Shown here: positions 1 through 64,000 of the stretch, piece after piece
Layout of the letters: each line of letters opens with the position of its first letter
How positions within the stretch are numbered: the stretch's first letter is position 1
DNA from: Siderastrea siderea
Taxonomy: Eukaryota; Cnidaria; Anthozoa; Scleractinia; Rhizangiidae
NCBI GenBank assembly: GCA_964030785.1
Contig: OZ034967.1
Coordinates: forward strand, 69,498,613-69,562,612
DNA length: 64,000 bases
Direction: 5' to 3'
Position numbers and translations under genes: made by a program
The notes under the pieces: generated by a model
The model's input: only the letters and a program-made list of their open reading frames with translations
Database searches by the model: none
Told to the model about the DNA's origin: nothing

Positions 1-365
1 TTCTACCACCAACGTCAGTTTGCCATGATAAATCCTCCAATCATTTAAGTTTGGTTTCTCCTCCATCCATTCTGGAAAATTTCAGAGCCATGTGAAACAG
101 CAGGCAGCTTACTATAACCTCATATCTGAAAATTGACGATAATAAATTACTGTTGCAAAGACCTGTAGGCCTTGCCACGTTATTGAAAGATCATCCCGTA
201 AATACAATTGTAATCTTCTAATGTCTTTTTTCTATTGATTTCCGAAGAAAACTCTGTCAAACGTCATAAAGCTACCGTTGTCCTTCATGGCAAGTTACAC
301 TTTTACCAATCGAAAATGACCTGTAGTTGATGGCTTTTCTAACATTTCTTATCTTATTAATTTAG
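1..365 (+). other. 3' part of intron preceding exon A0
   Basis: This matches the 3' end of the B-A introns downstream. It lacks the LTR-like insertion: the sequence reads GAAAGATCATCCCG straight through at about 187-200, the empty-site form. The matching exon B lies upstream of the window. Confidence 0.8.
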
Positions 366-3300
366 GAGTTTGTTGGAAACACAGACCCAGATATGGTTGT
401 TTATCATGACCTAGCACAAACAATCAGGGCACGTTACATCCGCTTTCGACCAACCGCTTGGCATGGTCACATATCAATGCGAGTGGAGCTCTACGGCTGC
501 AAAGGTACAAATGGTCTCTTGTTTCCAAAATTAATCTACACACACTTTTAAAGTGCCCTCTGAGAAAAAATGTGCTGTCTCTAATGCACTGTCATGGAGT
601 TCAATTTCATGCCTGCAGAAAACTTCCACCTATGAACAGTTTCATCCACTTATTATCAATCTATCTACATTTCACACTGCCAGGGTTAACCTTTACTCCA
701 CTAATAGCATTTTTTCTTTAATTCATCGTTCCTGCGATAATCCCCAGAGGTAAGGAACGGATGTGTCAGGCAAAATATCAAATGGAAAACGCGTTTTCTT
801 AAAAAGGCCTTTACACTGTATTTGTGCTAATATGCAGAATGCCAAGGAGCTCTGGGCGTGGAAAGCCGTACCATCTCTGACGGACAACTCAGTGCCTCTT
901 CACAATGGGATGCCAATCATGCCGCCATCCAGGGCAGACTACACTTTCAGCTAACTCGAAGCAAAGCAGGATCATGGTCAGCTCGCACCAATGACGTCAA
1001 TCAATGGCTGCAGATTGATCTGGGTAATCAGCACACCAAAGTAACAGGAGTGGCAACGCAAGGGAGAAATGCTGTCCAGCAATGGGTTACTAAGTACCAA
1101 CTGCAGTACAGTGACGACGGTGTGAACTTCCACTATTACAGGGAGCAGCCACAGAGCGGTCGCAAGGTGATAATAGCCTTCTTCGGAGGCAACTATCAGT
1201 AACGCCTTTATTTCCTCCTATATTAATTGCACATCCCTTTCTGGGTCAAACCAAATCAGAAATTTCACATTACCATTACAAGAAATCAACGAGCGTCGAA
1301 ATTAAAATGAACTCTCATGTTTGTCTACTCTTTCACCTTCATAGCTTTCTTTAGACGAAAAGCTTTCCTTGACATGTCATATTCAAGACAAAGTAGTGTG
1401 ATGTCTTTCTATTGTAAGCTGCAAGGGAACCAGGAAACTTTACGACAAGGAGTAATCCTTTGTTTGGCAACAATTGCGCCTGATCACAGATCAAAATTTA
1501 TTTGGTATTTAATCTAATGGGTTGGCTTATAGAAGCATTTGATTTAGAAACCAGCGAGGCATTGATTTTATGTGCTTTAGATACTTTCTATCGCTTTTCC
1601 TTTGTAATCTGCCACAGTATCCTTTGTTGCCAGTTCGCATAGTGTCAAATAAGAAGCAATATGTGTTAGCTGAAGGCTTGGACGTCGGGAAAAATCCAAA
1701 CGACTAAGGTCTAAATAGTTCAAGAATCTCTGTCACAATTAATGCCACGCACTTTTCTACTGCAAACGTCAGTTTGCAATGATAAATCCTCCAGTCATTT
1801 AAGTTTGGTTTCTCTTCCATCCATTCTGGAAAATTTCAGAGCCATGTGAACAGTAGGCAGCTTACTATAACCTGATATTTGAAAATTGACGATAATAAAT
1901 TACTGTTGCAAAGACCTGTAGGCCTTGCCACGTTATTGAAAGGTCACAGTGTCGGCAGTACCCCGAATGTTAGCTAATAACTATTATTAATCCTTTATGC
2001 ATGCTTCGTTTTAGTGACGTTTGTCCTCGTCAATTTAATTTATTACACGTTTCAAGTATACGCCCAAAACCGGATGTTAGTCAGTTGGCTTTGTTCGGGC
2101 AAACGATCAGTCGTAGTTTTTATAGTAGAGTTTGCCCTTAGTTTCGAAGTGAAGATTTGGTCAACAACTGACAAACGGGCCTGTTATGTAAGTGATTTGT
2201 TTCTTTCCTTATAGTTTTTAGGCTAGTTTTTAGTTTCTGATCGTATTTTCTCGCTAAGTTTCTCGAACAAGAGTTTGTACCTTCGACCACGTGGCAGGGC
2301 ATTCGATTGTTAAGTCGTGTTGTCTGCCAGTATGAGTTTCTTGTTATTTTGTTTGGTTTCGTTAGCTTTTAAGGCTTTATGGGTTGTCCTTAGTGAGCCC
2401 TTAGCCTTCATATTTGCTTTGATTACTTTTTGATTTTGTAAACTAGAATCGCTTTACGGTTTGCTACTTTTCTATGGAATGATCGGGATGTTAGCTTTAA
2501 TTTTTTAGGTTTTAGCTTAGTTTTTCCTTGTATTTGTTGATTTCAGTTTACGATAGGAACTTGGATTTGATGACAATAAACTTCGGATCAATTCAAGACT
2601 CTTGTCCGTAAAGTACTTCCCCGCATTGCGTATGCTTGGTGTGCCTTGACTCGAGTAAACATCAGTAGTCGTCGTTTTCGTCTTTATTCGAGCGCTGGCC
2701 GTTACAGTCATCCCGTAAATACAATTGTAATCTTCTAATGTCTTTTTTTCTATTGATTTCCGAAGAAAACTCAGTCAAACGTCATAAAGCAACCGTTGTC
2801 CTTCATGGCAAGTTACACTTTTACCAATCGAAAATGACCTCTAGTTGATGGCTTTTCTAACAATTTCTTATCTTATTAATTTAGGAGTTTGTTGGAAACA
2901 CAGACCCAGATATGGTTGTTTATCATGACCTAGCACAAACAATCAGGGCACGTTACATCCGCTTTCGACCAACCGCTTGGCATGGTCACATATCAATGCG
3001 AGTGGAGCTCTATGGCTGCAAAGGTACAAATGGTCTCTTGGTTCCAAAATTAATCTACACACACTTTTAAAGTGCCCTCTGAGAAAAAAATGTGCTGTCT
3101 CTAATGCACTGTCATGGAGTTCAATTTCATGCCTGCACAAAACTTCCACCTATGAACAGTTTCATCCACTTATTATCAATCTATCTACATTTCACACTGC
3201 CAGGGTTAACCTTTACTCCACTGATAACATTTTTTGTTTAATTCATGGATCCTGCGATAATGCACAGAGGTAAGGACTGGATGTGTCAGGCAAAATATCC

Positions 3301-6300
3301 AATGGAAAACGCGTTTTCTTAAAAAGGCCTTTAACACTGTATTTGTGCTAATATGCAGAATGCCAAGGAGCTCTGGGCGTGGAAAGCCGTGCCATCTCTG
3401 ACGGACAAATCAGTGCCTCTTCACAATGGGATGCCAATCATGCCGCCATCCAGGGCAGACTACACTTTCAGCTAACTCGAAGCAAAGCAGGATCATGGTC
3501 AGCTCGCACCAATGACGTCAATCAATGGCTGCAGATTGATCTGGGTAATCAGCACACCAAAGTAACAGGAGTGGCAACGCAAGGGAGAAATGCTGTCCAG
3601 CAATGGGTTACTAAGTACCAACTGCAGTACAGTGACGACGGTGTGAACTTCCACTATTACAGGGAGCAGCCACAGAGCGGTCGCAAGGTAATAACAGCCT
3701 ACTTCGGAGGCAACTATCAGTAACGCCTTTATTTCCTCCTATATTAATTGCACATCCCTTTCTGGGTCAAACCAAATCAGAAATTTCACATTACCATTAC
3801 ATGAAATCAACGAGCGTCGAAATTAAAATGAACTCTCATGTTTGTCTACTCTTTCACCTTCCTAGCTTTCTTTAGACGAAAAGCTTTCCTTCACATGTCA
3901 TATTCAAGACAAAGTAGTGTGATGTCTTTCTATTGTAAGCTGTAAGGGAACCAGGAAACTTTACGACAACGAGTAATCCTTTGTTTGGCAAACACTGCGC
4001 TTGACCACAGATCAAAATTTATTTGGTATTTGTTCTAATGGGTTGGCTTATAGAAGCATTTGATTTAGAAACCAGCGAGGCATTGATTTTATGTGCTTTA
4101 GATACTTTCTATCGCTTTTCCTTTGTAATCTGCCACAGTATCCTTTGTTGCCAGTTCGCATAGTGTCAAATAAGAAGCAATATGTGTTAGCTGAAGGCTT
4201 GGACGTCGGGAAAAATCCAAACGACTAAGGTCAAAATAGTTCAAGAATCTCTGTCACAATTAATGCCACGCGCTTTTCTACTGCAAACGTCAGTTTGCAA
4301 TGATAAATCCTCCAGTCATTTAAGTTTGGTTTCTCTTCCATCCATTCTGGAAAATTTCAGAGCCATGTGAACAGTAGGCAGCTTACTATAACCTGATATT
4401 TGAAAATTGACGATAATAAATTACTGTTGCAAAGACCTGTAGGCCTTGCCACGTTATTGAAAGGTCACAGTGTCGGCAGTACCCCGAATGTTAGCTAATA
4501 ACTATTATTAATCCTTTATGCATGCTTCGTTTTAGTGACGTTTGTCATCGTCAATTTAATTTATTACACGTTTCAAGTATACGCCCAAAACCGGATGTTA
4601 GTCAGTTGGCTTTGTTCGGGCAAACGATCAGTCGTAGTTTTTATAGTAGAGTTTGCCCTTAGTTTCGAAGTGAAGATTTGGTCAAGAACTGACAAACGGG
4701 CCTGTTATGTAAGTGATTTGTTTCTTTCCTTATAGTTTTTAGGCTAGTTTTTAGTTTCTGATCGTATTTTCTCGCTAAGTTTCTCGAACAAGAGTTTGTA
4801 CCTTCGACCACGTGGCAGGGCATTCGATTGTTAAGTCGTGTTGTCTGACAGTATGAGTTTCTTGTTATTTTGTTTTGTTTCGTTAGCTTTTAAGGCTTTA
4901 TGGGTTGTCCTTAGTGAGCCCTTAGCCTTCATATTTGCTTTGATTACTTTTTGATTTTGTAAACTAGAATCGCTTTACGGTTTGCTACTTTTCTATGGAA
5001 TGATCGGGATGTTAGCTTTAATTTTTTAGGTTTTAACTTAGTTTTTCCTTGTATTTGTTGATTTCAGTTTACGATAGGAACTTGGATTTGATGACAATAA
5101 ACTTCGGATCAATTCAAGACTCTTGTCCGTAAAGTACTTCCCCGCATTGCGTATGCTTGGTGTGCCTTGACTCGAGTAAACATCAGTAGTCGTCAATTTC
5201 GTGTTTATTCGAGCGCTGACCGTTACAGTCATCCCATAAATACAATTGTAATCTTCTAATGTCTTTTTTTCTATTGATTTCCAAAGAAAACTCAGTCACA
5301 CGTCATAAAGCAACCGTTGTCCTTCATGGCAAGTTACACTTTTACCAATCGAAAATGACCTCTAGTTGATGGCTTTTCTAACAATTTCTTATCTTATTAA
5401 TTTAGGAGTTTGTTGGAAACACAGACCCAGATACGGTTGTTTATCATGACCTAGCACAGACAATCAGGGCACGTTACATCCGCTTTCGACCAACCGCTTG
5501 GCATGGTCACATATCAATGCGAGTGGAGCTCTATGGCTGCAAAGGTACAAATGGTCTCTTGTTTCCAAAATTAATCTACACACACTTTTAAAGTGCCCTC
5601 TGAGAAAAAAATGTGCTGTCTCTAATGCACTGTCATAGAGTTCAATTTCATGCCTGCACAAAACTTCCACCTATGAACAGTTTCATCCACTTATTATCAA
5701 TCTATCTACATTTCACACTGCCAGGGTTAACCTTGACTCCACTGATAACATTTTTTGTTTAATTCATGGATCCTGCGATAATGCACAGAGGTAAGGACTG
5801 GATGTGTCAGGCAAAATATCCAATGGAAAACGCGTTTTCTTAAAAAGGCCTTTAACACTGTATTTGTGCTAATATGCAGAATGCCAAGGAGCTCTGGGCG
5901 TGGAAAGCCGTGCCATCTCTGACGGACAAATCAGTGCCTCTTCACAATGGGATGCCAATCATGCCGCCATCCAGGGCAGACTACACTTTCAGCTAACTCG
6001 AAGCAAAGCAGGATCATGGTCAGCTCGCACCAATGACGTCAATCAATGGCTGCAGATTGATCTGGGTAATCAGCACACCAAAGTAACAGGAGTGGCAACG
6101 CAAGGGAGAAATGCTGTCCAGCAATGGGTTACTAAGTACCAACTGCAGTACAGTGACGACGGTGTGAACTTCCACTATTACAGGGAGCAGCCACAGAGCG
6201 GTCGCAAGGTAATAACAGCCTACTTCGGAGGCAACTATCAGTAACGCCTTTATTTCCTCCTATATTAATTGCACATCCCTTTCTGGGTCAAACCAAATCA

Positions 6301-9300
6301 GAAATTTCACATTACCATTACATGAAATCAACGAGCGTCGAAATTAAAATGAACTCTCATGTTTGTCTACTCTTTCACCTTCCTAGCTTTCTTTAGACGA
6401 AAAGCTTTCCTTCACATGTCATATTCAAGACAAAGTAGTGTGATGTCTTTCTATTGTAAGCTGTAAGGGAACCAGGAAACTTTACGACAACGAGTAATCC
6501 TTTGTTTGGCAAACACTGCGCTTGACCACAGATCAAAATTTATTTGGTATTTGTTCTAATGGGTTGGCTTATAGAAGCATTTGATTTAGAAACCAGCGAG
6601 GCATTGATTTTATGTGCTTTAGATACTTTCTATCGCTTTTCCTTTGTAATCTGCCACAGTATCCTTTGTTGCCAGTTCGCATAGTGTCAAATAAGAAGCA
6701 ATATGTGTTAGCTGAAGGCTTGGACGTCGGGAAAAATCCAAACGACTAAGGTCAAAATAGTTCAAGAATCTCTGTCACAATTAATGCCACGCGCTTTTCT
6801 ACTGCAAACGTCAGTTTGCAATGATAAATCCTCCAGTCATTTAAGTTTGGTTTCTCTTCCATCCATTCTGGAAAATTTCAGAGCCATGTGAACAGTAGGC
6901 AGCTTACTATAACCTGATATTTGAAAATTGACGATAATAAATTACTGTTGCAAAGACCTGTAGGCCTTGCCACGTTATTGAAAGGTCACAGTGTCGGCAG
7001 TACCCCGAATGTTAGCTAATAACTATTATTAATCCTTTATGCATGCTTCGTTTTAGTGACGTTTGTCATCGTCAATTTAATTTATTACACGTTTCAAGTA
7101 TACGCCCAAAACCGGATGTTAGTCAGTTGGCTTTGTTCGGGCAAACGATCAGTCGTAGTTTTTATAGTAGAGTTTGCCCTTAGTTTCGAAGTGAAGATTT
7201 GGTCAAGAACTGACAAACGGGCCTGTTATGTAAGTGATTTGTTTCTTTCCTTATAGTTTTTAGGCTAGTTTTTAGTTTCTGATCGTATTTTCTCGCTAAG
7301 TTTCTCGAACAAGAGTTTGTACCTTCGACCACGTGGCAGGGCATTCGATTGTTAAGTCGTGTTGTCTGACAGTATGAGTTTCTTGTTATTTTGTTTTGTT
7401 TCGTTAGCTTTTAAGGCTTTATGGGTTGTCCTTAGTGAGCCCTTAGCCTTCATATTTGCTTTGATTACTTTTTGATTTTGTAAACTAGAATCGCTTTACG
7501 GTTTGCTACTTTTCTATGGAATGATCGGGATGTTAGCTTTAATTTTTTAGGTTTTAACTTAGTTTTTCCTTGTATTTGTTGATTTCAGTTTACGATAGGA
7601 ACTTGGATTTGATGACAATAAACTTCGGATCAATTCAAGACTCTTGTCCGTAAAGTACTTCCCCGCATTGCGTATGCTTGGTGTGCCTTGACTCGAGTAA
7701 ACATCAGTAGTCGTCAATTTCGTGTTTATTCGAGCGCTGACCGTTACAGTCATCCCATAAATACAATTGTAATCTTCTAATGTCTTTTTTTCTATTGATT
7801 TCCAAAGAAAACTCAGTCACACGTCATAAAGCAACCGTTGTCCTTCATGGCAAGTTACACTTTTACCAATCGAAAATGACCTCTAGTTGATGGCTTTTCT
7901 AACAATTTCTTATCTTATTAATTTAGGAGTTTGTTGGAAACACAGACCCAGATACGGTTGTTTATCATGACCTAGCACAGACAATCAGGGCACGTTACAT
8001 CCGCTTTCGACCAACCGCTTGGCATGGTCACATATCAATGCGAGTGGAGCTCTATGGCTGCAAAGGTACAAATGGTCTCTTGTTTCCAAAATTAATCTAC
8101 ACACACTTTTAAAGTGCCCTCTGAGAAAAAAATGTGCTGTCTCTAATGCACTGTCATAGAGTTCAATTTCATGCCTGCACAAAACTTCCACCTATGAACA
8201 GTTTCATCCACTTATTATCAATCTATCTACATTTCACACTGCCAGGGTTAACCTTGACTCCACTGATAACATTTTTTGTTTAATTCATGGATCCTGCGAT
8301 AATGCACAGAGGTAAGGACTGGATGTGTCAGGCAAAATATCCAATGGAAAACGCGTTTTCTTAAAAAGGCCTTTAACACTGTATTTGTGCTAATATGCAG
8401 AATGCCAAGGAGCTCTGGGCGTGGAAAGCCGTGCCATCTCTGACGGACAAATCAGTGCCTCTTCACAATGGGATGCCAATCATGCCGCCATCCAGGGCAG
8501 ACTACACTTTCAGCTAACTCGAAGCAAAGCAGGATCATGGTCAGCTCGCACCAATGACGTCAATCAATGGCTGCAGATTGATCTGGGTAATCAGCACACC
8601 AAAGTAACAGGAGTGGCAACGCAAGGGAGAAATGCTGTCCAGCAATGGGTTACTAAGTACCAACTGCAGTACAGTGACGACGGTGTGAACTTCCACTATT
8701 ACAGGGAGCAGCCACAGAGCGGTCGCAAGGTAATAACAGCCTACTTCGGAGGCAACTATCAGTAACGCCTTTATTTCCTCCTATATTAATTGCACATCCC
8801 TTTCTGGGTCAAACCAAATCAGAAATTTCACATTACCATTACATGAAATCAACGAGCGTCGAAATTAAAATGAACTCTCATGTTTGTCTACTCTTTCACC
8901 TTCCTAGCTTTCTTTAGACGAAAAGCTTTCCTTCACATGTCATATTCAAGACAAAGTAGTGTGATGTCTTTCTATTGTAAGCTGTAAGGGAACCAGGAAA
9001 CTTTACGACAACGAGTAATCCTTTGTTTGGCAAACACTGCGCTTGACCACAGATCAAAATTTATTTGGTATTTGTTCTAATGGGTTGGCTTATAGAAGCA
9101 TTTGATTTAGAAACCAGCGAGGCATTGATTTTATGTGCTTTAGATACTTTCTATCGCTTTTCCTTTGTAATCTGCCACAGTATCCTTTGTTGCCAGTTCG
9201 CATAGTGTCAAATAAGAAGCAATATGTGTTAGCTGAAGGCTTGGACGTCGGGAAAAATCCAAACGACTAAGGTCAAAATAGTTCAAGAATCTCTGTCACA

Positions 9301-12300
9301 ATTAATGCCACGCGCTCTTCTACTGCAAACGTCAGTTTGCAATGATAAATCCTCCAGTCATTTAAGTTTGGTTTCTCTTCCATCCATTCTGGAAAATTTC
9401 AGAGCCATGTGAACAGTAGGCAGCTTACTATAACCTGATATTTGAAAATTGACGATAATAAATTACTGTTGCAAAGACCTGTAGGCCTTGCCACGTTATT
9501 GAAAGGTCACAGTGTCGGCAGTACCCCGAATGTTAGCTAATAACTATTATTAATCCTTTATGCATGCTTCGTTTTAGTGACGTTTGTCATCGTCAATTTA
9601 ATTTATTACACGTTTCAAGTATACGCCCAAAACCGGATGTTAGTCAGTTGGCTTTGTTCGGGCAAACGATCAGTCGTAGTTTTTATAGTAGAGTTTGCCC
9701 TTAGTTTCGAAGTGAAGATTTGGTCAAGAACTGACAAACGGGCCTGTTATGTAAGTGATTTGTTTCTTTCCTTATAGTTTTTAGGCTAGTTTTTAGTTTC
9801 TGATCGTATTTTCTCGCTAAGTTTCTCGAACAAGAGTTTGTACCTTCGACCACGTGGCAGGGCATTCGATTGTTAAGTCGTGTTGTCTGACAGTATGAGT
9901 TTCTTGTTATTTTGTTTTGTTTCGTTAGCTTTTAAGGCTTTATGGGTTGTCCTTAGTGAGCCCTTAGCCTTCATATTTGCTTTGATTACTTTTTGATTTT
10001 GTAAACTAGAATCGCTTTACGGTTTGCTACTTTTCTATGGAATGATCGGGATGTTAGCTTTAATTTTTTAGGTTTTAACTTAGTTTTTCCTTGTATTTGT
10101 CGATTTCAGTTTACGATAGGAACTTGGATTTGATGACAATAAACTTCGGATCAATTCAAGACTCTTGTCCGTAAAGTACTTCCCCGCATTGCGTATGCTT
10201 GGTGTGCCTTGACTCGAGTAAACATCAGTAGTCGTCAATTTCGTGTTTATTCGAGCGCTGACCGTTACAGTCATCCCATAAATACAATTGTAATCTTCTA
10301 ATGTCTTTTTTTCTATTGATTTCCAAAGAAAACTCAGTCACACGTCATAAAGCAACCGTTGTCCTTCATGGCAAGTTACACTTTTACCAATCGAAAATGA
10401 CCTCTAGTTGATGGCTTTTCTAACAATTTCTTATCTTATTAATTTAGGAGTTTGTTGGAAACACAGACCCAGATACGGTTGTTTATCATGACCTAGCACA
10501 GACAATCAGGGCACGTTACATCCGCTTTCGACCAACCGCTTGGCATGGTCACATATCAATGCGAGTGGAGCTCTATGGCTGCAAAGGTACAAATGGTCTC
10601 TTGTTTCCAAAATTAATCTACACACACTTTTAAAGTGCCCTCTGAGAAAAAAATGTGCTGTCTCTAATGCACTGTCATAGAGTTCAATTTCATGCCTGCA
10701 CAAAACTTCCACCTATGAACAGTTTCATCCACTTATTATCAATCTATCTACATTTCACACTGCCAGGGTTAACCTTGACTCCACTGATAACATTTTTTGT
10801 TTAATTCATGGATCCTGCGATAATGCACAGAGGTAAGGACTGGATGTGTCAGGCAAAATATCCAATGGAAAACGCGTTTTCTTAAAAAGGCCTTTAACAC
10901 TGTATTTGTGCTAATATGCAGAATGCCAAGGAGCTCTGGGCGTGGAAAGCCGTGCCATCTCTGACGGACAAATCAGTGCCTCTTCACAATGGGATGCCAA
11001 TCATGCCGCCATCCAGGGCAGACTACACTTTCAGCTAACTCGAAGCAAAGCAGGATCATGGTCAGCTCGCACCAATGACGTCAATCAATGGCTGCAGATT
11101 GATCTGGGTAATCAGCACACCAAAGTAACAGGAGTGGCAACGCAAGGGAGAAATGCTGTCCAGCAATGGGTTACTAAGTACCAACTGCAGTACAGTGACG
11201 ACGGTGTGAACTTCCACTATTACAGGGAGCAGCCACAGAGCGGTCGCAAGGTAATAACAGCCTACTTCGGAGGCAACTATCAGTAACGCCTTTATTTCCT
11301 CCTATATTAATTGCACATCCCTTTCTGGGTCAAACCAAATCAGAAATTTCACATTACCATTACATGAAATCAACGAGCGTCGAAATTAAAATGAACTCTC
11401 ATGTTTGTCTACTCTTTCACCTTCCTAGCTTTCTTTAGACGAAAAGCTTTCCTTCACATGTCATATTCAAGACAAAGTAGTGTGATGTCTTTCTATTGTA
11501 AGCTGTAAGGGAACCAGGAAACTTTACGACAACGAGTAATCCTTTGTTTGGCAAACACTGCGCTTGACCACAGATCAAAATTTATTTGGTATTTGTTCTA
11601 ATGGGTTGGCTTATAGAAGCATTTGATTTAGAAACCAGCGAGGCATTGATTTTATGTGCTTTAGATACTTTCTATCGCTTTTCCTTTGTAATCTGCCACA
11701 GTATCCTTTGTTGCCAGTTCGCATAGTGTCAAATAAGAAGCAATATGTGTTAGCTGAAGGCTTGGACGTCGGGAAAAATCCAAACGACTAAGGTCAAAAT
11801 AGTTCAAGAATCTCTGTCACAATTAATGCCACGCGCTTTTCTACTGCAAACGTCAGTTTGCAATGATAAATCCTCCAGTCATTTAAGTTTGGTTTCTCTT
11901 CCATCCATTCTGGAAAATTTCAGAGCCATGTGAACAGTAGGCAGCTTACTATAACCTGATATTTGAAAATTGACGATAATAAATTACTGTTGCAAAGACC
12001 TGTAGGCCTTGCCACGTTATTGAAAGGTCACAGTGTCGGCAGTACCCCGAATGTTAGCTAATAACTATTATTAATCCTTTATGCATGCTTCGTTTTAGTG
12101 ACGTTTGTCATCGTCAATTTAATTTATTACACGTTTCAAGTATACGCCCAAAACCGGATGTTAGTCAGTTGGCTTTGTTCGGGCAAACGATCAGTCGTAG
12201 TTTTTATAGTAGAGTTTGCCCTTAGTTTCGAAGTGAAGATTTGGTCAAGAACTGACAAACGGGCCTGTTATGTAAGTGATTTGTTTCTTTCCTTATAGTT

Positions 12301-15300
12301 TTTAGGCTAGTTTTTAGTTTCTGATCGTATTTTCTCGCTAAGTTTCTCGAACAAGAGTTTGTACCTTCGACCACGTGGCAGGGCATTCGATTGTTAAGTC
12401 GTGTTGTCTGACAGTATGAGTTTCTTGTTATTTTGTTTTGTTTCGTTAGCTTTTAAGGCTTTATGGGTTGTCCTTAGTGAGCCCTTAGCCTTCATATTTG
12501 CTTTGATTACTTTTTGATTTTGTAAACTAGAATCGCTTTACGGTTTGCTACTTTTCTATGGAATGATCGGGATGTTAGCTTTAATTTTTTAGGTTTTAAC
12601 TTAGTTTTTCCTTGTATTTGTCGATTTCAGTTTACGATAGGAACTTGGATTTGATGACAATAAACTTCGGATCAATTCAAGACTCTTGTCCGTAAAGTAC
12701 TTCCCCGCATTGCGTATGCTTGGTGTGCCTTGACTCGAGTAAACATCAGTAGTCGTCAATTTCGTGTTTATTCGAGCGCTGACCGTTACAGTCATCCCAT
12801 AAATACAATTGTAATCTTCTAATGTCTTTTTTTCTATTGATTTCCAAAGAAAACTCAGTCACACGTCATAAAGCAACCGTTGTCCTTCATGGCAAGTTAC
12901 ACTTTTACCAATCGAAAATGACCTCTAGTTGATGGCTTTTCTAACAATTTCTTATCTTATTAATTTAGGAGTTTGTTGGAAACACAGACCCAGATACGGT
13001 TGTTTATCATGACCTAGCACAGACAATCAGGGCACGTTACATCCGCTTTCGACCAACCGCTTGGCATGGTCACATATCAATGCGAGTGGAGCTCTATGGC
13101 TGCAAAGGTACAAATGGTCTCTTGTTTCCAAAATTAATCTACACACACTTTTAAAGTGCCCTCTGAGAAAAAAATGTGCTGTCTCTAATGCACTGTCATA
13201 GAGTTCAATTTCATGCCTGCACAAAACTTCCACCTATGAACAGTTTCATCCACTTATTATCAATCTATCTACATTTCACACTGCCAGGGTTAACCTTGAC
13301 TCCACTGATAACATTTTTTGTTTAATTCATGGATCCTGCGATAATGCACAGAGGTAAGGACTGGATGTGTCAGGCAAAATATCCAATGGAAAACGCGTTT
13401 TCTTAAAAAGGCCTTTAACACTGTATTTGTGCTAATATGCAGAATGCCAAGGAGCTCTGGGCGTGGAAAGCCGTGCCATCTCTGACGGACAAATCAGTGC
13501 CTCTTCACAATGGGATGCCAATCATGCCGCCATCCAGGGCAGACTACACTTTCAGCTAACTCGAAGCAAAGCAGGATCATGGTCAGCTCGCACCAATGAC
13601 GTCAATCAGTGGCTGCAGATTGATCTGGGTAATCAGCACACCAAAGTAACAGGAGTGGCAACGCAAGGGAGAAATGCTGTCCAGCAATGGGTTACTAAGT
13701 ACCAACTGCAGTACAGTGACGACGGTGTGAACTTCCACTATTACAGGGAGCAGCCACAGAGCGGTCGCAAGGTAATAACAGCCTACTTCGGAGGCAACTA
13801 TCAGTAACGCCTTTATTTCCTCCTATATTAATTGCACATCCCTTTCTGGGTCAAACCAAATCAGAAATTTCACATTACCATTACATGAAATCAACGAGCG
13901 TCGAAATTAAAATGAACTCTCATGTTTGTCTACTCTTTCACCTTCCTAGCTTTCTTTAGACGAAAAGCTTTCCTTCACATGTCATATTCAAGACAAAGTA
14001 GTGTGATGTCTTTCTATTGTAAGCTGTAAGGGAACCAGGAAACTTTACGACAACGAGTAATCCTTTGTTTGGCAAACACTGCGCTTGACCACAGATCAAA
14101 ATTTATTTGGTATTTGTTCTAATGGGTTGGCTTATAGAAGCATTTGATTTAGAAACCAGCGAGGCATTGATTTTATGTGCTTTAGATACTTTCTATCGCT
14201 TTTCCTTTGTAATCTGCCACAGTATCCTTTGTTGCCAGTTCGCATAGTGTCAAATAAGAAGCAATATGTGTTAGCTGAAGGCTTGGACGTCGGGAAAAAT
14301 CCAAACGACTAAGGTCAAAATAGTTCAAGAATCTCTGTCACAATTAATGCCACGCGCTTTTCTACTGCAAACGTCAGTTTGCAATGATAAATCCTCCAGT
14401 CATTTAAGTTTGGTTTCTCTTCCATCCATTCTGGAAAATTTCAGAGCCATGTGAACAGTAGGCAGCTTACTATAACCTGATATTTGAAAATTGACGATAA
14501 TAAATTACTGTTGCAAAGACCTGTAGGCCTTGCCACGTTATTGAAAGGTCACAGTGTCGGCAGTACCCCGAATGTTAGCTAATAACTATTATTAATCCTT
14601 TATGCATGCTTCGTTTTAGTGACGTTTGTCATCGTCAATTTAATTTATTACACGTTTCAAGTATACGCCCAAAACCGGATGTTAGTCAGTTGGCTTTGTT
14701 CGGGCAAACGATCAGTCGTAGTTTTTATAGTAGAGTTTGCCCTTAGTTTCGAAGTGAAGATTTGGTCAAGAACTGACAAACGGGCCTGTTATGTAAGTGA
14801 TTTGTTTCTTTCCTTATAGTTTTTAGGCTAGTTTTTAGTTTCTGATCGTATTTTCTCGCTAAGTTTCTCGAACAAGAGTTTGTACCTTCGACCACGTGGC
14901 ACGGCATTCGATTGTTAAGTCGTGTTGTCTGACAGTATGAGTTTCTTGTTATTTTGTTTTGTTTCGTTAGCTTTTAAGGCTTTATGGGTTGTCCTTAGTG
15001 AGCCCTTAGCCTTCATATTTGCTTTGATTACTTTTTGATTTTGTAAACTAGAATCGCTTTACGGTTTGCTACTTTTCTATGGAATGATCGGGATGTTAGC
15101 TTTAATTTTTTAGGTTTTAACTTAGTTTTTCCTTGTATTTGTCGATTTCAGTTTACGATAGGAACTTGGATTTGATGACAATAAACTTCGGATCAATTCA
15201 AGACTCTTGTCCGTAAAGTACTTCCCCGCATTGCGTATGCTTGGTGTGCCTTGACTCGAGTAAACATCAGTAGTCGTCAATTTCGTGTTTATTCGAGCGC

Positions 15301-18300
15301 TGACCGTTACAGTCATCCCATAAATACAATTGTAATCTTCTAATGTCTTTTTTTCTATTGATTTCCAAAGAAAACTCAGTCACACGTCATAAAGCAACCG
15401 TTGTCCTTCATGGCAAGTTACACTTTTACCAATCGAAAATGACCTCTAGTTGATGGCTTTTCTAACAATTTCTTATCTTATTAATTTAGGAGTTTGTTGG
15501 AAACACAGACCCAGATACGGTTGTTTATCATGACCTAGCACAGACAATCAGGGCACGTTACATCCGCTTTCGACCAACCGCTTGGCATGGTCACATATCA
15601 ATGCGAGTGGAGCTCTATGGCTGCAAAGGTACAAATGGTCTCTTGTTTCCAAAATTAATCTACACACACTTTTAAAGTGCCCTCTGAGAAAAAAATGTGC
15701 TGTCTCTAATGCACTGTCATAGAGTTCAATTTCATGCCTGCACAAAACTTCCACCTATGAACAGTTTCATCCACTTATTATCAATCTATCTACATTTCAC
15801 ACTGCCAGGGTTAACCTTGACTCCACTGATAACATTTTTTGTTTAATTCATGGATCCTGCGATAATGCACAGAGGTAAGGACTGGATGTGTCAGGCAAAA
15901 TATCCAATGGAAAACGCGTTTTCTTAAAAAGGCCTTTAACACTGTATTTGTGCTAATATGCAGAATGCCAAGGAGCTCTGGGCGTGGAAAGCCGTGCCAT
16001 CTCTGACGGACAAATCAGTGCCTCTTCACAATGGGATGCCAATCATGCCGCCATCCAGGGCAGACTACACTTTCAGCTAACTCGAAGCAAAGCAGGATCA
16101 TGGTCAGCTCGCACCAATGACGTCAATCAATGGCTGCAGATTGATCTGGGTAATCAGCACACCAAAGTAACAGGAGTGGCAACGCAAGGGAGAAATGCTG
16201 TCCAGCAATGGGTTACTAAGTACCAACTGCAGTACAGTGACGACGGTGTGAACTTCCACTATTACAGGGAGCAGCCACAGAGCGGTCGCAAGGTAATAAC
16301 AGCCTACTTCGGAGGCAACTATCAGTAACGCCTTTATTTCCTCCTATATTAATTGCACATCCCTTTCTGGGTCAAACCAAATCAGAAATTTCACATTACC
16401 ATTACATGAAATCAACGAGCGTCGAAATTAAAATGAACTCTCATGTTTGTCTACTCTTTCACCTTCCTAGCTTTCTTTAGACGAAAAGCTTTCCTTCACA
16501 TGTCATATTCAAGACAAAGTAGTGTGATGTCTTTCTATTGTAAGCTGTAAGGGAACCAGGAAACTTTACGACAACGAGTAATCCTTTGTTTGGCAAACAC
16601 TGCGCTTGACCACAGATCAAAATTTATTTGGTATTTGTTCTAATGGGTTGGCTTATAGAAGCATTTGATTTAGAAACCAGCGAGGCATTGATTTTATGTG
16701 CTTTAGATACTTTCTATCGCTTTTCCTTTGTAATCTGCCACAGTATCCTTTGTTGCCAGTTCGCATAGTGTCAAATAAGAAGCAATATGTGTTAGCTGAA
16801 GGCTTGGACGTCGGGAAAAATCCAAACGACTAAGGTCAAAATAGTTCAAGAATCTCTGTCACAATTAATGCCACGCGCTTTTCTACTGCAAACGTCAGTT
16901 TGCAATGATAAATCCTCCAGTCATTTAAGTTTGGTTTCTCTTCCATCCATTCTGGAAAATTTCAGAGCCATGTGAACAGTAGGCAGCTTACTATAACCTG
17001 ATATTTGAAAATTGACGATAATAAATTACTGTTGCAAAGACCTGTAGGCCTTGCCACGTTATTGAAAGGTCACAGTGTCGGCAGTACCCCGAATGTTAGC
17101 TAATAACTATTATTAATCCTTTATGCATGCTTCGTTTTAGTGACGTTTGTCATCGTCAATTTAATTTATTACACGTTTCAAGTATACGCCCAAAACCGGA
17201 TGTTAGTCAGTTGGCTTTGTTCGGGCAAACGATCAGTCGTAGTTTTTATAGTAGAGTTTGCCCTTAGTTTCGAAGTGAAGACTTGGTCAAGAACTGACAA
17301 ACGGGCCTGTTATGTAAGTGATTTGTTTCTTTCCTTATAGTTTTTAGGCTAGTTTTTAGTTTCTGATCGTATTTTCTCGCTAAGTTTCTCGAACAAGAGT
17401 TTGTACCTTCGACCACGTGGCAGGGCATTCGATTGTTAAGTCGTGTTGTCTGACAGTATGAGTTTCTTGTTATTTTGTTTTGTTTCGTTAGCTTTTAAGG
17501 CTTTATGGGTTGTCCTTAGTGAGCCCTTAGCCTTCATATTTGCTTTGATTACTTTTTGATTTTGTAAACTAGAATCGCTTTACGGTTTGCTACTTTTCTA
17601 TGGAATGATCGGGATGTTAGCTTTAATTTTTTAGGTTTTAACTTAGTTTTTCCTTGTATTTGTCGATTTCAGTTTACGATAGGAACTTGGATTTGATGAC
17701 AATAAACTTCGGATCAATTCAAGACTCTTGTCCGTAAAGTACTTCCCCGCATTGCGTATGCTTGGTGTGCCTTGACTCGAGTAAACATCAGTAGTCGTCA
17801 ATTTCGTGTTTATTCGAGCGCTGACCGTTACAGTCATCCCATAAATACAATTGTAATCTTCTAATGTCTTTTTTTCTATTGATTTCCAAAGAAAACTCAG
17901 TCACACGTCATAAAGCAACCGTTGTCCTTCATGGCAAGTTACACTTTTACCAATCGAAAATGACCTCTAGTTGATGGCTTTTCTAACAATTTCTTATCTT
18001 ATTAATTTAGGAGTTTGTTGGAAACACAGACCCAGATACGGTTGTTTATCATGACCTAGCACAGACAATCAGGGCACGTTACATCCGCTTTCGACCAACC
18101 GCTTGGCATGGTCACATATCAATGCGAGTGGAGCTCTATGGCTGCAAAGGTACAAATGGTCTCTTGTTTCCAAAATTAATCTACACACACTTTTAAAGTG
18201 CCCTCTGAGAAAAAAATGTGCTGTCTCTAATGCACTGTCATAGAGTTCAATTTCATGCCTGCACAAAACTTCCACCTATGAACAGTTTCATCCACTTATT

Positions 18301-21300
18301 ATCAATCTATCTACATTTCACACTGCCAGGGTTAACCTTGACTCCACTGATAACATTTTTTGTTTAATTCATGGATCCTGCGATAATGCACAGAGGTAAG
18401 GACTGGATGTGTCAGGCAAAATATCCAATGGAAAACGCGTTTTCTTAAAAAGGCCTTTAACACTGTATTTGTGCTAATATGCAGAATGCCAAGGAGCTCT
18501 GGGCGTGGAAAGCCGTGCCATCTCTGACGGACAAATCAGTGCCTCTTCACAATGGGATGCCAATCATGCCGCCATCCAGGGCAGACTACACTTTCAGCTA
18601 ACTCGAAGCAAAGCAGGATCATGGTCAGCTCGCACCAATGACGTCAATCAGTGGCTGCAGATTGATCTGGGTAATCAGCACACCAAAGTAACAGGAGTGG
18701 CAACGCAAGGGAGAAATGCTGTCCAGCAATGGGTTACTAAGTACCAACTGCAGTACAGTGACGACGGTGTGAACTTCCACTATTACAGGGAGCAGCCACA
18801 GAGCGGTCGCAAGGTAATAACAGCCTACTTCGGAGGCAACTATCAGTAACGCCTTTATTTCCTCCTATATTAATTGCACATCCCTTTCTGGGTCAAACCA
18901 AATCAGAAATTTCACATTACCATTACATGAAATCAACGAGCGTCGAAATTAAAATGAACTCTCATGTTTGTCTACTCTTTCACCTTCCTAGCTTTCTTTA
19001 GACGAAAAGCTTTCCTTCACATGTCATATTCAAGACAAAGTAGTGTGATGTCTTTCTATTGTAAGCTGTAAGGGAACCAGGAAACTTTACGACAACGAGT
19101 AATCCTTTGTTTGGCAAACACTGCGCTTGACCACAGATCAAAATTTATTTGGTATTTGTTCTAATGGGTTGGCTTATAGAAGCATTTGATTTAGAAACCA
19201 GCGAGGCATTGATTTTATGTGCTTTAGATACTTTCTATCGCTTTTCCTTTGTAATCTGCCACAGTATCCTTTGTTGCCAGTTCGCATAGTGTCAAATAAG
19301 AAGCAATATGTGTTAGCTGAAGGCTTGGACGTCGGGAAAAATCCAAACGACTAAGGTCAAAATAGTTCAAGAATCTCTGTCACAATTAATGCCACGCGCT
19401 TTTCTACTGCAAACGTCAGTTTGCAATGATAAATCCTCCAGTCATTTAAGTTTGGTTTCTCTTCCATCCATTCTGGAAAATTTCAGAGCCATGTGAACAG
19501 TAGGCAGCTTACTATAACCTGATATTTGAAAATTGACGATAATAAATTACTGTTGCAAAGACCTGTAGGCCTTGCCACGTTATTGAAAGGTCACAGTGTC
19601 GGCAGTACCCCGAATGTTAGCTAATAACTATTATTAATCCTTTATGCATGCTTCGTTTTAGTGACGTTTGTCATCGTCAATTTAATTTATTACACGTTTC
19701 AAGTATACGCCCAAAACCGGATGTTAGTCAGTTGGCTTTGTTCGGGCAAACGATCAGTCGTAGTTTTTATAGTAGAGTTTGCCCTTAGTTTCGAAGTGAA
19801 GATTTGGTCAAGAACTGACAAACGGGCCTGTTATGTAAGTGATTTGTTTCTTTCCTTATAGTTTTTAGGCTAGTTTTTAGTTTCTGATCGTATTTTCTCG
19901 CTAAGTTTCTCGAACAAGAGTTTGTACCTTCGACCACGTGGCAGGGCATTCGATTGTTAAGTCGTGTTGTCTGACAGTATGAGTTTCTTGTTATTTTGTT
20001 TTGTTTCGTTAGCTTTTAAGGCTTTATGGGTTGTCCTTAGTGAGCCCTTAGCCTTCATATTTGCTTTGATTACTTTTTGATTTTGTAAACTAGAATCGCT
20101 TTACGGTTTGCTACTTTTCTATGGAATGATCGGGATGTTAGCTTTAATTTTTTAGGTTTTAACTTAGTTTTTCCTTGTATTTGTCGATTTCAGTTTACGA
20201 TAGGAACTTGGATTTGATGACAATAAACTTCGGATCAATTCAAGACTCTTGTCCGTAAAGTACTTCCCCGCATTGCGTATGCTTGGTGTGCCTTGACTCG
20301 AGTAAACATCAGTAGTCGTCAATTTCGTGTTTATTCGAGCGCTGACCGTTACAGTCATCCCATAAATACAATTGTAATCTTCTAATGTCTTTTTTTCTAT
20401 TGATTTCCAAAGAAAACTCAGTCACACGTCATAAAGCAACCGTTGTCCTTCATGGCAAGTTACACTTTTACCAATCGAAAATGACCTCTAGTTGATGGCT
20501 TTTCTAACAATTTCTTATCTTATTAATTTAGGAGTTTGTTGGAAACACAGACCCAGATACGGTTGTTTATCATGACCTAGCACAGACAATCAGGGCACGT
20601 TACATCCGCTTTCGACCAACCGCTTGGCATGGTCACATATCAATGCGAGTGGAGCTCTATGGCTGCAAAGGTACAAATGGTCTCTTGTTTCCAAAATTAA
20701 TCTACACACACTTTTAAAGTGCCCTCTGAGAAAAAAATGTGCTGTCTCTAATGCACTGTCATAGAGTTCAATTTCATGCCTGCACAAAACTTCCACCTAT
20801 GAACAGTTTCATCCACTTATTATCAATCTATCTACATTTCACACTGCCAGGGTTAACCTTGACTCCACTGATAACATTTTTTGTTTAATTCATGGATCCT
20901 GCGATAATGCACAGAGGTAAGGACTGGATGTGTCAGGCAAAATATCCAATGGAAAACGCGTTTTCTTAAAAAGGCCTTTAACACTGTATTTGTGCTAATA
21001 TGCAGAATGCCAAGGAGCTCTGGGCGTGGAAAGCCGTGCCATCTCTGACGGACAAATCAGTGCCTCTTCACAATGGGATGCCAATCATGCCGCCATCCAG
21101 GGCAGACTACACTTTCAGCTAACTCGAAGCAAAGCAGGATCATGGTCAGCTCGCACCAATGACGTCAATCAATGGCTGCAGATTGATCTGGGTAATCAGC
21201 ACACCAAAGTAACAGGAGTGGCAACGCAAGGGAGAAATGCTGTCCAGCAATGGGTTACTAAGTACCAACTGCAGTACAGTGACGACGGTGTGAACTTCCA

Positions 21301-24300
21301 CTATTACAGGGAGCAGCCACAGAGCGGTCGCAAGGTAATAACAGCCTACTTCGGAGGCAACTATCAGTAACGCCTTTATTTCCTCCTATATTAATTGCAC
21401 ATCCCTTTCTGGGTCAAACCAAATCAGAAATTTCACATTACCATTACATGAAATCAACGAGCGTCGAAATTAAAATGAACTCTCATGTTTGTCTACTCTT
21501 TCACCTTCCTAGCTTTCTTTAGACGAAAAGCTTTCCTTCACATGTCATATTCAAGACAAAGTAGTGTGATGTCTTTCTATTGTAAGCTGTAAGGGAACCA
21601 GGAAACTTTACGACAACGAGTAATCCTTTGTTTGGCAAACACTGCGCTTGACCACAGATCAAAATTTATTTGGTATTTGTTCTAATGGGTTGGCTTATAG
21701 AAGCATTTGATTTAGAAACCAGCGAGGCATTGATTTTATGTGCTTTAGATACTTTCTATCGCTTTTCCTTTGTAATCTGCCACAGTATCCTTTGTTGCCA
21801 GTTCGCATAGTGTCAAATAAGAAGCAATATGTGTTAGCTGAAGGCTTGGACGTCGGGAAAAATCCAAACGACTAAGGTCAAAATAGTTCAAGAATCTCTG
21901 TCACAATTAATGCCACGCGCTTTTCTACTGCAAACGTCAGTTTGCAATGATAAATCCTCCAGTCATTTAAGTTTGGTTTCTCTTCCATCCATTCTGGAAA
22001 ATTTCAGAGCCATGTGAACAGTAGGCAGCTTACTATAACCTGATATTTGAAAATTGACGATAATAAATTACTGTTGCAAAGACCTGTAGGCCTTGCCACG
22101 TTATTGAAAGGTCACAGTGTCGGCAGTACCCCGAATGTTAGCTAATAACTATTATTAATCCTTTATGCATGCTTCGTTTTAGTGACGTTTGTCATCGTCA
22201 ATTTAATTTATTACACGTTTCAAGTATACGCCCAAAACCGGATGTTAGTCAGTTGGCTTTGTTCGGGCAAACGATCAGTCGTAGTTTTTATAGTAGAGTT
22301 TGCCCTTAGTTTCGAAGTGAAGACTTGGTCAAGAACTGACAAACGGGCCTGTTATGTAAGTGATTTGTTTCTTTCCTTATAGTTTTTAGGCTAGTTTTTA
22401 GTTTCTGATCGTATTTTCTCGCTAAGTTTCTCGAACAAGAGTTTGTACCTTCGACCACGTGGCAGGGCATTCGATTGTTAAGTCGTGTTGTCTGACAGTA
22501 TGAGTTTCTTGTTATTTTGTTTTGTTTCGTTAGCTTTTAAGGCTTTATGGGTTGTCCTTAGTGAGCCCTTAGCCTTCATATTTGCTTTGATTACTTTTTG
22601 ATTTTGTAAACTAGAATCGCTTTACGGTTTGCTACTTTTCTATGGAATGATCGGGATGTTAGCTTTAATTTTTTAGGTTTTAACTTAGTTTTTCCTTGTA
22701 TTTGTTGATTTCAGTTTACGATAGGAACTTGGATTTGATGACAATAAACTTCGGATCAATTCAAGACTCTTGTCCGTAAAGTACTTCCCCGCATTGCGTA
22801 TGCTTGGTGTGCCTTGACTCGAGTAACCATCACTAGTCGTCAATTTTGTGTTTATTCGAGCGCTGACCGTTACAGTCATCCCATAAATACAATTGTAATC
22901 TTCTAATGTCTTTTTTTCTATTGATTTCCAAAGAAAACTCAGTCACACGTCATAAAGCAACCGTTGTCCTTCATGGCAAGTTACACTTTTACCAATCGAA
23001 AATGACCTCTAGTTGATGGCTTTTCTAACAATTTCTTATCTTATTAATTTAGGAGTTTGTTGGAAACACAGACCCAGATACGGTTGTTTATCATGACCTA
23101 GCACAGACAATCAGGGCACGTTACATCCGCTTTCGACCAACCGCTTGGCATGGTCACATATCAATGCGAGTGGAGCTCTATGGCTGCAAAGGTACAAATG
23201 GTCTCTTGTTTCCAAAATTAATCTACACACACTTTTAAAGTGCCCTCTGAGAAAAAAATGTGCTGTCTCTAATGCACTGTCATAGAGTTCAATTTCATGC
23301 CTGCACAAAACTTCCACCTATGAACAGTTTCATCCACTTATTATCAATCTATCTACATTTCACACTGCCAGGGTTAACCTTGACTCCACTGATAACATTT
23401 TTTGTTTAATTCATGGATCCTGCGATAATGCACAGAGGTAAGGACTGGATGTGTCAGGCAAAATATCCAATGGAAAACGCGTTTTCTTAAAAAGGCCTTT
23501 AACACTGTATTTGTGCTAATATGCAGAATGCCAAGGAGCTCTGGGCGTGGAAAGCCGTGCCATCTCTGACGGACAAATCAGTGCCTCTTCACAATGGGAT
23601 GCCAATCATGCCGCCATCCAGGGCAGACTACACTTTCAGCTAACTCGAAGCAAAGCAGGATCATGGTCAGCTCGCACCAATGACGTCAATCAATGGCTGC
23701 AGATTGATCTGGGTAATCAGCACACCAAAGTAACAGGAGTGGCAACGCAAGGGAGAAATGCTGTCCAGCAATGGGTTACTAAGTACCAACTGCAGTACAG
23801 TGACGACGGTGTGAACTTCCACTATTACAGGGAGCAGCCACAGAGCGGTCGCAAGGTAATAACAGCCTACTTCGGAGGCAACTATCAGTAACGCCTTTAT
23901 TTCCTCCTATATTAATTGCACATCCCTTTCTGGGTCAAACCAAATCAGAAATTTCACATTACCATTACATGAAATCAACGAGCGTCGAAATTAAAATGAA
24001 CTCTCATGTTTGTCTACTCTTTCACCTTCCTAGCTTTCTTTAGACGAAAAGCTTTCCTTCACATGTCATATTCAAGACAAAGTAGTGTGATGTCTTTCTA
24101 TTGTAAGCTGTAAGGGAACCAGGAAACTTTACGACAACGAGTAATCCTTTGTTTGGCAAACACTGCGCTTGACCACAGATCAAAATTTATTTGGTATTTG
24201 TTCTAATGGGTTGGCTTATAGAAGCATTTGATTTAGAAACCAGCGAGGCATTGATTTTATGTGCTTTAGATACTTTCTATCGCTTTTCCTTTGTAATCTG

Positions 24301-27300
24301 CCACAGTATCCTTTGTTGCCAGTTCGCATAGTGTCAAATAAGAAGCAATATGTGTTAGCTGAAGGCTTGGACGTCGGGAAAAATCCAAACGACTAAGGTC
24401 AAAATAGTTCAAGAATCTCTGTCACAATTAATGCCACGCGCTTTTCTACTGCAAACGTCAGTTTGCAATGATAAATCCTCCAGTCATTTAAGTTTGGTTT
24501 CTCTTCCATCCATTCTGGAAAATTTCAGAGCCATGTGAACAGTAGGCAGCTTACTATAACCTGATATTTGAAAATTGACGATAATAAATTACTGTTGCAA
24601 AGACCTGTAGGCCTTGCCACGTTATTGAAAGGTCACAGTGTCGGCAGTACCCCGAATGTTAGCTAATAACTATTATTAATCCTTTATGCATGCTTCGTTT
24701 TAGTGACGTTTGTCATCGTCAATTTAATTTATTACACGTTTCAAGTATACGCCCAAAACCGGATGTTAGTCAGTTGGCTTTGTTCGGGCAAACGATCAGT
24801 CGTAGTTTTTATAGTAGAGTTTGCCCTTAGTTTCGAAGTGAAGACTTGGTCAAGAACTGACAAACGGGCCTGTTATGTAAGTGATTTGTTTCTTTCCTTA
24901 TAGTTTTTAGGCTAGTTTTTAGTTTCTGATCGTATTTTCTCGCTAAGTTTCTCGAACAAGAGTTTGTACCTTCGACCACGTGGCAGGGCATTCGATTGTT
25001 AAGTCGTGTTGTCTGACAGTATGAGTTTCTTGTTATTTTGTTTTGTTTCGTTAGCTTTTAAGGCTTTATGGGTTGTCCTTAGTGAGCCCTTAGCCTTCAT
25101 ATTTGCTTTGATTACTTTTTGATTTTGTAAACTAGAATCGCTTTACGGTTTGCTACTTTTCTATGGAATGATCGGGATGTTAGCTTTAATTTTTTAGGTT
25201 TTAACTTAGTTTTTCCTTGTATTTGTCGATTTCAGTTTACGATAGGAACTTGGATTTGATGACAATAAACTTCGGATCAATTCAAGACTCTTGTCCGTAA
25301 AGTACTTCCCCGCATTGCGTATGCTTGGTGTGCCTTGACTCGAGTAAACATCAGTAGTCGTCAATTTCGTGTTTATTCGAGCGCTGACCGTTACAGTCAT
25401 CCCATAAATACAATTGTAATCTTCTAATGTCTTTTTTTCTATTGATTTCCAAAGAAAACTCAGTCACACGTCATAAAGCAACCGTTGTCCTTCATGGCAA
25501 GTTACACTTTTACCAATCGAAAATGACCTCTAGTTGATGGCTTTTCTAACAATTTCTTATCTTATTAATTTAGGAGTTTGTTGGAAACACAGACCCAGAT
25601 ACGGTTGTTTATCATGACCTAGCACAGACAATCAGGGCACGTTACATCCGCTTTCGACCAACCGCTTGGCATGGTCACATATCAATGCGAGTGGAGCTCT
25701 ATGGCTGCAAAGGTACAAATGGTCTCTTGTTTCCAAAATTAATCTACACACACTTTTAAAGTGCCCTCTGAGAAAAAAATGTGCTGTCTCTAATGCACTG
25801 TCATAGAGTTCAATTTCATGCCTGCACAAAACTTCCACCTATGAACAGTTTCATCCACTTATTATCAATCTATCTACATTTCACACTGCCAGGGTTAACC
25901 TTGACTCCACTGATAACATTTTTTGTTTAATTCATGGATCCTGCGATAATGCACAGAGGTAAGGACTGGATGTGTCAGGCAAAATATCCAATGGAAAACG
26001 CGTTTTCTTAAAAAGGCCTTTAACACTGTATTTGTGCTAATATGCAGAATGCCAAGGAGCTCTGGGCGTGGAAAGCCGTGCCATCTCTGACGGACAAATC
26101 AGTGCCTCTTCACAATGGGATGCCAATCATGCCGCCATCCAGGGCAGACTACACTTTCAGCTAACTCGAAGCAAAGCAGGATCATGGTCAGCTCGCACCA
26201 ATGACGTCAATCAATGGCTGCAGATTGATCTGGGTAATCAGCACACCAAAGTAACAGGAGTGGCAACGCAAGGGAGAAATGCTGTCCAGCAATGGGTTAC
26301 TAAGTACCAACTGCAGTACAGTGACGACGGTGTGAACTTCCACTATTACAGGGAGCAGCCACAGAGCGGTCGCAAGGTAATAACAGCCTACTTCGGAGGC
26401 AACTATCAGTAACGCCTTTATTTCCTCCTATATTAATTGCACATCCCTTTCTGGGTCAAACCAAATCAGAAATTTCACATTACCATTACATGAAATCAAC
26501 GAGCGTCGAAATTAAAATGAACTCTCATGTTTGTCTACTCTTTCACCTTCCTAGCTTTCTTTAGACGAAAAGCTTTCCTTCACATGTCATATTCAAGACA
26601 AAGTAGTGTGATGTCTTTCTATTGTAAGCTGTAAGGGAACCAGGAAACTTTACGACAACGAGTAATCCTTTGTTTGGCAAACACTGCGCTTGACCACAGA
26701 TCAAAATTTATTTGGTATTTGTTCTAATGGGTTGGCTTATAGAAGCATTTGATTTAGAAACCAGCGAGGCATTGATTTTATGTGCTTTAGATACTTTCTA
26801 TCGCTTTTCCTTTGTAATCTGCCACAGTATCCTTTGTTGCCAGTTCGCATAGTGTCAAATAAGAAGCAATATGTGTTAGCTGAAGGCTTGGACGTCGGGA
26901 AAAATCCAAACGACTAAGGTCAAAATAGTTCAAGAATCTCTGTCACAATTAATGCCACGCGCTTTTCTACTGCAAACGTCAGTTTGCAATGATAAATCCT
27001 CCAGTCATTTAAGTTTGGTTTCTCTTCCATCCATTCTGGAAAATTTCAGAGCCATGTGAACAGTAGGCAGCTTACTATAACCTGATATTTGAAAATTGAC
27101 GATAATAAATTACTGTTGCAAAGACCTGTAGGCCTTGCCACGTTATTGAAAGGTCACAGTGTCGGCAGTACCCCGAATGTTAGCTAATAACTATTATTAA
27201 TCCTTTATGCATGCTTCGTTTTAGTGACGTTTGTCATCGTCAATTTAATTTATTACACGTTTCAAGTATACGCCCAAAACCGGATGTTAGTCAGTTGGCT

Positions 27301-30300
27301 TTGTTCGGGCAAACGATCAGTCGTAGTTTTTATAGTAGAGTTTGCCCTTAGTTTCGAAGTGAAGATTTGGTCAAGAACTGACAAACGGGCCTGTTATGTA
27401 AGTGATTTGTTTCTTTCCTTATAGTTTTTAGGCTAGTTTTTAGTTTCTGATCGTATTTTCTCGCTAAGTTTCTCGAACAAGAGTTTGTACCTTCGACCAC
27501 GTGGCAGGGCATTCGATTGTTAAGTCGTGTTGTCTGACAGTATGAGTTTCTTGTTATTTTGTTTTGTTTCGTTAGCTTTTAAGGCTTTATGGGTTGTCCT
27601 TAGTGAGCCCTTAGCCTTCATATTTGCTTTGATTACTTTTTGATTTTGTAAACTAGAATCGCTTTACGGTTTGCTACTTTTCTATGGAATGATCGGGATG
27701 TTAGCTTTAATTTTTTAGGTTTTAACTTAGTTTTTCCTTGTATTTGTCGATTTCAGTTTACGATAGGAACTTGGATTTGATGACAATAAACTTCGGATCA
27801 ATTCAAGACTCTTGTCCGTAAAGTACTTCCCCGCATTGCGTATGCTTGGTGTGCCTTGACTCGAGTAAACATCAGTAGTCGTCAATTTCGTGTTTATTCG
27901 AGCGCTGACCGTTACAGTCATCCCATAAATACAATTGTAATCTTCTAATGTCTTTTTTTCTATTGATTTCCAAAGAAAACTCAGTCACACGTCATAAAGC
28001 AACCGTTGTCCTTCATGGCAAGTTACACTTTTACCAATCGAAAATGACCTCTAGTTGATGGCTTTTCTAACAATTTCTTATCTTATTAATTTAGGAGTTT
28101 GTTGGAAACACAGACCCAGATACGGTTGTTTATCATGACCTAGCACAGACAATCAGGGCACGTTACATCCGCTTTCGACCAACCGCTTGGCATGGTCACA
28201 TATCAATGCGAGTGGAGCTCTATGGCTGCAAAGGTACAAATGGTCTCTTGTTTCCAAAATTAATCTACACACACTTTTAAAGTGCCCTCTGAGAAAAAAA
28301 TGTGCTGTCTCTAATGCACTGTCATAGAGTTCAATTTCATGCCTGCACAAAACTTCCACCTATGAACAGTTTCATCCACTTATTATCAATCTATCTACAT
28401 TTCACACTGCCAGGGTTAACCTTGACTCCACTGATAACATTTTTTGTTTAATTCATGGATCCTGCGATAATGCACAGAGGTAAGGACTGAATGTGTCAGG
28501 CAAAATATCCAATGGAAAACGCGTTTTCTTAAAAAGGCCTTTAACACTGTATTTGTGCTAATATGCAGAATGCCAAGGAGCTCTGGGCGTGGAAAGCCGT
28601 GCCATCTCTGACGGACAAATCAGTGCCTCTTCACAATGGGATGCCAATCATGCCGCCATCCAGGGCAGACTACACTTTCAGCTAACTCGAAGCAAAGCAG
28701 GATCATGGTCAGCTCGCACCAATGACGTCAATCAATGGCTGCAGATTGATCTGGGTAATCAGCACACCAAAGTAACAGGAGTGGCAACGCAAGGGAGAAA
28801 TGCTGTCCAGCAATGGGTTACTAAGTACCAACTGCAGTACAGTGACGACGGTGTGAACTTCCACTATTACAGGGAGCAGCCACAGAGCGGTCGCAAGGTA
28901 ATAACAGCCTACTTCGGAGGCAACTATCAGTAACGCCTTTATTTCCTCCTATATTAATTGCACATCCCTTTCTGGGTCAAACCAAATCAGAAATTTCACA
29001 TTACCATTACATGAAATCAACGAGCGTCGAAATTAAAATGAACTCTCATGTTTGTCTACTCTTTCACCTTCCTAGCTTTCTTTAGACGAAAAGCTTTCCT
29101 TCACATGTCATATTCAAGACAAAGTAGTGTGATGTCTTTCTATTGTAAGCTGTAAGGGAACCAGGAAACTTTACGACAACGAGTAATCCTTTGTTTGGCA
29201 AACACTGCGCTTGACCACAGATCAAAATTTATTTGGTATTTGTTCTAATGGGTTGGCTTATAGAAGCATTTGATTTAGAAACCAGCGAGGCATTGATTTT
29301 ATGTGCTTTAGATACTTTCTATCGCTTTTCCTTTGTAATCTGCCACAGTATCCTTTGTTGCCAGTTCGCATAGTGTCAAATAAGAAGCAATATGTGTTAG
29401 CTGAAGGCTTGGACGTCGGGAAAAATCCAAACGACTAAGGTCAAAATAGTTCAAGAATCTCTGTCACAATTAATGCCACGCGCTTTTCTACTGCAAACGT
29501 CAGTTTGCAATGATAAATCCTCCAGTCATTTAAGTTTGGTTTCTCTTCCATCCATTCTGGAAAATTTCAGAGCCATGTGAACAGTAGGCAGCTTACTATA
29601 ACCTGATATTTGAAAATTGACGATAATAAATTACTGTTGCAAAGACCTGTAGGCCTTGCCACGTTATTGAAAGGTCACAGTGTCGGCAGTACCCCGAATG
29701 TTAGCTAATAACTATTATTAATCCTTTATGCATGCTTCGTTTTAGTGACGTTTGTCATCGTCAATTTAATTTATTACACGTTTCAAGTATACGCCCAAAA
29801 CCGGATGTTAGTCAGTTGGCTTTGTTCGGGCAAACGATCAGTCGTAGTTTTTATAGTAGAGTTTGCCCTTAGTTTCGAAGTGAAGATTTGGTCAAGAACT
29901 GACAAACGGGCCTGTTATGTAAGTGATTTGTTTCTTTCCTTATAGTTTTTAGGCTAGTTTTTAGTTTCTGATCGTATTTTCTCGCTAAGTTTCTCGAACA
30001 AGAGTTTGTACCTTCGACCACGTGGCAGGGCATTCGATTGTTAAGTCGTGTTGTCTGACAGTATGAGTTTCTTGTTATTTTGTTTTGTTTCGTTAGCTTT
30101 TAAGGCTTTATGGGTTGTCCTTAGTGAGCCCTTAGCCTTCATATTTGCTTTGATTACTTTTTGATTTTGTAAACTAGAATCGCTTTACGGTTTGCTACTT
30201 TTCTATGGAATGATCGGGATGTTAGCTTTAATTTTTTAGGTTTTAACTTAGTTTTTCCTTGTATTTGTCGATTTCAGTTTACGATAGGAACTTGGATTTG

Positions 30301-33300
30301 ATGACAATAAACTTCGGATCAATTCAAGACTCTTGTCCGTAAAGTACTTCCCCGCATTGCGTATGCTTGGTGTGCCTTGACTCGAGTAAACATCAGTAGT
30401 CGTCAATTTCGTGTTTATTCGAGCGCTGACCGTTACAGTCATCCCATAAATACAATTGTAATCTTCTAATGTCTTTTTTTCTATTGATTTCCAAAGAAAA
30501 CTCAGTCACACGTCATAAAGCAACCGTTGTCCTTCATGGCAAGTTACACTTTTACCAATCGAAAATGACCTCTAGTTGATGGCTTTTCTAACAATTTCTT
30601 ATCTTATTAATTTAGGAGTTTGTTGGAAACACAGACCCAGATACGGTTGTTTATCATGACCTAGCACAGACAATCAGGGCACGTTACATCCGCTTTCGAC
30701 CAACCGCTTGGCATGGTCACATATCAATGCGAGTGGAGCTCTATGGCTGCAAAGGTACAAATGGTCTCTTGTTTCCAAAATTAATCTACACACACTTTTA
30801 AAGTGCCCTCTGAGAAAAAAATGTGCTGTCTCTAATGCACTGTCATAGAGTTCAATTTCATGCCTGCACAAAACTTCCACCTATGAACAGTTTCATCCAC
30901 TTATTATCAATCTATCTACATTTCACACTGCCAGGGTTAACCTTGACTCCACTGATAACATTTTTTGTTTAATTCATGGATCCTGCGATAATGCACAGAG
31001 GTAAGGAGTGGATGTGTCAGGCAAAATATCCAATGGAAAACGCGTTTTCTTAAAAAGGCCTTTAACACTGTATTTGTGCTAATATGCAGAATGCCAAGGA
31101 GCTCTGGGCGTGGAAAGCCGTGCCATCTCTGACGGACAAATCAGTGCCTCTTCACAATGGGATGCCAATCATGCCGCCATCCAGGGCAGACTACACTTTC
31201 AGCTAACTCGAAGCAAAGCAGGATCATGGTCAGCTCGCACCAATGACGTCAATCAATGGCTGCAGATTGATCTGGGTAATCAGCACACCAAAGTAACAGG
31301 AGTGGCAACGCAAGGGAGAAATGCTGTCCAGCAATGGGTTACTAAGTACCAACTGCAGTACAGTGACGACGGTGTGAACTTCCACTATTACAGGGAGCAG
31401 CCACAGAGCGGTCGCAAGGTAATAACAGCCTACTTCGGAGGCAACTATCAGTAACGCCTTTATTTCCTCCTATATTAATTGCACATCCCTTTCTGGGTCA
31501 AACCAAATCAGAAATTTCACATTACCATTACATGAAATCAACGAGCGTCGAAATTAAAATGAACTCTCATGTTTGTCTACTCTTTCACCTTCCTAGCTTT
31601 CTTTAGACGAAAAGCTTTCCTTCACATGTCATATTCAAGACAGAGTAGTGTGATGTCTTTCTATTGTAAGCTGTAAGGGAACCAGGAAACTTTACGACAA
31701 CGAGTAATCCTTTGTTTGGCAAACACTGCGCTTGACCACAGATCAAAATTTATTTGGTATTTGTTCTAATGGGTTGGCTTATAGAAGCATTTGATTTAGA
31801 AACCAGCGAGGCATTGATTTTATGTGCTTTAGATACTTTCTATCGCTTTTCCTTTGTAATCTGCCACAGTATCCTTTGTTGCCAGTTCGCATAGTGTCAA
31901 ATAAGAAGCAATATGTGTTAGCTGAAGGCTTGGACGTCGGGAAAAATCCAAACGACTAAGGTCAAAATAGTTCAAGAATCTCTGTCACAATTAATGCCAC
32001 GCGCTTTTCTACTGCAAACGTCAGTTTGCAATGATAAATCCTCCAGTCATTTAAGTTTGGTTTCTCTTCCATCCATTCTGGAAAATTTCAGAGCCATGTG
32101 AACAGTAGGCAGCTTACTATAACCTGATATTTGAAAATTGACGATAATAAATTACTGTTGCAAAGACCTGTAGGCCTTGCCACGTTATTGAAAGGTCACA
32201 GTGTCGGCAGTACCCCGAATGTTAGCTAATAACTATTATTAATCCTTTATGCATGCTTCGTTTTAGTGACGTTTGTCATCGTCAATTTAATTTATTACAC
32301 GTTTCAAGTATACGCCCAAAACCGGATGTTAGTCAGTTGGCTTTGTTCGGGCAAACGATCAGTCGTAGTTTTTATAGTAGAGTTTGCCCTTAGTTTCGAA
32401 GTGAAGATTTGGTCAAGAACTGACAAACGGGCCTGTTATGTAAGTGATTTGTTTCTTTCCTTATAGTTTTTAGGCTAGTTTTTAGTTTCTGATCGTATTT
32501 TCTCGCAAAGTTTCTCGAACAAGAGTTTGTACCTTCGACCACGTGGCAGGGCATTCGATTGTTAAGTCGTGTTGTCTGACAGTATGAGTTTCTTGTTATT
32601 TTGTTTTGTTTCGTTAGCTTTTAAGGCTTTATGGGTTGTCCTTAGTGAGCCCTTAGCCTTCATATTTGCTTTGATTACTTTTTGATTTTGTAAACTAGAA
32701 TCGCTTTACGGTTTGCTACTTTTCTATGGAATGATCGGGATGTTAGCTTTAATTTTTTAGGTTTTAACTTAGTTTTTCCTTGTATTTGTCGATTTCAGTT
32801 TACGATAGGAACTTGGATTTGATGACAATAAACTTCGGATCAATTCAAGACTCTTGTCCGTAAAGTACTTCCCCGCATTGCGTATGCTTGGTGTGCCTTG
32901 ACTCGAGTAAACATCAGTAGTCGTCAATTTCGTGTTTATTCGAGCGCTGACCGTTACAGTCATCCCATAAATACAATTGTAATCTTCTAATGTCTTTTTT
33001 TCTATTGATTTCCAAAGAAAACTCAGTCACACGTCATAAAGCAACCGTTGTCCTTCATGGCAAGTTACACTTTTACCAATCGAAAATGACCTCTAGTTGA
33101 TGGCTTTTCTAACAATTTCTTATCTTATTAATTTAGGAGTTTGTTGGAAACACAGACCCAGATACGGTTGTTTATCATGACCTAGCACAGACAATCAGGG
33201 CACGTTACATCCGCTTTCGACCAACCGCTTGGCATGGTCACATATCAATGCGAGTGGAGCTCTATGGCTGCAAAGGTACAAATGGTCTCTTGTTTCCAAA

Positions 33301-36300
33301 ATTAATCTACACACACTTTTAAAGTGCCCTCTGAGAAAAAAATGTGCTGTCTCTAATGCACTGTCATAGAGTTCAATTTCATGCCTGCACAAAACTTCCA
33401 CCTATGAACAGTTTCATCCACTTATTATCAATCTATCTACATTTCACACTGCCAGGGTTAACCTTGACTCCACTGATAACATTTTTTGTTTAATTCATGG
33501 ATCCTGCGATAATGCACAGAGGTAAGGAGTGGATGTGTCAGGCAAAATATCCAATGGAAAACGCGTTTTCTTAAAAAGGCCTTTAACACTGTATTTGTGC
33601 TAATATGCAGAATGCCAAGGAGCTCTGGGCGTGGAAAGCCGTGCCATCTCTGACGGACAAATCAGTGCCTCTTCACAATGGGATGCCAATCATGCCGCCA
33701 TCCAGGGCAGACTACACTTTCAGCTAACTCGAAGCAAAGCAGGATCATGGTCAGCTCGCACCAATGACGTCAATCAATGGCTGCAGATTGATCTGGGTAA
33801 TCAGCACACCAAAGTAACAGGAGTGGCAACGCAAGGGAGAAATGCTGTCCAGCAATGGGTTACTAAGTACCAACTGCAGTACAGTGACGACGGTGTGAAC
33901 TTCCACTATTACAGGGAGCAGCCACAGAGCGGTCGCAAGGTAATAACAGCCTACTTCGGAGGCAACTATCAGTAACGCCTTTATTTCCTCCTATATTAAT
34001 TGCACATCCCTTTCTGGGTCAAACCAAATCAGAAATTTCACATTACCATTACATGAAATCAACGAGCGTCGAAATTAAAATGAACTCTCATGTTTGTCTA
34101 CTCTTTCACCTTCCTAGCTTTCTTTAGACGAAAAGCTTTCCTTCACATGTCATATTCAAGACAGAGTAGTGTGATGTCTTTCTATTGTAAGCTGTAAGGG
34201 AACCAGGAAACTTTACGACAACGAGTAATCCTTTGTTTGGCAAACACTGCGCTTGACCACAGATCAAAATTTATTTGGTATTTGTTCTAATGGGTTGGCT
34301 TATAGAAGCATTTGATTTAGAAACCAGCGAGGCATTGATTTTATGTGCTTTAGATACTTTCTATCGCTTTTCCTTTGTAATCTGCCACAGTATCCTTTGT
34401 TGCCAGTTCGCATAGTGTCAAATAAGAAGCAATATGTGTTAGCTGAAGGCTTGGACGTCGGGAAAAATCCAAACGACTAAGGTCAAAATAGTTCAAGAAT
34501 CTCTGTCACAATTAATGCCACGCGCTTTTCTACTGCAAACGTCAGTTTGCAATGATAAATCCTCCAGTCATTTAAGTTTGGTTTCTCTTCCATCCATTCC
34601 GGAAAATTTCAGAGCCATGTGAACAGTAGGCAGCTTACTATAACCTGATATTTGAAAATTGACGATAATAAATTACTGTTGCAAAGACCTGTAGGCCTTG
34701 CCACGTTATTGAAAGGTCACAGTGTCGGCAGTACCCCGAATGTTAGCTAATAACTATTATTAATCCTTTATGCATGCTTCGTTTTAGTGACGTTTGTCAT
34801 CGTCAATTTAATTTATTACACGTTTCAAGTATACGCCCAAAACCGGATGTTAGTCAGTTGGCTTTGTTCGGGCAAACGATCAGTCGTAGTTTTTATAGTA
34901 GAGTTTGCCCTTAGTTTCGAAGTGAAGATTTGGTCAAGAACTGACAAACGGGCCTGTTATGTAAGTGATTTGTTTCTTTCCTTATAGTTTTTAGGCTAGT
35001 TTTTAGTTTCTGATCGTATTTTCTCGCTAAGTTTCTCGAACAAGAGTTTGTACCTTCGACCACGTGGCAGGGCATTCGATTGTTAAGTCGTGTTGTCTGA
35101 CAGTATGAGTTTCTTGTTATTTTGTTTTGTTTCGTTAGCTTTTAAGGCTTTATGGGTTGTCCTTAGTGAGCCCTTAGCCTTCATATTTGCTTTGATTACT
35201 TTTTGATTTTGTAAACTAGAATCGCTTTACGGTTTGCTACTTTTCTATGGAATGATCGGGATGTTAGCTTTAATTTTTTAGGTTTTAACTTAGTTTTTCC
35301 TTGTATTTGTCGATTTCAGTTTACGATAGGAACTTGGATTTGATGACAATAAACTTCGGATCAATTCAAGACTCTTGTCCGTAAAGTACTTCCCCGCATT
35401 GCGTATGCTTGGTGTGCCTTGACTCGAGTAAACATCAGTAGTCGTCAATTTCGTGTTTATTCGAGCGCTGACCGTTACAGTCATCCCATAAATACAATTG
35501 TAATCTTCTAATGTCTTTTTTTCTATTGATTTCCAAAGAAAACTCAGTCACACGTCATAAAGCAACCGTTGTCCTTCATGGCAAGTTACACTTTTACCAA
35601 TCGAAAATGACCTCTAGTTGATGGCTTTTCTAACAATTTCTTATCTTATTAATTTAGGAGTTTGTTGGAAACACAGACCCAGATACGGTTGTTTATCATG
35701 ACCTAGCACAGACAATCAGGGCACGTTACATCCGCTTTCGACCAACCGCTTGGCATGGTCACATATCAATGCGAGTGGAGCTCTATGGCTGCAAAGGTAC
35801 AAATGGTCTCTTGTTTCCAAAATTAATCTACACACACTTTTAAAGTGCCCTCTGAGAAAAAAATGTGCTGTCTCTAATGCACTGTCATAGAGTTCAATTT
35901 CATGCCTGCACAAAACTTCCACCTATGAACAGTTTCATCCACTTATTATCAATCTATCTACATTTCACACTGCCAGGGTTAACCTTGACTCCACTGATAA
36001 CATTTTTTGTTTAATTCATGGATCCTGCGATAATGCACAGAGGTAAGGACTGGATGTGTCAGGCAAAATATCCAATGGAAAACGCGTTTTCTTAAAAAGG
36101 CCTTTAACACTGTATTTGTGCTAATATGCAGAATGCCAAGGAGCTCTGGGCGTGGAAAGCCGTGCCATCTCTGACGGACAAATCAGTGCCTCTTCACAAT
36201 GGGATGCCAATCATGCCGCCATCCAGGGCAGACTACACTTTCAGCTAACTCGAAGCAAAGCAGGATCATGGTCAGCTCGCACCAATGACGTCAATCAGTG

Positions 36301-39300
36301 GCTGCAGATTGATCTGGGTAATCAGCACACCAAAGTAACAGGAGTGGCAACGCAAGGGAGAAATGCTGTCCAGCAATGGGTTACTAAGTACCAACTGCAG
36401 TACAGTGACGACGGTGTGAACTTCCACTATTACAGGGAGCAGCCACAGAGCGGTCGCAAGGTAATAACAGCCTACTTCGGAGGCAACTATCAGTAACGCC
36501 TTTATTTCCTCCTATATTAATTGCACATCCCTTTCTGGGTCAAACCAAATCAGAAATTTCACATTACCATTACATGAAATCAACGAGCGTCGAAATTAAA
36601 ATGAACTCTCATGTTTGTCTACTCTTTCACCTTCCTAGCTTTCTTTAGACGAAAAGCTTTCCTTCACATGTCATATTCAAGACAAAGTAGTGTGATGTCT
36701 TTCTATTGTAAGCTGTAAGGGAACCAGGAAACTTTACGACAACGAGTAATCCTTTGTTTGGCAAACACTGCGCTTGACCACAGATCAAAATTTATTTGGT
36801 ATTTGTTCTAATGGGTTGGCTTATAGAAGCATTTGATTTAGAAACCAGCGAGGCATTGATTTTATGTGCTTTAGATACTTTCTATCGCTTTTCCTTTGTA
36901 ATCTGCCACAGTATCCTTTGTTGCCAGTTCGCATAGTGTCAAATAAGAAGCAATATGTGTTAGCTGAAGGCTTGGACGTCGGGAAAAATCCAAACGACTA
37001 AGGTCAAAATAGTTCAAGAATCTCTGTCACAATTAATGCCACGCGCTTTTCTACTGCAAACGTCAGTTTGCAATGATAAATCCTCCAGTCATTTAAGTTT
37101 GGTTTCTCTTCCATCCATTCTGGAAAATTTCAGAGCCATGTGAACAGTAGGCAGCTTACTATAACCTGATATTTGAAAATTGACGATAATAAATTACTGT
37201 TGCAAAGACCTGTAGGCCTTGCCACGTTATTGAAAGGTCACAGTGTCGGCAGTACCCCGAATGTTAGCTAATAACTATTATTAATCCTTTATGCATGCTT
37301 CGTTTTAGTGACGTTTGTCATCGTCAATTTAATTTATTACACGTTTCAAGTATACGCCCAAAACCGGATGTTAGTCAGTTGGCTTTGTTCGGGCAAACGA
37401 TCAGTCGTAGTTTTTATAGTAGAGTTTGCCCTTAGTTTCGAAGTGAAGATTTGGTCAAGAACTGACAAACGGGCCTGTTATGTAAGTGATTTGTTTCTTT
37501 CCTTATAGTTTTTAGGCTAGTTTTTAGTTTCTGATCGTATTTTCTCGCTAAGTTTCTCGAACAAGAGTTTGTACCTTCGACCACGTGGCAGGGCATTCGA
37601 TTGTTAAGTCGTGTTGTCTGACAGTATGAGTTTCTTGTTATTTTGTTTTGTTTCGTTAGCTTTTAAGGCTTTATGGGTTGTCCTTAGTGAGCCCTTAGCC
37701 TTCATATTTGCTTTGATTACTTTTTGATTTTGTAAACTAGAATCGCTTTACGGTTTGCTACTTTTCTATGGAATGATCGGGATGTTAGCTTTAATTTTTT
37801 AGGTTTTAACTTAGTTTTTCCTTGTATTTGTCGATTTCAGTTTACGATAGGAACTTGGATTTGATGACAATAAACTTCGGATCAATTCAAGACTCTTGTC
37901 CGTAAAGTACTTCCCCGCATTGCGTATGCTTGGTGTGCCTTGACTCGAGTAAACATCAGTAGTCGTCAATTTCGTGTTTATTCGAGCGCTGACCGTTACA
38001 GTCATCCCATAAATACAATTGTAATCTTCTAATGTCTTTTTTTCTATTGATTTCCAAAGAAAACTCAGTCACACGTCATAAAGCAACCGTTGTCCTTCAT
38101 GGCAAGTTACACTTTTACCAATCGAAAATGACCTCTAGTTGATGGCTTTTCTAACAATTTCTTATCTTATTAATTTAGGAGTTTGTTGGAAACACAGACC
38201 CAGATACGGTTGTTTATCATGACCTAGCACAGACAATCAGGGCACGTTACATCCGCTTTCGACCAACCGCTTGGCATGGTCACATATCAATGCGAGTGGA
38301 GCTCTATGGCTGCAAAGGTACAAATGGTCTCTTGTTTCCAAAATTAATCTACACACACTTTTAAAGTGCCCTCTGAGAAAAAAATGTGCTGTCTCTAATG
38401 CACTGTCATAGAGTTCAATTTCATGCCTGCACAAAACTTCCACCTATGAACAGTTTCATCCACTTATTATCAATCTATCTACATTTCACACTGCCAGGGT
38501 TAACCTTGACTCCACTGATAACATTTTTTGTTTAATTCATGGATCCTGCGATAATGCACAGAGGTAAGGAGTGGATGTGTCAGGCAAAATATCCAATGGA
38601 AAACGCGTTTTCTTAAAAAGGCCTTTAACACTGTATTTGTGCTAATATGCAGAATGCCAAGGAGCTCTGGGCGTGGAAAGCCGTGCCATCTCTGACGGAC
38701 AAATCAGTGCCTCTTCACAATGGGATGCCAATCATGCCGCCATCCAGGGCAGACTACACTTTCAGCTAACTCGAAGCAAAGCAGGATCATGGTCAGCTCG
38801 CACCAATGACGTCAATCAATGGCTGCAGATTGATCTGGGTAATCAGCACACCAAAGTAACAGGAGTGGCAACGCAAGGGAGAAATGCTGTCCAGCAATGG
38901 GTTACTAAGTACCAACTGCAGTACAGTGACGACGGTGTGAACTTCCACTATTACAGGGAGCAGCCACAGAGCGGTCGCAAGGTAATAACAGCCTACTTCG
39001 GAGGCAACTATCAGTAACGCCTTTATTTCCTCCTATATTAATTGCACATCCCTTTCTGGGTCAAACCAAATCAGAAATTTCACATTACCATTACATGAAA
39101 TCAACGAGCGTCGAAATTAAAATGAACTCTCATGTTTGTCTACTCTTTCACCTTCCTAGCTTTCTTTAGACGAAAAGCTTTCCTTCACATGTCATATTCA
39201 AGACAAAGTAGTGTGATGTCTTTCTATTGTAAGCTGTAAGGGAACCAGGAAACTTTACGACAACGAGTAATCCTTTGTTTGGCAAACACTGCGCTTGACC

Positions 39301-42300
39301 ACAGATCAAAATTTATTTGGTATTTGTTCTAATGGGTTGGCTTATAGAAGCATTTGATTTAGAAACCAGCGAGGCATTGATTTTATGTGCTTTAGATACT
39401 TTCTATCGCTTTTCCTTTGTAATCTGCCACAGTATCCTTTGTTGCCAGTTCGCATAGTGTCAAATAAGAAGCAATATGTGTTAGCTGAAGGCTTGGACGT
39501 CGGGAAAAATCCAAACGACTAAGGTCAAAATAGTTCAAGAATCTCTGTCACAATTAATGCCACGCGCTTTTCTACTGCAAACGTCAGTTTGCAATGATAA
39601 ATCCTCCAGTCATTTAAGTTTGGTTTCTCTTCCATCCATTCTGGAAAATTTCAGAGCCATGTGAACAGTAGGCAGCTTACTATAACCTGATATTTGAAAA
39701 TTGACGATAATAAATTACTGTTGCAAAGACCTGTAGGCCTTGCCACGTTATTGAAAGGTCACAGTGTCGGCAGTACCCCGAATGTTAGCTAATAACTATT
39801 ATTAATCCTTTATGCATGCTTCGTTTTAGTGACGTTTGTCATCGTCAATTTAATTTATTACACGTTTCAAGTATACGCCCAAAACCGGATGTTAGTCAGT
39901 TGGCTTTGTTCGGGCAAACGATCAGTCGTAGTTTTTATAGTAGAGTTTGCCCTTAGTTTCGAAGTGAAGATTTGGTCAAGAACTGACAAACGGGCCTGTT
40001 ATGTAAGTGATTTGTTTCTTTCCTTATAGTTTTTAGGCTAGTTTTTAGTTTCTGATCGTATTTTCTCGCTAAGTTTCTCGAACAAGAGTTTGTACCTTCG
40101 ACCACGTGGCAGGGCATTCGATTGTTAAGTCGTGTTGTCTGACAGTATGAGTTTCTTGTTATTTTGTTTTGTTTCGTTAGCTTTTAAGGCTTTATGGGTT
40201 GTCCTTAGTGAGCCCTTAGCCTTCATATTTGCTTTGATTACTTTTTGATTTTGTAAACTAGAATCGCTTTACGGTTTGCTACTTTTCTATGGAATGATCG
40301 GGATGTTAGCTTTAATTTTTTAGGTTTTAACTTAGTTTTTCCTTGTATTTGTTGATTTCAGTTTACGATAGGAACTTGGATTTGATGACAATAAACTTCG
40401 GATCAATTCAAGACTCTTGTCCGTAAAGTACTTCCCCGCATTGCGTATGCTTGGTGTGCCTTGACTCGAGTAAACATCAGTAGTCGTCAATTTCGTGTTT
40501 ATTCGAGCGCTGACCGTTACAGTCATCCCATAAATACAATTGTAATCTTCTAATGTCTTTTTTTCTATTGATTTCCAAAGAAAACTCAGTCACACGTCAT
40601 AAAGCAACCGTTGTCCTTCATGGCAAGTTACACTTTTACCAATCGAAAATGACCTCTAGTTGATGGCTTTTCTAACAATTTCTTATCTTATTAATTTAGG
40701 AGTTTGTTGGAAACACAGACCCAGATACGGTTGTTTATCATGACCTAGCACAGACAATCAGGGCACGTTACATCCGCTTTCGACCAACCGCTTGGCATGG
40801 TCACATATCAATGCGAGTGGAGCTCTATGGCTGCAAAGGTACAAATGGTCTCTTGTTTCCAAAATTAATCTACACACACTTTTAAAGTGCCCTCTGAGAA
40901 AAAAATGTGCTGTCTCTAATGCACTGTCATAGAGTTCAATTTCATGCCTGCACAAAACTTCCACCTATGAACAGTTTCATCCACTTATTATCAATCTATC
41001 TACATTTCACACTGCCAGGGTTAACCTTTACTCCACTGATAACATTTTTTGTTTAATTCATGGATCCTGCGATAATGCACAGAGGTAAGGACTGGATGTG
41101 TCAGGCAAAATATCCAATGGAAAACGCGTTTTCTTAAAAAGGCCTTTAACACTGTATTTGTGCTAATATGCAGAATGCCAAGGAGCTCTGGGCGTGGAAA
41201 GCCGTGCCATCTCTGACGGACAAATCAGTGCCTCTTCACAATGGGATGCCAATCATGCCGCCATCCAGGGCAGACTACACTTTCACCTAACTCGAAGCAA
41301 AGCAGGATCATGGTCAGCTCGCACCAATGACGTCAATCAATGGCTGCAGATTGATCTGGGTAATCAGCACACCAAAGTAACAGGAGTGGCAACGCAAGGG
41401 AGAAATGCTGTCCAGCAATGGGTTACTAAGTACCAACTGCAGTACAGTGACGACGGTGTGAACTTCCACTATTACAGGGAGCAGCCACAGAGCGGTCGCA
41501 AGGTAATAATAACCTACTTCGGAGGCAACTATCAGTAACGCCTTTATTTCCTCCTTTATTAATTGCACATACCTTCTCAGGGTCAAACCAAATCAGAAAT
41601 TCCACATTAACATTACAGGAAATCAACGAGTGTCGAAATTAAAATGAACTCTCACGTTTCTCTACTCTCTCGCCTTCCTAGCTTTCCTTAGATGAAAACG
41701 CTTTGCTTGACATGTGATATTCAAGACAAAGTAGTGTGATGTCTTTCTATCGTCAACTGTAAGGGAACCAGGAAGCTTTACGACAAGGAGTAATCCTTTG
41801 TTTGGCAAAATTGCGCCTGATCACACATCAAAATTTATTTGGTATTTGATCTCATGGGTTGGCTTATAGAAGCATTTTATTTAGAAACATGCGAGGCATT
41901 GATTTTATGCGCTTTAGATATTTCCATCGCTTTTCCTTTGTAATCTGCCACTGTATCCTTAGTTGGCAGTTCGCATGGTGTCAAATAATTAACAATTATC
42001 CTGCGAAATCGCGCGGAATATCACCTGATACTTAGCCGACGAGGCCGTAGGCCGAGTTGGCTAAATCAGGGGATATTCCGCAAGATTGAGCAGGGTAATT
42101 GTTTTATTATTCAACAAATTCCCATCGACTACCATTTTCAGAACAAGAAAAACTACGGCTCTATGATGAATATGCTAAAGCTAGCAACACATAAGCTTAA
42201 GCTTAACAAAAATCAAAACAGACCTTCAAGAAATCGAAGTAGTTGTTTACTACCGTTCACTCAAAGACTTATTTACAATCTCATGTTTGGAAATGACAAG

Positions 42301-44897
42301 ACAAAGTAAAAACAAATATTGCTACCTTACCGAGAATAAGTCCTCTTCCTGTGAATTAAAATCTTTTCAACTTTAGTCTTCACAACTTTCCGTGAGCAAT
42401 TGTGCTGCTTCGTTCGCAATAGCATTTTCTTGGTTGAGTTCTCACTATGAAAATTCCAAATCAACCTCTGGATATCTTTGTGAGCTGAAGCAAATACTTG
42501 TTGACTTTCTGAGAGCATTTAATCGTGGAAAGTTTCTTCCAGGGAGTTAAAATTTCCGGAGAAGACTGCTAAAACTCCCTCGCTTTTCAAAATGGCCGCC
42601 AAACAAGCAATGAAAGAAAATCTGCAGTGCACTTCCAAATATGGTCATTTACGTATATCGCAGGATATCTGTCATGTAGGATGACAGATATTGAGGGCTT
42701 CCTTACCATATATGGGCATATTGACAATTTGTTGAATAATAAGAAGCAATATCTGTTAGCTGAAGGCCTGGACGTCGGGAGAAATCCAAACTACTTAGGT
42801 CAAAACAGTTCAAGAATCTCTGTCACAATTAATGCCACGCACTTTTCTACTACCAAATCAGTTTCCAATGATAAATCCTGCAATCATTTAAGTTTGGTTT
42901 CTCCTCCATCCATTCTGGAAAATTTCAGAGCCATGTGAAACAGCAGGCAGCTTACTATAACCTCATATTTGAAAATTGACGATAATAAATTACTGTTGCA
43001 AAGACCTGTAGGCCTTGCCACGTTATTGAAAGATCATCCCCTAAATACAATTGTAATCTTCTAATGTCTTTTTTTCTATTGATTTCCGAAGAAAACTCAG
43101 TCAAACGTCATAAAGCAACCGTTGTCCTTCATGGCAAGTTACACTTTTACCAATCGAAAATGACCTCTAGTTGATGGCTTTTCTAACAATTTCTTATCTT
43201 ATTAATTTAGGAGTTTGTTGGAAACACAGATCCAGATACGGTTGTTTATCATGACCTAGCACAAACAATCAGGGCACGTTACATCCGCTTTCGACCAACC
43301 GCTTGGCATGGTCACATATCAATGCGAGTGGAGCTCTATGGCTGCAAAGGTACAAATGGTCTCTTGTTTCCAAAATTAATCTACACACACTTTTAAAGTG
43401 CCCTCTGAGAAAAAAATGTGCTGTCTCTAATGCACTGTCATAGAGTTCAATTTCATGCCTGCACAAAACTTCCACCTATGAACAGTTTCATCCACTTATT
43501 ATCAATCTATCTACATTTCACACTGCCAGGGTTAACCTTGACTCCACTGATAACATTTTTTGTTTAATTCATGGATCCTGCGATAATGCACAGAGGTAAG
43601 GAGTGGATGTGTCAGGCAAAATATCCAATGGAAAACGCGTTTTCTTAAAAAGGCCTTTAACACTGTATTTGTGCTAATATGCAGAATGCCAAGGAGCTCT
43701 GGGCGTGGAAAGCCGTGCCATCTCTGACGGACAAATCAGTGCCTCTTCACAATGGGATGCCAATCATGCCGCCATCCAGGGCAGACTACACTTTCAGCTA
43801 ACTCGAAGCAAAGCAGGATCATGGTCAGCTCGCACCAATGACGTCAATCAATGGCTGCGGATTGATCTGGGTAATCAGCACACCAAAGTAACAGGAGTGG
43901 CAACGCAAGGGAGAAATGCTGTCCAGCAATGGGTTACTAAGTACCAACTGCAGTACAGTGACGACGGTGTGAACTTCCACTATTACAGGGAGCAGCCACA
44001 GAGCGGTCGCAAGGTGATATTCAAGACAGAGTAGTGTGATGTCTTTCTATCGTAAGCTGTAAGGGAACCAGGAACCTTTACGACAAGGAGTAATCCTTTG
44101 TCTGGCAAAAATTGCGGCTGATCACAGATCAAAATTTATTTGGTATTTGATCTCATGGGTTGGCTTGTAGAAGCATTTGACTTAGAAATCAGCGAGGCAT
44201 TGATTTTATGTGCTTTATATACTTTCCATCGCTTTTCCTTTCTAATCTGCCACAGTATCCTTTGTTGCCAGTTCGCATAGTGTCAAATAGGAGGCAATAT
44301 CTGTTAGCTGACGGCCTGGACGTCGGGAAAAATCCAAACTCCTAAGGTCAAAACAGTTCAAGAATCTCTGTCACAATTAATGCCACGCACTTTTCTACTG
44401 CAAACGTCAGTTTGCAATGATAAATCCTCCAGTCATTTCAGTTTGGTTTCTCTTCCATCCGTTCTGGAAAATTTCAGAGCCATGTGAAACAGCATGGAGC
44501 TTACTATAACCTGATATTTGAAAATTGATGATAATAAATTACTGCTGCAAAGGCCTGTAGGCCTTGCCACGTTATTGAAAGGTCAACCTGTAAATACAAT
44601 TGTAATCTTCTAATGTCTTTTTTCTATTGATTTCCGAAGAAATCTCAGTCAAATGTCATAAAGCAACCGTTGTCCTTCATGGCAAGTTACACTTTTACCA
44701 ATCGAAAATGACCTCTAGTTGAAGGCTTTTCTAACAATTTCTTATCTTATTAATTTAGGAGTTTGTTGGAAACACAGACCCAGATACGGTTGTTTATCAT
44801 GACCTAGCACAAACAATCAGGGCACGTTACATCCGCTTTCGACCAACCGCTTGGCATGGTCACATATCAATGCGAGTGGAGCTCTATGGCTGCAAAG
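1..44897 (+). CDS. Giant tandem F5/8 type C (discoidin) domain gene, internal part
   Basis: Thirty-seven exons (18 B, 19 A) join into a continuous reading frame of repeated 156-residue F5/8 type C modules. In each module Cys2 and Cys155 sit at the ends, as in the terminal disulphide of discoidin domains. WLQIDLG lies at 57-63, VTGVATQGR at 69-77, WVTKYQLQYSDDG at 83-95, and RARYIRFRPTAWHGHISMRVELYGC at 131-155 is the typical C-terminal strand block. Donors are AAG|GTAATA or AAG|GTGATA after exon B and AAAG|GTACAA after exon A. Acceptors are TTAATTTAG|G before A and CTAATATGCAG|A before B. Modules join directly (..YGCK-ECQG..) with no linker or other domain between them. The family is usually extracellular and binds lipids, glycans or matrix; the ligand here is unknown. 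The gene starts upstream of the window and its last exon is not certain. No exon has a stop or frameshift. Splicing is inferred from sequence only. Confidence 0.85.
366..504 (+). CDS. Unit 0: second half of an F5/8C domain (exon A0)
   Basis: A 139-nt exon opening GAG TTT GTT (Glu-Phe-Val) after TTTAG and ending TGC AAA G before GTACAA. It encodes residues 111-156 of a module whose first half is off-window. Residue 120 is Met (ATG), as in unit 1; all later units have Thr (ACG). Confidence 0.85.
838..3023 (+). CDS. Unit 1 F5/8C domain (exons 838-1166, 2885-3023)
   Basis: This is the most diverged unit of the 2521-bp array. Its domain has Thr12 and Leu18 where the others have Ala12 and Ile18, and Met120 where units 2-18 have Thr. 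The exon B donor is GTGATA rather than GTAATA. Its introns carry many more substitutions relative to unit 2 than its exons do (2 in 329 nt for exon B). It may mark the 5' edge of the homogenised block. Confidence 0.85.
1947..2706 (+). mobile_element. Solo-LTR-like insertion, unit 1 copy
   Basis: 760 bp absent from the equivalent introns of units 0, 17 and 18. GTCA flanks it on both sides (1943-1946 and 2707-2710), while the empty site has a single TCA/ATCA, consistent with a 4-bp target duplication. The inserted sequence begins CAGTGTCGGCAG and ends CCGTTACA, giving imperfect inverted ends (TGTCGGCAG against TGTAACGGTCAG). AATAAA occurs near 2574 and a TATA-like TTTTATAG near 2119. There is no long ORF. 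A solo LTR is the best fit, but the CAG before TG is awkward for one, so a non-autonomous DNA transposon is possible. Confidence 0.6.
3359..5544 (+). CDS. Unit 2 F5/8C domain (exons 3359-3687, 5406-5544)
   Basis: First unit with the consensus protein (Ala12, Ile18, Thr120). Donor is GTAATA. The LTR-like copy in its intron has T in TTGATTTCAG near 5060, as in units 1, 3, 9 and 16. Confidence 0.85.
5880..8065 (+). CDS. Unit 3 F5/8C domain (exons 5880-6208, 7927-8065)
   Basis: Consensus protein. Exon and intron are nearly indistinguishable from unit 2. Confidence 0.85.
8401..10586 (+). CDS. Unit 4 F5/8C domain (exons 8401-8729, 10448-10586)
   Basis: Consensus protein. Private intron variant GCGCTCTTC at about 9313 (GCGCTTTTC elsewhere). 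First unit with C in TCGATTTCAG near 10100. Confidence 0.85.
10922..13107 (+). CDS. Unit 5 F5/8C domain (exons 10922-11250, 12969-13107)
   Basis: Consensus protein. I noticed no private variant. Confidence 0.85.
13443..15628 (+). CDS. Unit 6 F5/8C domain (exons 13443-13771, 15490-15628)
   Basis: Consensus protein. Gln56 is CAG rather than CAA (near 13609), shared with units 8 and 15. Private LTR-like variant GGCACGGCATT near 14900. Confidence 0.85.
15964..18149 (+). CDS. Unit 7 F5/8C domain (exons 15964-16292, 18011-18149)
   Basis: Consensus protein. The LTR-like copy reads GAAGACTTGG near 17280, shared with units 9 and 10 (GAAGATTTGG elsewhere). Confidence 0.85.
18485..20670 (+). CDS. Unit 8 F5/8C domain (exons 18485-18813, 20532-20670)
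   Basis: Consensus protein. Gln56 is CAG (near 18651), as in units 6 and 15, although the intervening unit 7 has CAA. Confidence 0.85.
21006..23191 (+). CDS. Unit 9 F5/8C domain (exons 21006-21334, 23053-23191)
   Basis: Consensus protein. The LTR-like copy is the most distinctive of units 2-16: GACTTGG at about 22323, TTGATTTCAG near 22704, and a private cluster AACCATCACTAGTCG and TTTTGTG at about 22826-22851. Confidence 0.85.
23527..25712 (+). CDS. Unit 10 F5/8C domain (exons 23527-23855, 25574-25712)
   Basis: Consensus protein. Shares the GACTTGG variant (about 24844) with units 7 and 9. Confidence 0.85.
26048..28233 (+). CDS. Unit 11 F5/8C domain (exons 26048-26376, 28095-28233)
   Basis: Consensus protein. 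The intron after exon A has private GGACTGAATG at about 28486. Confidence 0.85.
28569..30754 (+). CDS. Unit 12 F5/8C domain (exons 28569-28897, 30616-30754)
   Basis: Consensus protein. The intron after exon A reads GGAGTGG (about 31006) instead of GGACTGG. Confidence 0.85.
31090..33275 (+). CDS. Unit 13 F5/8C domain (exons 31090-31418, 33137-33275)
   Basis: Consensus protein. Intron reads GACAGAGTAG near 31640, shared with units 14 and 18. Private CTCGCAAAG in the LTR-like copy near 32502. GGAGTGG follows exon A. Confidence 0.85.
33611..35796 (+). CDS. Unit 14 F5/8C domain (exons 33611-33939, 35658-35796)
   Basis: Consensus protein. Shares GACAGAGTAG (about 34162) with unit 13. Private CATTCCGG near 34596. 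Confidence 0.85.
36132..38317 (+). CDS. Unit 15 F5/8C domain (exons 36132-36460, 38179-38317)
   Basis: Consensus protein. Gln56 is CAG (near 36298), as in units 6 and 8. GGAGTGG follows exon A. Confidence 0.85.
38653..40838 (+). CDS. Unit 16 F5/8C domain (exons 38653-38981, 40700-40838)
   Basis: Consensus protein. Last unit with the LTR-like insertion, which has returned to TTGATTTCAG near 40352. The following intron has CCTTTACTCC (about 41032), the form seen in units 0 and 1, not CCTTGACTCC. Confidence 0.85.
41174..43349 (+). CDS. Unit 17 F5/8C domain (exons 41174-41502, 43211-43349)
   Basis: One residue change from consensus, Gln38 to His (CAC). The B-A intron (41503-43210, 1708 bp) is diverged. 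It lacks the 760-bp LTR-like element but has an unrelated insertion of about 750 bp at 41989-42740, so its length is similar only by coincidence. The frame stays open across both exons. Confidence 0.85.
41989..42104. repeat. Foldback palindrome
   Basis: The left arm begins AACAATTATCCTGCGAAATC and includes GCGGAATATC. The right arm carries GGATATTCCGC and ends GGGTAATTGTT. The arms are about 50 nt and pair around a GAGGCCGTAGGCC centre. Confidence 0.65.
41989..42740. mobile_element. Composite insertion in the unit 17 intron
   Basis: About 750 bp interrupt the array sequence TCAAATAAGAAGCAAT; ATAA is present on both sides (41985-41988 and 42739-42742). The left part (41989-42104) is a near-perfect palindrome. 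The right part (about 42105-42740) is bounded by inverted copies of ATTATTCAACAAATT. No recognisable protein is encoded; the 63-codon minus-strand ORF at 42327-42518 resembles nothing I know. Probably a non-autonomous DNA element with a foldback element at its end. Confidence 0.55.
43685..44897 (+). CDS. Unit 18 F5/8C domain (exons 43685-44013, 44759-44897)
   Basis: Last recognisable module. Gln59 in the WLQIDLG motif is Arg (CGG). The intron is only 745 bp: no LTR-like element, and a deletion joins the donor (AAG|GTGATATTCAAGAC) directly to sequence that lies several hundred bases into the other introns. Exon A and its GTACAA donor are intact, so the gene should continue to at least one further phase-1 exon. 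Confidence 0.83.
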
Positions 44898-46407
44898 GTA
44901 CAAATGGTCTCTTGTTTCCAAAATTACTTTACGCACACTTTTTAAGAGCACTGTTATGGAGATCAATTTAATGCCTTGAAAAAAATTCCGCCTATGAACA
45001 GTTTATCTACTTATTATCAATCTTTCTACATTTCGCACTGCCAGGGTTAACCTTTACTCCACTGATAGCGTTTTTTTTTATCACGATTTTTGCAATAATG
45101 CACAGAAGTAAGGGTTAAATCACTGAATACTAGTTCGATACTTTGATAGTTTGCTTCATGCCAGGCTAAGGAGTATAATATAGGTGTCTCAAACGTGTGT
45201 GGTTAGCGGGTAGACTTTTGGAGTTGGTCAACTTTAAATTGAGTACGAAAAAAAACTTGCTAAATATGGGACATTTTTAGGTCCAAAGCTTTGCTGTGTA
45301 GTTGATGCGATCACCAGGCTTCCTAGTAAACGAGAAATTCGTTCATAATGAAGGTTACAATGCATTATGTGTCATCCACGTTAACCAGGTTTGTACATTT
45401 TATAAAGCATTTCGAAACGTGTTGGTTTAAGGGCATTGCGAATGAGTCGCCACCTTGTTTTTTAATCAACTTATTTTTTTTTATCATAACGGAGCTCCAC
45501 CGCGGGTCGAAGGCCCGCTGAGCGGAGCACTATAATGATAGAAAATATATATCAATGCTGGTCGATTTTGATAATCATGACCTCACGTGACCGTACGACG
45601 TACCTTATACCATACTTCATGTAAAATGCTCGAAGTGTCTCAATACTCGCGGATTTACATATTGGTGGAGAATGGCGGGCATCCCTTGAACTAGCAGTTT
45701 AGTCTGAACCATCTTTTTGAGGTGTTAAGAAAAAGGATTTACTGTCATGCATATTTTACCAAATTTACGATGTTTTCTTACTGCTCTTACTGCTCTTACT
45801 GTTTTAATGACTGCTCCCCACACGATATTACAGAATGGACTCTCACTTCTCAGCATGCTCGAGTTTCATGACGGTAACTTGACATACTGGGAATGAAGAA
45901 GAACCTTATAGCTCTATCTGAAAAGGAAAAGACCTGAAAGCTTGCTTTAAACTCGACGAAGCATATAGAAGAAAATGGAGAGCTTGAAGGGAAGAAATCC
46001 TCGTTCGAGGACACCCCTGTTATTTCTTAGGAGATCTGGAAAGCGACCAATTGCAAAGGACCACTCGAGCAGTAGTCTTTCGTTTAGATTTTAAGTACTT
46101 CTCAGTTTACTTCAACGGTGAAGTAAATTCCTAAGCTTCAGCCCCACACCTGACTGCAGGTCTCCTTCGCCGGCTGAAGTAAATTACATATTTGATTCTG
46201 GATTTTCGTCGTAAGAAATGTTTAGTTGAGCGAGTTTACATGTTTACGATAATTTTCTTGACATGTTTGAGAAACTTGGAAACAAGCATTTGTTCAAAAT
46301 AGCAGTGAAATTAACTCCCGCCTCCAGCTGAATTGCTTGCGAGTAACTTTTTCTGGAGGCGAAAATAAAATTTTTAAAGATTTAATTTTGGTTTTCCAGG
46401 CAAATAA
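44898..46407. other. Downstream of last F5/8C exon; no clear exon
   Basis: Array similarity fades after about 45110. A GC-rich hairpin with GCGGG/GCCCGC arms flanked by GGAGCTCC and GCGGAGCAC lies at 45487-45530. A 9-nt CTGCTCTTA repeat is near 45780. Inverted pairs CTTCAGCC/GGCTGAAG (about 46136-46180) and CGCCTCCAG/CTGGAGGCG (46319-46362) follow. TTTTCCAG at 46392-46399 is followed by GC AAA TAA, which would close the phase-1 frame of unit 18 after two residues and so is a possible, unproven, terminal exon. Confidence 0.4.
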
Positions 46408-46719
46408 GTGCTGATGAAAATAAATGTTTTTTTTTTCGTTTATGAAGGCTTGCTGCACATTTATTCTTTCCTTAAAAATCTTAATTCAACGAATTTCGTC
46501 AACGAGTATATTTCTGTTTTAGCCGGTTTGTTTTTAAGCAATCCTTATTTTGCAACTGCGGCTTTTTTAGAGTTGTTTTTTCAAGTAGCTTTTTGTTCCT
46601 CCGCACTGTTGTATTGCGGATTGGGTCGTTTAGTGATGGCTAATTTATTGAATACCGAAAAATTGCTCGGTCGCCAATATGTCTTAGCTTGCTCAGCTTT
46701 TATGCGATCGACGAAATAA
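46408..46719 (+). CDS. Hypothetical 103-codon ORF
   Basis: Open frame rich in Phe, Leu and Ser with several hydrophobic stretches. I do not recognise a family. Its last 50 or so codons lie in a 219-bp tandem duplication, so the C-terminal coding sequence is repeated immediately downstream. It may be chance or a fragment of a repeat. Confidence 0.15.
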   Translation: MLMKINVFFFVYEGLLHIYSFLKNLNSTNFVNEYISVLAGLFLSNPYFATAAFLELFFQVAFCSSALLYCGLGRLVMANLLNTEKLLGRQYVLACSAFMRSTK

Positions 46720-46984
46720 CATCACGTAGATTTATCCAGGCAATTTTTCCAGGCTTGTTGGGAGGGAATTCATTCATCTTCTTTTTTAGAGTTGTTTTTT
46801 CAAGTAGCTTTTTGTTCCTCCGCACTGTTGTATTGCGGATTGGGTCGTTTAGTGATGGCTAATTTATTGAATACCGAAAAATTGCTCGGTCGCCAATATG
46901 TCTTAGCTTGCTCAGCTTTTATGCGATCGACGAAATAACATCACGTAGATTTATCCAGGCAATTTTTCCAGGCTTGTTGGGAAT
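46562..46984 (+). repeat. 219-bp tandem duplication
   Basis: The segment starting CTTTTTTAGAGTTG at 46562 recurs at 46781 and is almost identical for about 200 bp, to GGCTTGTTGGGA. Only the extreme 3' ends differ. The near identity implies a recent event. Confidence 0.9.
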
Positions 46985-47489
46985 TCTTTGTCCCGTCAAA
47001 AAAAAGGGGTAACCAGAACTATTGCTTCAACGTCCGTGCAAGGTGTTACGCGGGACGTACTTTAAATAAGCAACCAGCTTTTCTACAGCGTTGCGTTTTT
47101 GTTAAAATGTGGTCTTTTTCAGTTGTTAAATTCGTTTATCAAAACGTGTGACAGGTCCTTATCTGTTTGTTTTCTTTTTACAGGTGCCGCCTTTTAACTG
47201 CCATCACTTCATTGGGTCTCTACAGAAAGACCCGTTAGCTTAACTCCCTTTAAGCATTAAAAGAAGTTAAAATTTTAAAAGAATATGTGTTATCTGTGGG
47301 TCGAGTTGTGATACTCGTATTACAGTTGATCCACGTCACACGAGAACGGAAACTCAAAAATTCAAAACAACGTGACGAGTCACGTTCTCCATATTTGGGC
47401 ATTCTTCTCGTCTATCTTGGGATTCAGAGGGGGATTTCGAAAATCGAAAAGGTATTCCGAATCTCTCGCGGATTTTTCGAAATGTTCAG
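46985..47489. other. No supported gene
   Basis: Contains a GTTTTCTTTTTACAG acceptor-like tract at about 47170-47184. The open frame from 47287 to the paired-like segment has no recognisable domain of its own. I see no other feature. Confidence 0.4.
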
Positions 47490-47697
47490 ACCTGCTTATG
47501 TTAATGCATTGGGTCGGGAGTACAGGCCAGGTAGGCCACTCCACAAGGAAACGAGAAGACGAATAATTGATCTTTATTTGACTGGAGAGGGACTGACAAC
47601 GATCTCCAGAGCAGTTTGCGTAACCCCTGGCGCAGTTTGTGGCATCAGTATCAGTTTGTGGTATGTCTTACAAGAAACTATCTGTCATACCGAGTGA
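47490..47697 (+). CDS. Paired-box-type helix-turn-helix fragment
   Basis: Following TGTTCAG, the frame reads YVNALGREYRPGRPL, then HKETRRRIIDLYLTGEG and ISRAVCVTPGAVCGI. This matches the spacing of the N-terminal (PAI) half of paired domains: VN-LG, GRPL, R--I--L---G, ISR---V--G-V--I. In PAX proteins this half binds DNA. Only about 50 residues match; similarity stops after GAVC and the C-terminal (RED) half and any homeodomain are absent. The frame is open upstream to 47287 without domain similarity, so this is probably one exon starting at 47490. It could be a piece of a PAX-like gene, a retained or degenerate exon, or a transposase HTH, since paired domains and Tc1-type transposases share this fold. 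Confidence 0.5.
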
Positions 47698-47833
47698 GAG
47701 CCAAAGTGATGCTCAAGTCAAGAGGTGCAAAGCAAGGGAGACTTTTGCCTCATTGGTTAATCGTTTTCCTAGTACCCAGATTCCTGAAACGTGCGCACCA
47801 GTGAAAAAAAAAAAGATAGCGGTCTGCGGATAA
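47639..47833 (+). CDS. Short ORF overlapping the paired-like exon
   Basis: A frame shifted relative to the paired-like exon runs on for about 64 codons, is polar with several Cys and Lys, and ends KKKKIAVCG before TAA. It might be the continuation of the same gene after a frameshift or splice, but I recognise no family. Confidence 0.15.
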   Translation: MASVSVCGMSYKKLSVIPSESQSDAQVKRCKARETFASLVNRFPSTQIPETCAPVKKKKIAVCG

Positions 47834-49315
47834 GATGTAGGTTTCATCGCTTGATCACTCATTCTTACCTTTTTTGCACATATAACAAATCCAGGCGTTT
47901 AACTAACTCCTCAGCAGCGGAAAGAAATTTGAAAAAGCTATTTTAACGCGGAAAAACGAGTGTTTTGCTCGGGCTTTTGCATTCGTGAGCGGGAGAATTT
48001 TTCTTCGCACCGCAAGAAAATGTGTTCCATGAAGTGAGCAGAGTGAGGAAATTAGGAGAGATTCAAAGTTTGGAGGACAGTAGGCGTTTAGCCTGTGGCC
48101 GTTTTCACCGAAACAGGTAAGCTATCCTGCTCGCAATTTTAAAAAAAGTCTGCTTGCAACTTTTTTGTTAGCTTTTGCTACATAACAATCGATCAGAGAA
48201 CCTCCCTTGCATGTTTGAAAGGCCCGTGGCGGTCACTCAGCGGTCAAAAAATCTCCGAGTAAAAGAGATGTAAAAACCATAAATCACTTTCGAAGACCTA
48301 TCGTTAATCACTGGTTGGTTAACCATGCAGGCAAACGGGAACTATCTCAGCTAAAATAACTTAAAGTACAATATCATTTAAGTTCATACTTTCAGTAGCT
48401 GATAAAATTTAAATTGCAGCAAGGATCTCGCTCAGTTTTCCGTTTGATCTTAGTTTTGTTGTTTTGCCAATCTGTAGTCATCCGATGGACTGTTAAGGTT
48501 TTTGTTAAGGCCCAAAAGGCGATGAGTTGTCAGGATGGAGATGCAAAGAACGTCTTGCTTAGAGAATTTTAAGGACACGAAGTCAATGTTAACTGTTTAC
48601 AAACATTGACTTTTTGGTTATTCAAATTTGTAAAGCAAGTCTTGTCTCATTATCCAGTGGCCCCATTGTTGCCATATTTACACCAAAGGATTCCATGTTT
48701 GAAGTTTTGTTTGATTTTATTTGTGTTTGTTACGAGTTAAGTGTGCTTCCCATCACTTTTTGCCTTTTTTTAATATCTACATCTGTAAAACTGTGTTAGT
48801 TTTGTGGTGGTTGAAATTTTCAGAATCATAAATGGCACACAACTGCACACAAGATGGCCAAATAATGTCCAAATTTGTTTTCATTTTTCCTCAAAGGTTC
48901 TTGGCTGAATTGATTTCTCTTTGTGATTTCCAAATCTGCCACCCCTCCCAGACTTCCTAGCTCATGTACCTATACGAGTTACAATATGCCTGTTGCCAGG
49001 GTTGCTAGGGGTTACCGGTGCAGGAGCTAGAACATTTTGAAGTAAGAATAAATCACAAATGGCATAAATTACAAACAAGATAAATTTGTAGAAATTAGCT
49101 ACCAGGCCAAATTCTTGTTAGGATGTTTTCATTTCAATAACTTGAACTTAACTTTTACACTTCAGCAGTGTAAAGGCTTCTTCTTCCTCCTTCTTCTTGC
49201 ACAGTTTTGCAGCTCCTTCACTTCTGTTTCTTGCCGTTAAATATAAACAATTTACAGCTGCAGTCACAATGCAACAAGCAGGGGGTTAAGGAGAGAAATT
49301 TCCCTCATAATTCCC
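47834..49315. other. No supported gene
   Basis: AT-rich sequence with only short ORFs in either strand. No recognisable domain, RNA gene or element. Confidence 0.5.
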
Positions 49316-49767
49316 TCAAATTCCCTCGTTTGACGACCGAGTTGGCAGCGTTGATTTGACACTTGCTGCGTCTCCGGTGATCGAAGAAGGATTGATCAGT
49401 GCTGACATGACTTTCGTCGATTCCATACTGTCTTTCATTGCAAACTCTTTAACCTCGAGAGAGAAATCGCTTGACACTGTACATGGGTCTTGATTTTCGT
49501 CCACTTTCACTGAAGCTACACAAGCGTTCACTTCCAAGGTTTGTTCTTGTTTGCTTGAAACAGGAATCCCAAAATCTATCGGCAAAACTTATAATTGCGG
49601 GAGAGCAGGTCACCTACTTCTCCGTCTAAAACGTTTCGAACCTTGACGAAAAGAGAACCGAGAAAATTACGCGGTCTCTCGATAAAACAAAGGTTTGTCC
49701 CATCATCACCTCTTACTTCCACAAAGATGAAATCCATTTTCGGAAATTTCAATGCGATCTTCGACAT
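49316..49767 (-). pseudogene. Frameshifted minus-strand ORF pair, unknown family
   Basis: Read on the minus strand, a 63-codon frame from 49767 (MSKIALKFPKMDF..) runs into a stop. An 89-codon frame displaced by one base then continues to 49316, the two overlapping at 49576-49585 near a TTTT run. The upstream part is mixed charged and hydrophobic, like a folded domain. The downstream part is acidic and serine-rich with repeated VKV/VKE motifs. A single-base indel would make one frame of about 150 codons. This could be a pseudogene, a sequencing error in a real gene, or two exons. No family recognised. Confidence 0.25.
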
Positions 49768-50135
49768 CTCCTATGTGATCTCCGTTACGTCATTGAAAGT
49801 ACCTTCTTCATTAAAAGACTCGGATCACATGTCAAGTTTTATGTTCACGCGTGATGTGAATCAACTGTAAAATTCAGGTTTACAAAAAACATTTTTAAAA
49901 ATATGCTAAAGTAGGAATTAAGGTAAAACGGGCCAACAGTATCAATAAAACAGTCTGGTACATTGTAGCTTCATCGTTTCAGTGTCATTGCTTTTATTTG
50001 TACTTGTAGGTACCATTCATTCTCGCCTTTTTCAATCTTCTATCTACGTAGTCCATCCTGTTTGAGTTTTCATGCTCTCTGGAGCGGCAATATAAAAACA
50101 CCACCGATTTCAATTTGAGTTTGTAGCTGAGCACC

Positions 50136-50312
50136 ATGGGTAAAAAAATGTGTTCTGCTGCAAAGAGGAAACACTTTGTAAACCGAAAAGTTGTAAACCA
50201 CAACTGCAACAAAAGAAAATCGACACCAATAAATGCGAAGAGCTGTCATCGGAACTGCTTACGGAACTCAAGAGCTGATCACCTCAGCGAACTCGGTCAG
50301 CACATCGCTTGA
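50136..50312 (+). CDS. Small basic Cys-containing ORF, 58 codons
   Basis: The ATG lies in GCACCATGG, a strong vertebrate-style initiation context. The product begins MGKKMCSAAKRKHFV, is rich in Lys, Arg, Asn and Cys, and ends at TGA 50310-50312. A 93-codon ORF of unknown family runs antisense at 50284-50565. There is no homology I can name, so either or both may be chance. Confidence 0.15.
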   Translation: MGKKMCSAAKRKHFVNRKVVNHNCNKRKSTPINAKSCHRNCLRNSRADHLSELGQHIA

Positions 50313-50614
50313 GTTCGCAGCATTTGGTAGCGGTCCCGGCGCCAAACATAGTAGAGCTAGTGCCTTGTCCACAACCATGGTTTTTGCGGCGGTGCGAATA
50401 CTTTCCAAGTAAAAACACTCGTGTTAATCCGCGTTCGAGTCGCGATCGATAAACAGCTGGCATTTTGTCACGTGAAAAGACATAAGTGCAAAAATCAACA
50501 CATACTTTGCAGGCGTTGCTCTTGTAGTACAATTGAAATGGCTGATTTCTAATTTTTTTTAACACCTTCTACGACCATATCCACCATATTTAACGACTTC
50601 AATGAGAGTACTTT

Positions 50615-50670
50615 CAGAAAAAATATGGAGTTCCGCTTTTAGACTTGGCTAAATCTTTACATTAGAGTGC
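50615..50670 (+). repeat. Fragment of the 56-64 kb inverted-repeat family
   Basis: TTCCGCTTTTAGACTTGGCT and AAATCTTTACATTA match the inner ends of the large arms (GCTCCGCTTTTACGCTTGGC, AAATCTATATATTA at about 57914-57950). A third copy of that terminus shows the family is dispersed. Confidence 0.5.
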
Positions 50671-52159
50671 TTATAAATTGCCAACTGTAATAGAGATGCG
50701 TACCTAAACGATGATAAGACAACCCACCGTCACGTCCCAGGGTTAACTATTTTATGAGTCTTTTATTGAATCCACTATTTGCACGTAAAAACTGTAAATA
50801 ACGACAAAATAAAGTAATTGGTCTTAAAGTAATTACAACGGTGCATCGATGAAAAGGCAGTTATAGAAAGGAATAATCCGATGTAACCGAATAAACAATC
50901 AAATGTAACGTCACGGTACAACACTAGCACAATAACGATTCAATCTATAAATTATCTTAAAGCCTACATTCTATTAATTCAAGAAAATAATTGATGATAA
51001 ACAAAGTAACATACGAAACAAAAAAATCTCACACAGAATCATACCTCTTTTTCTGATCGAAGCGTATTTGAAACCTTGCAAAACTTGTAGAATTATAAAC
51101 CTTGGTAAATATTGTGTTGCGTAGTGAAAACCTCCTGTGCCTCGCCCCCTAGCACTATCGCGCATGTGCGTGTTTCTCATGCAACCAAAACAAAAACGCT
51201 TGCGTAACAGGTGGTGTGGTGGACAACCATTCTCAACAATTGGGATTTACCAACTGAGTTGATAAGATAAATTAGTCACCGTTGTGGCCAATTGGATGGC
51301 CAATTTACTTTTAGTTATCTAATCATTTGAAAAATCCAAATTTTTGTGTTAAACTTTCCCACTGACGCAGAAGCACTGTTTCTGTAGAAACTAACCCCCT
51401 TAATTAACCATTTTCAAAGTTAACGTGAATTTTCGCCATATTTGTGCAAGGTATGTTTCCTTTTAAAAGCATGGAAGCAAGAAATTAATAAAATCTGGGA
51501 TAAATTCACTGCCTGGAGGAAGTCCAAATATTATATGGCATACATAAACCTCCTAGTTCGTGCATGGCACTGGGATGACCAAATTTGTCTGGGTCTATAA
51601 AAATTTTTGTATGCTTGTCTGTATTAAAAAGTAACCAAATATTCGCTAGCACAGGGGTCAATCAAAATGAAATCGAACAACCTCTACGACAATTTTGAAA
51701 GCTTTTATCCTTGAACTATTCATTTATTTTGAATTCTTTTTATTTTGCTTAATGACATGTACTACTTTTCCTGTGTCGGTTACGTCTATCTAGCCCTCGT
51801 CACCTGAAATTGAAATTCATTTCAGTGGTCCAGTTGTTGTGAAATTGGGCATTCCACTCTCTAACCCTTTATGCTATGGGACCAGAAATTTACATGATCA
51901 GATCTCCTCTGATAAGACTAATTGTCTTTAAGGGTATGGAACTTCTCGCTTTCCCTTCCGTTTTCTTAACCCCGTGTAAAACGTCAAATTATGGTTTAGA
52001 TTTAGTCTAGTTGTTTACCAATCAAATGCATCTTACTGTCGTTTCCATAGCAATTTCGATCGACGTATATGACAAAATTTGTCCGAGGTAGGAAGAGGTG
52101 TCTTTGGAAGTTAATAAGGCTTGGCATTCAAAACGACTTCCGCATTGAAAAACTCTGTT
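50671..52159. other. No supported gene
   Basis: AT-rich sequence. The only ORFs are short and without recognisable domains. Confidence 0.5.
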
Positions 52160-53010
52160 TCACTGGAAAGTATTATCTTTCTCGCAATTGTTTTCCACAA
52201 CTCCACGTTGTCTTTGAAGCACTGGTCGACCAGCCTTGAGAATCTCGTCTTGAATGTTGACAGTCATTTTTGCTTCAGTTTGCGTTTGTGTTGGTCTCGT
52301 TTTCTGTGACAGCAGCAGCGTTGGCGCTCTTTTGTTTTGTCTTTTGGTTCTCGATAGCAATTCTTTCCTTGTGATCTCGTGCTCTTGGAGTTTCTTACAA
52401 AACACAGATAAATAACTTCAAGAGACTTGGAGTACAGCTATTTACATTGCAATTACACCTTTTTTCTCCAGCTATCGAATAACATACAAAAAATAAAACA
52501 AATCACTTTATTTAGGTGTCGATGTATTTAACCTCCCACGCAGTCGTTTTCAGGAGAGTCGTTTAGTGGGGAGGAGGGTAATATGTCTCCCCTAGAAACA
52601 ACTGCGTGGGAGGCTATCCCGCTGATGGCAGTACGAAAAGTCGTCTGTTTTCTTAGTGTAATAGATTATTGCATTAGTGGAAACCGACACCAGATTCGAG
52701 CACTTGCTCCATGAAAATTTTCACAACTTCTCAATCATCAGTTAACATACTCAGCACAAATTCCACGACATTTTTAACCTAAAAACTTACTCATCTAATT
52801 CTTAACGAAAGTGGGTGCTATTTTAACTTGCACGTAAAAGAAAATTTGGTACCTTCCCACTCTTGAATCACGTTGTATGGATTTAAATCTTAAATATTGC
52901 GTGACGACAATATTGTGTTCGGAAATAAGCACAAAAGACCTCGTCATTAAGCTACCCTCTGGCAAGAAAAACTCAGACTGATCTTCGACGATCTTCGACG
53001 TCCTCAGCAC
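52160..53010 (-). CDS. Possible minus-strand exons, unknown
   Basis: Two open segments on the minus strand, 53010-52795 (71 codons) and 52405-52160 (81 codons). The second is Gln/Arg/Lys-rich and ends KAGRPVLQRQRGVVENNCEK before the stop. No family is recognised, and the foldback between them argues against a well-kept gene. Confidence 0.12.
52532..52613. repeat. Foldback / MITE-like hairpin
   Basis: CCTCCCACGCAGTCGTTTT (52532-52550) is mirrored by GAAACAACTGCGTGGGAGG (52595-52613), with one mismatch in the paired core. A nested GGGGAG/CTCCCC pair lies at 52568-52592. The whole folds into a long stem. Confidence 0.75.
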
Positions 53011-53664
53011 AGATTGACTGGAAAACTAAACTATGTAGGTACGCCTAACATGCTGCTTTTTTCCCTGTCACGCCATGGCTTACTCAGAGTAGTGAGATGG
53101 GTGTATCTTACATGATTGCTTTCTTTTCGTTTATTCACTTGTTACCCTATATAACAGTTAAACATTCCCCGCACACGGCATGCAGCTATATCGACAGATC
53201 TGGTGAGTTATTGCAATCAATGAGCAAACCATATCAAAAACCGCGGAGATAAACTCCGCCGACAAGAGAGGTCGGTTGTCAGAGGGAATTTGGTTACCCT
53301 ATTACTAACAAGTACAACCTCCCTCCACATTAACAAAAAAAGAACAACACGCGTGCAAGCGCGAAACTGGAGCGCGGGAATCACCTGCGGCGTGGAAATG
53401 TGACTTTTGCTGAGCGGAAAGAGGGACTACCCCCTTCACCTGCAAGACAAGGCGTTCTAAATGGAAGCGTTTAAATAGACAATGTCTATTTATATATCTT
53501 TTTAGGAAAGTCTGAAACACTAATCGGAAAAAAAACGAGATAGGCTCCAAATGTTGCTAAAATGTTGCATGAACAAGGGTGGGCAAATTCCACCATGTTA
53601 CCCTGGACACTTCCAGGGGTTTCTTTATTGACAAAAAATGAATCCTAGAAGTGACCATCTTTGA
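53011..53664. other. No supported gene
   Basis: Contains a short inverted CGCGGAG/CTCCGCC pair near 53240-53262. The 81-codon minus-strand ORF at 53305-53550 has no recognisable domain. Confidence 0.4.
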
Positions 53665-53712
53665 AGAATTCGATCAGTCGCTAACAGATAGCCAAGAAAC
53701 GACAAGTTATTC
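53665..53712 (+). repeat. Short dispersed repeat, copy 1
   Basis: GATCAGTCGCTAACAGATAG and CCAAGAAACGACAAGTTATT resemble GGTCAGTCGCTGACATGTTA and GCCAAGAAACGACAGCTTA at 58234-58274. The LINE remnant begins immediately after this copy. Confidence 0.5.
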
Positions 53713-54236
53713 CTAATGATGTTTGACAACAAAACACTTTTTAATGAGTTACGAAGTCTAGCAGATGCAACAACACATTCGCATTCTTTGGACTACCTAA
53801 TAACTGAACTTGAAATACGCACAGCGGCCAAAATTCAAAAACAATAAATCTCCGTTTTCAGACAAAATCAAAAACGAAATGATCAAATCCAGCTTAAACC
53901 AGTTAATGCCTGTTTATTTGAAATTATTTAATGCGGTTCTTAGCTCGGGCACTATGCCTCAAACATGGTGCGGTGGCCTTATTACACCAATCTTTAAAAG
54001 TGGGACTAAAAATGATCCCTCAAATTATCGTGGAATATGTATATCTAGTTGTCTTGGTAAACTATTTTGTTCTATTCTTAATCAAAGACTTCTTGAACAC
54101 GTTTAGTCGCTTGACATACTTCATAGCTCTCAAATTGGTTTTCTAGCAAAAATCGAACAGCAGACCATGTTCTTACACTACGAAGTTAATAGACAAATAT
54201 GTCAATTGTCACCAAACGAAAGTATATGCACGTTTT

Positions 54237-54752
54237 GTGGACTTAAGGAAAGCATTTGATTCGGTCTGGCATGATGGACTTCTATACAAGCTGTTAAAAA
54301 TCAATATCCGAGGAAACTTCTATAATGTAATTAAAAGTTTATATTCGAATTCTACCTCCTCTGTTAGAATTGAAAATAGCCAAACGCGATCTTTTCAATA
54401 CGCCAGAGGTGTGCGCCAAGGCTGCATTTTAAGTCCTTTGCTCTTTAACCTATACGTCAATGATTTAGCTTTCTCGTTTAACAATATTTTAAGTCGTGGG
54501 ACAGCTCCGCAATTGAAAAAATCTCATTTACAATTCTGTAAACGTTATTTAGAAGTTCATAACAAGGCATCCAATATTGCATGTAGAGCTGAACTGGGTA
54601 AATTCCCTGTGATCATTGATATAAATAAAAAGATACTTAATAACTTAAACTACCTCCGAGAAAAGGAAGAAAGCTCTATAGTCAAACAATCTTTAAAAAT
54701 ATCGATTGACCTTCATTATAACGTCATAATAGTTTTTACTCTAGTCTCATGA
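54237..54752 (+). pseudogene. RT core fragment with catalytic segment deleted
   Basis: 171 codons, the longest open frame in the LINE. It holds the palm A aspartate in the DLRKAFDSV block near its start and the RQGCILSPLLFN block at about residues 60-71. It then skips the FADD motif region and continues into downstream sequence. Without the second and third metal-binding aspartates it cannot be an active polymerase. Confidence 0.7.
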
Positions 54753-54786
54753 CTCACGACTTTTCTGTGACTTTAATTGTAATTCA

Positions 54787-55209
54787 TTGAATGAAGGTAA
54801 AATCAAACAATATGTAGATCTCATGAAAAAGAAATATATCTCTTACTGGAACCAAACCCTTCAACATTCGCAAAAACTTAGTTTTTATTACACGTTCAAA
54901 AAGAATTATAGCCTTTCTGCCTACCTAGATCTAACAAGAAAGAACCCATCTAGAAAATCATTAGTAAAACTGATAATTAGCAGTCATAAACTTTGGATTG
55001 AAACAGGTAGATACGACAAAATACCTCGTAATGAGAGGTTACGTAGTTTCTGCAATTGTAACAAAATTGAAGATGAAACTCATTTTTTACTAGATTGCCC
55101 GAGCTATTCTTCGATAAGAGAAAGGTTCTTTTCTAAAATAGAACCTAAAATCCCATTTCTACGACTATTATCACGAGACCTTATTGTCACATCTTATGAA
55201 TTGTACTGA
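54787..55209 (+). pseudogene. LINE C-terminal domain with Cys-His cluster
   Basis: 140 codons continuing the retrotransposon ORF in another frame. The C-terminal CNCN...DETHFLLDCPSY pattern (C-x-C-x8-H-x4-C) is the zinc-knuckle-like end seen in many LINE ORF2 proteins. It is separated from the RT core by stops. Confidence 0.65.
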
Positions 55210-55435
55210 TTATTTTATAAATATTCAATTAATTTCATTCATCTCGTCATGCTTTGAACAGAGAGACAAACTAGTTACAATGGCTACCTCTCTGAATGGT
55301 TAAAAATAAGAAATGGTAGTTATCTCTTTTAGTAATTTTAATTAAGTAAGAAATTAATAATTAACTTTTAAGTGTCTTTTGCAATACTGTAATACTTTGT
55401 TATAGTCATGCAAATAAAGCTTGTTGTTGTTGTTG

Positions 55436-55919
55436 GCACCCAACTAGATACCTGCATAGGCCTAGCTCTTTGTTCGCAAGGTTTTTAATCTCACCTTTTA
55501 CTAAAATGTACTTGAACAAGTTCTAAGACTTTTTCGGGGATGTTCAAGGGCTAGCATAGCAGGACGATCGGAAACTACGACCCTATGAAACGTAGTTTTG
55601 CAGTTTAATAATTTTGCTCAAAAAACCTGTCTTAAAGGAAAAGGACTGAGCGGTTATTATTAGTTACAGTCAGACTCTCCTCTCTTGCCCAAAGCTGTTT
55701 TGTAAAATCACTTCTACCTTCGACGGCTACGACTGAAATGCAAGTTTACTAAAAGTAAAGCCGCCAATGTTTAGTCTAACCAGACACTGACAAGCCCCTC
55801 ATTAAAGCCTCCTATTTCAACTACTTTTAGCCACATTTGGAAAAAGGAAGACACATTGCATTAATGTAATCTAAAATTTAAAAATTTAAACTTAAAAAAG
55901 ATGTTGTTTGTTCCCTTTT
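55436..55919. other. No supported gene
   Basis: AT-rich flank of the LINE. Nothing recognisable in either strand. Confidence 0.5.
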
Positions 55920-56170
55920 TTAGCGGAGCCCGCGCGCTAGCGCGCCAGCGGAGCACCATAGCTAAGGAAATCTAGTAATCTATCCATCCGAGAAATCTTG
56001 GTTGTGACGTCAGCGTACACCCGTACAGACTCTGGGGGAGGGGGAGAGGAGTCGCAAGACAACCCGACGGAGGGGTGGAGAATGCTTTTTTTCTTGGCGG
56101 GAAATCGCGCGGTGCTTTTGGGGGCTTTTGGGCAACCGGCGTTTTTCTTGGCGGGAAATCGCATGACCAT
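55920..56170. repeat. GC-rich foldback and associated repeat
   Basis: AGCGGAGCCCGCGCGCTAGC followed by GCGCCAGCGGAGCACCATAG forms a compact palindrome at 55921-55961. It resembles the hairpin at 45487-45530. The following 200 bp include a G-rich tract and two direct copies of TTCTTGGCGGGAAATCGC (about 56091 and 56144). Overlapping minus-strand ORFs here reflect base composition and the repeat. Confidence 0.5.
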
Positions 56171-56304
56171 CGTCGCTTTTGAGAGGTTTCTTTGAAAAGT
56201 TTAGCAAAAGGATTGTTGGACAGTACTGAAGTTTTAAACTTGAGAAAAACATTTAATATCTGCAGAAGTGGAAAGAAAAGGTTCAAAAGAATACTGGTGG
56301 AAGG

Positions 56305-57950
56305 CGAATAGTTCAAGTTACGAAAGCTGCTTTTAAAAGACTTCATCTTTTAGTTTGTTTTCTTCACAACGGAGAGCTTGCCCTGTTCTGAAACACAACC
56401 AAGTAAGTGAAGTTTTTAAAGGGCTTAAGGTACATGATTTTGAGTATTACGGTCAAAGAAATTGCGTTTTAAAATGGACATTTAATTTATGTCACTAGAA
56501 ATGTGTCATTTACTTTTGGCTTTAAAAAATTGTTACAAAACGCGCTCAGATTTGTGACAGATGTAGTCTTGAATATTTTGCTATGCTCAGCCGTTTTCCC
56601 TCGCGTGGACGGACCCACGATGCTGGAAGTATAAGCTTACGGGTTTTCGAATAAACTTTTTCAAAAATGATTTCTTTGTCTATTATTTTGTGTTTGTTTA
56701 TTCATAACAGTAGGTCAAAGCACAGTCGCAAGGCAACAGCACAAGCATCACTTCATGATCAGTGAGATTACGGCAAATAATTGCTTTAAATTTTGTCTGC
56801 GAGGGTCCATCTCTTTGTGCAATTGTCGATTTTCTTGTCCTAGAAGTTTTTAATGGTAATCAGTTGTCGTTTTATACCTATTTTATCCGAAAAGCTTCCG
56901 AAAACAGTTTTGTGCGTTCCTCAAAGCGGCTAACTTTAAGCTTATATAGGCTTACTTCGCATCCGCAAAACTTATTCCATAATTTAAAGCGTGTTTGGGT
57001 TTTTGTTTTCAATATTGATGGTCTCTAGTCAGCCAACGAAATATAAGCGAAGCAGTTGTCGGTTTAAACCTATTTTATCCGAAAAGCTTCCAAAATCAGT
57101 TCTGTGCATTTCTAAAAGCGTCCGAATTTTAAACAATTCGCAATCCGCAAAACTTATGCCATACAGTTAAGCAGGTTTGGTGTTTGTTTGTTTTCAATCT
57201 CGATGGTCTCATGTTAGAGAACGAAATACAAAAGTTACTTAAAGTAACTGTAAGCGAAGCAGTTTTGGGTTTAAAGCTATTTTATCCGGTAAGAAATGAG
57301 TGTTCCTCAAACTGCTAGAATTTCTTTGCGGCCGCTAAAACCTACGCGACATTATTTCTTCGATAAGTAAAATTTACAGGTGCTTCGAAGCTCCCCAAAT
57401 CCTTTCTTTCGGGTTTATCCTGGTAAAATGCCGGTGAAATGCCAGTATAATTTTTTCGCTAGACTAATAGTGGCAATTCATGTTATTTGCTCACATTCAA
57501 ACGCGATGAAGATAACCCATTTAAATTTTGTTGTTGTTGTTGTAAATAAGCGGCGTTTCAAGTTCATTCAAGCGAACGGCCAATAATCCAAGGAGATTTT
57601 ACAAGCCTTGACAGTTAAATGACAGGATATGGAAACATTGCAAAAACCAAGCAAGAGGGCTCGTGAGTAAAATATGTGTTCAGTTTGACGCCCGAAAAAA
57701 AATAATCAAGTTGCGCTCAGCCTCTAGAATGACCTTTCGAGCTTGGTTTAACAGAACAGATCCCCAAAATATTGGAGGACAATTCGGAAAACTTTCGGGC
57801 TTTTTGAGAAACACTTTTTGAAAGCGAACGAGCTAAGAAAGGCCCCAAAATATATCTGGGACCGAAAAGTTTCAGGACTATTTTTGAGAAACGAACACCA
57901 GTTTATTCCTTGGCGGCTCCGCTTTTACGCTTGGCTAAATCTATATATTA
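56305..57950 (+). repeat. Left arm of large inverted repeat
   Basis: Matches the reverse complement of 62799-64000 along its length with moderate divergence. Examples are the block around CTTCACAACGGAGAGCTTGC, the block around CATAACAGTAGGTCAAAGCA, and the inner end GGCTCCGCTTTTACGCTTGG. It is about 440 bp longer than the right arm because a segment of roughly 200 bp (starting near TTTTATCCGAAAAGC at 56881, 57073 and, degenerate, 57290) is repeated three times here but occurs once on the right. Confidence 0.85.
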
Positions 57951-58233
57951 CCTATTAATTAACATATTTAGCCAACACTTCGACGACGGTTTCTTCCCCT
58001 AAAGACCTAATAATTTATTAACCAAAGTGTTGAACATTGATGTTAAGCGTGCTACGTGCAAGTACGACTTTCTTTGAGTAGAAAGAGAAACTGCTCGACG
58101 TCTAGACTGTCGCTGTATTCTACCTGTAATTCTGAAAACAACTTTCCTTATTTACCAGAAAATACCACGGCTTTTATCCCTTGGCTTGTACGATAAGGTG
58201 TCCTACATAGAGGCGTCACTGCCTCCATAAATT

Positions 58234-58274
58234 TGGTCAGTCGCTGACATGTTAGCCAAGAAACGACAGCTTAA
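58234..58274 (+). repeat. Short dispersed repeat, copy 2
   Basis: Partner of 53665-53712; both share CAGTCGCT, TAGCCAAGAAACGACA and similar spacing. Confidence 0.45.
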
Positions 58275-58650
58275 AAAAGATGTAACATATATAGCGATAA
58301 AATGATAAATTGCGCAGGCAATTTAAGGCACGAAATTCTCCTACTCTCTTTATACAACTGCAATTTTGAAATATTGGCAATAATTTTATGAAAAATTCAT
58401 AGAAACTTAAAATCAAAATAATTTTGTGTGTCTTACATCAACAAGCTTGACTGGTGAACCTTGCAGGAAAGGAGTTTATGCTTTACTTTGGTAGAATACT
58501 ACAAAACTGTGCTCGAACTAAAGGAATTATTCTGAACAAAGTAGACATGTGGATAGCCAGATCTAACCGTACTACACGCAAAATTTGCCACAATAGATAG
58601 CTCTAAACATTTTTTTCCTTTGAGCGGATCTTCAACCTAGGAAGGAGATA

Positions 58651-58673
58651 CGAGTTCTCCTCACGAGAACTCG
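58651..58673. repeat. Short perfect hairpin
   Basis: CGAGTTCT and AGAACTCG arms around a 7-nt loop. Confidence 0.7.
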
Positions 58674-58981
58674 TCTTGAACAGCTCCTCGTGGCCATGAT
58701 CACTTGAAGAACTGCCGGTCATTTTGACGCCTACGTGGTACGTTGTACGAAGACTCAGAAGTCAGTCAATTCACACCATAAGCATTTCCATCCGCCTCCA
58801 AAGAAACATGTAATTTTAGGACGCGAGGAAACACTTTTTTCCTCTCGACGCAACTTTAATCGCCGTTTAACAACCATGTAAAACTTTGATGTACTACATG
58901 TAGCGAGAACACGACACTTGTACTTTATTAAAACTTTCGAAGGGACAAACAAGACAGGTGACTCACAAACTTAACCTTCTG

Positions 58982-59001
58982 GGGTAGGGTAGGGTAGGGT
59001 A
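58982..59001 (+). repeat. (GGGTA)4 microsatellite
   Basis: Four copies of GGGTA; telomere-like in composition but pentameric, and far too short to be a telomere. Confidence 0.8.
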
Positions 59002-62000
59002 AATTTCATCATAGTTGCAAGTCCAGTCTGATAAGTTTCTTTACTACTCTTCTAGATATGGTGTGACGGACTGAAAACGGTCTGCACGCGAGTGTAGATA
59101 AGTTGCAGCTTTTAAATTTTTTGATATAAACGATCCTATTGAGTAACTTTCAACTTTGTTAAGATAACAAACGTACTGAAATTTATCTTGCAATGACCTG
59201 TAATTGAGATTATTTTTATTTTTAATTTTTTTTTTTACCACGCTGTCAAATAGACAGCGAATCTACCTTTATGGCGCTTCAATTCTCAATAGATGTGAAC
59301 GTTTAATTTCTTCTGGTCAGTTCTAATAACTCGATTATAAGCTAAAACGTTCTTTTGGCGAGGAAACGCGCAAAATTGGCGAGTTAAACTTTTGCGGGTA
59401 AAATTTTCCCTATATTTGATAAGTCGCGTACAAAAACGAAGAGAATTTCAAGGCTCTTCGTATAAAAACACGCAATAACCGAAAGCAAATCTCTCTCACC
59501 TGAAGGCGGGGCAGCAGGGTGCATTACTAAAGTATTATTGTGTAGTTCTGGCAAGTAGATGATTATCAGTCTCCTTTTGATTATTTCGCGGGTATATCTT
59601 AACGAACTTTTTGTTTAACGCTGACGCTTTTAGTTTAACTAAAACTCACGTGAAAATAAAATGCACTGGGTTATGTTAAGACCTGAAAATAATTCAGTTA
59701 GCTGCTATTAAAATTATAAATTTAATGTTTATTAACGAAGCAATAAAGCACGAGAAAAACATCCATTGAACATCCACTCAGCTATTGAATTGGGTTCCTT
59801 GGAAACTATCTAGTTACTATGGGAAATTAAGAATTTTTCTCTTTTCGTTTCTCTCGCTGATACGACGAGAATCGCTGTTATTCATTGGAGAATAGCATGA
59901 TCACCAGGTGATTTGAACTTTTTTTTGTAGCAAAAGCCTTGTCACCGAGTAATTGGTTGTTCAGTTTTAAGACTGTTTATTCATATTCTGTTCACAGCGA
60001 ATGAGCAGAATTTTACATGTACATTTCGCATCGAGTCATGTTTTTCCTTGTTGTTTTTCGTATGCTCCTTACATGGAAATTTTGCCAAGATGACAAAGTC
60101 GTATTTTCTGCCTTAATTCATACACATTTAGCAAACAGAGAATAAAAAGGAAAATATAAATACTTAAAAATACGTCAAACAAACAAAAAGGTACCGTCCA
60201 GAATTTTCCTCTCTTACTTTGCGATCATCATAAAAAGATAATTTATTTTATTAGCTTATAAATAATATGCCGTGACTTGAACGAACTTTTGTAACAAATG
60301 GGTACCTTAGTCAAGGTCTGGGAAAGTAAAACATTTCTTGCTATTGTTCCCTGGGGAAAAATAATAACAAAAAATTCGTCCACCGAAATATGCAATATCT
60401 TAGCTATGAAACTTCATGAACTTTTAAAACCAGATAACATAGCGCTTACATATAACATGTGTTTTAAACACACAATTATTCACGCGAGCACGTCTCCCCA
60501 CATAATCACGCCATCCGTAGGTCTGTGCTCTCATGATCCATAGCAAAGACTCAGAGTCTTCGTTCTTGTATGTTTGTATTGATTGTTAGTAGCAACTTCG
60601 AGGTATTATTTAATTTCAAGCAAGTTTAAAACTGTGCACTGAGGAGGGTTAATTGGAAAACAAGGGTGGCAATAAATAAAAAGGTGTCATCGTGAAGACA
60701 TGTTTATGAGAGAAATTGCCCCACGCGAAGTAAAAGCTATCTTCGTGTGAAACCCAGGTCATTTTCCTCTGACAAACTTGCTTCTGCTGTTATTAGTCTA
60801 AACAGGTAGGTCTTTCGCCAAAGAATATCACCTTTGTTTATTGGGGATTCTCTATTAAAATTTTTAAGAACGTAATTACTCTGGGTATTTTATTTTTCAC
60901 GGTTTGGTTAGGTACTATCGAGATTCAGTTTGACACGACTCGGTATAAGACGTGTAATGTTTCTGCTAAATAAAATGGTTTATAGGAAGGCCTCGCAAAG
61001 GTGACAAAAAACGCTCTTTTCTAAACAAGTCTTATTAATTTCTATATGTCAAATTCTCTGTCTAGTTGCCTCTGCTTAGTTGTCTCGCGTTTGCTTGTCT
61101 TAATTAGTTCAATTTCCTCCGAGACTGAACTACTTTCCAGCCTCCTAAACAAAGGTTGAAAAACCTAAGTCTAATTTCAACGAGTAGAAATAGTCATTGA
61201 AATGTGAGGCTGGTGTCATCATTAAAACAAAGGAGAAATATAAACTACGTAATATACCGTCATCGAGAAAACAGTTCTTTCTTTCTCGAACAAACTAGCT
61301 TTTGCTGTCATCAAGCACCACGGATTTCTCTCTTTGAATTTCTTGAGAGTACATTCACTCTGGCAGATGACTATTTTACTTTTTCTCGTTTGGTAATTAA
61401 CCTTATAAGGTTCATCATAGCACGGTGCGATTAAGGTTTTATATATATGAGCCAAATATAAGGTCCTTCTTGGATTTTTTTTGACAGTTCAAGACACTGG
61501 AATACCTCGCCAATTACCTGTGGATTACGATTTAGATGTTGAGATTTAGAAGCCGCATTCTCCAAGTGACGTTTTACTTATTCGCGACCTCTTTTACTGA
61601 GTTGGTCTCCGTATTCATCTTGTCTTCAATTCAAAAGAATTCCCTTTCACTCGCTAAACAAAGGCTGAAATATCTTTAAGGCTGGATAAAAGAAGCGCTG
61701 AAAATTTGCCTCCATGGTCAAGTTCTTTCAAAAACCAAGAACGTTATATTAGTATTATTTTTAGCTACAATCGACAAAAAATTGCCAAAATGAAGAGTGT
61801 TCATCGTCGTTCTAAATCTCACCAATGTAGAAAACAAACAATAAATGAAAAAAATGCTCTATAAAAACATGCCACGATTTTTAAAATGAATACCTTTGTG
61901 GAGGTTTGGTGGATAAATGAGGTCTTATTCAAATGATAATTTTCAACGCTGCAATTTCAAATACTCTGCGGAAAGTAAATGAAAACCTTTAATTACAAAG

Positions 62001-62247
62001 CACGCTCAGAATAATACGAACAATGTTTGAGTTAAATTAAGACACAGTGCCTTATAAAATGATCGCCTCTAACATTAAGAGGCGTCATCGTAACCAAACA
62101 ACATCGTTCATCGAATGTACAGATACTACGCTGTGAATATCGGGTAGGTTTAGACGTTATTTTCTATTACTGAGCTCTGATTTGCGATGTATTATAGTTC
62201 TGGTTTATTTCGCTTTTACGTTCCTTATCATAAAAAGGGAAAACTAA

Positions 62248-62468
62248 TTAAAGGCTAGTTTCCTTATGATTGCAACGATCGCTGCGATCGCTGGAGAAAA
62301 CGTTCAGCAATTGTTGCGATCATGAGGAAACCACTTTTTAGCGATTTTAGCGATCACAGCAATCATTTGGAAACCAGCCTAGGTGGAAACTACTAAGCAA
62401 TCAAAGATGCAACGACGGCTCAATTTTTTTGGTAGCGATCGTAGCGATCATATGGAAACCAGCCTTAA
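62248..62468. mobile_element. MITE with TTAA target duplication (piggyBac-like)
   Basis: TTAA at 62248-62251 and 62465-62468 flank a 213-bp element. The ends are inverted: AGGCTAGTTTCCTTATGATT on the left, and on the right the complement of GGCTGGTTTCCATATGATCG. Internal copies of GCGATCA..GGAAACCA (about 62316 and 62352) suggest serial or nested insertion. No coding capacity. The TTAA duplication points to piggyBac-type mobilisation. Confidence 0.7.
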
Positions 62469-62798
62469 GGCATCCTTCAAACTATTTGATAGTCTAGTCA
62501 AATACTTCGTGGTTTTACTTTGATATTCTCGTTTCTCATCGTTCATGACTTGTATAAAAAATAAGGAGACCCTTAAAAATGGAATTGTAATTGAGTAAGA
62601 GGAGGGCGAAGATGGCCTCGTCGCTTCATAGTACGAAGAAAAAAGGTTGTGAAGATTTACAAACCTGCATTGATCAAGCAAGCAAGTTCACGTTAGGCTC
62701 TTCATTGTTTTCCTCCCTGCTGTTCAGAGCAAGCGATCATTAATTATAGACATGATTAGACCATTTTATAATAAAAAGTGCTGCAACCTGTTCTCTAC
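62469..62798. other. No supported gene
   Basis: Spacer between the MITE and the right arm. The 77-codon minus-strand ORF at 62448-62681 overlaps the MITE end and has no recognisable domain. Confidence 0.4.
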
Positions 62799-64000
62799 TA
62801 ATATATAGATTTAGCCATGCCTAAAAGCGGAGCCTCCAAGGAATAAACTGGTGCTCTTTTCTCAAAAATAGTCCTGAAACTTTTCGCTCTGAAATATATT
62901 TCGGGGCTTTCTTTGGCTCGTTCCCTTTCGAAAAGTGTTTCTCAAAAAGCCCGAAAGCGTTCCGAATTGTCCTCCAAGATTTTGAGGATCTGTTCTGTAA
63001 AACCAAGCTCGAAAGGTCGTTCTAGAGGCTGAGCACAGCTTAATTTTTTTTCGGGCATCAAACTGACCACATATTTTACTCAGGAGCAGTCTTGCTTGGT
63101 TTTTTAAATGTTTCCATATCCTGTCATTAACTGTCAAGGCTTGTCAAATCTCCTTGGATTATTGGCTGTTGGCTTGAATGAACTTGAAACGGCGCTCATG
63201 TACAACAACAACAAAATAAAACTTATTCTGAAGTAAATGGGTTATCTTCATCGCGTTCGGATGTTCAGTTAACCAATAATATGAACTGCCCCTATTAGTC
63301 TGGTCAAAATTTATACCATCAAGATTGAAAACGAGCAAACACCAAACACGCTTTAAATTATGGCATAAGTTTTGCGGATGCGAAGTAAGCCCATTTAAAG
63401 TTAGGCGCTTTGAGGAACGCAAAACAACTTGTCTTTCGGAAGCTTTTCGGATAAAATAGCCTTAAACCGACAACTGCTTCGCTTACTATTGAAAAGTTCT
63501 AGGACAAGAAAATCGACAATTGCACAAACCGATCCGACAGTTAAAATTGAAAGCAATTATTCGCCGTAAGTGATGCTTGTGCAGTTGCCTTGCGACTGTG
63601 CTTTGACCTACTGTTATGAATAAACAAACACAAAATAATAAGCAGAGAAATCATTTTTGAAAAAGTTTATTCGAAAACCCGTAAGTTTATACTTAAATGC
63701 AATTCGCATTACACTTCCAGCATGGCAAAATATTCTAAGACTACATCTGTCACAAATCTGAGCTTGTTTTCTAATAATTTTTTGAAGTCAAAAGTACAGT
63801 AAATGACACATTTCTAATGACATAAATTCAATTTCAAAATGTAATTTCTTTGACCGTAATAAATACTCAAAATCATGCACCTTAAACCCTTTAAAAACTT
63901 CACTTACTCGGTGGTGTTTCAGAACAAGGCAAGCTCTCCGCCGTGAAGAAAACAAAGCGATGAGGTCCTTTGAAGGCAGCTTTCTAACTTGAAGTTTTCG
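62799..64000 (-). repeat. Right arm of large inverted repeat (runs off window)
   Basis: Reverse complement of 56305-57950, matching up to the last base of the window, so the outer boundary is unknown. Minus-strand ORFs at 62821-63422 fall within the repeat and do not resemble a transposase. Confidence 0.85.

Follow-up and report, generated by a model that had tools for sequence, protein, structure and literature searches.

The 64,000-nucleotide stretch of DNA analyzed here (the window; C2:69498613-69562612, within an assembly of 831 Mb in 402 contigs) is best explained overall, and with moderate confidence, as the 3' portion (two thirds) of a single gene that would encode a giant secreted, multivalent matrix or adhesive protein. 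The window contains 18 copies of a 329-bp exon (exon A) and 19 copies of a 139-bp exon (exon B), all on the + strand and all 37 with AG/GT borders (Table 1). These comprise 18 complete F5/8C (discoidin) modules of two exons each and one leading exon B, which belongs to module 9 and whose exon A starts at -915, upstream of the window. The exon phases run 1-0-1 (entry to exon A, A|B border, exit from exon B). Each pair is thus a symmetrical cassette of 468 nt (156 codons), and the gain, loss, or skipping of entire modules leaves the reading frame intact. When spliced, the window frame is open across the 37 exons and encodes 2854 aa with no stops. This upholds the claims of the initial annotation that more than 2,800 residues are open and in phase and that adjacent modules join as Cys155-Lys-Glu-Cys2. 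Its count of 18 near-identical modules in tandem holds for complete modules in the window, but the array starts upstream and totals 27. Pfam was run on the module and on four downstream frames; the module matched the PF00754 profile at 109 bits (cut-off 28.2), and its best PDB matches were factor V-like and VIII C domains and neuropilin b1/b2. A search of the window against Rfam returned no matches.

Table 1. Coordinates of module exons, intron inserts, and the proposed terminal exon in the window.
Feature	Position	Strand	Remark
Exon B, module 9	366..504	+	exon A upstream of window
Exon A, module 10	838..1166	+	
Dispersed repeat, ~762 bp, solo-LTR-like	1944..2705	+	ends approximate; A-to-B intron, module 10
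Exon B, module 10	2885..3023	+	
Exon A, module 11	3359..3687	+	
Exon B, module 11	5406..5544	+	
Exon A, module 12	5880..6208	+	
Exon B, module 12	7927..8065	+	
Exon A, module 13	8401..8729	+	
Exon B, module 13	10448..10586	+	
Exon A, module 14	10922..11250	+	
Exon B, module 14	12969..13107	+	
Exon A, module 15	13443..13771	+	
Exon B, module 15	15490..15628	+	
Exon A, module 16	15964..16292	+	
Exon B, module 16	18011..18149	+	
Exon A, module 17	18485..18813	+	
Exon B, module 17	20532..20670	+	
Exon A, module 18	21006..21334	+	
Exon B, module 18	23053..23191	+	
Exon A, module 19	23527..23855	+	
Exon B, module 19	25574..25712	+	
Exon A, module 20	26048..26376	+	
Exon B, module 20	28095..28233	+	
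Exon A, module 21	28569..28897	+	
Exon B, module 21	30616..30754	+	
Exon A, module 22	31090..31418	+	
Exon B, module 22	33137..33275	+	
Exon A, module 23	33611..33939	+	
Exon B, module 23	35658..35796	+	
Exon A, module 24	36132..36460	+	
Exon B, module 24	38179..38317	+	
Exon A, module 25	38653..38981	+	
Exon B, module 25	40700..40838	+	
Exon A, module 26	41174..41502	+	
Different insert, ~754 bp	41984..42737	+	ends approximate; A-to-B intron, module 26
Exon B, module 26	43211..43349	+	
Exon A, module 27 (last)	43685..44013	+	
Exon B, module 27 (last)	44759..44897	+	
Proposed terminal exon, coding part	47184..47197	+	acceptor ACAG; putative G-A-A-F-stop after last module

The same assembly supplied flanks of 150 kb (upstream) and 50 kb (downstream). 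Nine more modules were identified upstream of the window, for a total of 27 over 88.8 kb (C2:69456993-69545809), as counted in the assembly. The modules are spaced by 333-335 bp and comprise 27 in-phase exon pairs, and AG/GT borders were found on 54 of 54 module exons; a 19-kb intron interrupts module 1. The spliced model is 4238 aa long (481 kDa, pI 9.3, 54 Cys, no stops) and consists of a leader, 27 modules with two-residue linkers, and a short tail. No second domain, anchor, hydrophobic segment after the leader, or N-glycosylation sequon was detected in these 4238 aa. Seventeen of the 27 modules are identical, and mean module identity is 99.0%. The flanking Cys pair (Cys2, Cys155) is present in 26 modules, with module 2 having lost the closing Cys (C155S).

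The initial annotation proposed that a signal peptide be sought upstream, and one such exon was found at -41619, 41.6 kb upstream of the window. It is 67 nt long, reads MISFAILPLLLLSVAKGERKNH, and has a strong donor (ATG|GTAAGT) in phase 1, the right phase for module 1. It was the only usable signal-peptide exon in a scan from -50000 to 47200 that was filtered for a hydrophobic start and a phase-1 donor. Other matches in the scan were repeated hydrophobic ATG frames inside an intron insert; these are followed by exon B, whose phase (0) does not fit, and splicing would have to bypass it. These results bear on the highly improbable alternative that each unit constitutes a small gene of its own. 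Passages of PMC10236652 describe tandem duplicates as abundant in coral genomes and chimeric predictions as a known annotation error, which would favor that alternative. However, the filtered scan gave no per-unit signal peptide usable without exon skipping, and the outer borders of the exon pairs are in phase 1, meaning that a lone unit would begin and end mid-codon.

A neighboring array of 13 modules, ~80% identical, lies 98 kb upstream at C2:69359.3-69383.7 kb (about -139.3 to -114.9 kb). Its own signal-peptide exon, at -139292, reads MISLAFLPLLLICVTTVQSKKL and is of the same exon type, and the array has the same layout of signal peptide and exon pairs as the window gene. A degraded half-module was observed in the first intron of both arrays (-41361..-41278 and -139058..-138907), possibly a relic older than the split of the two arrays.

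The 3' flank of the neighboring array also bears on where the window gene ends. A block at 47129-47243 that starts with an acceptor is conserved in that flank, where three copies align. The block reads G-A-A-F-stop here and G-A-A-V-stop in two of the neighbor-flank copies, with the third lacking an early stop. The downstream search for a last exon that the initial annotation advised thus yielded a candidate; however, one neighbor copy has no stop and a second frame through 47129-47243 is also conserved, making the terminal exon the least certain part of the model. Read-through of the last exon B, which would add 24 residues before a stop at 44971, is a possible but less favored C-terminus; the exon at 47184 is preferred because the read-through of the neighbor is unlike that of the last exon B. 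When 208 homologues were compared with 44898-64000 by tblastn, no credible further domain exon emerged; the best match (E 0.029) fell at a reverse-transcriptase stretch.

Several other features were observed 3' of the array. A 219-bp sequence is duplicated in tandem (1.9 copies, 100% matches) at 46562-46982, a frame at 47254-47697 has weak, below-cut-off Pfam matches to PAX and Sleeping Beauty transposase helix-turn-helix domains, and a reverse transcriptase remnant (RVT_1, 67.5 bits) lies at 54147-54752. Directly 3' of the window, positions 64001-66500 are 2500 N in the sequence examined, possibly a gap.

We compared divergent units (modules 1-10, 26, and 27; n = 12) with the core unit, leaving out the insert described below. 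Of 5615 exon sites, 45 differed, as did 679 of 15126 intron sites, such that exons vary 5.6 times less than introns; the compared sites are not independent, and it is therefore the size of this ratio that counts and not a P value. When all 27 units were compared with the core, 48 of 12635 exon sites and 688 of 34491 intron sites differed. Distinct variants inside the array comprised 12 synonymous and 15 non-synonymous changes and no stop (pN/pS 0.36), and the consensus modules of this array and the neighboring array differ with a dS of 0.57 and a dN of 0.12 (dN/dS 0.21). None of the 27 modules here contains a stop, whereas 3 of the 13 modules in the neighboring array do (modules 2, 11, and 13; pN/pS 0.49), for which reason the neighboring array looks broken. 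The lost Cys of module 2 and the 19-kb intron in the window gene, on the other hand, weigh against its being a working gene.

The stops in an array of the same layout, together with the relic half-modules in both first introns, indicate that decay does occur among these arrays. They lend some weight to the possibility that the window holds a silent or decaying array, that is, a macrosatellite whose exons were coding only in the past. We nonetheless consider this improbable given 27 modules free of stops, the retention of every splice border, the lower divergence of exons, and the dN/dS between arrays. Recent homogenization discounts the near-identical units as evidence of constraint, but not the divergent ones. 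One constrained secreted gene would fit these data better than either many small genes or a silent repeat. Collectively, the signal-peptide exon, the in-phase pairs, the proposed terminal exon, the exon constraint, and a neighbor with the same layout support the earlier suggestion of a polypeptide made only of F5/8C modules and make one secreted gene very probable. From the DNA, we infer that this gene would be expressed as a single mRNA ending in the proposed terminal exon, with a product that is secreted.

Units in the window are exactly 2521 bp long in 16 instances, followed by one of 2511 bp and a shortened last unit. Among the 15 core units starting 3359 to 38653, differences amount to 0-8 nt (mean 2.9 of 2521). 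The unit at 838 is 35-40 nt away from this core, and the introns of the last two units are unlike those of the others. The A-to-B intron contains an insert of ~762 bp in units 4, 6, 7, and 10-25 (19 of 27); along the 16 units that start at 838 to 38653, its period is 2521 bp. This insert is a dispersed repeat that looks like a solo LTR: among 42 matches listed (40 of 96 candidates scored), 22 were elsewhere, with 18 whole copies and two halves in unit 4 at this array. Units without the insert are mostly ~1753 bp long and alternate with insert-bearing units, and variants are common to non-adjacent units. This pattern fits repeated unequal recombination or conversion after insertion. The dispersed repeat may thus have inserted in one intron, after which unequal recombination between units would have amplified and homogenized the array, recently. 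Transposon-helped duplication by non-allelic recombination has been proposed for coral gene clusters in passages of PMC12314368.

Units of equal length with so few differences might also arise if the near-identical block were partly an assembly artefact and the true module number were other than 27, a possibility that we regard as unlikely. While two pairs of the 15 core units are identical, these units nevertheless represent 13 distinct sequences, and insert-bearing and insert-free units alternate along the array. Moreover, a genome search with exon A (150 of 908 candidates scored) placed each of the 27 matches of 97-100% identity at this locus; the runners-up among those scored reached 79-80%, leaving no copy above 80% outside the locus.

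Other arrays were identified in the genome. The third, at C6:40701175-40743709, consists of 15 copies each of exon A and exon B (77-83% identity), with matched exons free of stops. A terminal-exon scan of this array found none, and a signal-peptide scan gave two weak candidates only, one of them 9.4 kb upstream of the first module; both results count against the model proposed here. Many further F5/8C exon clusters were observed on C4, C7, C11, C12, C14, and others, with at least 164 matches (150 of 1692 candidates scored).

To place the array among those of other corals, two protein searches were conducted (8000 candidates scored in each), and the best 120 of each yielded 208 different homologues, in which modules were counted with a profile built for this analysis. 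A FastTree reconstruction included 172 distinct modules from 17 arrays, with 27 of 169 inner branches starred and several long branches flagged. The 11 distinct modules of the window array formed one clade (SH-like 99), as did the 8 distinct modules of the neighboring array (95); the rest of the tree is weak. Array labels required 30 changes on the tree vs 132 in shuffles, although arrays from Porites lutea, Porites harrisoni, and one from Montipora foliosa were not separated. This suggests that coral lineages may amplify and homogenize such arrays separately.

The initial annotation had considered a homogeneous array of this length out of the ordinary, which is not so for the group: among the 208 homologues, tandem runs of 7-29 F5/8C modules occur in predicted proteins of corals, some equally homogeneous. 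The predicted protein LOC144659348 of Oculina patagonica (P0121) has 26 unbroken modules and 64% identity over the whole query, but its mean module identity is 91%, its period is 157 residues rather than 156, and the model lacks a leader and opens with a module. The predicted proteins Acropora muricata P0001 (10 modules at 99% mean identity) and A. millepora LOC114977630 (P0013; 8 modules at 100%) each have a hydrophobic leader, as judged by eye, but carry EGF-like repeats after the modules and are 63% identical to the window modules. The predicted Porites evermanni P0122 has 29 F5/8C modules in a row in 4476 aa, but at a mean identity of 48%. The window gene is the most uniform among arrays of more than 10 modules in the 208 homologues; it is neither the longest nor the sole uniform array. 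No paper on long tandem F5/8C coral proteins was found among the titles and abstracts listed from the open-access literature, and the word discoidin does not occur in the main text of PMC10236652. Long F5/8C arrays in corals are thus known from predictions, and the window gene is a new example.

Among matches listed, the closest characterized relative is sea-urchin nectin (Paracentrotus lividus; P0052; 40% identity), described in passages of PMC10057474 as an adhesive protein of six discoidin modules. Like the window gene model, nectin has a signal peptide followed by tandem discoidin modules only. The segments TQGRN..QWVT.Y, W.AR.ND..QW, and HISMR are common to nectin and the coral arrays and differ from those of neuropilin b1; based on known structures, we take these segments to be binding loops. 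Differences from nectin, which weigh against the analogy, include its glycosylation (there is no sequon in the window gene model), its predicted negative charge in seawater (vs a pI of 9.3 here), and its LDT motif (vs no LDT or LDV in 4238 aa). The six modules of nectin are also 47-55% identical (passages of PMC10057474), vs 27 at 99.0% here.

Neuropilin b1/b2 and factor V/VIII C1/C2 resemble the array in that the same domain occurs in tandem pairs with short linkers. Nevertheless, these are two copies in mixed-domain proteins with CUB, MAM, or A domains as partners, and no partner domain of this type was found in the gene model. Further, neuropilin b1 has a longer segment after TQG than the coral arrays and presumably differs at its pocket residues. 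From the kinship with nectin, we infer that multivalent adhesion is the best reading of function; the narrower proposition of a soluble multivalent matrix or adhesive protein, taken by itself, we regard as evenly balanced. The product may work as nectin does, with many copies of one binding site holding surfaces or glycans, in which case we propose that avidity would follow copy number.

The main rival on function, which we consider rather unlikely, is that this giant secreted product serves chiefly as a multivalent immune lectin or microbe-binding opsonin, not in adhesion or matrix. The second Pfam match of the module, PF22633, is a galactose-binding relative, which is consistent with such a role. 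Amplified coral families, mostly receptors, cell adhesion, and extracellular signaling, also include some innate immunity according to passages of PMC10236652. Yet the modules have been homogenized rather than diversified, arguably the opposite of what a protein facing varied targets would need, and their conserved segments match nectin. The F-type lectin motif, which we take to be HX26RXDX4(R/K), had no matches in the 4238-aa model.

Six Pocillopora verrucosa models that are named isoforms of one gene (P0124, P0004-P0008) have 11-13 modules. Models P0124, P0004-P0008, and P0125-P0129 of this species were observed to differ by whole 155-aa modules, some of them hybrid. Hybrid modules in two of the six models switch between residues 69-109 and 106-130, respectively; a shared switch point would be 106-109, which spans the A|B border found here (108/109), as judged from the predicted protein models. 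This suggests that cassettes may be lost in frame from Pocillopora mRNA. We tentatively propose that the window gene is a coding macrosatellite for an adhesive protein, with module number varying between haplotypes and individuals and between mRNAs, and avidity being a rapidly evolving quantitative trait. Haplotype variation would arise via unequal recombination at the intronic repeat and mRNA variation via in-frame skipping of module pairs, while the module itself would be held constant by homogenization.

The gene model, which extends from the signal peptide to the proposed stop, is among the longest and most uniform F5/8C arrays compared, and amplification at this locus is tied to an intronic repeat. 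In Acropora millepora, a set of genes that is co-regulated at a late stage of larval competence includes one for a secreted discoidin protein, as described in a passage of PMC5755313. If the product is a nectin-like adhesive, the array would represent a natural experiment in binding strength versus copy number and would be a candidate for a component of coral matrix or mucus or for a role in larval attachment.
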